The notes under the pieces were generated by a model that had not been told where the DNA came from, ran no database searches, and saw only the letters and a program-made list of their open reading frames with translations. A DNA stretch of 64,000 nucleotides from Dastarcus helophoroides (Eukaryota; Arthropoda; Insecta; Coleoptera; Bothrideridae). The position numbers and the translations under genes were made by a program. Shown here piece after piece: positions 1-64,000 of the stretch. Within the stretch, counting starts at the first letter, position 1. Each line of letters opens with the position of its first letter. The stretch lies in contig CM053333.1 in assembly GCA_028583605.1 (NCBI GenBank), positions 9,733,638 to 9,797,637 on the forward strand. Reading direction: 5' to 3'.

Positions 1-240
1 ATTTAAATCTCGACTTTTTTTTGTAAATTTTGACTTATTTTATTTGAAAATTTCAATTTTTCTTAGGAATTCAACTTTGTGAAAATTTCGATTTTTTTTA
101 ATATCAACTCCTTTTGCAATTTACAGTATTATTTCAAAATTTTGACATTTTCAACATTTTGTCTCTCTTTCTCTCCCTCTCCTTCTCCATCCCCTCTCTC
201 TCATGCTTTTACTTTTAAGTTTTTGTTAACTTCAGATTTC
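1..240. repeat. T-rich degenerate satellite block and short pyrimidine tract
   Basis: The plus strand is built from loose variants of AAATTTCGACTTTTT, the motif that recurs throughout the window, and ends in a CTCTCTTTCTCTCC-type tract around 163-205. There is no credible reading frame. The block is cut by the window start, so its true extent is unknown. From 241 to 487 the sequence is ordinary AT-rich DNA that would be the 3' flank or 3' UTR of EMC3. Confidence 0.6.
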
Positions 241-290
241 TTAAATTTTAGACTTTGAAGTAAAATAGAACAAGATGCTTCCACTTATTT

Positions 291-296
291 TTTATT
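291..296 (-). promoter_or_regulatory. possible polyadenylation signal of EMC3
   Basis: On the minus strand this reads AATAAA, about 190 nt past the EMC3 stop codon. It is the nearest canonical hexamer downstream of the stop. In AT-rich DNA such a hexamer is common, so this is only a candidate. Confidence 0.3.
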
Positions 297-487
297 AACC
301 ATTTCAGAATACTTCAATTTGGTGTTATTAAAACTACAAAATGCAATCAATATTTTGTCAACAATGTTGACATTATCATTGTAGATTGAGAATCATACAA
401 CAATACTTATATACAGACAACATCGAAATATAGAAACTCAATACAAAAATCAACAATGATGTACCAACAAAAAATAAATTAAATAAA

Positions 488-1436
488 TTATGAGATGATG
501 CTATTTTCTATATCTGTCAGAGCCCACTGATGCTCTACGATCTCTAGTGCCTCCCATTCAGCCTTAAAAGGAATTTTGGGGTCTGTTGGCATGCTCATAG
601 CAGCTCCCGACATTTGCTCTTGCATCTGTTTGCTCTGATCCGCAGCTGCAACAAAGGTTTACAAATGCAACACATCAAAAATTTGTAATTCTACTACACT
701 AGCCCAATAAAAAGAAGTTCCCATTTTTTGCTCATGTAATATATTAATAAAGATATTTATCATAATTACCATTATTTTCCCCTAAAACCAAGCTATAAAT
801 GCTTCGAAGTCCGAAAACGTTGAGGAAATACCATGACGCTGATGACACCCATGATGCGTCCAAATGTGACAACTCGATGCCTCTTTGTAACATAGATTTG
901 AAGCGAAGCGTCAGCGGAAATGGAACCTTAGCTACAAAACCAGCGTCGATTGTTGTATAAAACATAAAAATCTAACCTTACTCGTTATAAAACCCGAGAA
1001 CATCCAGTTGATCCATCCACCTATTATAATCATGGGTAAAACATTTGTAAGATTCCCTTTAAGCATGTCAGTCATAGCCGAAGGGTCTGTCATGGCATTA
1101 GGAGTCACAGTTGGGCGTTTCTGCGTTAAGTAACCATCTTCCTCCTTGTTAAACGCATAGCGCCTCATGAGAAAGGAATGCTTCGGAATATACTTTGCAT
1201 TTTCTCTTAGGAACTTCGCTCGCAAAATAAGCTGACTGAAAGACAACCCACAATGTCCCAAACCATCAAAAAATATGGACTCACCTATCCCTCAGTTGCT
1301 GTTGCTCTATTTTCTTTTGACTAGCCAACAAAATTGATATGTAATGCCGCAGAACTCCCACCAAGAAAGTAATGAGAACGATCGGCGTAAACACCCAGAA
1401 TCTGATTTGGGGATCTACGACTAAATCTGCGGCCAT
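488..1436 (-). CDS. EMC3: ER membrane protein complex subunit 3 (EMC3/TMEM111), four exons
   Basis: Exons on the minus strand are 1285-1436, 977-1235, 770-926 and 488-645; every intron has GT...AG ends (donors GTGAGT, GTTAGA, GTAATT). Joined, they give 726 nt, or 241 codons plus TAA, in one frame. The translation matches animal EMC3 end to end: N-terminal [14 protein letters not shown], then the first membrane helix (about residues 12-32), [13 protein letters not shown], the [15 protein letters not shown] and [11 protein letters not shown] segment, [14 protein letters not shown], and [20 protein letters not shown] before the last helix. EMC3 is a core subunit of the ER insertase for transmembrane segments and belongs to the Oxa1/YidC/Get1 superfamily. 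Oddity: human EMC3 has 261 residues; this product stops about 15 residues early, after [14 protein letters not shown], losing the usual C-terminal tail. The start ATG at 1436 is the first in the exon and aligns with the family start. Confidence 0.96.
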
Positions 1437-2030
1437 TCTAAATCAACTTGTGCATTTAATTATTGATTTTGTCTAAACTAGAGAATAGTTTGTACCTCAA
1501 CCTCAAAACGTCTGACTAGATAAATGTCAGTTGTCAAATTTGTGTTGGTAGCAGCAGTGTTGCCAGTGGTTCGATACCAAATGTCGCTACCGGACCCTTC
1601 AAATTCCGCTACCGGCCGCTACTCAAAACAAAAAGGGTAAAGAATTCTACAAAAAGCCTCACCTTGAAGGATAAATACCTTTTTTTTTACCTTCAGAGGA
1701 TAATTAATACCAAAGACATAAAGAAACCTTTCGTTTATCTTTAAAATAAAGATTGCTAACAAAAATTATTTAAAAAATTCTCACACTATATACATATAGC
1801 TGAGAGCTATTTTGAATTATTAAATGGCTTTAAAGTCGTTGAATAACATAGTATCTCAGAAGCAATACACATTTTTCTGTAAGAAAAATAAAAATTAAGC
1901 TTTCAAAAGATTATTGCAATGATTGTTATTAACTTTCTACACGTAAAGTTGTTATTAACTACGCTAGTCAGATGGCGCAATTAAATAAATCTTTATGTAA
2001 GTTTTTTAACTTTTTTTAAAGCAAAAAATA
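1437..2030. other. EMC3 upstream region, no gene seen
   Basis: This is the 5' flank of the minus-strand EMC3 gene and should hold its promoter. I see no clear TATA box. A TGTCAGTTGTCA motif lies at about 1526-1537, and similar TGACAGTTGACA-type words appear again near 10300 and 23760. Around 1590-1620 the word GCTACCGG occurs twice. The rest is AT-rich with no supported reading frame. Confidence 0.4.
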
Positions 2031-2527
2031 CCAAGGTGTAGAAAGGACATCAATTTGAAAAAAATATTATTTACGAAATTTTGATTTTTTTCTCTTTCAA
2101 ATTCCGAGATTAAAATTTCGACTTCAATCCCGAAATTTCGAGTTTAAAGTCACAATTTCTATAAAAAAGTTTAAATTTCAAGTTTTAAGTCGAAATTTGA
2201 CGATTAAAGTCGAAATGTCGACTTTGAACTCGAAATTTCGACTTTTTTCTCGAAAATTTTAATGAAATTTCAAGAAAAAGGTCGAAATTTTTGGTTATTA
2301 ACCTTTCTCTATGGTTTCTCTATGGCTATTGACAATCAAACTACAGTTTCTATTTATCACGAGATGGCGCGACGCGGTTGTAAATTGTTTCACTGTGTGT
2401 AAACTAATGTCGGTGAATTACCTAACAAAGGTATTGTTTTTAAATAGTAAAACGTCAATTACCGTATTTTTTTGGTACGGTATTGATATTTGGAGCGACA
2501 CCCTACTTTTGTTTGAACTACCGTATA
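2031..2527 (+). repeat. family H repeat, copy 1, left part (interrupted at 2527)
   Basis: This segment begins with GAAAGGACATCAATTTG, passes through a short stretch of TTTCGACTTTTTTCTCG-type satellite, and ends with a distinctive module that starts at TTTATCACGAGATGGCGC and runs through ATTACCGTATTTTTTTGG. The same order is found at 57612-60345, where the module is uninterrupted and the satellite is expanded to over 2 kb. Here the module is cut at 2527 by an 8.4 kb insertion and resumes at 10933. Confidence 0.75.
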
Positions 2528-2562
2528 CAGGGTGATTCAGTCATAATGTCATTAATTTTAAC
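2528..2562 (+). repeat. left terminal inverted repeat, 35 bp
   Basis: The sequence is identical to the reverse complement of 10898-10932 over 35 bp. Similarity stops abruptly inward of position 2562. Confidence 0.9.
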
Positions 2563-2969
2563 CACGCATTCGGGAGGCTTAGTAAAGACAGAAAATCGAA
2601 AAAATAATTTTTTTACTCAACTTTTAAGAATCGGAGCAATTACCCTTAAAATTGCCTTTGCGCCACGCCACTGGACCAGTAGATTATTTAACCGGGAGGC
2701 ACTCAGTTCGAACGTTGAATAACAAAAGCGACGTTGTCATATTTCTTACTTTCATCTGTCAAATTAATTACATCGATTTGGAGGTTAAGTTTTAAGCCCT
2801 TTTCATCACAGAACGGCTGGATGCAGCTGCAACTAGATCCGATTTGTGTTCGCGATACCGGGCCTGTGATACTACGACACTAACCGAACAATCTAATTAG
2901 CAGGGCATCTGATAAATTTAGTTGAATTGGAGCAACACAACGCAAGGACAAGAATCAGTGAAAGCCGGT

Positions 2970-3525
2970 TGGAGGTTTCCCCAAGTAAAGTTCAAGCTTT
3001 AGAATCAGCCGATTTTTCCAATCTTCTTGATTGTTTCAACTTGTTTACTGGTTTTAAAGTCAACAACAAAGTGACAAAGTGCTGTGGACAGATGAATGTT
3101 ATTTTACCAGTGCTGGTATTTTACTTTACTTTGCAGTAAGTAAATATGAACAGCTTTTCAACCTCTCTAAATGATTAACTAAGACAGTAGATTGTTTTTT
3201 TTTAATACTTCTATTACGAAACATATGTTTTTGATTATTTAATCTGTTGAAGTTTTGTAACTTAAGTATTAAATATCTTACACTGAAATAAATAATTTGT
3301 TTGCAGTCCAACATACACATTGGTCAGACAAAAATGTACATGCTGCCCATCAGTTTAGCTTTCAGAGCAGATTTGCTGTCAATGTATGAAACATAGTATT
3401 CAGCAATTGTCCAGATTTTCTACAAGATGCACTGTAAGACAGAGCTTAGCCCATTTTGCTCGCTTTGCAGGAACCCTTGTGAAAGAAGAATGTTGCAAAA
3501 AGAATGTTACATTCTGCAGGGAAAG
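2970..3525 (+). pseudogene. decayed IS630/Tc1-type transposase, internal fragment
   Basis: Conceptual pieces on the plus strand, in different frames, give the order typical of insect IS630/Tc1 transposases: VQALESADF (about 2991-3017), then KVLWTDECYFTSAG (about 3076-3117) holding the first catalytic Asp in TDE, then THWSDKNVHAAHQFSFQSRF and AVNV (about 3316-3390), then AHFARFAGTL near 3450. Between the TSAG and THWSD pieces lies about 190 bp that could be an intron (CAG occurs just before 3307) or an insertion. The N-terminal DNA-binding part and the last catalytic acidic residue were not found. Frame breaks and stops make it inactive. Its place just inside the left TIR, with a TA duplication, fits it being the element's own transposase. 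Confidence 0.7.
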
Positions 3526-4479
3526 GAAACTATGATGAAAGGTAAACTGGCTCTTTTTATAACAAGCAAATTAGTTCTGCCAAAAAATTGTCATAAATTA
3601 CTCAAAACTATCAAATATGTAGATGATGATTTTGCTTGGCAGGGCAGAATACTGTTTATTGTGATTTTTTCTTCTGTGCAATGTTTCATTAAAAACCTCT
3701 TTACTAAATAGATTATATTCTTGAATATTATGGTGAATGATTGTTATTTTTCTACAATTAATTTGTAGAACTGTTATAATTGAATTCATTCTTGTCTAAA
3801 AATGTACATGACGAACTTGGATTTTAAAAAAGTTAAAAATTTTTGAGTTATCAGGGTATTATAAAATAAAACATTTTTATTTTATTTCTTTACTACAATT
3901 TTATTTTATTGTTCCCTGTGTGAAGAAAAAAAAGTTTTTCCTAGTGATGCATATCTATCTTTTTTGTTGTAAAAATTGTAAATCAAATATACTGAAAGTC
4001 CTAATTAAGAATTTTTAGGAAAAGTTTTAAATTTTCACTCTTAACATTTAGGAAAAAAATACCAAAACTGAAAGTTTAAAGTTGAAATTTTGACAAAAAT
4101 AATTATTTATTACTACGAGCATCACTTTGAAACAATTAAAACCTGTAAGAAAAAAAAAATCAAAATTTCAGTAATGAGAAATTTCGAAGTCGCAATTTAG
4201 AAGAAGCAAAGAAAGGAAAAATCTAAAAAGAAAGTAGAAATTACAAGTGAAAGTCAAAATTTAATTCCCATAAGGGCAAAATTCTTGAAGCAAAGAGAGC
4301 AAATTCCGAATCTAGGTTAATTCACCGAAAAACAATTGACCTACTACAATTGCCTGAATACAAGTCATCGAAATCACAATTCTTGGTTTTTTCCAAATTT
4401 GCAAACTTGAAAAGCCAATGCGTTTGTTACTTCAGAATTTGGGAAAAAAGCTTTTGCCATAAATTATCTGTTCTTTTTT
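3526..4479. other. AT-rich interior of the 8.4 kb element, no gene
   Basis: There is no reading frame that resembles a known protein. From about 4080 to 4330 the A-strand version of the satellite motif appears (for example TTGAAATTTTGAC, AGAAATTTCGAAGTCGC). Confidence 0.5.
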
Positions 4480-7400
4480 TAGTTATAACTTTAATCTCAA
4501 AATTTAAACCTTTTTTATGAAATTTTAGGTTTGAATTAGATTTTATTTTAAAGTCCCAGTTTGAGATTTTGTTTTTCACTTTTTACCTCAATTTTTAATT
4601 TTAAGCTTAACAAATTTCGACATGCTGTCATTTAAAATATTTTTTCGAAAGTTTAACTTTACTCTGGAACTTTAGACCAGTTCCACGAAAATTCGAGTTT
4701 GTTTTTAGCAATGTCAACGTTTCTCTTAGAATTTCTAAGTTATAGGTACTATGTTTAGCAGTGGCGTAACGTGCCTTGAACGGGCCCTGTATCTAAATTT
4801 GTTGGGTAGGCCCAAATGAAGGGTAAAGATTTTTCACAGCAGCAATAAAAACACTCGCATTGAATTAAAATTATTAAATACTGACTAGCGAATGTCACCC
4901 GACCCCACTTATTACTTTTTTATCGTGTATAGATTTTTTTCATTTCGATAATTTCAATTGTTTTTTAAATTTTTGTAATTTTAACTTTCTTTTTTACCAA
5001 AATTTCGATTTTTTTTTAAATTTGAAGTACTTTAAAATTTCGAATTTTTTAAAAATGTCGAGTTTTTTAAATGGTTTAATTTTTCTCAAAATTTCGACTT
5101 TTTGATCAATATCAAATTAATATTTAACCGAGTAAAAGGTAAAAAGTTTGACTTCTTTTAAATGTTTGACTTTTTTTCAAAATTTCAACTTTATCCAAAA
5201 TTTCAACAATTTTCAAAAATTGTAACTTTTTTCAAAATTTCGACTTCCTTGGAATTCTTCCTTCCTTGAAATTTTTGACCTTTCTGATAATTTCGACTAT
5301 TTTTAAAATTTTGCTTTTCGAATAATTCAGATTTTTTTAAAATTTGACTAAAAAAAGTTTTGGTAAGATCAAATTTTTTTAAAAGTTTGATTGTTAAAAA
5401 TTTCGATTTTATTTAAAAATTTTGACTTGAACTTGAACTTTTTAAGACTTAAATATTTCAACTTTTTTCAAAATATCTACTTTTTTGAAAACTTGAATTT
5501 TTTAAGTTCCTACTCTTCAGAAAATTTTTATTTGTTTTGAAAATGTCAATTTTTTTTAAATTTTAACTTTTTTAATGATTTACACCTTTAAAAATTTAGG
5601 CTTTCTTTAAAAATTTTAAAATAGTTGAATTCTTTTCAATTTGGACATTTTTGTAATATTTTGACCAAGTTTGGAAATTTTAAACTATTTGTCAAGTTTT
5701 CATTTTTTTAAATTAAATTTCAAATGATTTTGGATAATTTTAACATTTTTTCAAATTTCAAAACACATTTGTTTTAAAACTTGAAGATTTTTTAAGTTTT
5801 TTTTATTTATACTTAAAATTTTTTACGTGTTTTCAAATTTCTTGACTTTTTTCAAAATTCTAATTTTTTTGCAAATTTCAACCCTAAAATTTGGACTGAA
5901 AATTTCAGCAACTATTTTTCAAAATTTCAAATTTTTTTGGGACAGCGTAATTTGTTTTTAAATTTTGTTTTTTTTCAAAATTTCATAATTTTCGCAAACT
6001 TCCGTTTTTTTTTGAAAATTTAGATTTTTTTTGAAATTTTGTCTTTTTTTGGACTTTTTGAATATTTTGTAATATTTTGAATTTTTGTAAAAATTTTAAA
6101 ATTTTAGCCAAATTTGGACTTTTTTCAAAAATTTTAATTTTTCATAAAAGTTTTCATCCTAAAATTTTGGCGAATAGGTCGTAATTCTTTGAAAGTTTTG
6201 CCTATTTCTAAATTTTTCGTTTTTTTTTTTCAAAGGGTCATTTTTGCAAAATTTCGACTATTTTTTAAAATAACAATTTTTTTTAATATTTCGTTTTGAT
6301 CAAAATTTTGTTGTTTTTGTAAAATTTCGATTTGTTTTGACTATTATTTTACTTTTCAGCATTTCTTCAAAATTTTTAGCTTTTTATAAAAATTATCGTT
6401 CAAAAATGTTGACTTTTTTTAAGAACGTTCAACTTTTTTGAAAATTTAACTATTCAAAATTTCGGCTTTTTTGAAAATTTTGACTTTTCTATTATTTTTG
6501 ACATTTCTTCAGTATATTTAAAAGTTTCAAAAACTTTGAAGATTTGACCAAAAATATCTCAATTTTTTTTTAAATTTCGCCCTTTTAAAAAGAATTTGAA
6601 TTGTTTTTAAAAATGTCGGTAATTTTTCCGAACTCTTAAATTTTTTGAAAATGTCAACATTTCCAATATAACAATTTTTTCAAAATTTTGACCTATTTTT
6701 GAAAATCGTTATATTCTTTTTTGGAAATTGTAACTGTCTACGACATTTCAGGCATTTTTAAAAATTTCGACTTTTCTTCAGTAACTTGGGCCTTTAAATT
6801 TTTGACTTAAAATTGAAACTTTTCTTGAAAATTTTGTCAATTTTCAAATTTTAGTCTCCTCCTGAAAATTTGCAATTTTTAGAACTTTCTGCCTTTGTTT
6901 CAAATTTTTTGAAAATTTCATTTGTTCCCAAATTTCAGCATTCTCCAAAGTTTCAACTTTTTAGAAGACCATCTTTTAAAATGTCGACATTTGTCAAAAA
7001 TTTCACTAAAATGTTACAAAAATGTATTTAGAGCTATAAATTTTTTACCATTTTTTTAGATCACTAAATTGTGCTGAGTATGTGGAGACGACACGATGAT
7101 TCATTGGAAAATTGGGACAATACAGGTACACCATCAAGGCGAGGAATAACAATATTTTAACCGAGATTCTCCCAACAAAATCCGAGTATACTGTAATTAA
7201 TAAAATATTAATTATTGGTATCACAGTTAATGTAAATAAATAAATAAAAGATGTTTCAGGTTTTCTATTTATTTCCTTTAATTTACGAAAGCAGTAGAGA
7301 CATGGGCCTTCTTACTAATGTTATATTGCGTCCCAAATTAAAAGCGGGTAAATTTTAAATCGGCCAAATTTACAATCGATAAAACTGGTGAAATGAATTT

Positions 7401-8865
7401 TCCAAATTTCAGGTCTGCAACGTCGATAGTTAAAGTTAGAATAATTACTCTAAGAGGTTAAGCGAGTTTCAAGCCCTTCCAAAATCCCAAATAGATAACA
7501 GTAATTTGGGAGAATAGGATTAATTTTTGGAAAGCTATAACTTAAATTCTTTCCCAAATTTTTAAATTTTGCATTTTGACCTTTTCTAGATCTTTGAATT
7601 TTTTTCATATTTAGAAGCAAAATTCTTAAAAAATCGAAGAATTTGACAGGTCAAACAAATATTACCTTTCATTTATACTTCCTTTGAAAGTCTGGAATAT
7701 TCTTCGAAATGCACTTTATTCAAAATTTTGATTTTTTTAATCTTTTTGAAAATATGTTTTTTGTGAAAGGCTGTTTTTTTTCCAGATCTAAATTATATTT
7801 CAAAATTTAGAGAGCTTTTTAAAATTTGAATCTTCCCTGAAAATTGCCACTTTCCAGAATTTAGATGTTTTCAAAAATTTCGACTTGTCTGATAATTTCC
7901 ACATTTCCTCAAAATTTCCAATCTATCAATAATCCTTTTTTTTTAAATCATCTTACAAAATAATTTCGAAATTTTTGGAAATTTTGACTTTTTTAAGTTG
8001 AATTTTTTTAAATTTTAGGCTGAAAATTTCAAAATTTTCTGGAAATTTTGATATTTTTTAAACAGTTCGCGTATGCTTTATAATTTCCACATTATTTTAA
8101 ATTTCAACTATTTTTTTTAAATTGCTACCTTTTGCAACTTTAAATTTTTTAACTTCTAAAATGTTGAAATTTTTTTTTATTCAAAATTTATTTTTTTTAA
8201 ATTTGGATTTTCATGAAAAATGGGTTTTTTTTTAATATTGCTAAAGATTCAGATTTTATTTCAAAATTTCGACGTTTTATCAAAATTTTTACTGCGGTCA
8301 GTTTAGGCTTTTTAATTAAATCCTATTTTAAAAAAAATTCACTAGTTCTTCAAAATTTCGACTCTTTTGAAAATCTCTGAAGTTTTCATCAAAATTTCAA
8401 TTTTTATTTTGAAAATTAGTACGATTTCAGAGATTTCTATTTTTCTTTTGAAAATTTCGATGTTTTAAAAATTAACTTTTTGAATTACAATTTTTTTATA
8501 CATGTTTGGATATTTTTTGACATTTTGACTTTTAAAAGTTTTGATTTTCATTTTTTTTAATTAGCGCTACTTTAGAATGTTCGCCTTTTTTTGAAAATTT
8601 CCATCATTTTTCAAATCTAGATATTTCTTAAAATGCTTGTTTTTTTAATTTCAGACTATTTTGCAAAATTTCAACTTTTTAAAATTTCGCAATCTCAAAA
8701 TTTTTGAAAATTTTACATTTCCTATGAAAATTTCGATGTTTTTCAAAAATTTGACTTTTTCAAGTTTGTTTTTTCCAAAATTTGAACCATTTTTTTTTAA
8801 TTCTCATAATGTACACTTTACAGATAAATTTCATGCTTTTTTTTAATTTCAAGCTCTTTCTTAGC
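4480..8865. repeat. degenerate T-rich satellite, about 4.4 kb
   Basis: The plus strand is made of loose tandem variants of AAAATTTCGACTTTTTT with much drift in length and sequence, so no fixed period can be read by eye. Short reading frames here are composition artefacts. A patch of more complex sequence interrupts it at about 7030-7560. At 4757 the words AGTGGCGTAACGTGCC and CGGGCCC resemble the ends of some hAT-type elements, and a related word occurs near 9190, but no paired end or 8 bp duplication could be shown. Confidence 0.7.
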
Positions 8866-10897
8866 ATTAAATAAAAATAAATAAATAAATAAAAAAGACA
8901 TAAAAGAGAACTGCGTCTGTTTTCTATTTTATTTTAAAGCAGCTTTTTACATGGTTACATTATTTCATACAATAAAATGTAACATAAAAAATGAAGGAAA
9001 CAGGTTAATATTTAGAAAGATCAAAAATGCTTCAAATGTTGACACCTCATTCAGTTCATTTTGATTGTTGCTAATTTCCACAAATCCTTCTTTAATGCTT
9101 TGTTGTAATGTGGTGTTCGAAAGATTTTAACTTTTAGGTGTAGCCAGCAATTTCATTATTTTTACTCATTAGTCAGTAATACTGTACCTGGCTTTCAATG
9201 GGCCCTGTGAAGAATATTAAATTTAGACCTCGCAAAAAACAATAATTTCATACATACCACCTGAACATAATTTCGACAATTAAAAAAAAAGTCATCATTG
9301 TCTTAAACACTTTTGTGTCCTATTCTTATTTTGCACCCTGTGCATTTGCACCTGCCTCTCTACAGCCCTGGTAATCAATGAACAAAATAGTTCCTTAAAA
9401 ACTTCATTGTTTCTGGTCTGTAGTGTAAAGTTGCACATTTTGTTGAAAATATCCTTCTCTAATTTCATTATTCTGAAGTTGGTAAGTTACTGAAGAATTT
9501 TAGTGTGATATCTTTGCAGATTTACAACACCTAGTTTAAAAATATATTAAAAATTGCTTTGATTTTATGATTTATGTGTTACCTTGAAAAATGATTGGTC
9601 CTATCAGATTTTGATGTACATCTGTCCTATTTTTTCTGGATATAATGCTTTTTACTCTCACATTTTGTGAATCATGTATCCCATTGATTCAAACCAGTGT
9701 TCAACTGAGATGACTTTAATTGTGTTCAAGGATGTACAAGTAGATGCAACTAAAATACTAAGTTGCTGCTGAACTTATCACATGAATGTTCTTGGTGAAC
9801 TTTCCATTATTGCTTCAGCCCCTGCATCAGCATTGTTTGCGCATTTTCCTTGTGCTCCAGCAGACTCAGTTTTCTTAAAGTGCAGGAAATCTCCAACAAA
9901 ATTAAGAAAATCACTCTGCAAATATCTCATGCTCAAGCGAGCTTGTGCAGTAGTTTCCTCTGTGCCCCACTCTACCAACTTCACTAAACAAATTTGTAAC
10001 TATCCATAGTTTTCAAATAGTGCACAAAATCCACAAAGAAGTTATGGCATTTAGTCCCCAAGTCCTCGATGCAATTTCACACGAAATAAACCCACTTTCG
10101 ATCACCATTCACCTTTTGATCAGTTCGAGATCGTTCCATAAGAACCACTGCTACAAACATTTTTTGTTTCAAATGAAAACCATCGTAAAGAAAGAACAAA
10201 CAGCGGCAGCACTATTTCACCACGGTATTCGTTTAAAAAGCAGGTAGGAAACCTCCGTAATGAAAAGCAGAGCATAATAAACAAAACCACAAAAATTGAC
10301 ACTATTGACAGTTGACAATGGCAGGTGACCATTGAACTACTTTTAGTTCATAGATAACAATATGTAATAAGAAATCGCCTGCCTTTTCGTTTTTCGTTAC
10401 TTGCTCTTGCTTTCGTTCGCTATAACCTCTTCTAACAAGTCATTAGACAATCAAAGCACACTGGATGACTTTTTTACTTAAACACTGAATAGTTCATTCT
10501 GCAGCCGCCACCCGGATTTTGATCGTATTACATCAAACATTAAATTCTTTTATCTATTATAATTATTATGCATTCCTGCAATTCGCATTAGATATGTTAA
10601 ATGATTTTAAATCTATTTATCATGTCTAACAGCGTTGATTCAATCAACACTAACAGTATAACGACAATACTTTAAAATTTTGGCAACGTCGCATCCAAGC
10701 TGACAGAGGTCAAATTGGATATGTCATACCATATACTTAATAAGTATATGTATCATACGAAGCTACATGACCGCCAGTGGCAGCCTGAAAAGGGGTTTTA
10801 ATTATGATTTGAAATGATTTTTTTTTCGGCGAAAATGTATTATAAACATATATTTTTAATAGCGGATTCGTATCATACTCATTTTTCTCTACCTTCT
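8866..10897. other. complex-sequence interior of the 8.4 kb element
   Basis: After an (AAAT)n microsatellite at about 8866-8896 the composition becomes ordinary. A minus-strand frame at 9778-9984 and an overlapping plus-strand frame at 9782-10009 are open, but neither resembles a protein I know. The sequence around 10290-10330 contains TTGACAGTTGACA-like words that also occur upstream of EMC3, and minus-strand transcription from here is conceivable. I see no splice-consistent gene. Confidence 0.4.
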
Positions 10898-10932
10898 GTT
10901 AAAATTAATGACATTATGACTGAATCACCCTG
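10898..10932 (-). repeat. right terminal inverted repeat, 35 bp
   Basis: This is the exact reverse complement of 2528-2562, followed directly by TA and the resumed family H sequence. Confidence 0.9.
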
Positions 10933-10975
10933 TATATACCGTAATTACTGTACGTATGGCAGTACTGTTGGGTAG
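10933..10975 (+). repeat. family H repeat, copy 1, right part
   Basis: TATACCGTAATTACTGTACG and the following ATGGCAGTACTG correspond to the end of the intact family H copy at about 60315-60345. Unrelated sequence follows from about 10976. Confidence 0.75.
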
Positions 10976-11139
10976 CGTCATCTAGCGACTCTATGTGTAA
11001 TCTCCATAATATTACGTTTTATTGGTTGCCTGCCTAACAAGTCAAAACATTCTATAAACCAAATATTGTGCAAAAAAGTTTACACTTCAAAACAGACATA
11101 TAACAATTGCAAATAAAGTCACAAAATTAAGTGAGTTTA

Positions 11140-12400
11140 AAGCAGAAATTAATCGAAATTTAGGTTTAACATTACCAAGCAAACGTCCAACCTTTTATTC
11201 AAACTTTGGAGGTTAACTTTCAAACTTCGAGGAAAAGGTAAACATTTCCAGAGAAAAATCGAAATTCAAATTTTAAGAAAATGAAAAAATCACAGTTGTC
11301 GCAAAAAAATTAAAATTTGAAAATGGAAATTTCCAAAATCAACTTGAGTATTCCAGTTTACAGTTGAAATTTGCAGAAAAAAGTCGACATGATCGAAATT
11401 CTCGCAAAAAAGTCCGTGTCTAGGTCAAATTCAAATTTTAAGCTTTGGAATAAATTTAAATTAAAAAAAAAATGTGTAAACTTGAAGTGCAAATTGTGAG
11501 AAAATGGACGAATTTTTGGTGCTTAAGTGTTCTCCCAATAAAAAAGTTAGGCAGTCATTTGGGCTGCCGGCAGAAGTAAAAACTTAATACAAGAAAATAG
11601 TAATGTTTTTTTTTGAATTCTCAAATTAATTGTAGTATTAAAAATTAAAATCTAACAGTTTGTATGGTGCAATGAGTAGTTCGATTGCTTCTTACGTGAT
11701 AGGTCGCACGTTTCAATCCCGCTGCCGATGACGTATTTTTAATTCTGTTACGTATCTGACTCGTTGATAAATAATATTGTTAACAGAGCATGTTACTAAT
11801 GTGATGGTCATGCGAAACTATCAAAAATCGCTCAACGCGCCTTAAAAAAAACATTTCCGCGAAAAAAGCAAAGTCATTACCAAAAAGTTCAAATTTCCGG
11901 GAGGAAGCTGTTATTTCAAATGTCGAGACTACTGTCAAAACTTTAGAAAGAGTAAGAACTACGAGAAAAGATCGTTTATAAGTCGAAATTTTAGGGAAAA
12001 TAATAAACACTGTAGGTGTAAATTCCGAGAAAAGTCGTAAGTTTCATAAAAAAATTTCGAGAGAAACGACAACATTTCGAAATTAAAGTCGTTCGATAAC
12101 AATTACCAGACAAGGAAGCCGAAAATGCAAGAATACTTTCCCTTAACACTTGAAATGTTCAGAAAAAAAATCGCGTTGGCAGATGTTAGAAAACTAGAAA
12201 TTTTGAGTTTAAATTCCCAATTTTAAGAGAAAACTGTAAATTGAAAGAGTTGAATTTGACTAAAAAGTCGAATTTTTGCAGGAAAATACGTATTAGGAAA
12301 ATCTCTCGAATTTAAGGCAAAAAGAATGTTACCAAAATTGCGCTAAAGCATTAGGCTGAAGAAATACAGATTTCTTTATCTGGTTGCATACGTATACGTT
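11140..12400. repeat. A-rich (opposite-strand) degenerate satellite
   Basis: Here the plus strand carries the complementary form of the motif (GAGAAAAAAGTCGAAATTT). It is broken by the tRNA-like segment at about 11660-11740. The change of strand relative to 4480-8865 shows that separate blocks were laid down in opposite orientation. From 10976 to 11139 the sequence is ordinary AT-rich DNA without a gene. Confidence 0.6.
11660..11742 (+). repeat. tRNA-like SINE head or tRNA pseudogene
   Basis: TGGTGCAATGA at 11665-11675 fits an RNA polymerase III A box and TTTCAATCCC at 11711-11720 fits a B box with one mismatch, about 35 bp apart, as in a tRNA. The end GCTGCCGATGACG does not pair into a clean acceptor stem, so a working tRNA is unlikely. 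It fits a SINE derived from a tRNA, without a visible tail boundary. Confidence 0.45.
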
Positions 12401-12477
12401 TTAAAATGAATTCAGACGTCAAGATTTCCAACAGTCGTTCTAAATTTCAAGTTTTTTTTCAACATTTCAGTTCAGTA

Positions 12478-13345
12478 TTTCGTAAGATTCGTAACAATTT
12501 AGTAATAAGAGGGATTTCCATTGACACAGCAAATGAAACACCTCAAAGAACGCCTAGAGGGCATGCTAGAAAAAGAGCTCAAACTTAAAAGGGAACTAAG
12601 CAGACTGCTGAAAATCGGGGAAAATAAGTTAATTCTGGAAACAAGACATTGGTCAGATAAGCTGAAAATTCTAGCAGAGAAAAAAAGTCTTGATTTCCAT
12701 TGACACAGCAAATGAAAAACAACTTAAAGAACGCCTAGAGGGCATGCTAGAAAAATAACTAAAACTTAAAATGGAACAAAGCAGAGTGCTTAAAATTGGG
12801 GAAAATAAGTTTGTTGTAGAAACAAGACATTGGTCAGATAAGCTGAAAATCTTAGAAGAGAAAAAATCCTTGGAAGGAAGGGATATATTTATTGAACCAG
12901 AGTTAATCAGAAAGAAAAGAGGAACTCAAAAGCAGATCCGAGATGTGGCGAGAGTGGAAAGGGCAAGAGGAAATATGGTCAAAGTGGGATATCAAAAAAT
13001 AATTATAAACGGGGACATAATGAAATGAGACCGGAACGGAGAAAAATGCAGACTTGTTTAACGACTCAAAAAACTAAAGATAGCTCAGCGGTCCAATCTA
13101 CAATAGAAACGATCCATCAAAGAACACGGCAAATGAATAACGGAAGGATGATAGCAAATGACTTTCCAGACACTCACAATACTCCACCAGAGAACAAAAT
13201 AAATATCACCCAAAAGGGGGAGAGGGGAAATGTTTTTGAAACACATGAAGAGACGGACCAAGGAATTGAGAATCAGGAGGACTCTCGAGCGCGAAGGGCT
13301 GATCACCCATCCCCCATAAATTTGTCGCACAAATGTCACTAACTT
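12478..13345 (+). pseudogene. LINE ORF1-like protein, RRM-type domain, broken
   Basis: Joining frames gives NNLVIRGISIDTANE, then LKERLEGMLEKELKLK, then VLKIGENKFVVETRHWSDKL, then GRDIFIEPELIRKK and VKVGYQKIIINGDIMK. This is the order of the RRM-like domain found in the first ORF of L1/RTE/Nimb-type LINEs, an RNA-binding chaperone of the retrotransposon particle. The coding sequence is broken by a frameshift near 12535, a 179 bp tandem duplication (12513-12691 and 12692-12870), a stop at about 12757 in the second copy and a stop at 13026. The following frame to 13342 is polar and probably the linker after the domain. The fragment lies directly upstream of endonuclease and RT remnants of a LINE on the same strand. 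Confidence 0.7.
12513..12870 (+). repeat. 179 bp tandem duplication inside the LINE ORF1
   Basis: Both copies start GATTTCCATTGACACAGCAA and end in the AGAGAAAAAA region. The second unit runs on into the rest of the domain. The second copy restores the reading frame that the first copy loses, apart from one stop codon. Confidence 0.85.
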
Positions 13346-13369
13346 ATCAACAACAAAAAATTCGATTCA

Positions 13370-13690
13370 AGACAGCCGACCAGAGTCGGGTTCTGGAATA
13401 TTCGAACAATGTATGAGGCATCTCGCCTCGCACAGATTAGCAAGGAAAGGGATCGCTACAAGATAGGCGAGAAGGCATCAAGCACTCGACAGGCAGGGAC
13501 AACGAAAAGTGGATAGACCCAAACAAACCTGGAAGAGGACCATCATTGGGGAGGCACGACAAATGGGGAAATCTTGGAAAGAGGTTAGGAACCTAGCCGC
13601 CAACAGACAGCAATGGAGACAATTTGTGGGAGCCCTATGTTCCTTTATGGAATAATGGGACCTTATATATATTACAAAAATAAATAAACA
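13370..13690 (+). pseudogene. LINE endonuclease start joined to RT C-terminus (internal deletion)
   Basis: VGFWNIRTMYEASRLAQISK (about 13384-13443) is the usual start of the apurinic-type endonuclease of RTE/jockey-like LINEs. After only about 40 bp comes RQGQRKVDRPKQTWKRTI (about 13488-13541) and KSWKEVRNLAANRQQWRQFV (about 13570-13629), the usual C-terminal tail of the same polyproteins, ending at the stop in about 13650. Nearly all of the endonuclease and the whole reverse transcriptase are missing, so this copy is an internally deleted LINE that relied on full-length copies. It is followed by the AT-rich 3' end. Confidence 0.8.
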
Positions 13691-13799
13691 CAATTTTTTA
13701 ATGAATATTTTACTTTTTTGAATTTCTCATTTTAAGTTTACAATGTTTCAAGATCGAAGTTGAAATTAAGAAATTTAAATCGATTTTCATTGCCTGTAA

Positions 13800-14545
13800 T
13801 ACGTCTTCTATTTCTTTTTCATTTGGTTCTAATACTTCTTCTACAATCGCCTCTTCTTGGTGCTCTCCAAATCCTTCTCTTTCTCCGTATTTAACAATTC
13901 CTCGAAGTACTCTCTCTATCGAAGTACTCTCTCCATCCAGGATATCATCTTCCCTTCTGAGTAGAAATCCCTCTTTGTTTTTGAAAAATACTGCTTTGGT
14001 TTGGTGTTTTTTCTTTATGTCCTTAACATCTTTATAAAAATTTTGTATTTATTTTTTGTTGTATTTTCTCTCAATTTCTTTTACGTCTAAATATTTTCGT
14101 TTTTGTGCTTTGCACGTTTGTTTTGCTTTTCTTTTGTTCGTTATACTTCTTTATACTCTCTTCTGCATACTTCTGCAGTATGTTCTGTCTTAACTTGCTT
14201 GTTGGTGCTCTCCAAATCCTTTGTCTTTTTCCAGTATTCAACAATTCCTCGAAGTACTCTCTCCATCTTCCAAGGATATCATCTTCCATTCCGAGTAGAA
14301 CTCCCTCTTTGTTTTTGAAAAATACTGCGTTGTTGTATTTTCTTTTACTTCTTCTTCTAAAAATTTTCGTTTTTGTACTCCCCACGTTTGTCTTGCTTTT
14401 TTTCTTTGTTCGTTATATTTCTGTATACTCTCTTCTATATACGTCTGCAGCATGTTCTGTCTCAACTTGTTTTTTCCTTTAATTCGGCTTTACACTCTTT
14501 GGCCATCCAAGATCTCTTCTTAAATACTTTTTTTCTTGATTAGTT
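13800..14545 (-). pseudogene. LINE endonuclease-RT linker, two tandem copies, minus strand
   Basis: Read on the minus strand from about 14520: RSWMAKECKAELKEK, then KLRQNMLQTYIEESIQKYNE, then ARQTWGVQKRKFLEEEVKEN, then FFKNKEGVLLGMEDDILGRW and REYFEELLN. This is the linker that precedes the RT domain in RTE/jockey-like LINEs. A second copy of the same region follows at a 345 bp offset (the word GGTGCTCTCC occurs at 13859 and 14204). Both copies carry frameshifts. From 13691 to 13799 there is only AT-rich filler. Confidence 0.7.
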
Positions 14546-14579
14546 TGCTCTGGTGCTTAGGCGTACTGATAGATATTTC

Positions 14580-14945
14580 TTTTCTTCTCTTCTCTTCTCT
14601 TCTCTTCTCTTCTCTTCTCTTCTCTTCTCTTCGCTTCTCTTCTCTTGTCTTCTCTTCTCTTCTCTTCTCTCCTCTTCTCTTCTCTTCTTTTCTCTTCTGC
14701 TTATCTTCCCTTCTCTTATATTCTCTCTTTTTCTCTTCCTTCCCTTTCCTTCTCTTTTCTTGCCATCTCGTCTCTTCCCATTTCATCTCTTCTGTTCCCA
14801 TCTCTTCTCTTCTCTTTCCATCTCATCTCTTTTATTTCCATCTCTTCGGTTCCCATCTCATCTTTTCTCTTTCAATCTTATCTCTTCTCTTCCCATTTCA
14901 TCTCTTTTCTTTCCATCTCTTCTCTTGTCATTTCATCTCTTCTTA
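14580..14945 (+). repeat. (TCTCT)n microsatellite grading into pyrimidine minisatellite
   Basis: Pure TTCTC units run from about 14580 to 14640 and then drift into CTTCCCATCTCATCTC-type units. All reading frames are open simply because stop codons cannot form. Confidence 0.9.
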
Positions 14946-15354
14946 TTGGAAATGGGGTATGGATGAACTATTTATTTCAATGAAACACCACACTTTAATT
15001 ATCGAGACTTTATTTATTCAAAAGGTCTCGGAAGGTGTGTGTTGTCGCGACGAAATTATAATCTCAACTTCATAGTCGAAAAGGAATCTTTTCGTAATAT
15101 TTCCAAATACATCTGGTCTATTTCCTGATACACTGCTAATATACATGTCAGCGTTAATCCCTTAAAACCTATATTCAGAAAAGGGACTAACCAGCGTTAG
15201 TATTAATCATCCACCTAAGAGTGTTCCAAATAAGTTGAAGTACCCGTATCAGATTTTAGTTCGTAAAAGATACATCAAACCCTATAAAGCATTCGAGGGT
15301 GTGTAATATTTTACTTTAAAATAAGCACCGATAGATTTTTGCTCTTACGTTTTG
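14946..15354. other. complex sequence between the two pyrimidine blocks
   Basis: About 400 bp of ordinary sequence, with no recognisable protein and no clear terminal repeats. It is either what remains of the pre-expansion locus or an insert that split one minisatellite. Confidence 0.5.
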
Positions 15355-17725
15355 AACGTGATTTCCAACACTTCTCTTACAATCTCACCTCTTCAGTTCC
15401 CATCTCTTTTCTTCTCTTCCCATCTCATCTCTTCTCTTTTCTTTCCCTCTCTTCACTTCCCATCTCTTCTCTTTTAATCTCATCTTTTCTCTTCCCATCT
15501 CATCTTTTCTATTTCCATCTCATTTCTTCTCTTCTCATTTCATCTCTTTTCTTCCCATCTCTTCTCTTTCCATCTCTTCTCTGGTCATTTTATCTCTTCT
15601 CTTCTCTCCCCATCTCACCTTTTCTCTTTTTTTTCCATCTCTTCGCTTCTCATCTCTTTTCTTCCAATCTCATCTTTTCTTTTCCCATCTCATCTTTTCT
15701 ATTTCCATCTCATATCTTCTCTTCCCATTTAATCTTTTTTCTTTCCATCTCTTCTCTTTCCATCTCTTTTCTTGTCATTTCATCTATTCTCTTCCAATCT
15801 CGTCTCTTCTGTTCCCATCTCTTCTCTTCTCTCCCCATCTCATCTGTTTTCTTTTCTTTCCATCTCTTCGCTTCCCATGTCTTCTCTTCCAACCTCATCT
15901 TTTCTCTTCCCATCTCATCTTTTCTCTTCCAATTTCATCCTTTTTCTTTCCATTTCATCTCTTTTCTTCCCATCTCTTCTCTTGTCATTTCATATTTTCT
16001 CTTGTCATTTCATCTTTTCTCTTACAATCTCACCTCTTCTGTTCCCATATCTTTTCTTCTCTCCCCATCTCATCTCTTCTTTTTTCTTTCCATCTCTTCG
16101 CTTCTCATCTCTTCTCTGCCAATTTCATCTTTTCTCTTCCCATCTCATCTTTTCTATTTCCATCTCATCTCTTCTCTTCCGATTTCATCTCTATTCTTCC
16201 CATCTCTTCTCTTTCCATCTCTTCTCTTGTCATTTCATCGCTTCTCTTCTCTCCCCATCTCATCTCTTCTCTTTTCTTTCCATCTCTTCGCTTCTCATCT
16301 CTTCTCTTTCAATCTCATCTTTTCTTTTCCCATATCATGTTTTCTATTTCCATCTCATCTCTTCTCTTCCCATTTCATTTCTTTTCTTTCCATTTCATCT
16401 CTTTTCTTCCCATCTCTTCTCTTGTCATTTCATATTTTCTCTTGTCATTTCATCTTTTCTCTTACAATCTCACCTCTTCTGTTCCCATATCTTTTCTTCT
16501 CTCCCCATCTCATCTCTTCTTTTTTCTTTCCATCTCTTCGCTTCTCATCTCTTCTCTGCCAATTTCATCTTTTCTCTTCCCATCTCATCTTTTCTATTTC
16601 CATCTCATCTCTTCTCTTCCGATTTCATCTCTATTCTTCCCATCTCTTTTCTTTCCATCTTTTCTCTTGTCATTTCATCGCTTCTCTTCTCTCCCCATCT
16701 CATCTCTTCTCTTTTCTTTCCATCTCTTTGCTTCTCATCTCTTCTCTTCCAATCTCGTCTCTTCTGTTCCCATCTCTTCTCTTCTCTCCCCATCTCATCT
16801 CTTTTCTTTTCTTTCCATCTCTTCGCTTCCCATCTCTTCTTTTCCAACTTCATCTTTTCTCTTCCCATCTCATCTTTTTTCTTCCAATTTCATCCCTTTT
16901 CTTTCCATTTCATCTCTTTTCTTCCCATCTCTTCTCTTTTCATTTCATATTTTCTCTTGTCATTTCATCTTCTCTCTTACAATCTCACCTCTTCTGTTTC
17001 CATATCTTTTCTTCTCTCCCCATCTCATCTCTTCTCTTTTCTTTCCATCTCTTCGTTTCTCATCTCTTCTCTGCCAATTTCATCTTTTCTTTTCCCATCT
17101 CATCTTTTCTATTTCCATCTTATCACTTCGCTTCCGATTTCATCCCTATTCTTCCCATCTCTTCTCTTTCCATCTCTTCTCTTGTCATTTCATCTCTTCT
17201 CTTCTCTCCCCATCTCATCTCTTCTCTTTTCTTTCCATCTCTTCGCTTCTCATCTCTTCTCTTCCAATCTCATCTTTTCTTTTCCCCTATCATGTTTTCT
17301 ATTTCCATCTCATCTCTTCTCTTCCCATTTCATTTCTTTTTTTTCCATCTCTTCTCTTTCCGTCTCTTCTCTTGTCATTTCATCTATTCTCTTCCAATCT
17401 CGTCTCTTCTGTTCCCATCTCTTCTCTTCTCTCCCCATCTCATCTTTTCTCTTTTCTTTCCATCTCTTCGCTTTCCATCTCTTCTCTTCTCTCCCCATCT
17501 CATCTTTTCTCTTTTCTTTCCATCTCTTCGCTTCCCATTTCTTTTCTTCCAATCTTATCTTTTCTCTTCCCATCTCATCTTTTCTCTTCCAATTTCATCC
17601 CTTCTCTTTCCATTTCATCTCTTTTCTTCCCATCTTTTCTCTTTCCATCTCTTCTTTTCCCATTTCATCTCTTCTCTTCCAATCTCATCTCTTCTCTTCC
17701 AATCTCATCTCTTTTCTGTAATTAA
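15355..17725 (+). repeat. 2.4 kb pyrimidine minisatellite with higher-order units
   Basis: The basic words are CTCTTCCCATCTCATCTTTT and CTCTTTCCATCTCTTCT. Larger blocks are repeated: ACAATCTCACCTCTTC occurs at about 15378, 16024, 16464 and 16979, and about 300 bp following the second and third occurrences is nearly identical, so units of about 440-515 bp were duplicated. Three overlapping frames of 801, 649 and 462 codons are open on the plus strand, but all have the same low-complexity composition (S, F, H, L, I, P), as expected from a stop-poor repeat rather than a protein. Confidence 0.9.
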
Positions 17726-17764
17726 GAGTAGAAAGTACATCTGAGGTTAGCAAAAAGTAATAAG

Positions 17765-18255
17765 TGCGCGGGTGGGCTAAACAGATTAATAAAGTCAAAA
17801 GAAATTTCTCACAAGACTAAAATCAGCTTGTATAAAACCATACTGAGTCCCACGATGCTGCATGGTTGTGAATCATGGACTATGAACAAAAAAAATTGAA
17901 GAAAACTGTTGATCTGGGAAAGGAATACATTACGTAGAATTTTTGGAGGGAAGAAGGTAGGGGACATCTGGGAAAGACGTTCAAAATATGAGATGTTTGG
18001 AGAACCGTCCATAGCTCAGTACATGAGGGCGCCGCGATTACAATGGTTGGGGCATCTGGAAAGAATGGAGCAAGGCAGATTGGCTAAGAACTGCGGTTGG
18101 ACGATTACAGAAGGTAAATGAAGGAAAGGTAGACCAAGAAAACGGTGGCGTGACGCAGTACAGGGGGACCTAAAAGAAAAGAGTATTAGAAATTGGAGGA
18201 TAGCAGCTGGAGACAGAGAGTATTGGAAGAACATTATCAAAATATTGGCCAAGCG
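17765..18255 (+). pseudogene. LINE reverse transcriptase C-terminal end
   Basis: Conceptual translation across frames gives ISLYKTILSPTMLHGCESWT (about 17822-17880), LRRIFGGKKVGDIWERRS, then LQWLGHLERMEQGRL (about 18039-18083) and RKGRPRKRWRDAV with NWRIAAGDREYWKNII (to about 18240). This is the thumb and C-terminal tail of RTE/jockey-like LINEs. It is broken by an A-run frameshift near 17890 and a stop at 18119. It may belong to the same family as the pieces at 12.5-14.5 kb. Confidence 0.8.
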
Positions 18256-19621
18256 ATATTTCAGAAAACACTTTTTCTGTAGCAGGGTTTACAATCGAAA
18301 TTTAAAAACTCAAAATTTTAGTTTTGTAACAATCAAAATCCCCAGAAAAATCAAAAATTTTGAAACAAATTTCAAAAATGAGAATTTCGAGAACAGTCCC
18401 AGTTTTGATTTGAATGTCCTAATTTCGGAAAAAAAGAAAGGTGAAAATCTTTAGAAAAAACCAAACTTCTAGTACAAGATCGAAATTTGCTGGCAAAAAA
18501 ATTTCAAATATAAACTTGTACCCAACAATTATTCGAGGTTTGGGTTTAAAAATGTAAATATTTGAAACAAATTGAAGACGTTTATACCCGGAAATTTCAG
18601 AAAAAATACTAAACTTCCAAAATGAAGTTGGAGCTGAGGGAAAAATAAATGATAGCGTTACATATTCCCATACAATGGTATTGCTGGTAGGCGAATTTTA
18701 CTGTACATTATTTGAAACAAGATGGTTTTTAATGGAGATTTGATTCTAAACAGTTAAAAGAAATGAAATTAAGCCGATGAAATGCATATCACGGGAAATT
18801 TTTGCTTTACATACGCACATGTGTTCATTATTATGGGATTCAACCCATGGCCGGCATGAATGTCAGTCAGAATTTCACTGGGTTATTAATTTGTAAGGTG
18901 AACCTTCTCGAAGTATATTCTTTAGGTGCGTGCATGTATTTCAAACTGTTATAGACGTACCATAAATTTTATGCTTGCGTTCAATAAATTTCGATACATT
19001 TTTAAAACAACATTATTGATTTAATGAACGACTAAAAGAAAAACGAAACGGTGCTCGAAATCTTTTTTGCGCGAACGTTTATTGTTGCAATGATTTGTAA
19101 CGTCCGGAATAATAACAATTATGCACATTGTAGGAAAATTGACTAGATTTTTCAATGGGAAAGTTTTCAGATTGAAATATAACTGCACAAATGTTCCTCT
19201 TGTGATATGGGGTTCAAACGGGCAATTTGTTCAATTTGGGAATTTTCCGAGACCGTCAGAGGTGGTACATTTGCGTCGCAAGCTTTTATTTCGATACATT
19301 ATCTAGTAGCTGCCCCTGCGCAAGATCCAGTAACGTTATATTTGAACATAAAAAACATTTGATTTTAATAGAATAATAGATTCAAAGATTCGCGCTTCTT
19401 ATGCTGGTACCTGCTAAAATTGTAGGTAGCGCACAATATTATATCAGCGATAAATATTGCGAATTGGTTTGTTTTTTATATGTTTAGTGTTGTAAAGTAA
19501 AATTGTTAGCATAGTTGAGTTATTAGAAGTGAAAGGTCAAGTTTTACTGGAATAAAGATAATTTAAAACGTACCCCTAAAAATACTCTACATTCTAGTAA
19601 AAGTTTCATAAAAAACGACTT
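18256..19621. other. A-rich satellite, then complex sequence, no gene
   Basis: 18256-18660 is the A-rich satellite form (TCGAAATTT, GAGAATTTCGAG). From 18661 the sequence is complex but shows no recognisable product; a 61-codon frame at 19121-19306 is not supported by anything else. Confidence 0.5.
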
Positions 19622-19715
19622 AGGATTGGACCGTGTCAAAGAACTACTAAAAGTGTTCAGAACACTTTGAGTAGTTCTTTGACACGGTCCAATTCCGGAA
19701 GAAGTATATCCTGTA
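19622..19715. mobile_element. family B foldback remnant, ribozyme core lost
   Basis: GGATTGGACCGTGTCAAAGA and its reverse complement face each other with almost no loop (about 19623-19697), followed by GGAAGAAGTATATCCTGTA. The same outer arm sequences flank the complete family B insert at 52259-52775. Here both arms end just before the hammerhead-like core, so this copy is an internally deleted palindrome. Confidence 0.8.
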
Positions 19716-20871
19716 CTTTTAGGGGTTGAATTTCAAAAAACACTTTCTTAGCGGATGCCTACGTCATATAAAGATCCTAAATGCCAAATTTCAAGTTTGT
19801 AACTTTCATACTTTTGTCGACTCTTGTATCACCTTTGCTTTCGCTGAAATTGGCTGAAATGCGGTAATACGGATTCGACCATTCGGTTGGTATTCGACAA
19901 GTTATTCATTAATGTTTGCTTCTTATTCATTGCATGAGATGGCTCTTGCTGTAACGTGGTTTCAATACCTTTAGGGGTTGAATTTTAAAAAACTCTTTCT
20001 TAGCGGATGCCTACGTCATTTAGAGAACCTAAGTGCCAAATTTCAAGTTTGTAACTTTGATACTTTTATCAATACTTGTATCACTTTGCTCTCGCTGAAA
20101 TTGACTGAAATGCGATAATACGAATTCGACCATTCGGTAGGTATTCGGCAAGTTACTCATTAATGTTCGCTTCTTATTCCTTGCATGAGATGGCTCTTGC
20201 TGTAACGTGATTTCCACATAAATCTCTTTAATACTTTTAGGGGTTGATCTTCAAAAAACTCTTTCTTAGCGGATGCCTACGTCATATAAAGAACCTAAAT
20301 GCCAAATTTCAAGTTTGTAACTTTGATACTTTTATCGATTCTTGTATCACCTTTGCTTTCGCTGAAATTGGCTGAAATGCGGTAATACGAATTCGATGAT
20401 TCGGTTGGTATTCGGCAAGTTATTCATCAATGTTCGCTTCTTATTCCTTGCATGAGATGGCTCTTGCTGTAACGTAGTTTCCACATAAACCTCTTCAATA
20501 CCTTTAGGGGCTGAATTATAAAAAACTCTTTCTAAGCGGATGCCTACGTCATATAAAGAACCTAAGTGCCAAATTTCTAGTTTGTAACTTTGATATTTTT
20601 ATCGACTCTTGTATCACCTTTGCTTTCGCTGAAATTGGCAGAAATGCGGTAATACGGATTCGACGATTCGGTTGGTATTCGGCAAGTTATTCCTTGATGT
20701 TCGCTTCTTATTCCTTGCATGAGATGGCTCTTGCTGTAACGTGGTTTCCATATAAACCTCTTTAATACTTTTAGGGGTTGAATTTCAAAAAAAACTCTTT
20801 CTCAGCGGATGCCTACGTCATATAAAGAACCTAAATGCCAAATTTCTAGTTTGTACCTTTGATATTTTTAT
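19716..20871 (+). repeat. 266 bp tandem array, about 4.4 units
   Basis: Units start at TTTTAGGGGTTGAA near 19717, 19970, 20236, 20502 and 20768 (spacing about 253, 266, 266 and 266). Landmarks in each are TCTTAGCGGATGCCTACGTC near the start and GCATGAGATGGCTCTTGCTG near the end. The last unit stops after about 100 bp at 20871. The array directly abuts the right end of the family B remnant. A 62-codon minus-strand frame inside it is not repeated with conservation and is not considered a gene. Confidence 0.92.
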
Positions 20872-21290
20872 CGAGTAGATTCCTTTTACAACTTAGCGAA
20901 ACAACTGCTCAAAATTAAATTTATTGAATTGACAGATCTTTGTTTTTTTATGTGTTTTTATACGCTTTCTTATGTTTTAATTTGTCTCTGGTTTCAATTT
21001 AGAACCAGACATGTTTATTATTGTAAGATAGCGATAAAATTGGATAAACGTAATAAATCTAACTTAATGAGCTTTAAATAGTTTATGCAGATTAAAGAAT
21101 GTTGTTTTGTTCAAATTCGTTCATACGATCATGTGCATCTGCCTGGCAGCGAGTCTTCAATTATATATTGGGTAACAAAGTTGCACCCTATCACATTAGA
21201 TGGCGCTCTCAGACTTTTATAAAAAAATCCTACGTACAAAATTACGGTAAGGCTGTGTCTTATCCTTAATTGACGCTGTCGTCGCTATCA
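20872..21290. other. complex sequence, no gene seen
   Basis: AT-rich single-copy-looking DNA. A TAGATGGCGCT word at about 21198 is of the type often seen near insect repeats. Confidence 0.4.
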
Positions 21291-21399
21291 AATCATTTAT
21301 TTGCATAGAACATGGAAATGTTTTCACTTTTTTGGATATGATATTAGTTTGGTTATATTAAGATATAATATTAGTTTGCAAATATATAGAAAAGTTTTC

Positions 21400-21545
21400 T
21401 GGGGTAGAATATATCCTACTAACAATCCTGCCTTGCAAAGTATGTCTATACTAATTTTCGTCAAAATCGCTTCAGTAATTAAACCGTGAAAAGCGGACAA
21501 ACAGACAGACAAACACGCTTTCGCGTTTATGTATTAGTTAGGATA
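21400..21545 (+). repeat. 3' end of a widespread insect interspersed repeat
   Basis: The order CGTCAAAATCGCTTCAG, AAACAGACAGACAAACACGC and GCGTTTATGTATTAG is a well-known layout at the 3' end of many insect interspersed repeats. Only the end is recognisable here and no coding part is attached, so I cannot assign a class. Confidence 0.55.
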
Positions 21546-21600
21546 CAGATTGCGGATTTAAAGTCGAAATTACAAGAAATTTTTTCGAATAACATACTTT

Positions 21601-22025
21601 ATTAACAGAAGAGGTAATGGTACTGGTTTGCATATTTTTAATTATAACTTAAAATCTACGCTGTCTAAAATTAAAAATAAAATAATTTTCGAATGTACGG
21701 ACAAAGCGCTTGCATATGATACCTCACTTGACCCCCTTGAAATTTTGACCTCCTTTTTTAACTAAAGAACTGAACCTTTTTAAATTTTGATTTCTTAGGT
21801 ACTAATTTTCATTTTTCTGTAAAAGTTATATGACTTTATATTAGAATGATTTTTTTTTTCCAATTTTTTGGATAATATATTTTAGATATAGAAGGCGGAA
21901 ATGGTACCATTTTGCATATTTTTAATCATAACTCAAAAATTACGCGGTCTAAAATGCAAAATAAAACGGTTTTGGAATATGCAAATAAAGCACTTTGATA
22001 TGATACTTGACCACAAGGACCTCTT
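21601..22025 (+). repeat. direct repeat, two copies of about 135 bp
   Basis: 21601-21735 and 21885-22022 share the order GGTAATGGTAC, GCATATTTTTAAT, AAAGCRCTT and ATATGATAC, separated by about 285 bp. There is no coding potential. Confidence 0.75.
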
Positions 22026-23940
22026 TCCATTTTGACCCTTTATTCCGCAACCCATAAGCCATCTGTTTCCCTTCTTTAAATTTTGTCCCTCACTCGTCAT
22101 AGTTTTACATTTTAATTCTTCATTTCGGCAAACTAGACAGTGAAAATCATCTTCAAGATTTCAAGTAACAAATTCTGATTTTGGCAAATAAGTTGAGGCA
22201 CGACTTCTCGCTTAGCAGTTACAAGCTTCTAATTAATTATTTAGCTTTCCATTTGACAGGGTTATTTATGTAACGCACAGCTTATATTTTAAGCCCACAT
22301 CTTATTTAATTATTTGTCTGAATGACGCCAATATTAAATTTCTAAAACGACTCGCGTAGAAATAAAAGAATGGTTTTGATAGTGGCAAGCGGAAACATTT
22401 AATTGAACTTTTAAAGAAACTGCGTCTGTAAGAAAATAATTTTTTCAAGCGACAGCTATTTATAATAATTGACACGTTATTACCCGGTTTTACGACTGCG
22501 ATGCCAAATAGGAAGAGACTAGAGGAACTGATGAAGAGGATTGAAATTTTGGTCGTTACGAGGTCTACTTGAAAAGTAATTAAATTCTGACGGACATCAT
22601 TACATCGGTAGTCTCAGTCTCAGGCACCTCGTCCTTTCGGTTTTTAAATGATAATGTAATGTGATGATGGGTGGGAGAAAACCAGTTTCGATTCTCGCGA
22701 ATGTCCTGTTTAATCTTGAAGTCCACTTTTTGGTGGCTTTTGAAGTAAGCTAAGAATTCTCTTGCTTGATTTTTATCAAGAACAATTAATAATAATCAAA
22801 CAGAATGATAGTGTTTTGTAATAATCAGAGGTAAAAGGGAATCGGTTGCCTACGGAATCAATTTGATAAAACGTCGTGGGTTGTCTTCCTGGAATTTAGT
22901 TAATGAATTGTTCTCGTATTTTATTAATAGAGATAATAAGTGTGATATATTAAGGTTTGCAGCTCTTTCGGAAGCTTCTTGGCTTTCATCTATCTCTTAA
23001 GTTACTTGCATATATCAACATTGGCAATGATGCATGCGTATAAGATTGTAATAAATATGATACAGATATTATTACACCACATACCTACTGCTTCCATTAC
23101 AGCATGTCTCCAAGATGTTACATTATTCTGGGATCTAAATTTATTATTGATTGGTCGAATAAAACATTACCTTGTTCCACATTATTAATTTCTACTTATA
23201 AACGTATTGAATGGACATTTATACTCGTAGGTACATTTTAATTCAGTTAATTGGCTCGTCCTCTGAAGCTTACAGGAAAAACGAATTAGCTCAAAAAGTA
23301 TCCAGGGCATGTAAATACGAGGAAAGTTATAAAACTTGTAAACAAGCCTGTTTTGGGGGAAAGGGGAGGTAATTAGGTCCAATACCACATGGCCTGAGCC
23401 CAGGGGCTTCATGCTACTTCATCAGAAATATATCTATTGAGGGACGTCTTTGGTTTTGGTGACGAAAATTATTGAAGAGGTTTTATTTTTTAGTCGTCCA
23501 ATTTCATATTCGACTTGGTATTTTAGTAGTAGTAGTAGCGAATTCGTACAACTACACTTGCCAATTTAAACCAAGTATAAATCAAAGCAAAAGGATTCGT
23601 AACACGTCAATTTAATTATAGGGGCATTGTTTGGCAGTGAAGTCTTTAAATATGATATTCCTAAAAAATACTGAAATATTTCTGAAAATTTGGAAAAATT
23701 TCTTAAAACTCAAGATATTGTAGGGCGATAAAATTTAAATTTGGCGGTCAACCTCAATGACAGATGTCAACCTGACTGTCACTGGCAGCTCCCGCGCTTT
23801 TTTAGACACAGACAAGTCGATGCAAGTTGTACGGTTGGTGTTACAAAATGTGTGTTCGAGCGAATAAATTTGGTTATTAGAAAACTCAATAATATTTTCA
23901 CAGGCCAAGTAGCTTCCCTTACAATAGTTTTGAAATAATT
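22026..23940. other. complex sequence, no gene seen
   Basis: The composition is ordinary and there is no product I recognise. A short interrupted inverted repeat lies at about 22588-22665 (CATCATTACATC against GATAATGTAATGTGATGATG). Around 23745-23800 TGACAGATGTCA and a GC-richer stretch resemble sequence seen near insect promoters, but no gene could be attached. Confidence 0.4.
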
Positions 23941-24620
23941 CCTAAAATAGTCCCAAAGAAATTGTAAAAAAAATTATAAATGAATCCTGAAAAATTTCCA
24001 AACTTCTAAAAATTTCGAAAATTATCCTAAAGAAAAAAGAATTTGAATAAATTCTCAAAAAGTTCATACAATATTTCTGGACTATTAAATAATATTGTAA
24101 ATTTTTCCTTAATGTTTTCTAAAAAAATTTTAAAAAGGTGCCTAAAGAGTCTCCAAAAATTTCTTACAAATTTCTAAAACAAATCGCAAAAAAATCTTTA
24201 AAGAATCCTAAAAACCACCTAAAATAACCGAAATAAATTCCCACAAAATGCAACAAAAGAAATGTTCTTTTTTTATTGGGTTTACAGCTGGAGCTGAAAT
24301 GTTTGTGTTTCTCATCATTCCCTGGTGGAAACGGTTTGCGCGCATTGTGTTTATGGTGACGATGTCCGTACGGTTATTGTCTATGTAATTTACCCAAAAG
24401 AATGTAAGCGACAATGCAAAGCGAGGGTCATCACCTTTGCGTTTTAGTTATTGTCACTAGTTACAAGTCGGTGTTGTTTCCTTCTTGGAATTAATATTTT
24501 CAACTGTGTATCATGTGTAACAAAACGTTTTATTGCCCATTTGATGTCTTCCTAGATGCATAACTCTTGAATATTTGACCGTCGTTAGTAGTATATAGTC
24601 CTATCCAAATTAGGTGTCTA
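23941..24620. other. A-rich filler then complex sequence, no gene
   Basis: 23941-24235 is built from CCTAAAAAATTT-like words, a different A-rich drift from the TCGAAATTT satellite. 24236-24620 is complex, without a recognisable frame. Confidence 0.4.
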
Positions 24621-24879
24621 CTATGTCGTTTTAGAGAATTTCCAGATTAAAGTCGAAATTTGGGAACCTGAAAACAACTAGAAGTTCCAGTATCGATTTT
24701 TTTTCTTATTATTTCATTAAAGCTGACATATTTATTTTTTTTGGAAACTTCTTAGTTTTACTTTAAATTAAAAAAAATCATTCAAATTTACGGTCAAATA
24801 AATAAATTCCCAGATTCTAATATTACTGAAATTTTTGACATTTTCCCACAATTTCGAATTTAAATTCAAAATTTTAGAT

Positions 24880-25385
24880 CTAAGGTCGAGAATTGGATTT
24901 TAAAGAAGAGATTTTTTAAAAAGAGAATTAACAATTTGATACTTTAACTTACATTTTGAGAAAAAATTGTACAACTTCTAGGAAAAAGCTCGGAGTATCT
25001 ACAATTATGGGGGAAATTTTCGATATTTTTTGCTAATTTTTAGCTTTCTATAGAAAGTTTTAGTCAAATTTTAAAATTTGTAGTTCCTTTCTTACGGTTT
25101 TGACCTTTAAACAAGGAAACTTCAATAGTCAATAAAGAGGGAAACCCGGAGACTGGAATGCTGGATCAAGAGAGAAGCGATTTTGTTTTCCATTTTTAAT
25201 TGTATCTTCAGCTTACCCATGCTTGATATTTAGATGCGGATGAGGATAATGAATTCGAAACCATGCTAGCACCCTTCAAATCCTTACATGGTCAAAACTT
25301 TAATGATTTCAAATCCAAACTTAAAAATCGGGATTTACTTTTTTTCGAACTTTCAGGAAAAATCCAAATTTCCAGAGTGAAATGG
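24880..25385 (+). repeat. dispersed direct repeat R, copy 1
   Basis: The copy begins CTAAGGTCGAGAATTGGATT, includes GACCTTTAAACAAGGAAACT and ends AAATCGGGATTTACTTTTTT. Other copies lie at about 26890-27255, 28490-28990 and 29190-29480. Copies differ by deletions, especially of the middle part after GGAGACTTGAATGCTG. The last copy happens to have a 102-codon open frame, which the others do not share. Confidence 0.8.
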
Positions 25386-25429
25386 ATTCAATAAGAAATG
25401 TTATTTATTTCAAATTTAACGTTTTGGGA

Positions 25430-25632
25430 AAGCGACTGCTCCTTGGTTATCTTCAAAAATTGAAATACATATCTTGTCCCATGAAACCAAGAAAGATTAA
25501 AAAACACAACAAATGTTGCTCTTACGCGTTTCAATAGCCAAGCTATCATCTTCAGAGAGATACTGAAGTTAGAGCAACCTTTGTTGTGTTTTTTAATCTT
25601 TCTTGGTTTCAGAGGACAAGATTTGTTTTTCG
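25430..25632. mobile_element. family A foldback insert, copy A1
   Basis: The left arm (minus sense) and right arm (plus sense) share GAAACCAAGAAAGATTAAAA and its reverse complement. The left arm keeps a hammerhead-like core; the right arm has lost it (CTGAAG runs straight into TTAGAGC). The left arm extends about 25 bp further, to CTCCTTGGTTATC. Confidence 0.85.
25525..25555 (-). ncRNA. hammerhead-like ribozyme motif, family A (copy A1)
   Basis: Minus strand: CTGAAGA box (25549-25555), hairpin GATAGC-TTG-GCTATT, then GAAAC (25528-25532). One nucleotide lies between the first box and the hairpin, and the first stem pair is weakened (G-T). The cleavage site and stems I and III were not established. 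Confidence 0.6.
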
Positions 25633-26127
25633 AATTTAACGTAAATTTCGAATTTTTTCCGCACTTTCAATTTTTTTAATTTCGAAAATTTTGAAAAATC
25701 TTGAATTTTTCACGAAACTATTGGTTGTTTTCGAAGATTGGCTCCTAGATATTTTGCTAGTTCAAAGTTGAAATGTTTATTGTTGTGGAAACTTCTAGGT
25801 TCTAGTTTAAATTTAAAAAGATATTTAAATTTACGGTCAAAGTTTCAAAAAATAATTAAAAATGAATTGTGAACTTTAATTTCAAGAAAAAATTTAAAGA
25901 TTTTGTAAAGAAAGCTTCAACCGTACGAAATTAGTTTAGAAATGTTGAATGTTTTACAAACCTTGACCCTTTTGTCAGAATATTAAGTTTAAATTTGTTC
26001 TTAAGAAGATTTCGAATTTAAAAACGAGATTCTAGAAAGAGGTAGAAAGTCTTCAATTAAATTCGAAAGTGCGAGAATTCAAAATAAAAATGTTCTTAGA
26101 AATTTCGATTCGGACATTTTGCTCAAT

Positions 26128-26640
26128 AAGTAGATAGACAGAGCCGATTCTAACCCCAAAATCCCATGCTTTTACTTATGGCGGTCCATCGTGGTTAAAT
26201 TTTTTTACCTTGAGTCAACTAAACAAGAAGCAATTAACTAAACAACTATACAACTAAATAACCAAATAAACAAGCAAGTAAACAATTTGTTAGTTGGTTT
26301 TAGTTGGATATTTAGTTCTTTAGTTGGTTGTTTAGTTGTATAGTTGGTTGGTAAAGACCATAGAAGGTTTTGATCCTTTACCGCATCGGCAATTAAACAA
26401 ATAATTACCCGATACGTATTTCACCAGCAGAACTGGCATTTTTAGGCGTACTAATCTTAATTGATTAACAAATCAGTACTTAGCTTAATTGATTTGTTAT
26501 TCAATTAAGATTAGTAGGTTTTAAAAAGTTGGTTAGTTGTTTATTGTTTCGTTGACTTGAGGTAAAAAAAATTACCACGATGAACCTCCCTAAGAAAAAG
26601 TATGGGATTTTGGACTAGAATCGGCTTTGCCTATCTACTT
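26128..26640. mobile_element. 513 bp foldback element (MITE-like) with about 95 bp inverted ends
   Basis: The ends are AAGTAGATAG and its complement; the two arms match for about 95 bp with roughly one mismatch in seven, including GCCGATTCTA, AAAATCCCAT and CATCGTGGT. Direct CAAT flanks both sides (26124-26127 and 26641-26644), a possible 4 bp target duplication. The centre is itself palindromic (CTTAATTGATTAACAAATCA against TTGTTATTCAATTAAG), and the arms continue into AACTAAACAA / TTAGTTG words. The element is non-coding. Confidence 0.85.
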
Positions 26641-26889
26641 CAATATTTTGAGTATATTATTTTGAATTTTTAGGAACTTAAGAATTTAGATTTCGACTTT
26701 AATCTCGAAATTTCAAGCTGAAATTATAATCACATTTAATTGTTTAGAAATTTGAAACTTTCACTTATTTTGACTTGAATCTCTGAATTTTAAATGCGTT
26801 TAATAAAGAATTGTTATACATAAATCAGATTCTAATATACCAAAATTTTCGTCAGTTTCACACAATTTCGAATTTAAAGTCAAAGTTTA

Positions 26890-27255
26890 AGTCTAAGGTC
26901 GAGAATTGGATTTTAAAGAAGATATTTTTATACAAAGAATGAACAATTTGCTACTTTAACTTTAAATTTTAAGAAAAAATGTACAATTTCTAGAAAAAAG
27001 CTCGGTGTTTCTAAAATTATTGCAGAAATGCTGGATGTTTTTGCTAATTTCTAGCTTTCTATAGAAATTTTTAGTCAAATTTTGAAATTTCTAATTACTT
27101 TCTTATGGTTTTGCCCTTTAAACTAGGAGACTTCAATAGTCAATCACGAGTGAAACTCGGAGACTTGAAGGCTGAAACAAGAGGGAAGCGATTTTGTTTT
27201 CCATTTTTAATTGTATCTTCAGCTTACACATGCTTAATATTTAGATGTGGACGAA
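26890..27255 (+). repeat. dispersed direct repeat R, copy 2
   Basis: This copy matches copy 1 from CTAAGGTCGAGAATTGGATT to ATATTTAGATGTGGACG. The GAATTCGAAACCATGC part is missing. Confidence 0.75.
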
Positions 27256-27479
27256 ATGGACGAAAAATTTAAGATTTTTCAGAGAAAGTCAAATTTAAAA
27301 AACAAATATGAGAAGATGATCGAACTTCACGAAAAAATTTTGAAAAAATGCATCTAATCTTGGTGAAAACTAGAAATTTCCAAGAAAGTCAAATTTGATC
27401 GTAATTTAGAAAAAAGTAAAATTTTAGGAAAAAAATGAAATTTAAAAAAAATCGAATTTTCCTGGCTAAATTTTTATTT

Positions 27480-28320
27480 TGGTTTGACTTCTCGAGTCAG
27501 AGTCAATGTGGCGTCAGAAAATATCCAAGGTTGGAATATACGTCGATTTTTTAATAAAGATAAGTCGAAACTCCGAGAAAAAGACGATATTACGAGAGAA
27601 CTTTTACGAAAAAGATTTAAATTTTGAGAAAAAACGTTTAATATCAGTGAAATTTAGAAATTTCTCAGAAATGATCAGATTTTATCGAAATTTAGAAAAA
27701 GAGCGAATTTTAAGAAACAATCGAATATTTATTTTCTCCTGACTCTTCGAGCCAGAGAAAGGCAGGCGCCCTACCTTATCTCAACAGCCGTTAGGCAATG
27801 TCAAATATTGTGATATACATCGAAATGTTGACAAACAAGTTGAAACTTCCAGAAATTTGGATTGAAGAACAGTGGAAATTTACAAAGAAAATGTTCTTCT
27901 AAATTCTGTACTTTACCAAAATTTAAAATTTCCAAAAAAATATATTTTTCAAGAGAAGATTGACCAAATTTCGAGTAAAAGGCAAATTTTAATAAAAAAG
28001 CCAAAATTTTCAGATTTAGAAAGCATCGAAATTTTCAAAAAAAAACGACAAATTTTTAAATAAGAATTAGAAATTTTGATAAAAGAAGTCAAATTTTGTG
28101 AACCAAAGCAAAATTTCAAAAATTTCAAAATAACAAGACAAATTATGTAGAAATATAGGAAATTTAAGGAAAAGTCTAATTTTCGAAAAAAATGCTTCAA
28201 TGGAAGAGTGCATTTTGAAGAAAACAAATTTTTGTAAACACTCGCCAAGTTGAATGCATATAAATTTTCGGTATACTGAATGAACCAGGGGGGGGCAAGC
28301 GCCCTACGCCTATGAAAGAA
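27480..28320. repeat. family G element, right-end units
   Basis: A unit ending in a GAGTCAG...GCGCCCTA type tail recurs (about 27490, 27745, 28285). The last one, GGGGGGGGCAAGCGCCCTA followed by CGCCTATGA, matches the tails at 44305-44350 and 60880-60920. Between them is A-rich satellite. Confidence 0.65.
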
Positions 28321-28489
28321 GCCATGAAAAAATCAGTTCATAAGTTTCTTGAAGACTCCAAAGTAAAACTTACAAATCCAAAGACACTGAATTTTTATTA
28401 TTTGAGGCAACGAATAAAAGAACAAAAAACTTAGATTTGTTATTTGATGTTCCGAAAACTATAAAACCAAGCTCACTCAAAAGTTTGGG

Positions 28490-28990
28490 TCTAAGGTCGA
28501 GAATTGGACTTTAAATAAGAGATTTTTTAAGAAAAGGACCAACAATTTGCTACTTTAACTTTAAATTTTGAGAAAAAATGTACAACTTCTAGGAAAAAGC
28601 TAAGAGTTTCTAAAATTATTGCAGAAATGTTTAATGTTTTTGCCAATTTCTAGCCTTATATAGAAATTTTTAGTCGACTTTTCAAATTTCTAATTCCTTT
28701 CTTATGGTTTTGACCTTTAAACAAGGAGACTTCAATAGTCAATCAAGAGAGAAACCAGGAGACTTGAATGCTGAATCAAGAGAGAAGCAATTTTGTTTTC
28801 CATTTTTATTGTATCTTCCGCTTACACATGCTTGATATTTAGATGCGGATGAGGCTAATGAATTCGAAACCATGCTATCAAATCCTCACATGGTCAAAGC
28901 CTTAATGGTTTCAAGTCCAAACTTAAAAATCGGGATTTACTTTTTTTCGAACTTTTAGAAAAAGTCCACTGTTCCAGAGTAAAATGGATT
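28490..28990 (+). repeat. dispersed direct repeat R, copy 3
   Basis: This copy matches copy 1 nearly throughout, with a short deletion after AAACCATGCTA. Confidence 0.78.
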
Positions 28991-29189
28991 TAATAAGAAA
29001 TGTTATTAATTTTAAATTTAACCTAAATTAAGCATTTCTTTCACACTTTGAATTATTTTTAATTTCGAATGTTTCCCGGAATCTTGAATTTTTCACGAAA
29101 CTACTGATTGTTTTCGAATATTTGCGCTTCAAAATTTGCCTTTATGTTCATCTTACTTAATTTTTAGTTAAATGATCGGGAAGAAAGTC

Positions 29190-29480
29190 CACTTTGGATG
29201 TTTTTGCTCATTTATAGCTTTTTATAGAAATTTTCAGTCGAATATGGAAATTTCTGGTTCCTTTCTTATGGTTTTGACCTTTAAACAAGGAGACTTCAAT
29301 GGTCAATCAGGAGGGAAACCCGGAGACTTGAATGCTGAGGATAATGAATTCGAAACCATGCCAGCGCCCTTCAAATCCTTACATGGTCAAAACTTTAATG
29401 ATATCAAATCCAAACTTAAAAATCGGGATTTACTTTTTTTCGAACTTTCAGGAAAAGTCCAAATTTCCAGAGTGAAATAA
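29190..29480 (+). repeat. dispersed direct repeat R, copy 4
   Basis: A shorter copy in which GGAGACTTGAATGCTGAGG is joined directly to ATAATGAATTCGAAACC, so the stretch containing TTTGTTTTCCATTTTT is missing. The deletion leaves an open frame of 102 codons at 29172-29480. I regard it as accidental, because the other copies do not preserve it. Confidence 0.78.
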
Positions 29481-30041
29481 ATTCAATAAGAAATTTCGAA
29501 TTTTTTCAGCACTTTCAATTTTTTTAAATTTTGAATATTTCCCGAAATCTTGATTTTTTCACGAAACTACTGATCGTTTCCGAAGATTTGCGTTTCGAAA
29601 TTTCTCCTTTATGTTCATTTTTCTTAACTTTTTGTCAAATACCCAGGAAGAAGGTCCACAACGTGAGTCAATGGCTCGAATTTAAAAGTCTAAATTTTCA
29701 CAAAAAAAAAAAATTTGAAACATAAACTTTCAATTTCGAGAAAAAAGTGAAAATTTTAGTAAAGAGCTCCTGATTTAAAAGAAAATGTTGCAGTAACTGT
29801 TAGAGTTTGGCGATTTTGAAACCCGGTTTTAAAAAATGGGTTTTAAAATTGAAAACCAGTTTTTAAAATGAGAAAACCGGTCTAAAAAATTTATATTATT
29901 ATGTTAAAATTAATTTGAAACTTATTTGATTATCTTCAAAACTCAAAATTATTATTATTATTTCAATTCTTATGTGAAAACCGATTCTAATGAAGAGCAA
30001 ATGAAAGAAACTATTTACCAGAGTAATGTTTTTAAAAAAAG

Positions 30042-30270
30042 TCGTGGGCGTAGGCAGGATTTTTTTAAAAGGAGGGTAAAAATTATTCTGAAAAATTTAT
30101 GGGCAAAAAAGAAAACCTTTCGACTTTTCACTAAAAAAATACATGAACTGGGTGGATCTAATTTTCAGATTAAAGTTGAAATTTTGAAAAATAGCCAAAC
30201 TTTACAAAAAAATCTCTCGGATAGCAGAAATTGTCAACATTTTGAAAAGGTCAAAATTAAAAAAAAGACG
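30042..30270 (+). repeat. family G element, left-end segment
   Basis: GGGCGTAGGCAGGATTT followed by a GGAGGG word, ACATGAACTG and TTTTCAGATTAAAGTTGAAA matches the start of the family G copy at 39593. The terminal word CATAGGCGTAG is the reverse complement of the right-end tails. Confidence 0.6.
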
Positions 30271-30590
30271 TAATTTTCATAAGTTGATTTTCTGAAAAGA
30301 ATAGAGAGTTTCCAGAAGTAGTCTTCAAGTTTCAAGAAAAAATTGAAAATTTTAGTAAAATAGAGTCCAGAGTTTTTAAAAGAAATTGGTTTAGAGATTT
30401 GTTTGAAATTTCGTTTTGTTTCGATTTTAATTTCGGAACTACAAGTTTAAATTCGACATCTTTGTTTCGACTTCGATCTATATTTCGTCTTTAAACGCGG
30501 AATGATAGGGGAAGTTTTTAATTTTTTATAAACTTAAAATTTCGACTTTATCTCAGGAATTTGCGTGCGTAATTATCTGATTTTTGACTG

Positions 30591-31660
30591 AACTTTTTCC
30601 AACCCTTAACTGATTTTGGTTTTCGTTTCGTCTGCAACGAAACGAAAGACGTTACGTAAATATCCTGTGATAATTTAGGCCTATCAAAGTTAGCACGACG
30701 AGCAATAATACCGGGTGTCCGTAAAACCGGTTCTGCACATACACACCATAAGGGACACCCCTGTTAGGTGCTCATCTTCATGAATGCCTTTTGACGAGTG
30801 TAATTCACTTGACCATTTGCGTATCGCGTCACGTTAAACTCTTTTCTTCGATAAAACTACCCCATTTATCTGCAATGGACAATGACTATTCGTGGGAATT
30901 CCCCTAAAGCATTAAAGTGACCCTCGCCGAGTTGACCTACGAACCTGAAGGATTGTCCATCTAACCCTTAACGGACTGACCAAAACTGGACTTTCTAGTT
31001 TTACTGGTGACATAAGCGTCGAGAATCGTGAGAACTATCAGTAAAAAGGCAAGGAAGGACGAAAACGGGAAAGCCGATTCTTCCTCGTATTTACGTGTCT
31101 ATTAAAACGCTCATCCTGTCGTTGAAAATCCGACACCGTTTCCAACCGAATTCTAAGGGCACAAACGGTCGTCGCTTCAGTGGGACCTTCGCATTTACCA
31201 CGGCTTATAAAAATTGGTTTAATTACCCAGTCGATAACGTACGTACGTTATTAGAGATAATGATCGAGGGAATAATTTTTGCCTCTAATAAATATTTATG
31301 GATTTATGAAAAGTGATGTATGTGAGTAACTCGTTAATATAAATAAGATTTATTCCCGTCCAGAAGCTTAGCATCGGGAAACATCTAATCAATTAATTTG
31401 CCGGCGTAAACTCGTTCTCGGTTTAAAAATTTATAAATATTAGTTTGATTGATTTCACCTAGACGCGAACGCCAATGATGCCGTGAAACGCGACTGGAAA
31501 CTGACCAAATGTGACAAAGTTAATGCCCTCACACACGCAGTTCCTTATTTGCAGCGCTTTGCTCCCTGAAATTCACCACGAATAGGGAATTGTTAATGCG
31601 AATTGAAATAAATAAATATAATAAATACGTTCCAAAATTACGAAATTATAATAAGAAAGA
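30591..31660. other. island of complex sequence, possible conserved non-coding DNA
   Basis: In contrast to the satellite on both sides, this kilobase is GC-richer, without tandem structure or recognisable element ends. The only frame of note (31095-31316, 73 codons) resembles nothing I know. It contains several homeodomain-type TAAT words and the inverted words GGGTGTCC / GGGACACCC at about 30713-30766. An enhancer, or an exon of a non-coding RNA, is possible but not shown. Confidence 0.35.
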
Positions 31661-34600
31661 CTTATAACTGGATTGTTTAATTACGATTTTGAAGTCGAAA
31701 ATTTATCATTTTCCCAATTTTAACATCATTTTAACTTTGAACCAAAACTTTCAGAAGATTTTTAATATCGAATTTAAATTCGCTTAAAATTTCGAGTTTC
31801 ACTTAAAAATTCTGGGGGTTTGACCTCAATATTTTGACTTGTTTTACGAAATTTCGACTTTCAAACTGCAATTTGGGCTCATTTTGAATTTTATCTCAAA
31901 ATTTTAATTTTTTCGCGCGATATGACAGTAGATTCAAATGTTTTCGAAATGCTTTGATCTTGACTGTTTGAATTCGAATTTAAAATTGCAAGAAACATTT
32001 TAGTTGCTGAAGTTTTTATTTAATTTCTAAAAATTCAAGTTTTCTTTCAAAATTTTGACTTTAAAGTAAACACTTAAGAAAAAAGTTTGTCGTTTCAAAT
32101 TCAGTATTGAAATTTCGATCCTAGGTACCAAAGTTCGACTTTAATTAGAAATCCTTTTACTTTCAATTATGACATTATGTCTTTATAATTGGAGAAAAAC
32201 TGAATTAATAAAACTTGTACGACTTTTCGAGTTCAAAATTGCCAACATTAAAATGGAATCTTTGAAAGCAAAAAGGGTTTTATTAATTTTGGTTTTTTCT
32301 TTCAAAATTGTCAGATTGAGAGTAGCTGCAAAACTTTTTGAAAATACTTTGACTTTTCGGTTCTTTTAAAACATTTTCACTGAGAATTTTGAGAAGACAG
32401 TATTTCTTCCCTAAATTTTGCTTCAAGCTTCAAAATTTTTAGAAAATGTTGTTAATAGTTGTTAATAGATTCGATCCTTTTATTCAGATTAAAAATTTGA
32501 TAAAAATTTAGCTTCCTAAAAGAGTGATTTTTCTTCAGTTGAAACTTTATTTTTTAAAATTACGACTTAATATCAGAATTTGATTTTAAACTCGAAATTA
32601 AGAGAGTTCGTTTTTCCGAATTTTTGTACATTATCTTGAAATTTTGACTTTTGTACTGTTGAAGTTTCGTTTTTTAAAATATTTTTTTCTTGTGGTATCC
32701 ACAATTTTTATAGAAATTCGATTTTAAAATCGAAATTTGAACCCAGTTTAGACGTTTTTCGTCGAAATTACCAAAAATTTGAATTTAAAACTTAAAAAAA
32801 TGAAAATTTGCGCGCATCGCTTATTATAAATTACGTATTATGTCACCAATCTTATAAAATTTGGAAGATTTTTTATAAAAATGTCGATCTTAATTATTTA
32901 AAATTTCGATTTTGTGAAATCTCGAAGATTTTTAAAAACATTTTTACTTTTATCTATAACTCTCGCCTCTAGAAGACGATATCTCAACTTAAAGACTTTT
33001 CTAAAAATTTCAACCAGAAATTTGGACATACTTTTTCTTAATTTTGTACTTGTTTTGAAGCAATATTGAGTGAAATCCGATGGTTCAATATACAGTTGAC
33101 TGTCGATATTTTGAAATTCAAGGAACCAAAGAAAAAGTTTAAATTATTGAAAGTTTAAAATAATAAGAGAGTGGTGGATCTAGGTGATTTTCGATTTGTT
33201 AAAAGGTTTTGCCTATTTTCAACAAATTCTATTTTTTTAATTTCAACCTATTTAAAATTTGTAATTTTCTCGAAGACTCGATTCTATCAAAATTTCGACT
33301 TTTTTGGAAAATTTGATCTTTCTTGATAATATCGATTTTTCTCAAAATTTTGACTGTTTTGTAATTTTGTTTTTTTTAATTTTATCTATTATTTGAAAAA
33401 TTTGAGATTTTGAACATTTCTACATTTTTAAAATTTTAATTTTTGTAGAAAACTTATGCTTATAAGTATATTCTCTGGAAAGTTATGTTTTTCTTAATTT
33501 CGACTTTTTAAAAAGTTTTAACGTAGTTTTTAAACTCTTAAAAATTTCAATTTTTTTTTCAATATTTCGACCAATTTCGAACATTTCGTCTCTCAAATTT
33601 CAATTCTTTTTGTAAACTTAATTTTAAAAAAAATTGGACTTTTTGAAAACTACGTTTTCGCGTGTTCTGAATCTTTTGATTCTTTTGTAAACATTTCGAT
33701 TAGACATATTTTTTGCAAATTAAATTTGTTTGAGAAATTTTACGTTGTTTTTAAATCTCGACTCTTGAACATTTCGATTTTTTCAAGATTTTTATTATTT
33801 TTCGAAATTTTGACATTTCAGAAAATTTTTGATTTTTTGCTGTTGAAAATTTCGGTTTGTTTCGAAAATTTCGATTTCTTTTGAAAATTTTTTCCTTTAA
33901 AAACGTTTTGGCTTTTGACAATGTCGACATTTTATAATTTTAACTGTTTTCAAGATCGCGCTTTTAAAATTTTTATTTTTGAGAATTTCGACTCTCAAAA
34001 GTTCAACTTATTTTATCTACTTTTAAAATTTGTCTTTTTCTGGAAATTACAACTTATTTTTGGTTTTATTTCAAAATTTTTGATTTTACTGAAAATTTTC
34101 ACTTTTTCAAGATATGACTTTTTGAAAAATTCACCTTTTTCTCAGAATTTACTCTATTCCTTGAAATTTTGCTTTTTTTTGTACATTTCGACTGAAACAT
34201 TGTTTCTTTAAAACATTATTTTCTAAGAATTTGTTGTTTTGAAAAATTTTACTTTCTTTAAAACATTATTTTCTAAAAATTTGTTGTTTTGAAAAATTTT
34301 ACTTAAAATTTAAACGTTTCTTATCGACTTTTTTCACAATTGTTGATCTTTCTTAAACAAGTCACTTTTTTTGTAAAGTTTGTCTTTGAAAGCTTTATTT
34401 TTTTTAAATCTTGAGATTTTTCCAAATTTCAACTTTGTCTCAGTATTTCGACTGATTTGTTTTTGAAGAAATCGATTTTTTTGCAACCATTGAATATTTG
34501 AATGTTTTTCAAAAGTTGGACCACTTGAATCTCGCCTTTTTAGACTTTTTGACTTTTTTTCGAAAATTTCCAAATTCGAAACTTTTTCTTCAAAATTTGA

Positions 34601-35490
34601 TCCTTTTTTCAAAATGTTGACGCTTTTTGAAAATAAGTTCGACCTTTTCCAAATTTCCACCTTCTTAAAAATTTCAATCTGCTCTCAAAATTTTGGCTTC
34701 TTTTAAATCTAAACTTTTTAAAAATTTCGATCGTTTTAAAAAATTTGAATTTTTCAAAATTTCTAGTTTTTGTAAGACTTCGATTGATTTTGAAATTTTG
34801 ACTTTTTCCGGAAGTTGTTTTATTTTTTGTTTCAATTTTTTTTTTGAAAAATGCTACTTATTTTGAAATTTTCTATTTTATTAAAAAATTTCAATTTTAT
34901 CAAAATATTGAATTCGCCTTTTTTCAGAATTTTTTGTATTTAGTAAAATTTGCTTCACTTGTGTAAATTTCGACTATTTGAAAAATTTTACTTTTTTTTT
35001 TGTAAAAATTTTGTTTAGTTTTGAAAAATTCGATTTTTGAAAAGTTTAACGTTTCTTAAAATTTCGACTTTTTTTACAATTATTTTAAAAGAGTCACTTT
35101 TTTGCAAATTCCAATATTGTTTTAAAATTTTGCGTTTGAAACTTTCATTTTTAAATTGTAACATTTTTCCACATTTCAAATTTGTTTCAATGTCTCGACT
35201 GATTTTAATTTTTTTTTAACTCATTGTTTTTTGACAATTTCTACTATTAAAAATTAGGAAATTTTTCAAAAGTTGAATTACCTTAAAAAGTCCCCCTTCC
35301 GGCTTTTTGATATTTTTTTTTTGAATATTTGATTGTGTGAAAATTATGACTTTTTCAAGATTTTAACTTTTTTTAAAAAAAGTTCGATCTTTTCCAAATA
35401 ACCACTTTTTTCAACGTTTCTCAAAGGTTGGACTTTTGTGAAAATATTTTTTGAAAATTTTGTCCGTTTTGAAAAATTCGAATTTGTCAA
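31661..35490. repeat. T-rich degenerate satellite, about 3.8 kb
   Basis: Plus-strand form of the AAATTTCGACTTTTT motif throughout. A pogo-like end lies at about 33093-33165. A doubled 53 bp segment occurs at about 34206-34304 (TTTCTTTAAAACATTATTTT occurs twice). Reading frames here are compositional. Confidence 0.65.
33093..33200 (+). repeat. pogo-like terminal sequence
   Basis: TACAGTTGACTGTCGATATT, then AAATTCAAGGAACCAAAG and AATAATAAGAGAGTGGTGG. The layout CAGT-GAC-TCG-ATAAT-TTGAA is that of pogo/Tigger-type ends; the same segment occurs at about 46010 and 46377. No transposase is present here. Confidence 0.5.
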
Positions 35491-35510
35491 AATTTTGAAT
35501 TTTTATCAAG

Positions 35511-35735
35511 ATGGTTTTTCTTCTTTTTCCCTTTGCCTTTTTCTCTTCCCATTTTTCTCTTTATTGTTTTTTCTTTTTCTCTTTGCCTTTCTCTTTTTCT
35601 TTTTCTCTTTCTCCTTCCCTTTTTCTTTTTACCCTCCTCTTTTCCCTTCTCTTGCTCTTTCTCTGTAATTCCAATTCCTTGTTCGCCTCCTTACCATCAT
35701 TCTCTTCTTCTTCCGTTTCCTCTTTAAATTCAAGA
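35511..35735 (+). repeat. pyrimidine tract (CTTTTTCTCTTTC)n
   Basis: An irregular polypyrimidine run of about 220 bp. Three overlapping short frames are open only because of composition. Confidence 0.8.
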
Positions 35736-35847
35736 CGGTTTCAATTTATTTTGAAGAATCCGAAATTCTGTAGAAAATGTTATTTTTTTTGAAAATTTTG
35801 CTCTGAAGCGTTTACGTATTATTTCCAGTATTTTTAATGTCTAGTTA

Positions 35848-36022
35848 GAAATTAAAATACAAATCTTGTTCTCTGAATCCAAGAAAGATTGAAAAACACA
35901 ACAAGGGTTGCTCTAACGCGTTTCGATATCCAAGTAATCATCTTCTTCTTTCTTGGTTTCAGGGGATAAGATTTCTATTTCAATTTTTGAAGATAATCAA
36001 GGACCAGTCCGTTGCACCAAAA
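35848..36022. mobile_element. family A foldback insert, copy A2 (damaged core)
   Basis: The left arm runs from AATTAAAATACAAATCTTGT to the stem-loop at 35921-35945. The right arm has been cut back to TTTCTTGGTTTCAGGGGATA and then runs through GATAATCAAGGACCAGTCC to about 36018. The ribozyme-like core is damaged: CTGAAGA reads AAGAAGA, and the hairpin has mismatches. Confidence 0.8.
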
Positions 36023-36960
36023 TGTCTAATTGGATAAGAAATGAGCAAATTTTTTTTAACTTTCCTTTCTTGAGTTTCTGGTACCACCACTGATAGTTGT
36101 TCAAATGACTAAGAGGGAGTAGGCGAAAATGCAAATAAACAACAATTTATTTAAAATTCGCGATTCTTCTTTCAAAATATTTGTAAAATATTCAAACGTT
36201 CATTAAAAAAATGTCCTTAATTTTCATTTGAGTAAATGATTTCCATCTATCATCGGATCCTCTGATAATAGATAGAAGTCGTTCACTCAAATGAAAATTC
36301 ACGCTGGGGGACTTCTGGCCAGTTTGAGAGAGGCGCATCCAAATTTTTCAATAAAATTGGGCGGCTGAATGAATGACCAATCACAGAGATAACAAAATGA
36401 GACCAAAAACATATGTAACAAAATTTTTGGAAAAAAATCTGAGCGTAATATAAAAAAATAATAGAGTGTGTTCGAAGCATTAATTAAAAATGTTTTCCTT
36501 AGAGTTTAATCAGTCAACATTTAAGTTATTTCTCCACTGTCTTTGATGGCACCCAATTTTTTCCTGACTTGTTGCATCAAGTGGTGGGAGGTCAGATTAT
36601 CTATTTCCCGAATTTTTTGAGATTCGGGATTGTAACCGTTTTTCATTTCCGATCTTTTAATATTTATTATAGACCTGTTTAGCCAATATTACCCAAAAGT
36701 TGTCAGTTGGGCGTGTCTATGGAGGATTTTTGGACACAGAAGAAATGTTGCGACCCTCTAACCAATCTTTGGGTATTCTTTCTCGAATTGTCAGTTTATA
36801 CGCTATAGTTTTGTAAAATATATAACAAATATGATACCGAATATTCAACTGAGACAGGTTGTTTTCAGAGACAACTCGATACTAATTTATTTTCGATTAT
36901 TTCGCAGAGAACATTTTTTTGTTACATACGTTAAATGCTGGCCTAATCTTTAGGGAATCT
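36023..36960. other. complex sequence with one hairpin, no gene
   Basis: Apart from the palindrome at 36219-36299 I see no structure and no recognisable protein. Confidence 0.4.
36219..36299. repeat. 81 bp palindrome
   Basis: AATTTTCATTTGAGT (36219-36233) pairs with ACTCAAATGAAAATT (36285-36299), and further inside ATCTATCATC pairs loosely with GATAATAGAT. The loop contains GGATCC. No element family was recognised. Confidence 0.8.
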
Positions 36961-36964
36961 ATCT

Positions 36965-37232
36965 TAAATCCAGACTTTCATTTATCATTGTCCAATCAAT
37001 TTTCGACAGTGATGAGAGTTAAGACTTCAAATTATAGAGAGTAGGAAAGTCTGGGTTCAGATTATAGAATGTCGGCAAGCAAGATGCCATTCCTACAACT
37101 TCAAATTACCGAGGAGACCAAATCACACTGATTTTTTCCAGTTTATCGAATATTTTTCAAGGGACGGGGAAAAAAATTCAAATTACCGAAGATGTCAAAT
37201 TAACGAGTGCCAAGTTATTGCGAGGTGACTGT
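36965..37232 (-). mobile_element. pogo-like terminal fragment
   Basis: TCAAATTACCGAGG, TCAAATTACCGAAGATGTCA and AATTAACGAGTGCC lead up to TTATTGCGAGGTGACTGTA at about 37214-37232, so the end reads TACAGTCACCTCGCAATAA on the minus strand. This is the pogo/Tigger type of terminus with internal repeats of the same word. No transposase and no partner end were found. Confidence 0.5.
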
Positions 37233-37240
37233 ACAAGTTG

Positions 37241-37560
37241 AAATTTTGAAAAAAACTGAGATGAAAAAAAAAATATTTTTTAAATTGACATTTCAAAATT
37301 CAAAAATGTCACTTTCAACTGGAGATTTGGAGAATAATATTTTTTCAAACCTTGGAAAATTTTTCCACAAATTTCGACTTTACTATCGAATTTTCGTCTT
37401 TATTATCGAAATTTCGACTTTACCATCGAAAGTTCGTCTTTTTTACCCGACATTTTTATATTTTCTCATAATTTCGTCTTTTTTATAAAATTTTGATTTT
37501 AAAGTTGAGTTTTCAAGATTTGACCTGAAATTTCGGATGCAAAATCGATATTTCGAGTGT
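37241..37560. repeat. short T-rich satellite block
   Basis: Variants such as TTTATTATCGAAATTTCGAC in tandem between about 37360 and 37450. Confidence 0.6.
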
Positions 37561-38900
37561 GTGTTCGAAACTGTTACCCGCGAAACTAGAAAGTGGTGGC
37601 GAATGTGGAAATCGCGGATAACAAAACTGCAAATAAGGAGCTTTGACTGCATTACGCTGTGGTGATGAGGTTATAAAGCATCTGCGAGCTAAGAAATTCA
37701 ATTTAAGCGTTCCGAAAAAACATTCAAATAAATCGTCCGAGGGCATTACTTACAATCCGTCATAAAACAATAAATAGTATTGTCAAGTTTAGCTGTATAC
37801 ATTTGAAATATCTTTAGCGGAAATAGAGCATGGTAAAAAACGCTGGATATACGATGGCTCTCCGGCCATATAAGCATTCTACCCAAGCAGCATACATATG
37901 ACAGATAATGAGCTCCGATGAGAGTAAAAAGTGGGCGGTAATACCCAGCTCCAGCCTTTCAATGTGGCCAATACAAGTTCGATATTTGTCGAAATTTTCG
38001 AAATACGCTCCCGGAATTATTAAAAATGTGCCGGATTATTCACCCCACCGGGTACGTAATTTTATTCAAATGCGGCGTTTTGCATTCCTTTACCCGTACC
38101 CAGTAGTGTCTATAAATCAATTGTTACAAAAACTCACAGTATCAAAAGGTGTGATGATAATCGACCTCCCTAGAAGATGCGACCCTTGTTGAGGCAACAA
38201 AGGGTGTTTGATTCCATTTTTATATCCTTGCATGCCCACCCTTCTGTCGCATCCTCTCTAGATGAAAGCTCGCTCACTCGAAAAAATATCTTTGATCCCA
38301 ATTAGATTAATCTATTTAGTTTACCAAACAGAATACGTTGGCTGAATTTTCGCCCTAGCAATGTCAACAAACCGATGGATTGTCGAAGAAATTATGGAGA
38401 TTTTTAAAACACTCTCGTTTCGCAAATACTTCAATTCCATTAAGAGAAAATTGAGCCAGCTACCCAATAATTGAAGAGGGTTAACCTAATGCCTTGGTTT
38501 TTCGCTTTGTTGCTTTTTGGATGCTTACAAAATATCCATTCTAATTTTAACAGATTTGAATGCGATAGGCCTTTTCAAATGTACTACCTATCAATCAAGT
38601 TGGTATATTTAAATAATGTCAAATCAGCTGCCGAAATACGTATCGTGCAACATTTGTCGCTTGATACGTCAACAAAAATTTTGTCGCGCAAAACTGGACG
38701 TAAATTTCTTCATAATTTTTTTTATTAACAAACAGACCAGGCGAGAAGAATTAATGTATGTTTATAAATTATTTTTTGAAGAGCAAATATGCCCAAGTAC
38801 ATTTTTTTAGAAAATGTTACATTTTTTTGGAAAATGTTACATTTTTAATCGGCTTCAAACTTAAAATTTTAAACTGTTTTTCTCGATACTACGCCGTTGC
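37561..38900. other. island of complex sequence, no supported gene
   Basis: GC-richer than its surroundings, without repeats I can see. Short frames at 37908-38192 and 38471-38728 are open; the latter starts with a signal-peptide-like hydrophobic run, but neither resembles a known protein and no splice-consistent model could be built. Confidence 0.35.
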
Positions 38901-41130
38901 CTTCCTAAATAACCCATATCAGGAACATTAAATGTTCGTTAATGTCAAATAATTTCTTAAAATTGGATGACTTTTTGCAGAATGGAAACAATTTTAAAAA
39001 ACAGTTATTAAGAAATCGATAATTAAAGTTTGGCACTAATTTATAAATTACCAGTACAATTTTGCACAAGGCGACGAATTTCGAAAAAAAAAAATTGTAG
39101 AGAAAGTCGAATTTTGAGACAAAATCCAAATTTTGAGAAACGTAAATTATGAGAAAGAGAAATCTTAAACAAAAAGTCAAAATTTTAACAGGACGGATTT
39201 TGAGAAAAAAGTTGAGATTTTCAGAAAATCACAATTTCGAAAAAAGACGAATTTTGACAAAAATGTGAAAATTTTTAGAAAAAACGAATTTAGAAGAGGT
39301 CCTCATTGAAGAAATATTAACATAAATATCAGATTTTGGACTAAACATAAAATTTCGATAAAAAGTCAAACTTTAGGAAAACAGTTAAAATCTTTAAAAA
39401 GGTAGATTCTGGAAGGTAAACCTTTTTATAAAAAGAGTAATATTAAAAAAAACGTAATTTTCAAAAAAAGGCAAAACATTTTGTATTCCCTCGTTTAGTT
39501 TTTTTCTTTTATCTGAAGTTTTAAAGGAATAATCTTAATTTCGATTTACTGTAGTTTCGGCATATTTATCAAAGTTTTAATATAAATTTTGGGTATAGGC
39601 GTAGGCCGGATTTCGTTCAGGGAGGGAAATGAATCATTTTAAAAATTGTTTAAAAAATCCGGAAAACTTTCCTGTTGAGTAAATGTCTATTTTCATTCAA
39701 CTACATGAACTGAGGAATCGAATTTTCAGATTAATTTTGTAATTTGGAAATAAAGCCGAACTTTGCAAAAACAGTTAGAAAATTGAATTTAATATAAAAA
39801 CCGAACCTTTCGGAAAACTTCGAAAACTATCGGAATTTCAAAGATTTCGAAAAATAACGATTTTTGTAAAATACCGTCGAAATCTCGGGAAAAAGGTTGT
39901 AATCTCTTGAAGAAAAGTGACCATTTTCAAGAGAAAGTTTAATTTTGAAAAAACCAATTTTGGGAAAAAGTTGGAATGTTTAGAAAATCGTGTTTGAAAT
40001 GAAATCGTAACCTTTCGAAAAATCACAAAAAATGTTAAAAATTCAAAAAATTATATTTTTAAAGGTGGAGTTTTGTGAAAAAAAGACGCAATTTTCAGAA
40101 AAAGTTGGAACTTTGAGAAACATTTTTCACTGTAAGTGGGGATTTCCAGATTTCCAGATTTGAAGTACGAGCCAAAATTTCTAGAATAAGACAAATTCTG
40201 AAAAACATTAAATTTTCGGAAATTTAAATTACAAAAAATTCGGAAAGAACCGAATAGTAAAGAAATGAACAATTGTGAGAGAAAAAGGAGAATAAAATCG
40301 CAATTTCGAAAGCGACGAATTTAGAGAAAAACCCTATTTTGGCAAAGGATTTTTTCAGAAAACCAAAATTGAATAAAAACCCAACCTTTCAGAAGAACTC
40401 GAAAAATGCTGCAAACTTTAAAAATACTAAGAGTAAGACAAATTTTGAGAAACATAAAATTTTCGGAAATTGAAATTTAAAAAACTTCAGTAAAAACCGA
40501 ATAGTAAAAAAATGAAAGTTCAATTGTGAAACAAAAAAGAGAATAAAGTCCTAATTTCGAAAGCGACGAATTTTGAGAAAAATGCTATTTTGGCAAAGGA
40601 TTTTTTGAGAAAACCAAAATTGAATAAAAACCCAACCTTTTGGAAGAACTTGAAAAATGCTGAAAACTTTAAAAATACTAATATATTTCCAAAGGTCAAA
40701 TATTGTGAAAAAACTTGCAATTTCAAAAATACTTTTCTCACAATTTTTTATTTTTTATTCTAACTTTGACATATTTAAATTTTAATAAAGAAATTGAATG
40801 TACAAGAAATCTTTTTTTCGAAATTACCCAAAATTATGTTTCTCAACATTTTTAATTTTCGATACTATGCCGATCTAATTAAGAGAAAACAGACGAATTT
40901 CGTGAAAACTGAAATTTAAAGGAAAAGGCAATTTCGGGGAAAAAGTCCAGAAAGTTCCAGAAATTAAAACATCGCATTTTGAAATAAAAGTTAACATTTT
41001 GAAAATAAGATAAAATATGTAGTTGAAGTTTCTGAAGTCAAATTTAAAAAAGTCACAATTTTAAAAAAAGGCAAATATTCAGAAAAATGGCAGCATTTTG
41101 ATAGAAAAAATGATATTCTCTGTAATTTAT
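38901..41130. repeat. A-rich satellite, left half of a family G element split by a PLE
   Basis: GAGAAAAAAGTCAAAATTTT-type words dominate. At 39593-39610 the family G start TATAGGCGTAGGCCGGATTT appears, followed by ACATGAACTG and TTTTCAGATTAA as at 30042. A 165 bp segment is nearly duplicated at about 40290-40430 and 40530-40670 (AATTTCGAAAGCGACGAATT in both). Confidence 0.65.
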
Positions 41131-41227
41131 TTGCGAACTATTCATATTTGTATGCAGTTTTATTGGCTTTTTCTTCGCCGGTCACTCCTTTCACAATCCT
41201 AAATTTCAGTACCTTCTATTAAGGAAT

Positions 41228-41293
41228 GGCAATCTGTTTTAGATTGCCGCAAACAGCGATTGCGTTGGATCTTGGTTTGTGAATCGCTGTTTG
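41228..41293. repeat. two adjacent hairpins near the PLE 3' end
   Basis: GGCAATCT (41228-41235) pairs with AGATTGCC (41241-41248) around a GTTTT loop. CAAACAGCGATT (41250-41261) pairs with AATCGCTGTTTG (41282-41293) around a 20 nt loop. Both stems are perfect. They sit in the 3' region of the PLE transcript and could be structural signals of the element RNA. Confidence 0.85.
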
Positions 41294-41385
41294 GGACTCA
41301 ACACTGAAAAAACACTTAAAACTATATTAAAATTTAAACGACGTAAAAAAGAAATAAATAACAACAAGATTATTTAAAATTTGAA

Positions 41386-41420
41386 CGTTTCGGGCAGTGT
41401 TATTCTCTGCCCGTCGTCAG
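41386..41420 (-). ncRNA. hammerhead-like ribozyme motif, family C (PLE-linked)
   Basis: Minus strand: CTGACGA box (41414-41420), hairpin GGGCAG / CTGCCC with a 9 nt loop, then GAAACG (41386-41391). One nucleotide (C) separates the first box from the stem. Hammerhead ribozymes are known in the terminal repeats of PLEs, and this lies about 90 nt past the PLE stop codon on the coding strand. Only the catalytic boxes and stem II are evident by eye. Confidence 0.75.
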
Positions 41421-41507
41421 AAAACCGATTCAAATTTAAATTTATTCCTTTACAAATTTTTTTGTAAGCTGTCAGAAAGTAATTCTGACAGTTTATTAGG
41501 TTATTCC

Positions 41508-42788
41508 CTAGGTGATTCTAAGGCGACCCAGTTGTTTTTCTCGTTTTAACAATGGCAGCCACATACCATTAATATCAATCGAACAATTTGCGACACAGTT
41601 ATCTCCATTTAGTAAAATTAAAGCTGCTTCTTTAATTTTTCTTTTTTTATAATGTGTTTCTTTGCCAATAATGCAGGATTTTGTCCACTGAATTCTGTGA
41701 TCGTATTGAAAAGAGTGTTCGCAAATTTTCGATTTTGAAAAATCTCCCTTACTTAGGTAATTCTTATGTTCGTTAATACGAATCCACATAGGTCTGGATG
41801 TTTCACCTATGTAAATTTTGTTGCATTCGCAGGTTATTTTATAAATACAATTTTTAGTATGTTGTGTTTCATTTTTTGGTTTTGTATTTACTAGTAATGA
41901 TCTTAGAGTATTTTGGGTTTTGAATGCTGTACGTATATTGAACTTTTGGCCTATTCGTTTGATTTTATCCGAGAGACCTGGTATGTATGGAATAATCAAG
42001 GTTTTTTTATCTTGAATGTGTGATGTGTTTATGATGCCATGATTATGATTGTGTGATCCTGTTTCTCTTCTGTTTATAACTTTTTCCACAAAATCTTTTT
42101 GATACCCATTTTTTTGTAATACTGATGTAATATTAATTTTTTCTTTATTATATATTTCAGAACTCGTGCTGATATTTTTAGCTCTGTCAATTAAAGAAGT
42201 TATTACACCTATTTTTATATTTTTACTGTGATTTGATGTGTAATTTAGGTATCTATTTGTGTTTGTTGGTTTCCTATAAACAGATGTGTATATCCCATTT
42301 TGGCCCCTCTCAATTAACACATCGAGAAAGGGTAGTTTATTATCTAATTCAATTTCCAATGTAAATTTTATCGTTTGTTCTTGTTCGTTTATGAAGTTTA
42401 AAAATGGATTTATAGTATCTATTGAATGAGGCCAGATGGCAAACACATCATCTACATATCTCCACCAGACAAGTGGTCTTTGACTATAGTTCAGTATGAC
42501 TTTCTCCAGTTCTTCCATAAAAATATTAGCCATAAATGGTGATAACGGCGAACCCATCGCCATACCAAATTCTTGCTGATAGAATTCACTGTCTGTTTGG
42601 AAATATGTTGTTTTTACACAGAGTTGAATAAGACCCATAATGGCATCTACATCTAATTTTGTCTTATCTTTGAGACTTTCATCATTTGTGAGTTTATTTT
42701 TTATTATTTCTAGAGTTTTCTCTACAGGTACATTGGTGAAAAGACTGACCACACACCAAACAGTCGACATTTCTAGAAAAACTACCAA
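41508..42788 (-). CDS. PLE reverse transcriptase with GIY-YIG endonuclease, N-terminally truncated
   Basis: The open frame is 426 codons. RT motifs: SLFTNVP (residues 15-21), GMAMGSPLSPFMANIFME (75-92) and the catalytic YVDD (111-114, followed by VFAIW), then the LPFLDV segment (152-157) and YRKPTNTNRYLNY (171-183). The C-terminal GIY-YIG nuclease begins IYKITC (315-320) and KIYIGET (324-330), with R337 and E387 at the places of the catalytic Arg and Glu. PLEs copy RNA at a nicked target using these two activities. Complete PLE proteins are roughly twice as long; the N-terminal third to half, including the first catalytic Asp region of the RT, is missing. The first residues up to about WC are encoded by the flanking satellite, so the ATG is accidental and the product would be inactive on its own. 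Confidence 0.9.
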   Translation of the reverse strand: MVVFLEMSTVWCVVSLFTNVPVEKTLEIIKNKLTNDESLKDKTKLDVDAIMGLIQLCVKTTYFQTDSEFYQQEFGMAMGSPLSPFMANIFMEELEKVILNYSQRPLVWWRYVDDVFAIWPHSIDTINPFLNFINEQEQTIKFTLEIELDNKLPFLDVLIERGQNGIYTSVYRKPTNTNRYLNYTSNHSKNIKIGVITSLIDRAKNISTSSEIYNKEKINITSVLQKNGYQKDFVEKVINRRETGSHNHNHGIINTSHIQDKKTLIIPYIPGLSDKIKRIGQKFNIRTAFKTQNTLRSLLVNTKPKNETQHTKNCIYKITCECNKIYIGETSRPMWIRINEHKNYLSKGDFSKSKICEHSFQYDHRIQWTKSCIIGKETHYKKRKIKEAALILLNGDNCVANCSIDINGMWLPLLKREKQLGRLRIT

Positions 42789-44352
42789 ATGAAGTATTAA
42801 AGATCGAAATTTTCTAGAAAAAATTCAAAGAAGAAGAAGTATAATTTTGAGAATAGTTGTTTATGAAAAAACGAATTTTGAAAAAAAGTCAAAATTTTAA
42901 GAAAGATACGAATGTCTAGGAAAAATATTTAGTTTTCCGGGAACATACGGAACGGGATTTTAAGATAAATTTGAAATTTTCAAAAAAAGACGGATTTTGA
43001 GAAAAATATCCATGTTTCGATTTTTTAAATTCGTTTTTGAAAATTTCGATTTTTTTTTCTTTGAAAAACAAAAAAAAGATCAAAATTTTGAGAAAAATGT
43101 CGAAATTTAGTAAACACTCGAAATTTTTCAGGGAGAGTCTAATTTTGTCAAAATCTTAAAAATTTTAAAAAAATATCGAGAAAAAGGCAAATTTTAAGAA
43201 ACCTGTCACAGTTTTTGAAAAATCAAATTCCAAAAGATCAAAATTCAGAAAAACCTGATGTTAATAAAACTAAAGGAATTAACAAAAAACGAAATCTCTG
43301 AAAAACAGTCGACATTTCTAGAAAAATTCCCGAATGAAGCATCAAAGATCGAAATTTTCCAGAAAAAATTCAAACTTTAAGAAGAAGTATAATTTTGAGG
43401 ATAGGCGTTTATGAAAAAACCAATCTTGAAAAAAAGTCAAAATTTTGAGAAAGATACGAGTTTCCAGGAAAAATATTCAGATTTCCGGGAATATACAGGA
43501 TGGGATTTTAAGATAAATTTCAAATTTGCGAGAATTGACGAATTTTGAGAAAAATATCCAAATTTTGATTATTCTAAATTCGTTTTTGAAAATTTTGATA
43601 TTTTTCCTTGAAAAACAGAAAAAAAGATCAAAATCTTGAAAAAAAAGTCGAAATTTAGTAATCAAAATTTTTCAGAGAGAGTCTAATTTTGTCAAAATTT
43701 TGGAACAAGGACAAATTTTGAGAAAAATGTAATTTCTAGAATTTTCCTTGACCGCTTGAATCAGAGGCAGACATGCGCCCTGATCTGGCTTACCCTTAGT
43801 CAGAAAATGTCCAATAATGATATAAACGTCGAAATTTTGAAAAGCAATTTGTATTTTAGTTATAAACCATTCCAGAAAAAATTTTCTCGGAATTTTTGTC
43901 TTTTTACAAAATTTCTAAAAAAGTTATTGTAAAAATTTCCAGATAAATATTTTTATCAAAATATCGATCAAATTTTAAGGAAAACGGTAAATCTTGATAA
44001 AGAAGTAATAATTTTCAGAAAATTCAATTTTAAAGAAAAGCCGAAGTTTCCGAAAAAAATGAATTTTGAGATAAAAATTCGAAATTTTGATTAAAATCGG
44101 ATTCTGTTGACAGAAATCAAATTTTGGAAATAAATTTGAAATTTCGACAAAAATTTCTGAAAGAAGATGAATTTTGAGAAATAAGTCGAAATTTCGAGAA
44201 AATGTCAATAGCTTAAAGAAGAACGAATTTTGTCGAATGGAAATTTTTTAGAGAAAGTCTTCTCAGTTGAATATAAATTTTTGTTTAACTGCATGAGTCA
44301 GGGGGGGGCAAGCGCCCTACCCTGCCCTATTCTAAAAACACCTATGATTTTG
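42765..44352. repeat. A-rich satellite and right end of a family G element
   Basis: A segment of about 540 bp is tandemly duplicated: CAGTCGACATTTCTAGAAAA occurs at 42762 (where it overlaps the PLE junction) and at 43308, and the following 400 bp match. A GCGCCCTGATCTGGC tail occurs near 43770 and the main tail, GGGGGGGGCAAGCGCCCTA then CCTGCCCTATTCT and CCTATGA, at 44305-44348. The last 560 bp match 60355-60920. Confidence 0.7.
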
Positions 44353-44462
44353 GAAAATTGAAATATAAATGTTGTCCCTTGAAACCAAGAAAGATTAAAA
44401 AACACAACAAAGGTTGCTCCAACACGTTTCGACAGCCAAGCTATCATCTTCAGAGAGATACT
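44353..44462 (-). mobile_element. family A insert, copy A3 (single arm) with 12 bp target duplication
   Basis: CCTATGATTTTG flanks the insert on both sides (44341-44352 and 44463-44474). The insert is one arm of family A, in minus sense: it starts AGTATCTCTCTGAAGATGAT and ends near TTCAATTTTCC. Because the duplication is exact, this copy fixes both ends of the single-arm form: the 5' end lies about 10 nt before the CTGAAGA box. It landed in the tail of the family G element. Confidence 0.9.
44425..44453 (-). ncRNA. hammerhead-like ribozyme motif, family A (copy A3)
   Basis: CTGAAGA (44447-44453), hairpin GATAGC-TTG-GCTGTC, GAAACG (44425-44430), all on the minus strand. The first box lies about 10 nt from the exact 5' end of the insert, as expected if the element RNA had been trimmed by a hammerhead, which cuts just upstream of stem I. 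Confidence 0.65.
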
Positions 44463-44474
44463 CCTATGATTTTG

Positions 44475-45966
44475 CGGCTAACAATAAGACCAATCTTTGA
44501 TGCAATATTTCATCATTTAAGATGCGTAGATGCTTAAGATGTATGGAAATTTGATACAGGTTGTGCATAATGTTAATTTTTAGACTGTCGGAAGAATCCA
44601 ATATTCTAGTTTCTTGATAGCGATCGAATTTTGAAACACTCGGTTAATTGTAACAGTTGGCTGGGAATAATTTCAAAGTAAAATGAATTTCATCATGAAA
44701 TTTTATTATCAAACCATTGACAAAAATAGATATGTATTACACATTTTTTTCAGACAAAGTACCATTACGAGAACGCTTGAAAGCAATTAGAAATACCATT
44801 GCTTCTGCTTTCTTTATAAAATAATTACATCGACCGTTAAATGTTATGTTTTTAAGCACATGTATTTTATTACATATGAAAAACAAAGAATTTTTATTCG
44901 ATTATTAGTTGAGGTATAAAAGGTATCTTAAATCCATCATTAGTGATTGTTGAAATAGAAATTGATCGCGACTAACGATTGACAGAAGTAACAATTCCTG
45001 CGAGGTAAAAACCTAAATGTTTATAATAATCGAAAAAACGGAGTAACTGTATTCTCGGTCTCGCTAATGATGGAAATTGCAGATCCTACAATAGATGCTA
45101 GTTATTGGAATAAAAGTAGTTCCATTTAAGTTAAACGCGCCTCTAGGGAAGCTATAAAAAGCGATACAAAGTTAAGAAAGTAGTTAACATTTGTCTGCCG
45201 CCATTTTGAAGTCACATCGAAGAAAATCGCTTCACGCACTGGCTATGTAGACGGATAATTGTATGTCCAAGCAAAAATGTGCAGCTATGTAGCAATGGCG
45301 ATCCAAGTTCGCAAAACAAACTGATACGATGAATTCAATGACATCCACATAGCCTTTAGACGATCACAGAATATCAATAAAGTCATATCCAATCGCTGGC
45401 GACCGACAACAGGCTAACGACCGACTTTTTTTATTTCATTAACTAAGTTTTCGTAAACAGACGCGAGAATTCCATTTAACCTTATTGCCAACAAAAAACT
45501 TCATTCTTAATTAAGCGACGAGTTTATATTCCGCCACTAGATTGTAATCTTTAGAACATAATGGCGTTTTGTCAAATATGATGAATGGCGCGATATCGAT
45601 TGCCCCTTGTTAAATCTTGAGGTCAAAACATATCATTAAATACTTGCGTGATGAAAAATTCAAAATTTTCCAGGGTAGGGCGTCGCTCTAAAACAGAATC
45701 CAATCTGTACACCTCTATATATGCGAGGTAAACATTCAAAAAGCCAATGTATGTAAATTGTTCTTGTTTACCATATGCATGCTCATTGTAACATATTTTA
45801 TAGTGTTACGGACCGTATCGTGGTACTTTATAGCTATTAGTACCATAAATGTTTACGCGAGGAAAAACGCCTTACTCCTAAAGCTCGCTGTCTAATAAAC
45901 ACCACTAAATAAATGAAAGTTTAGCTTAGACCGAGTTTGGCTCGAAATATTCCCGGACTCTTAATG
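44475..45966. other. complex sequence, no gene seen
   Basis: About 1.5 kb of ordinary-composition DNA without recognisable frames or repeats. A TCCAGGGTAGGGCGTCGCTCT word at about 45670 is loosely like family G tails, but nothing else supports an element there. Confidence 0.4.
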
Positions 45967-46725
45967 TTCACCATTCGACACGATCACTAAAAAAAGGAGA
46001 AATTCCGTTGCACATTCGACTCTCGATAATTTGAAATTCAAGGAACCAAAGGAAAAGTTCAAATTACCGAAAGTTCAAAATAATAAGAGACTGGTGGATC
46101 CAGGTGATTTTCGATTTGTTAAAAAGTTTCGACTATTGTCGAAAAATTCCCTTTATTAATTTCAACTTTTTTGAAAATTGTAACTGTCTAAAAGATTCGA
46201 TTTTTTCAAAATTTCGATTTTCTTTTGGAAAATTTGATCTTTCTTGATAATATAGATTTTTTTGAAAAATTTGAATTTTTGTAAATTTGTTTTTTAAATT
46301 TTGTTTATTTTTCGAAAAATTTGAACATTTCTACGTTCATCATTCGGCACAATCACTAAAAAAGTAGGAATTCCGTTATACAGTCGACTTTGGATAATTT
46401 GAAATTCAAGGAACGAAAGAAGAACCGAAAGTCCAAAATAATAAGAGAGTGGTGTATCCAGGTGATTGTCGATTTGTTAAAAAGTTTCGACTATTTTCGA
46501 AAAATTCCCTTTTTTATTTCAACTAGTTTGAAAATTGTAACTGTCTACAAGATTTGATTTTTTCAAAATTTCAATTTTCTTTTGAAAAATTTAATCTTTC
46601 TTGATGATATAGATTTTTCTCAAAATATTGACTTTTTGTAAATTTGTTTTGATTATTTTTCGAAAAATTTGAACATTTCTACGTTCATCATTCGACACAA
46701 TCACTAAAAAAAAGTAGTGGAAAAT
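45967..46725 (+). repeat. tandem units carrying pogo-like ends (two units and a partial third)
   Basis: CATTCGACACGATCACTAAA-type starts occur at about 45971, 46340 and 46688 (spacing about 350-370). Each of the first two is followed by the pogo-like terminal word (CATTCGACTCTCGATAATTT; CAGTCGACTTTGGATAATTT), AAATTCAAGGAAC, AATAATAAGAGA and TTTTTCGAAAAATT. A matching single segment lies at 33093. It is non-coding. Confidence 0.75.
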
Positions 46726-47560
46726 TGTTACGGTTTTTGGAAACAACGATTTTTTTAAAAGTGGACTTTTTTCAAAAATTCAACATGTTTTAAAATTTTG
46801 TTTCAAAATTTTTTTACCAAAATTTGACTTCTCTCAAAATTTAAACTATTTTGAAAATTTCGGCTATCCTTCAAAAGATCAACTGGCATAAAGCAAAATG
46901 CGTTTGTTTAAATATCGACTATTTTTAAAAATTTTGAATTTCATCAAAAATTTAGGTATTATTTTCAATTTTTCTTTGAAAATTTCGACTTTTTAAATCA
47001 TCGAGATTTTAAGCAGCTTGAATTTTTGAAAATTTCTACATTTTTTTTAAAATTTAAACATTATTTTTTTATTTCCAATTCAAATTTTGGGTTAAGAAAA
47101 AGTGTTTGACTGTTTTGTACATTTATCCAAAATGTTAGAATATTAATTTTTCAATATTTCTACTAACCTAAAACATTTCTACTTTTCTGATAATTTTGAC
47201 ATTTCTTCAAAATTTAAACTGTTCGAAAATTTTGCGCTTTTTTTTGAAAATTTGTCTCAACATTATTTCTATATTTTGACTATTTTTGAAATTTTAAACT
47301 ATTTTTCAACTATTTCTTAGTGAAGGTTCTGAAGATTTTAAATTATAAAAAGAAATATATCTACCTTTTTAGGTTTAGGTTTTTGAAATGTTTAGTTTCT
47401 TCTTAAAATTCCGAGTTTAAATGTGAAACATAATTTTTTTCTCTAAAATTTTGATTTAAAACTTGAAATCTATGCACTTTTTTAAAAATTTATAATTCTA
47501 TTTCCAAAAATTTGAACTCTCTTTTTTAAGTTTAAACCCAAAATTCTGAAAAGAGATGAG
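46726..47560. repeat. T-rich degenerate satellite
   Basis: Plus-strand form of the window-wide motif, strongly degenerated, without usable period. Confidence 0.6.
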
Positions 47561-48015
47561 ATTTTTGTTGAACTTTGGAAACAAAAAATTGAAATTTATG
47601 TACGTTGCGTTATTTTTTTCAACATCAAAACGCCCATTAAAAATGAACTTAAAGAACTCAATGGAACAAGAACGTTCAAACAACCTCACTTCAATGAACT
47701 TTGAAAATGATTTTTTTAAGAATATTGATTTGACTGTGTTTTTACCAAATCTGCTGCAGTAATAAATCACGAATAGTGTGTTATTTTATTGTATGTCCTA
47801 AACATTATAATAAAATCAAAGGGTCTTCTGTCCCCATTTGCTACAGGCTCCGAGGTGGCTTAATTCTGGACTGATTTGATTTGGGATTTCAGTCAAAAAC
47901 TTCGTAAAATAAAGACAGGATATTTGTAGAATCACGAATTATTCAACAGAAATAAAGAAATGCATCAAAATCCAGTGGTTTTATTTCTTTACTAACCATG
48001 GAAGTCTCCTATTTA
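47561..48015. other. complex sequence, no gene seen
   Basis: Two small frames on opposite strands (47498-47770) overlap and resemble nothing known. Confidence 0.35.
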
Positions 48016-48122
48016 ACAATTGAAATACAAATCTTGTTCCCTGAAACCAAGAAAGATTAAAAAACACAACAAAAATTGCTCTAACACGTTGCGATAGCCA
48101 AGCTATCATTTTGAGAGAGAAC
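48016..48122 (-). mobile_element. family A insert, copy A4 (single arm, core mutated)
   Basis: This is the same single-arm layout as A3. The core is destroyed: on the minus strand CTGAAGA reads CTCAAAA and GAAAC reads GCAAC, although the hairpin GATAGC-TTG-GCTATC still pairs. No clear target duplication could be seen. Confidence 0.8.
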
Positions 48123-49475
48123 CTTTTCTCAAGTTGTAAATTTCGTGAAAAAAGGCGAAGTATTTCTTAATTCAGAAGTGTGCCATCATTCAACGAAATA
48201 ACTAAATGTGGAAGGATTCTTAAAGCTGAATCCTATGGTTTTGTTTCTTAACGTAACGTTGGAGTCTCCCATTTGATTTTATTTCTTGATGTGCCGTTGC
48301 AATCTTTAGTATTTTAAGTTGTTCGTTTTAGTATCTCGAAGTGTATAAATTGCAAATGTACGCGTTTGCTTCACTTGCCGATTGGTGTGCAACGTTCAAG
48401 ATAACCATATCGTCAGCCATATGACCGTGTGTTACATTAAGCAATCGAGTCTGGAATATTTAAATATTTTATGTTCTTAATATCTTATTTCTGCATAATG
48501 AAGCACAAGAGATCTAATGTTCTCTTGCACAATTCTTAACGACTGGTAGTTATTTAGATATCAATACATCAAGAGAAACTATCGAGTTTGGAATAGAGCC
48601 GATTATATCTCCAAATGCGTTTTATTTTGTCGTTTAAAACCGTCATAAAAATAAACGCCTTTCCCAACGGAATCAATAAAAAAATTCCAAGAACTAACTA
48701 GCTCGAATCTCGATGATATTTTGTTAAAAGCTAATTCGTATTAGACAATTTAACATCTGGGGTTGACATTATTGACACGAAACTTTTATTCGAGCTGTAC
48801 TTTCCTAAAACTAAAGGGTTAAGAAAATAACCATAAAAAATGCCAACTAATGGGCTTCGCTGTCTTAGTGAGATCTCGGTTATTTACCGTGATACGACGT
48901 TAAGAGAGAGATGACACTATTCGCCTAATACCTGAGGATCGAGATGGAAGGTCAACAAAAAATAAACAGGTAGATGGGTTATATTCGTTCAATATATAAT
49001 GAAAGCCATCTTCCTCTGCATGTTAATGTATGATATCATATAATGAACACTGTGAATTACGATTAGATGGATTCAATAGGTATTGGTCCGTCCTAAATTG
49101 AATCTTAGGCAATATTAGACACATAAAAACTATAATAACATTCATACTGCGTAGCAGGTTAAAATTTGTTAAACTCACACTGCCTAAGCCCAAAACCACA
49201 TTTCCCAAGCCCGGAAGATTTTCCAGTTTGTTAACACTGGTCATGAAATTATAATTTAGTCTAAGGTTTATTTTGTCCTTCAAAATTTCAGCTTTTTTCA
49301 AAATTGACATTTTTCTGCCTTCATAACTCATAAACTGTATATTGAGAGTTCTGGTTCTTTTTATTTTAATTCAGGTTGTAAGGCCGAATTGTTGCGTACT
49401 GAATATTCCGAATGTTGGGCCAGAAATGTGGGCTTCTTATCACTATTCGGGGATTGTATTGTTTATTAAACTGGA
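48123..49475. other. complex sequence, no gene seen
   Basis: The composition is ordinary, with no recognised protein or element. A 102-codon minus-strand frame at 49023-49331 has no family resemblance I can name. Confidence 0.4.
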
Positions 49476-51075
49476 TTGTTTTTAATTAATCGAAGGACCA
49501 CTACACTCGCGGTAGCTGAAATAAAAAGAGAGAGACTGTATTTAAAAATAAATAAAACAAATAAAAATGAAACACAAAAAGTTCAAAAGGTTGATAAATT
49601 TTCGCATGTAAAGATTTTAATTTTTTGTTTAAGAATTTTGAAAAAAAAGCCACAAATGAATACAATGCTAACACGAAATTTTCAAAAAAAGATCGAAATT
49701 ACAAGTTAAAAATCGAAATTGAGAATTTTAAAAAACAATGTTACAAAAATGGCTGTAATTTTGAAATTAGTCACAATTTGAAAAAGAGTGTCAAGATCTT
49801 CAGAATATTCCAGATTTTGAATACATGGTTGAAATTTTAGAAGACGTAAAATTTTCTAGTTTAACAGTTTGGAGGAAGAATTTTTTACTACAGACTATTT
49901 CTCAAAATTCCAAGTTTGAAACCCAAAAATCATAAATTAAAAAAAAAGTCGTTATTTCAACGTTATCTCAAAATTATTAAAAATTTCCATATTGTCACAA
50001 AATTTTGAAGAAAAAAATCGAATTATGAAGTTAAAACCTGAAGCTTCGAATTTTCCAGTTAAAAACCGAAGCTTCGAATTTTCGGGTTAAAACCCGAAGC
50101 TTCGAATTTTAACAAGAGAATGCTCAACATTTTGGAATTAGAATCAAGATGTAAAGAAAAAATGTAAACATTTTTAGAAAATCCAGATTTTGAGTTAATT
50201 GAAATATTCATAATAGTTGAAATACAAAAAGCGTTTTCAGTTGGCTCTGAAAGGTTTGAACCTCAATTAAAAACCATTTCTCAATTTTGCAAGTTTGCAA
50301 ATTTCAAATTCAACCTTGAAAGATTCATAAATAAATATTTAAAGAAAAAAATCGGTTTTATCACTTGAAATTATGTTGACATTTTTATTTTAACTAAAAA
50401 TTTCAAGCATTTTGGGATTAAGACAGAAATTTCAAAAAATTAAAGTTCGTAAAAAAATCTAGATTTTGAGTTTAAGATTATATTTTAAAAGTCTTATAAA
50501 TTTTAAGCCCAAATTAAGAAGCTTAAGAAAATAGTCGAAATATGTGAAAAAGTTTCTAATTATTTAAAAATCTGGAATTTTCGACTTTTAAAAATTTTAA
50601 GTTTAGTCTTGGAATTTTGAGAAAAAAGTCGGAAAAAAATCTCATCCTATCATCATTGTATCTCATCGTAAAGAGTTTTGATGCGAAATTTTGAAATTCA
50701 AAGTTTTAACCTCAAAAGTTAAGAAAATTGCCGAAATTTTAGGAATGAACTTCGAAAAAAAATTGAAATATCTAGACAAAAATCGAGTTTGAAATTGAAA
50801 ATACGTAAACATTTCAAGTTTTGAGAAAGAAGTTTAAGCTTTAAGAAGAACTCAACTCAAAGGTAATTTCTAAAAAGTAAACTGTTTCACTGAGTTTCAA
50901 GAAAATGTGAACACTCTTTTACAAACTCGAATTCGGGAATAACATCAAGATTTTGACATTAAAATCAAAAATTTCAGCAAAATATAGTCTTCTGATTTCT
51001 TTTATAAATCCTGAGCTGTTTTCTGACGTAAGCTTTGTTTTCAAAATTTGTAGCATAAAAATTTTAAAATTTTAA
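49476..51075. repeat. A-rich degenerate satellite
   Basis: GAAAAAAGTCGAAATTTT-type words. At 50030-50110 a tight run of AAACCYGAAGCTTCGAATTTT units (about 31-35 bp apart, three copies) stands out and contains the palindrome CGAAGCTTCG. Confidence 0.6.
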
Positions 51076-52258
51076 TAACGAATGAAAATACTAATACTTT
51101 GCAAAGAAGCAACAGCTGCAATAGAGGCAATGATAGGTCTGATTCCTGTTCACATTTGTGTGAAAAACGAGGCAGCGCTTAGTGCCTCAAAGCTATTTCA
51201 ATCGAACACGCTAAAACCGGGTGACTTGGTTGGCTACGGACGGATTGTGGGGAAAATTCCACTGGGATCCATTGCCAAACCAATAAATCAAATGCCTACA
51301 AAACTGGACTTTGTTATTCCATACGAAGTGGTTATCGGAGAAAGCCCGACATGGAATAGACACAGGAAAAGGCTAGCAAACAACGCATCTGTCTGGTACA
51401 CGGACGGATCCAAACAAAGAGAAGGACTAGGAATATGGGGTCCTAATTTAAGACTCTCTGAACCCCTAGGAAACACTCCAACACTCCCACAATTTTTCAA
51501 GATCTGTGAGCGAAAGAGTGCCTTCAAAAAGGACTCAGAAACGTACAGGTTTATATTGTTTCAGATAGCCAGGCTGCATTAAAGACTCAAAGTCGTTCAG
51601 AACCGAGTCAAAAAGGGGAATGCAAACAATTTCTGAAGCAACTGGCTGTAAACAACAAAGCAACTTTGATGTGGGTTCTAGGGCATCAAGTCATAGAAGG
51701 GAACGAAGAGGCAGATAGGCTCTCAAAAGAGGCTTCAGTCACACCTGTCTTCAGCCCAGTACCATACTGTGGTCTTACAAAACCCACGTAAAATATGAAA
51801 TATATACTTGGGAGACAAACCAAAGACTGTTATGTTGGAGGAAAACTCCAGGCCTAAGACAGTCAAAAAAGTTCATCACTAACTTAAAAAAGAAGTCTGA
51901 GCAGCTTCCCAAACTAAACAAGGACGACTTAAGAATAATAACGGGACCTTTTATACGACACTTCCCAGTAAAGTATCAGTTTAAGAAGGTGGGAAAAGTG
52001 GATGATGAAAACTGCAGATTCTGTAACGCAGCAACAGAAACAACAGAACACCTGCTATGCGAATGTATGGCTCAGTTCTGTAAAACGCTCAAAATTTTTG
52101 AAAGGGTGACCCTGACACCCCAAGAAATAAAAGAAACAGCTCCTAAAAAGATAATGGACTATGTAAAGAGTCTAGATATCTTGGGCTATGATTAAAAAAT
52201 TAGAGTCTGCACAGAAGATCCTAATGGGTCGCAGTGCTGAGAGATTTACATCTCTCAG
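51076..52258 (+). pseudogene. I-clade LINE, 3' part: RT end, RNase H and CCHC-like C-terminus
   Basis: Joined over frames: IEAMIGLIPVHI (end of RT thumb), SVWYTDGSKQREGLGIWGP (first RNase H motif with catalytic Asp, about 51390-51446), VYIVSDSQAALK (second Asp region, about 51547-51582), ATLMWVLGHQVIEGNEEADR (His and last Asp, about 51662-51721), and the tail VDDENCRFCNAATETTEHLL with CEC (about 51997-52066), a Cys/His knuckle, ending at the TAA at 52193. RNase H plus this tail is typical of I/R1/Loa-type LINEs. Frameshifts near 51500 and a stop at 51789 disable it. The 3' UTR is interrupted at 52259 by a family B insert and probably resumes at 52789. Everything upstream (ORF1, endonuclease, RT core) is absent. 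Confidence 0.8.
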
Positions 52259-52348
52259 TATGATAACGAAGGCTTCCACGGCCAGAGTCAGTACAGGATA
52301 TACTTCTTCCGGGATTGGACCGTGTCAAAGAACTACTAAAAGTGTTCA

Positions 52349-52382
52349 ACGTTTCGCCCACCATTATAGGGGGCTTCTTCAG
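52349..52382 (-). ncRNA. hammerhead-like ribozyme motif, family B, left arm
   Basis: Minus strand: CTGAAGA (52376-52382), one A, stem GCCCCC with loop TATAAT closing on GG(T)GGGC with a bulged T, then GAAACG (52350-52355). Confidence 0.6.
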
Positions 52383-52684
52383 GAACAAAGAAAAGAAAAC
52401 AATAAATAAAAAGGGAAATATAAGGGAATATGCAAAAATGAAGGAATGAAAAGGCCAATTTCAAAACATCAGAGCACGGTAACTCAGTATGTGCACCATA
52501 CCAGAGCCAAAACTCTTCTGAATTGAAAGTTGGTATAAAGGATAAGACAGTTTAGAGAGAAGAGCACGGTAACTCAGTGTGTCCACCATACCAGAGGCGA
52601 AACACTTTTTGGCCTTTTCATTCTTTCATTTTTGCATATTCCTTTATGTTTCCCTTTTTATTTATTGTTTTCTTTTCTTTGTTC

Positions 52685-52716
52685 CTGAAGAAACCCCCTA
52701 CGATGGTGGGCGAAAC
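52685..52716 (+). ncRNA. hammerhead-like ribozyme motif, family B, right arm
   Basis: Plus strand: CTGAAGA (52685-52691), stem around loop TACGAT closing on GGTGGGC, then GAAACG (52712-52717). The base pair next to the core is lost (A against C), so this arm should fold less well than the left one. Confidence 0.55.
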
Positions 52717-52788
52717 GTCGAATACTTTTAGTAGTTCTTTGATACGGTCCCATCCCGGAAGAAATATATCCTGTATTACATCTCTCAG

Positions 52789-53340
52789 CTTATACGACTC
52801 AATTTCAGAACTGTAGAACTGGTCAATATCTCTAATTTTCGTTCAGTCTCTTTTAGTTTTGTCCAATCTATTTCAGTCTTGTGTAGTCTCGTCCAATCTT
52901 AATCAGCCTTTGAGTTTTGTTCAGTTACTTTCAGTTTTGTCCAATCTTTTAAAGTCCTGTTGGGCCTCGTTCAGTTGGTCCAGTCAATGTACATCTGCTC
53001 GTCTGGTCTCGTTTGTGCAATCTGGTACAATCTTAATAAATTTTTTAGTTAAAAACAGTCTCGCTTGGTTTCGTTCATTCTCTTTCAATAACTTTTAGTG
53101 TCGCCCAGTATCTTTCAGCTTCTTCTAGTATTTTTCAACTTCCCCAAATTCTCTCATTTTGGTGCGGTCTGCTTCAAACTCAAACAGTCTCTTCCAGTCT
53201 CGTTTAACCCTCTCAAGTCTTGTTAGTCTCGTCCACTATTGTCCAGTCTTCTGTAGTCCAGTCTGGCTTAGCCTAGTTCAGTCTCGTCTCATTTAATTTC
53301 ATCTGGTATCGTTTCTTCTCGTTCTCTCTGATTTGAAATT
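52789..53340 (+). repeat. degenerate short-unit minisatellite
   Basis: From about 52840 the sequence is an irregular series of TTTCAGTCTYGTCCARTCT-like words, 10-20 bp each, with heavy drift, ending near 53330. Reading frames in it are compositional. 52789-52835 is probably the resumed 3' end of the interrupted LINE. Confidence 0.7.
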
Positions 53341-53760
53341 TCGAGTTAAAGTCGAAATCAAAATTTTGAAAATTAATTTTGTGGAAAAAATGAAATTGTC
53401 GGCCTATCACATAATTATTATATGCAGAAAAATTTGGCGATAAGTTAGGGTAATTGTGCACTAGCCCGCCACTTTAAAAAGTGGTTCAGTGGTTAGACAC
53501 ATAATTTAATCTTTCCTAAATTGTTTATGCTTGACTGTAAATGTAGCAGACTACTCGCAACGAAAAATATCTAGGTTTTTACTACATAACGCTGATCTAA
53601 AAAAAGATATATGTTAATAAATAAGTTTGTTAGACACAAATAAAATTGTGGTCGCGGACTACTTGCGGGTGGCCGGTTACTGGCGCATCTACCCTATAGT
53701 GCAAGTTGTTGCAAAGGGTGAATACGTGTTTGTTAACGCATGCAAAATGTAATTTTAATT
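53341..53760. other. short satellite remnant then complex sequence, no gene
   Basis: Satellite words at 53335-53400, then ordinary sequence. TGGTTCAGTGG at 53482-53492 is a perfect A-box-like word but has no B box after it. Confidence 0.4.
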
Positions 53761-54345
53761 TGCTCTTTTTGTGTTAGTGGTGGCCAATAAGAAGCTATAC
53801 AAATGTGTTTGATGGTTGGCGGCGTCGGGGCATTTTGTGGGAACCGTCGGTGGCGTTTAATTTTCATATTTCGACAATGTTACCGTTGCAAGTCGGGCTC
53901 TGTGTCGATCGCGACTCACGCATTTTAACGTCAGTATTTGAGAATGCTGGAATCGCTGCAGGCATGTCTGGGAATTATACTTTTACTTCTTATTGTTCCT
54001 ATTTTACGTTCTTTTTTCGATCGTTTTATTTTCCTCCTCCGTTGTTGCCATAGCATGTTGAGTGTCGGACGGTCGGTCAGATCGTCAACTCATGCAGGTG
54101 AAACGGTCTCTGTCTCGCTCGCACGCGCATGTTTCGGTCGGTAGGAATACGTTTTTGTCCACTTTTATCTCTCGGCCTCGCATTCGAATTCGTCTGCCTT
54201 TTCTTGCTTCATTTACCCGACGTTCGAGGAGCCCGGCATAACAGTTCCATCGCCTATCTCTACACCATACGACTTGCCGTCTATTGTTTATACTATTTCT
54301 CTCTTTGTAATAAACTCGGAGCTAAACAATGAAATTAGACATCCG
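53761..54345 (+). other. GC-richer segment with AATAAA, nature unclear
   Basis: The composition differs sharply from the neighbourhood (CpG-containing, for example CGGACGGTCGGTCAG). Overlapping frames of 67-82 codons are open but not recognisable. An AATAAA lies at 54309-54314 close to the end of the segment. It could be a solo LTR or an exon of an untranslated RNA; terminal TG/CA with a matching duplication could not be established. Confidence 0.3.
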
Positions 54346-54479
54346 CTACTTTGAAAAATAAAAGCAATAAGGGGCCACGCTTTATTAAAGCTCTGTTTAT
54401 GGGCGCTATAACAGAAAGTTAGACCATTCGTAACGTGCTAGCTCGGTCTAGATCTGCTCACAGCAACTCAGTAACCAAA

Positions 54480-55070
54480 GTAAAGAACGAATTCGCAGTT
54501 AATTTTCGATTAACTGAATCGCTTAAAGGCATAAAACAACCGCATTTTTTTTTTTGAATGTGTAATTGTAAACATTAACAACCGCAATCTCTGAAAATCT
54601 GTTGCGGATTTTCGACCTACTAATGCTACTAATCGGACAAAAAAAATCGATTTTCGTCAATGCGGATTCTTGTTTTCTACATTTTTTATAAAGAACAGTA
54701 ACCGTAATCACTTAAAATCGAATAGTCAAAAATTTGCGATTCACTGAATCGATTTCATTCATTTAAACGTGTCATTTCATTCATTTAAATGTAACGTCCA
54801 CAATCTTTGGAAATCTATAATCTGATTCAGTGAATTGATTAATGGGGCAAAAATCTATTTTCATTGTGACATATCGTCGTTTTCATGTTATTGTAAACAG
54901 AGCAATCATAATCTTAGGTAATCGGTCAATAAAAATTTCAATTCACTGATTCGCTTAGGCTGGTATATTGATGTTAATTTTTTTCTTTCTTCAATAGAGT
55001 AATCAAAAACATCCTCAACTCTAATTTCTAGAACTCAAAAATTTTCGATTAACTTCAATAAATTCGACTT
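54480..55070 (+). repeat. degenerate tandem repeat of about 100-230 bp units
   Basis: Words of the type ATTCACTGAATCG and CCGCAATCTCTGAAAATC recur at about 54490, 54725, 54820 (inverted), 54930 and 55035, with drift. The array ends just before the mariner remnant. Confidence 0.55.
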
Positions 55071-55599
55071 CCTGTGCTCAAGCGAATTCCGTTCCCTCCG
55101 TTCGTCAGTTGTAAATACAATGAGTAAGCAAGAGGTTCATCCGCACGTTGCGCAGCGCATTACTATTAAACTCCTTGCCATTGAAGTTGTAAATTTAGCC
55201 GTAATTCTTCGTAGAGTAGAAGCGCAGTTTAGGGATACTTATTTGAAGAAAACTCAAGTGTATGAATGGCACAAACATTTTTGAAAGGACGAACTCAATT
55301 TGAGAATGAACCCCATGCCCGTCATCCTCAGACCAGTGTGACTGCGAACAAGATTAACGCTGTTCAACGCCTTTTGGAAGGTGATCGCCGTTTAATTGTT
55401 GGTGAAATTGCAGCTCAGATAGGTAGAAGCTTTAGGAGTGCTCAATCCATCATTACAGATGGGCTGGGGTTTCGAAAAATTTCTGTCAGGTAGGTACCTC
55501 GTCTTTTGACTAAAGAACAGAAAGAACAACAATTGAAATACAGAACTTGTCCCCTGAAACCAAGAAAGATTAAAAAACACAACAAAGGTTGCTCTAACG

Positions 55600-55628
55600 C
55601 GTTTCGACAGCCAAGCTGTCATCTTCAG
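55600..55628 (-). ncRNA. hammerhead-like ribozyme motif, family A (A5, left arm)
   Basis: CTGAAGA (55622-55628), hairpin GACAGC-TTG-GCTGTC with six perfect pairs, GAAACG (55600-55605), on the minus strand. Confidence 0.65.
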
Positions 55629-55643
55629 AGAGAGAGTTTCTAT

Positions 55644-55671
55644 CTGAAGATGACAGCTTGGCTGTCGAAAA
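55644..55671 (+). ncRNA. hammerhead-like ribozyme motif, family A (A5, right arm)
   Basis: CTGAAGA (55644-55650), hairpin GACAGC-TTG-GCTGTC, GAAA (55667-55670). The next bases are AGCAGAGC where other copies have CGCGTTAGAGC, so the region expected to form stem III differs. Confidence 0.55.
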
Positions 55672-56360
55672 GCAGAGCAACCTTTGTTGTGTTTTTTTAA
55701 TCTTTCTTGGTTTCAGGGGACAAGTTTTGTATTTCAATTTATAAAGATAACCAAGGACCAGTCCGTTCCACCAAAAAAGAAACAACAACGTCTGGAGATT
55801 TGTCGGCGACGTCTTCAACGTGAAGTTGATGGTTTTTTGCAAGGTCTCGTTACGTGTGATGAGACTTGGGTCCACCATTACACCCCTGAATCTAAAGAAG
55901 CAAGCATGGAGTGGCGAAGAAAGTGAGAAGGTGCACCCATCAAGGCAAAAACTCGCCTCTCAGCTGGAAAGGTTCTTGGAACAGCGTTTTGGGATTTTAA
56001 AGGAGTTGTGCACGTCGACTTTCTGCATGAACATCGTACGGTTAATGCTGCCTAATACTGCCAGCTATTGGATGAAGCCAAACGTCCATATCGGTGGAAG
56101 AGGCGCGAATTTTCGGTCAGATATGTGATTTTGCTTTACGGCAATGCCCGCCCCCACTCAATCTAACACATCAAAAATTAGAGAAAATGCATTGGGCAAT
56201 ATTAGAACACCCTTCTTATAGTCTCGACTTATCACTATGCGATTATCATATGTTTGGGCCCCAGAAAGAAACCCTCAGAGATGAGCGATTCCATGATGAT
56301 GCTGCTGTTGAGACATTCGTGCGCAATTGGCTGCAAACCTTCTTTTTATGATGATGGCAA

Positions 56361-57611
56361 ATTTCTACAAGAAATTTCAAAGTTTCTAATCATTTTTGAG
56401 AGAAAAAGTAGAATTTTAAAAAATAAAGTCGTAATTTTGAAAGCGACGAATTTCGAGAAAAAACCATTTTTGAGAAAGTCGGTTTATTTGGAAAGCCAAA
56501 TTTTGAATAAAAAGCCTCCCTTTCTGAAGAAATCGAAAAATATTGGAAATTCTAAAAATGCCAAATATTTCCAAAATTCGAATATTCCGCAAAAATTTGG
56601 AATTTCCAAAAACATTTTTCTCGAAATGTTTCCTTCTTCAATCTAATTTTGAAATAATATTTAAATTTCGATAATGAAATTTAATGTCCAAGGAATCTTT
56701 TTCTTGAAATGACCGCAAAAAATATTTCTCTCAACATTATTAATTTTTTGATAACATGCCAATCTTATTTTGAGCAAACAGATGAATTTCAGAAAAACGA
56801 AATTTCAAGAGTTAATTTCGAGGAAAAAGTCGACATTTCCAGAAACTAAAACTTGATTAATTTTGAAATTAATGTCGGGATTACAAAAATAAAGCAAAAT
56901 ATGAAGTTGAAATTTCTAGAGTCAAATTCAAAAAAGTCGAAATTAAAAAAAACACAAATATTAGGAAAAATGGCAGGATTTTGACAAAAAAAATGATTTT
57001 TGAAAGAAAAGTCTAAAAAGTAGAATTTTGAAAATAAAGTAAACATTTCGAAAAAGACGAATTCAAACTGATTTTAAGAGAAAAATTCGAAATTTTCGAA
57101 AAAGTTAAATATCGAATTTTGAGACTAAAATAAAAATATTTAGAAAAAACCAAACTTGAAGAAACCAATCAAAATTTCTGAAAAATCAAATTCTAAAAGA
57201 TCAAAATCTTTTGATGCTGATAAAAATAAATTTTGAAAAAAAAAAATGAAATCCCGGAAAAACAGTCAAAATTTCTAGAGCTGCCAAATGAAGTAAAAGA
57301 TCAAAGTGTTCCGGAAAAGTCAAATTTTACGAAAAAGGTACAATTTTGGGAATAGTCGTTTGTGAAAAAAAAAGAATCGTGAAATAGTCAAAATTTTAAG
57401 AAAAAGACAAATTTAGAATAAAAATATCCAGATTTCCGGGTGCATACAAGATTGAATTTCGGGATAAACTTAAAATTTTTGAAAAAAGACGGATTTTGAG
57501 AAAAATAACGAAATTTTGGTTATTTAAATTTGTTTTTTTCTGGAAATTTCGAATTTTTGTCCTCTTTAAAAACAAAAATGAATTTAAAATTTAACGATTA
57601 AAGTCGAAATG
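56361..57611. repeat. A-rich degenerate satellite
   Basis: This block resembles 40290-41110: GAAAGCGACGAATTTCGAGA, GAAGAAATCGAAAAAT and GGCAGGATTTTGAC words recur in the same order, so the two are copies of one unit. It ends against the start of family H at about 57612. Confidence 0.65.
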
Positions 57612-60345
57612 TTAGTTACAAAGGCGAAGAAAGGACATCGATTGAAAAAAATGTTATTTTTAGCAATTTCGACTTCTTTGTTAAATTTCGACTTTTTTTT
57701 CTCAAATTTCGACTTCTTCTGGAAATTTCGACTTTTTCCTGGAAATTTCGACCTTAATCTCGAAATTTCGACTTTTTTGTTCAAATTTCGATTTTAAACT
57801 TGAAACTTTAACTTTTTTCTCGAAATTTCGAGTTTTTCTCAAATTTCGACTTTTTTCTTGAAATTTCGACTTTTTTCTCGAAATTTGGACTTTTTTTCTC
57901 AAATTTCGATTTTTTTTTCTCGACATTTCGACCTTGATCTCGAAATTACGAATTTTTCTCAAATTTTGACTTTTTTCTCGAAATTACGACACTTTTCTCA
58001 AATTTCGACCTTTTTCTCGAAATTTCGAGGTTTTTCTCAAATTTGGACTTGTTTCTCGAAATTTCGTTTTTTTCTCAATTTTATACTTTTTTCTCAAATA
58101 TCGACCTTTTTTTCAAAATTTTGACTTTAATATCGAAATTCCGACATACCTTTAGAAATTTCGTCTTTAAACTCAAAATTTCGACTTTTTTTCTCAAAAT
58201 TTCGACTCTTTTTCCCGATGTTAGACTTTTTTTTCTCAAAATTTCGACTTACGTTTTTTTTAAATTTCGACTTTTGTTCTCGAAATTTTAACTTTTTTCT
58301 CCAAATTTCAACTTAATTTTTTTTTTAATTTCGACCCTTTTTGCGAAATTTCATCCTTAATCTCGTAATTTCGACTTTTTTCTTAAAATTCGACCTTTTT
58401 TCTCGAAATTTCGAATTTTTCCTCGAAATTTCAACTCTTTTCTCAAATTTCAACTTTTTTCTCGAAATATTTCGAAATTTCTACTTTTTTCTCGAAATTT
58501 CGACATTTTTCTCAAAATTTTGACTTTTTTCTCAAAATTTCGTTTTATTTTCCTCAATTTGCGACTTATTTTAAAATGTAGGCTTTTTTTCTCAAAATTT
58601 CGATTTACGTTTTTCTTAAATTTCGACTTTTGTTCTCGAAATTTTGACTTTTTTTCTCGAAATTACAACTTACGTTTTTTTTTTAAATTTCGACATTTCT
58701 TCGCGAAACTTCGACTTTTTTCTCGAAATTTTAACTTAATTTTTTTCTCAAATTTCGACTTTTGTTCTCGAAATTTCGACTTTTTTTCTCGAAATTTCGA
58801 CTTATGTTTTTTTTTAAAATTTGACATTTTTTCGCGAAATTTCGACCTTAATCTCGAAATTTCGATTTTTTTCTCAAATTTCGACTTTTTTCTCGAAATT
58901 TCGACCTTTTGCTCGAAATTTCGGCTTTTTTTCTTGAAATTTTGACTTTTTTTCCGAATTTCGACTTTTTTTCTCGAAATTACGACTTACTTTTTTTTTT
59001 AAATTTCGACCTTTCTTCGCGAAATTTCGACCTTATTCTCGAAATTTCGACTTTTTTCTCAAATTTCGACTTTTTTTCTCGAAATTTCGACTTTTTTCTC
59101 GAAATTTCGACTTTTTTCTCGAAATTTCGACTCTTTTCTTAAATTTGGACTTTTTTCTCGAAATATTTCGACTTTTTTCTCGACATTTCGGTGTTTTTCT
59201 CAAATTTTGACTTTTTTCTCGAAATTTTGTTTTTTTATTCAATTTTCGACTTTTTTCTCAAATGTCGACTTTTTTCTCGAAATTTTGACTTTAATACCGA
59301 AATTTCGACATTTTTCTCGAAATTCGACTTTAAAGTCAAAATTTCGGCTTTTTTCTCGAAATTTTGACTCTTTTTCTCAAATTTCGACTTTTTTCTCGAA
59401 ATTTTGATTTTAATACCGAAATTTTGACATTTTTCTCGAAATTTCGACTCTTTTTCTCGAATTTCGACTTTTTTCTCGAAATTTTGACTTACATTTTTCT
59501 CAAATTTCGACTTTTGTTCTCGAAATTTCGGCTTTTTTTCTCGAAATTTTGACTTACGTTTTTTTTAAATTTCGACATTTCTCCGCGAAATTTTGACTTT
59601 ACTCTCGAAATTTCGATTTTTTTCTCAAATTTCGACTTTTTTCTCGAAACTTGGTTTTTTCTTCTTCAATTTTCGACATTTTTCTCAAATGGCGACTTTT
59701 TTCTCGAAATGTTGACTTTAATATCGAAATTTCGACTCTTTATCTCGAATTTCGAGTTTTTTCTCGAAGTTTTCACTTACGTTTTTTTCAAATTTCGACT
59801 TTTGTTCTCGAAATTTTGGCTTTATTTCTCGAAATTTCGACTTTATCTATGAAATTTCCTCAAAAAAAGTCGAAAGTTGGGAAATAAAGTAGAAATTTCC
59901 ACCTTAATCTCGTAATGTTCAGTTTAAACTTTATATTTCTAAGTTAATTTTTATAAATTAATGCTCTTTCCACATCTTCGTTAAAAAACCAAAAATACAT
60001 ACATAAAAAACAAAGCAAAAGATAAATATATGTATCGGATCTTTCTAATTAGGAATAAATAATTAAAAAATAAATATTAGTGTTTAAAATCCAAGAAAAG
60101 ACTTGTAAAATTAAATTACAATGTTTCTACTTATCACGAGATGGCACGGCGCAAATTTTTTACTTGGTTGTAAACTGTGGAGCTGTGCGTTAAATTATAT
60201 TGGTGAATTACTTAACAAACTTATTGCTATTAAATAGTAAAATGTAAATTACCGTATTTTTGGGTACGGTATTGGTATTTGGACCGTACACCGTATTTTT
60301 GTCAGAATTACAGTACATATACGGTAATTACCGTACATATGGCAA
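57612..60345 (+). repeat. family H repeat, copy 2 (uninterrupted)
   Basis: The copy starts GAAAGGACATCGATTG, carries an expanded satellite (57650-59900), a short AT-rich stretch, and the terminal module from TTATCACGAGATGGCACG through ATTACCGTATTTTTGGG to CGGTAATTACCGTACATATG. It supplies the empty site for the 8.4 kb element of copy 1. Confidence 0.75.
57650..59900 (+). repeat. regular satellite of the TTTCGACTTTTTTCTCGAAA unit
   Basis: This is the most homogeneous block of the window's motif, with a period of about 20-21 bp and many near-exact units. Each junction forms the perfect palindrome TCGAAATTTCGA between pyrimidine runs. A longer pattern with ACTTACGTTTTTTTT appears at about 58248, 58610, 58668, 58987, 59556 and 59772. 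All open frames in it (up to 141 codons) reflect composition. Confidence 0.9.
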
Positions 60346-60925
60346 CACTGGTCCCGATTAATCCTACCCTAAGTCAGAAAATGTCCAACATTGAGATAAA
60401 CGACAAAATTTTGGGAAACAAGTTGTAATTTTCAGAAAGTTGAATTTCAGCTGTAAACAATTCTAGGGAAAATTTTCTCGGAATTTATGTCTTCTACAAA
60501 ATTTCCAAAAAAATCATTGTCAAAATTTTTACATAAATATTTTTAGTTTTTTATGAAAAGATCGATCAAATTTTGAGGAAAAAGGTAAATCTTGATAAAC
60601 AAGGCGAAATGTAGAGAAAATCGAAATTTAAAGATAATTCGAAATATTCGGAAAATAAAACGATGAATTTTGAGATAGCATTTCGAAATTTCAAGAAAGT
60701 CGAATTCTGATGAAAGAAATCGAATTTTAGGAATAAATTTGTTTTGAAAGAAATTTGTGACAAAGACGAATTTTGATAAACAAGTAGAGATTTGGATATC
60801 TCAAAGAAGGGACGAATTTTAGAAAAAGTTTACTGAGTTGAATATAAATTTTCGTTTAGCTGCATGAGCTAGAGGGGGACAAGTGCCCTACTCTACCCTA
60901 TTTTAGCTACGCCTATGAATATTGC
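60346..60925 (+). repeat. family G element, right-end copy
   Basis: TCAGAAAATGTCC at 60372 starts a segment parallel to 43800-44350 (shared TTTTCTCGGAATTTNTGTCTT, GTAAATCTTGATAAA), ending GGGGGACAAGTGCCCTACTC, then GCTACGCCTATGA at about 60905-60917. Confidence 0.7.
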
Positions 60926-61165
60926 CAGTGTCGGTCACGATCGACCAAAAGTATTGTTGGCCATTCCTGGTATAGAGGAACCATGTTGATATTTTACAAA
61001 TTCTGCAAATCACTTTTGATGTTCGATTTTTTGGACAGATTCCGAATGATTTATTCGAATACTATCTCGTAAACCGATTGTACTGAAGAATCTATGCAAA
61101 CATGACATGATTTAAAAAAATTCTGGTTTCTGGTTTGGTAGTTAATCACTATAATCAGCTGCTGG
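60926..61165. other. complex sequence upstream of the GC-rich island
   Basis: Ordinary AT-rich DNA. CTATAAAACG at about 61169-61178 is a TATA-like word at its right edge. Confidence 0.35.
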
Positions 61166-61624
61166 TACTATAAAACGAACCTACGAACTTGTCTAGGTAA
61201 ATTTTGGGTTTGCAGTTTGTTGGGTTTGCTAACAGAATCAGCGTTTTATACGGGGGTTGACTGAGCGTAATCTCGAGCATATGGGCGGATTTGTTTAATT
61301 TTAATCGGGTCGAAATGGCAGCATCAATAGATAAGCGCGGCCATGATTCGGTCGAGCTCATAACCGCAAGATAACGCAAGGTTCTCGAAGCGCGGATGCA
61401 CGAGACGAGGGATGAGAGTAAGACCGCTCTCCCACGTAGGCGCGAGAAGCGAGATGGAAGGATCCGGCCGATCGCGGGGCTCGGAGGCTGAACGCGAGAA
61501 GGTTCAATCAGAGACTTGCGCCGGTGGTTCTTTCTTCGAACCGAACGCAAGACGGCGAGAAACGGAAGGCGAATGGTACCGGCGCACCCACTCCTTACCG
61601 CGGACTAGCTGCCTTGCCGCAACT

Positions 61625-61664
61625 AACAGTCAGTAGAGTATTAGTTCGAAACATCTGTAGACGT
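61625..61664 (+). promoter_or_regulatory. possible Inr + DPE core promoter
   Basis: TCAGT at 61630-61634 fits the arthropod initiator with A at 61632 as +1. AGACG lies at 61659-61663, exactly +28 to +32, and fits the downstream promoter element consensus RGWYV at the required spacing. No TATA box lies 30 bp upstream. The surrounding 61.3-61.9 kb is CpG-containing and unlike the rest of the window. Confidence 0.45.
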
Positions 61665-61888
61665 TGCTAGTATGTGATTGATTCCACCAAAAAGTTGCTG
61701 GAGTGGCCAGAAAAGTGCGGAACGATGACGATCATGCACATTTTGTCGCGAAGTGGCGCGTAGTCCGAGGTGTCCGCCGTAAACGCTCTCCCGTCTCGCG
61801 GCCGGGAACGATCCACCTGTCTGGGACGCGGCTACCCGTCGAGGAGGGGACAAAGGGAGCGCAATCTGCGGCCCACTACGTCTCACAG
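61632..61888 (+). other. possible first exon of a plus-strand gene
   Basis: From the putative start at 61632 the sequence remains GC-rich to CACAG|GTAACT, a good splice donor at 61889. An ATG at 61703 opens a frame (MARKVRNDDDHAHFVAKW...) that runs through the donor; I do not recognise it, so the exon may be 5' UTR. Any further exons would lie beyond the window, as none was found up to 64000. Confidence 0.35.
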
Positions 61889-63401
61889 GTAACTGCCGTC
61901 ATTTTCGATTTTCAATGATTACAATAGTACCTGTTATGCAGACAGACCTGTTCATCGAGTATTGTCACACTTGATCTTGAATGGTCCCCTACTTACTACT
62001 TACAGCTGGCCAGATAGGGATGCGATTCCCGTACGTACGACGAATTTACACATATTTTATCTGAGCTCCGTGGAGCAACACGCCCAGAATATTTAATTAC
62101 ATTTGGTATCTCCGTCCAATCGGGCTCGTTATCGATTGGACGTTGTTGACGTTCTTATCCAATCCCGTTACGCAGACACATATGAATTTTAAATCCAAAT
62201 CCCAGTCCCGGTCGCTTAACGTAGCGTTGAAGTCTCCAAATATTGTTTGCTTTCAACGAAGCTTAATTAGACGAACAATTAAAAATTTCCATTTCAGTGT
62301 TTGTTACTATGTATGAATATATTAATTATTACATTTTATTATTTCCTCCGAGTAGAGCGCCTGATAATAAAGATAAATTCTTCAAGGGTACCAGCGAGCG
62401 TTACGTAGGTACCATCAACACTTCGGTAATAAAATAGTAATTTGGTTTTCTACCGCAGTTTTTGTTTTGTTTACATTCACGGTTTATCGAGCGTAAATGC
62501 GGCAATTTCCGTCTAGCGTACTATTTTACACGTAAAAACCGAAACCAGTATCTACTATTTTAGGTTAGGTCAGTTTCTGCAACGAGATGGAAAACGTTAT
62601 TGGCCCATCTCGATGCCAACTGGAAAGAAAATATTTTTTAATTTTAATTTAATTTGTTTTAATTTTAGAATTATAACTTTTGAAAAATCATTCAGGGTAC
62701 CATGAACACTTCACGTGACTGTAAACAAGTATATTTCTGAGAGGTTGCCACTTTTACTGCCATTAATGAGCGATCAAGTTTTAAATATAAAAATAAATGA
62801 ACTATGTACTGAATATGCACGAATAAGGTTCTTGGTCTTGGTAATACCTACTACTTGATCACGTAATTATTACTAATTTTGGAATAGTAAAAGATAAGAC
62901 TTTATTAACAAAAGCTCCACAAGATGTAGCTCTCTTCTCAAAGTATTAAGGTCGGGGTTATGGTTAGGTTTTTTTTTTCACCAACTCTGAGGAGTCAGCA
63001 CAATAGCCACAGCTTCTGTTTATTGAATTTAAAGTCTGACACTATCATCAAAAACATGCTCATGTCATTTTCAACCTGATTTCCATTTTTGAGAGAATTA
63101 CTTCCTAATAAGAAGATAAACGAGGAACAACGATCAGAAAGTGCTGATGTAGAAAGTTGCCTTGCATTATTTTGGTGGATAACCCAGTTCCTAGTTTCTT
63201 TCCCATATTCTTCATCATTTGCTTCAGGATAGCACGATGGAATTTTGCATTAATTATTACGACCTGCAGTGATTAAACATATAAGTCTTAGGAAAACATA
63301 TCAGTAATACCTTATTGTTTAGATTTGATAAGCTCCTGTTTTAGACTTGATAAGCTCCTTTGGTCTTCTCCATTGGAATACTATTGTTTGATCCTGAGTT
63401 T
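61889..63401. other. complex sequence, possibly intronic, no exon seen
   Basis: If the preceding exon is real this is first-intron DNA. No recognisable protein segment or element was found. TTAGGTTAGG at about 62571 is a two-copy telomere-like word only. Confidence 0.35.
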
Positions 63402-63546
63402 GATGGAACGGACTGGTCCTTGGTTGTCTTCAAAAATTAAAATACAGAACTTGTCCCCTGAAATCAAGAAAGATTAAAAAACACAACAAAGGTTACTCTA
63501 ACGCGTTTCGACAGCGAAGCTGTCATCTTCAGAGAGAAAACATCAC
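63402..63546 (-). mobile_element. family A insert, copy A6, single arm with extension
   Basis: GATCCTGAGTTT (63390-63401) and GATCCTAAGGTT (63547-63558) look like a 12 bp target duplication with two differences. The insert carries the extended end (GGAACGGACTGGTCCTTGG at the left) and one arm in minus sense, with an intact core. Confidence 0.82.
63504..63532 (-). ncRNA. hammerhead-like ribozyme motif, family A (copy A6)
   Basis: Minus strand: CTGAAGA (63526-63532), hairpin GACAGC-TTC-GCTGTC, GAAACG (63504-63509). The loop differs from other copies (TTC for TTG), while the six pairs are kept. Confidence 0.65.
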
Positions 63547-63639
63547 GATCCTAAGGTTAAACAACAATTATCACATTGCAAAAGCCCAAAGGGGATCTGT
63601 AAAAATTGGAATAAGGATGCACAACATTTTTGAAACATC

Positions 63640-63725
63640 GATACTGCATTTAACTGATGTATCGAAAAAGATATATCGATATGTTTCGATACATCGGTAA
63701 ATTTATTCAATATTCGATGTATCAT
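63640..63725. repeat. palindromic ATCGATACATCG-type repeat
   Basis: GATGTATCGAAAAAGATATA at 63656 faces TATCGATATGTTTCGATACATC ending at 63694, with a further TATTCGATGTATC at about 63711. It resembles short non-autonomous insect elements, but no target duplication was seen. Confidence 0.5.
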
Positions 63726-63784
63726 ATAAATGCAATACCATACAGCAGGACTTCTCAACCACGGAGACGAGCCTCTCATAATTT

Positions 63785-64000
63785 CCCTGTTTTAAAATTT
63801 CGACTTTTTAAAAATTTTTACTTATTTCAAATTTTCGACTTTTTTTAAAATTTTGACTTTCTCAAAATTCGACATCATTTAATAAAAAACTTCCGCTTCT
63901 GTTTAAATCTTCGGATTTTTTACTAAACTTCGTAAATTGCAACTATTTATAAAAGTTTCAGTTTTTAAGCTTTAAATTTTATTGAAAATGTCAAGTTTTT
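63785..64000. repeat. T-rich satellite block, cut by window end
   Basis: AAAATTTCGACTTTTTAAAA-type words run to the end of the window. Confidence 0.6.

Follow-up and report, generated by a model that had tools for sequence, protein, structure and literature searches.

What are the eight hammerhead-like motifs of three families (A, B and C) that lie within one 64,000-nucleotide window, the whole stretch of Dastarcus helophoroides DNA analysed here, and have the putative ribozymes left any trace of use in the living animal? We approach the question through the anatomy of the motifs, the elements that carry them and the points at which their insertions end.

Hammerhead motifs and their predicted fold

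All eight motif copies reported in the preliminary description were found where it had placed them (Table 1), and their number is far above chance. The combination of CTGANGA, a stem II of at least 4 bp and GAAA occurs nine times in the window, whereas 60 sequences simulated from it with a first-order Markov model in 4-kb blocks contain a mean of 0.35 (maximum 2); when a UH cut site in the right place and a stem I of at least 4 bp are also required, the figures are 5 and 0.017. The nine matches comprise seven of the eight copies together with two plus-strand matches at 47329 and 60707, which have 0–1 stem I pairs, and an A-C pair at the base of stem II keeps the 52685 copy out of this count. 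The 55644 copy has lost its cut site (GAAA-AGC-AGAGC), and the first stem I pair of the 41386 copy is mismatched. Further copies, absent from the preliminary description, are a B pair (19623-19717), an A pair (35845-36022) and a degenerate A copy (48012-48120). Across the whole genome a loose pattern gives 49,995 matches versus 8,365 for the reversed control, the former being a mixture of many families with likely coding false positives among them. One motif type, CTGATGACGAGAG (loci L066 and L067), sits in a retrotransposon coding stretch as read by eye, and was set aside as a spurious match of that pattern.

Table 1. Positions of motifs, element copies and associated features in the window
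Feature	Position	Strand	Remark
Motif copies of the preliminary description	25525, 41386, 44425, 52349, 55600, 63504	-	
Motif copies of the preliminary description	52685, 55644	+	
Family A head-to-head pair	25422..25637		tail and hammerhead (25525-25555) on - arm; + arm begins ~2 nt from cut
Family A head-to-head pair, one tail	35845..36022		8-bp duplication AATGTCTA
Family A single, tailless	44354..44462	-	hammerhead 44425-44453
Duplication of A single copy 44354..44462	44341-44352 and 44463-44474		CCTATGATTTTG, by eye
Family A single	48012..48120	-	hammerhead core decayed
Family A head-to-head pair, one tail	55528..55776		hammerheads 55600-55628 (-) and 55644-55670 (+, cut site lost)
Family A single with tail	63399..63537	-	hammerhead 63504-63532
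Family B head-to-head pair, 1-nt spacer	19623..19717		both arms start exactly at predicted cut (before GAACAC)
Family B head-to-head pair	52259..52775		- arm tailed, + arm tailless; 13-bp duplication
Duplication of B pair 52259..52775	52246-52258 and 52776-52788		TTACATCTCTCAG, 13 bp
Family B hammerhead	52349..52382	-	stem I GTTC/GAAC
Family B hammerhead	52685..52719	+	A-C mutation in the basal pair of stem II
Optional 31-nt tail of PLE C	41113..41143	-	beyond 3' end at 41144
Family C hammerhead	41386..41420	-	CTGACGA-c-GGGCAG/CTGCCC-GAAA-CGTT
Open frame, 5'-truncated PLE	41508..42824	-	438 aa stop to stop; reverse transcriptase PF00078

The core of a type I hammerhead, CUGANGA and GAAA with stem II between them, is present in families A–C. 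Mutually complementary bases, as needed for stem I, immediately precede C3 and follow H17: TCTC(T)/AGAG in A, GTTC/GAAC in B and TTTT/AAAA in C, the last being the form of most other C copies seen, with TTTT/CAAA at 41386..41420. The predicted cuts are GTT|AGAG in A, GTC|GAAC in B and GTT|AAAA in C. Read by eye, the stem I sequences differ among families A–F, yet remain complementary where a hammerhead requires it. A stem III of several pairs is not formable in A–C, where A15.1-U16.1 is accompanied by at most one more pair; the hammerheads of Penelope-like elements (PLEs) are described as usually minimal, without helix III (PMC6155905). Judged by sequence, families A–C are type I hammerheads in the minimal form found in PLEs. 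All three carry one extra nucleotide after A9, which is absent from the copies of families D–F that were read. An extra core nucleotide at the position after A9 was reportedly described in a viroid hammerhead by De la Pena and Flores in 2001; there it concerns one viroid, whereas in the beetle window it occurs in all three families. Lunse et al. are said to have described in 2017 small PLE-associated hammerhead variants that cleave as dimers.

The covariance-model check proposed in the preliminary description went against it: up to E=1, the Rfam hammerhead models matched none of A, B and C, either within the window or at loci L008, L010, L033, L048 and L068. Loci of families D, E and F match RF02275, below the gathering score. 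Within the window Rfam reported nothing beyond miRNA-like foldbacks and a single U4-like stretch; the miRNA, FasX and U4 matches all fall below the gathering score and were attributed to foldback structure or chance. In its lowest-energy fold B forms precisely the stems I and II that a hammerhead demands and leaves the core free, unlike A and C, whose lowest-energy folds show no hammerhead arrangement: in A, stem I is shifted by two and the CUGA core is paired, and in C the core is likewise paired. For A and C, a hammerhead fold is predicted from the primary sequence. Compensatory change in stem II of A, claimed earlier as a sign of selection, holds for one pair, which in 94 copies is C-G in 37, T-A in 39, T-G in 12, C-A in 2 and other in 4; the other nine pairs examined are paired about as often as expected were their two sides independent.

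Families and their parent elements

Family C had been noted as adjoining a PLE frame, and it indeed belongs to the window's PLE. Homology of this frame to another copy stops near 42753, and its best named relatives come from the beetle Exocentrus, with 55% identity. Pfam identifies the reverse transcriptase domain PF00078 both in this frame and in the parent of family B, locus L171, and finds GIY-YIG up to E=1 in neither; a C-terminal GIY-YIG-like motif in the window frame is recognizable by eye only, and some relatives of the frame bear PF01541. The C copies examined, L049 and L050, have no direct repeat.

Family B, whose anchor has 3,756 matches in the genome, has its parent in a PLE at another locus (L171). 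The open frame of this PLE, 824 aa long, contains a reverse transcriptase and is enclosed by 329-bp direct repeats (99.7%), each with a ribozyme. The window copies of B match both of these direct terminal repeats, and on sequence matching B is the terminal repeat of this PLE. Its start codon there lies within loop II rather than at the base of stem II. The inverted arms of the B element are 99.85% identical, marking recent insertions.

Exact matches to the family A anchor number 10,524 genome-wide. The layout of A is PLE-like, with a start codon overlapping stem II, an optional tail and target duplications; in a search for a PLE parent of A none was found, direct pLTRs with a ribozyme around an ORF being present for B (L171) and not found for A. 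The preliminary description had left A and B as either PLE-derived or retrozyme-like. The PLE derivation stands, through the match of B to the L171 repeats and the PLE layout of A; retrozyme status and circular RNA are not supported. As retrozymes, A and B would be independent non-coding elements spreading via circular RNA, a reading that we consider highly improbable. They are indeed short, abundant and ribozyme-bearing, tandem arrays with a repeat of ~665 bp occur (L068, L069), and metazoan retrozymes co-occur with PLEs (PMC7229834); but the sampled A and B copies are mostly single or head-to-head rather than tandem, B is the PLE's own terminal repeat and the A–C motifs have the minimal PLE form. 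The same source describes metazoan retrozymes as canonical hammerheads in small tandem repeats that yield circular RNA. It also reports genomes in which minimal type I hammerheads number in the thousands, and more than 6000 type I motifs in the coral Acropora millepora (PMC7229834). Set against retrozymes so described, the beetle families A–C look different, whereas families D–F of the beetle genome may be of that kind. Tandem arrays (L068, L069, L106) exist in the beetle genome beside the mostly non-tandem samples of A–C. It is more apt to regard the A and B inserts as PLE ends truncated on the 5' side than as elements in their own right.

Paired copies, tails and target duplications

Copies of the families often form head-to-head pairs between target duplications of 8–15 bp, and within a pair the PLE 3' tail is present on one arm and missing from the other. 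By script, exactly one tail is present in 39/40 B pairs, that is, 23/24 in a first set from which L138 was dropped as a duplicate of L135, and 16/16 in a second. The single B row with two tails (L171) is a parsing error because its right end, at 4492, is tailless on reading. The second set was drawn from 20 chosen loci, 13 with the commonest joint and 7 with inserted bases, four of which gave no complete pair. All four C pairs follow the same rule (4/4, by hand). Outside the L106 array, the script assigns one tail to 31/39 A pairs (30/38 without L088, a duplicate of L087), two tails to 5/39 and none to 3/39, two of these last three being doubtful, with L047 mis-parsed and L086 retaining part of the tail. 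Duplications of at least 8 bp flank 22/33 A pairs by script, or 21/32 without L100, an overlap artefact whose two ends lie 5 bases apart, compared with 5.3% in shuffled data; this count leaves out L106, L088, L090 and the pairs of L036, L041 and L047. For B the figures are 16/20 without L171 and L138 (shuffled 5.8%) and 15/16 in the second set. Inverted head-to-head copies, an optional tail and target duplications, all features of PLEs, are thus found.

Inverted arms and duplications would equally be expected if A were a foldback MITE of a DNA transposon with an accidental likeness to a ribozyme, and both the exclusively foldback and U4-like Rfam output in the window and the non-hammerhead lowest-energy fold of A are compatible with this. 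Against it, A often occurs unpaired (55 lone 3' ends, of which one is cut by the end of its stretch, versus 39 pairs outside L106), the arms are unequal, with a tail on one only, the joints vary, and the tail and duplication rules of A match those of B, which has a PLE parent. We reject the MITE reading on the unequal, variable arms and the PLE parent of B, and its chance of being correct is minute.

A small number of ready-made head-to-head pairs could also have been amplified as units, in which case joints and single tails would be inherited rather than made at each insertion. The same joint does recur at 24/50 loci listed (of 93), pairs occur in tandem arrays (L106 and the C10 array), and the two arms of an A pair resemble each other more closely than they resemble arms from other pairs, to a degree reached in 0/5000 permutations. 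All 16 complete B pairs of the second set, however, have different flanks, 15 of them with their own duplication of 8–15 bp; sometimes the tailed and sometimes the tailless arm ends at the cut, and spacers differ. Copying of a unit should moreover bring along the 5' flank of the source. Amplification of units is quite improbable as the origin of the pairs.

Insertion ends and the predicted ribozyme cut

Enrichment of element 5' ends at the predicted cleavage site, whose absence would have spoken against the preliminary description, is borne out for B in both individual copies and genome-wide junctions. Nine of 56 B copies (seven without the duplicates L138 and L139) start exactly at the predicted cut, and 21/30 truncated copies start within 3 nt of it. 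Head-to-head B junctions across the genome fall at the cut in 33 cases, upstream in 3 and downstream in 3; a shorter pattern finds 93 genome-wide in the interval 0..+6. Among the 33 exact junctions, 22 carry 1–8 nt between arms that each stop at position 0, the spacer resembling upstream element sequence in 2 of the 22, and 11 are blunt, 5 of these in one tandem array. A junctions number 63 at the cut versus 15 downstream genome-wide, and the 5'-end peak of A is weak in the anchor sample. In 30 copies of the canonical family D no 5'-end peak appears at its cut; in this sample of D and A, several rows are internal deletions or shared flanks and not separate ends. That so many B copies start at the predicted cut suggests that the B ribozyme works in the living animal, where self-cleavage would occur at H17.

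The B ends might instead stem from reverse transcriptase stalling or microhomology joining at the folded ribozyme, with no cleavage of the RNA. Stem I occupies positions 0..+4, some family D copies end at a GATC palindrome and not at the D cut, and the blunt B junctions (11/33 loci) are also readable as TCGA-mediated joints. Stalling, on the other hand, would be expected before stem I, at +5, and not behind it; the 22/33 exact junctions hold 1–8 nt between arms ending at 0, and the commonest joint (24/50 loci listed, of 93) shares a single base, with one arm ending at 0. We regard stalling or microhomology joining as unlikely.

The best explanation, and in our judgement a probable one, is that the motifs are minimal type I PLE hammerheads, that A and B are short 5'-truncated PLE products, and that many B templates were hammerhead-cut RNAs. 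In B and, by layout, in A the ribozyme sits where the upstream terminal repeat meets the start of the ORF. The element protein would begin reverse transcription inside the RNA, at either of two positions shortly into the ORF, giving a 3' end with or without the tail, and proceed toward the RNA 5' end. At a staggered cut both DNA ends would be primed, and the two cDNAs, nearly always one per start site, would join head-to-head between duplications of 8–15 bp. In family B many template RNAs would already have been cut by the hammerhead, so that cDNA synthesis ends by run-off at the scissile position, which becomes the site of the joint. Two-ended priming, transcription and self-cleavage in vivo are what we infer; the sequence anatomy, the parent of B, the duplications, the tail asymmetry and the 5' ends at the predicted B cut are what the sequences show. 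We lean modestly toward the fuller proposition that the genome records two-ended PLE insertion with hammerhead-cut RNA templates, run-off and joining of both cDNAs at the scissile phosphate and obligate priming of the two ends of an insertion from two different internal start sites.

A close comparison is the Poseidon PAc PLE of Anolis carolinensis, which has the ribozyme at the pLTR-ORF junction with the ORF beginning at stem II, two reverse transcriptase start sites bounding an optional tail, and cutting and extension of each of the two DNA strands in vitro (PMC11167929). This layout and the two start sites are as in the beetle PLEs, whereas in the beetle the cut is where B insertions end, and the two arms use different 3' ends. 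In the Anolis study, cleavage needed protein and was dispensable for insertion in vitro, no RNA ends at the cut were present in the datasets searched, and start sites were alike between strands (PMC11167929); as reported there, dispensable cleavage, missing cut ends and the lack of a strand difference count against our best explanation. The Penelope families of Adineta vaga differ in having few copies per family and palindromic joints discussed as self-priming, in an article whose main text lacks the word hammerhead and whose passages on these families give no counts for a tail rule (PMC3846280).

The kind of element is already known, and the cleavage footprint is the point that is of interest and new. 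Insertions ending on the predicted cut are evidence for use in vivo of the hammerheads that PLEs retain. The one-tail rule limits the possible models of PLE insertion. If the fuller proposition is true, the PLE hammerhead would have a role in vivo in making short, non-autonomous insertions.

Hammerhead-like motifs and their folds

All eight hammerhead-like motifs of the preliminary description, in families A, B and C, are present in the window on a check of the sequence. Matches to core and stem II number 9, far above chance (0.35 in 60 Markov simulations), and 5 versus 0.017 in 60 simulations when stem I and the cut site are added. Searches of the 539-Mb assembly (50 contigs) returned 10,524 exact matches of a family A 26-mer, 3,756 of a family B 19-mer and 5,818 of a 21-mer from family D, found elsewhere in the genome, each arm of a pair being counted on its own; the reversed controls all gave 0.

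The motifs read TCTCT-CUGAAGA-u-GACAGC-UUG-GCUGUC-GAAA-CGCG-UU/AGAG in A, GUUC-CUGAAGA-a-GCCC...GGGC-GAAA-CG-UC/GAAC in B and UUUU-CUGACGA-c-GGGCAG...CUGCCC-GAAA-CG-UU/AAAA in C, the slash marking the predicted cut (position 0). All three carry an extra nucleotide after A9 and nearly lack stem III; helix III is usually missing from the hammerheads of Penelope-like elements (PLEs), which are described as minimal versions (PMC6155905). The covariance-model check went against the hammerhead claim, as Rfam finds no A, B or C copy. Its matches to copies of families D, E and F are HH9-like; their E-values reach 4.7e-7, but they score under the gathering cut-off. These type I families (L058, L062, L064 and L065, loci elsewhere in the genome) are canonical with stems of 4-6 bp, the copies examined lack the extra nucleotide, and they are possibly retrozymes of the Dastarcus genome.

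B's lowest-energy fold shows the exact pairing required for stem II and for stem I (5 pairs), and its core is free. In A stem II forms, but a displacement of stem I by two leaves CUGA paired. The core of C is paired too; easy unaided folding of A and C is therefore disfavoured. An Anolis PLE ribozyme cut only with its protein present (PMC11167929).

Compensatory change had been claimed for stem II of A. Among 94 copies it holds for one pair (C-G 37, T-A 39, T-G 12, C-A 2, other 4); for the remaining five pairs of stem II and four of stem I, the level of pairing is about what independent sides would give, so that A copies seem to decay freely once inserted. The sequence case for the fold thus now lies mainly between families, whose stems, compared by eye, are unrelated and appear to retain complementarity where it is needed.

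Parent elements and rules of insertion

The suggested PLE origin is borne out for family B, whose parent was located at L171. This locus has an 824-aa open frame with RT, direct repeats of 329 bp (99.7% identical) with a B ribozyme in each, and an inverted partial copy (99.85% identity). Window B copies share 84-90% identity with these repeats in longer pieces. The L171 frame is 40% identical to the window PLE frame, and a Pfam search of both gave no GIY-YIG domain. The family C motif does lie just past the window's PLE frame, about 90 nt beyond its stop codon. The closest named relatives of the window PLE protein are from the longhorn beetle Exocentrus adspersus. At L050 a host ABC-transporter stretch adjoins a PLE copy; its top named match is a partial one to Phytophthora, the beetles Ignelater, Leptinotarsa, Agrilus, Callosobruchus and Rhamnusium are among the best named relatives, and other insects and animals come after. 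From these matches a beetle is the probable host.

No parent element was found for family A, whose copies measure about 105 nt, or about 140 nt with the tail, an optional extra 3' stretch. Many of them share TTTCTTGGTTTCAG/G (e.g. window 63399-63537), similar to a 3' splice site; introns close to the 5' end are said to occur in some PLEs. By eye, A can be read open from an AUG whose three bases are A9, the extra U and G10.1. Likewise, the Anolis PLE has its ORF start at stem II and its cut 26 bp inside the ORF, with an optional tail bounded by two RT start sites (PMC11167929).

Copies frequently form head-to-head pairs with ribozyme ends facing inward: 39 pairs versus 55 single 3' ends in the A sample, leaving out the L106 array, and 24 pairs versus 32 other ends in B. 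Duplications of at least 8 bp flank 22/33 A pairs by script (21/32 minus an artefact at L100; shuffled 5.3%), 16/20 B pairs (shuffled 5.8%) and 15/16 pairs of a second B set. One tail per pair is the rule in 31/39 A pairs (two tails in 5, none in 3), 23/24 B pairs (the exception being a parsing error), 16/16 of the second B set and, by hand, 4/4 C pairs. Arms within A pairs are more similar (0.791) than permuted ones (0.749; 0/5000 permutations, 33 pairs). For Adineta, earlier work (PMC3846280) already describes inverted terminal repeats of which one bears a tail; the present counts add the strictness of the rule.

Coordinates of junctions, arrays and neighbouring features
Sequence	Position	Feature
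Window	19623-19717	B cut-junction pair
Window	12896-17744	Long open frames, largely pyrimidine-rich repeats (SSLLFSS-like); probably a minisatellite, not genes
Window	51079-52195	Weak zf-RVT match below cut-off, directly before family B pair; probable non-LTR retrotransposon remnant
Window	57000-60000	Densely packed, imperfect repeats of TCGAAATTTCGAC-like type, many short inverted pairs
L173	1547-5194	3.6-kb near-perfect palindrome (99.6%) of two head-to-head PLE B copies; one tail, 14-bp duplication
L068	1-3401	Tandem array, repeat ~665 bp, family A ribozyme in units
L069	1-2201	Tandem array, repeat ~665 bp, family A ribozyme in units
L106	1-2001	Arrayed family A head-to-head pairs, period ~335 bp

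Insertion ends at the predicted cut

Among 56 B copies sampled through a 3' anchor independent of the ribozyme, 30 end downstream of position -48. Enrichment of 5' ends at the predicted cut is found here: 9 of the 30 truncated copies start exactly there (7 once duplicates are removed) and 21 within 3 nt. Stalling at the folded ribozyme is a live alternative explanation of these ends. Since the anchor is blind to ends beyond +12, junctions were counted genome-wide by exact patterns whose lengths are similar. In 33 loci both arms lie at the cut (spacer 0-8 nt; 11 loci are blunt, and a single tandem array holds 5 of the blunt ones), against 3 with both arms at least 8 nt upstream (spacer 0-16 nt) and 3 with both about 12 nt downstream (spacer 0-8 nt).

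A shorter and hence more permissive pattern for 0..+6 yields 93 loci; among the 50 listed, the same joint recurs in 24, with one arm ending at the cut and the other attached via a single base. Palindrome-driven joining is a live explanation of the B joints, as is amplification of ready-made pairs for the repeated ones; of 20 junction loci fetched by our own choice 16 were complete, and the flanks differ in all 16.

Family A has 63 junction loci at the cut versus 15 downstream, a downstream comparison only, in which some spacers read as upstream element sequence and a few loci are tandem duplicates; its anchor sample of 49 copies clusters weakly at the cut. The canonical family D has no 5'-end peak at the cut in 30 copies. 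Unlike in B, some D copies (at L158, L160, L163 and L164) have their 5' ends close to a GATC palindrome, 21-25 nt on the upstream side of the cut; L160 and L164 have a flank in common and so are not independent cases. The account given below agrees with a further point: B shows the clear footprint and also has a hammerhead as its lowest-energy fold. We found no report of such cleavage footprints in the open-licence literature searched, and an earlier description is possible.

In the simplest account, the PLE reaction would be primed from both DNA ends, the two RT start sites would be used in this two-ended priming, and B templates would often be RNAs already cut by the hammerhead. From the insertion ends we infer that the hammerhead may cleave in vivo.
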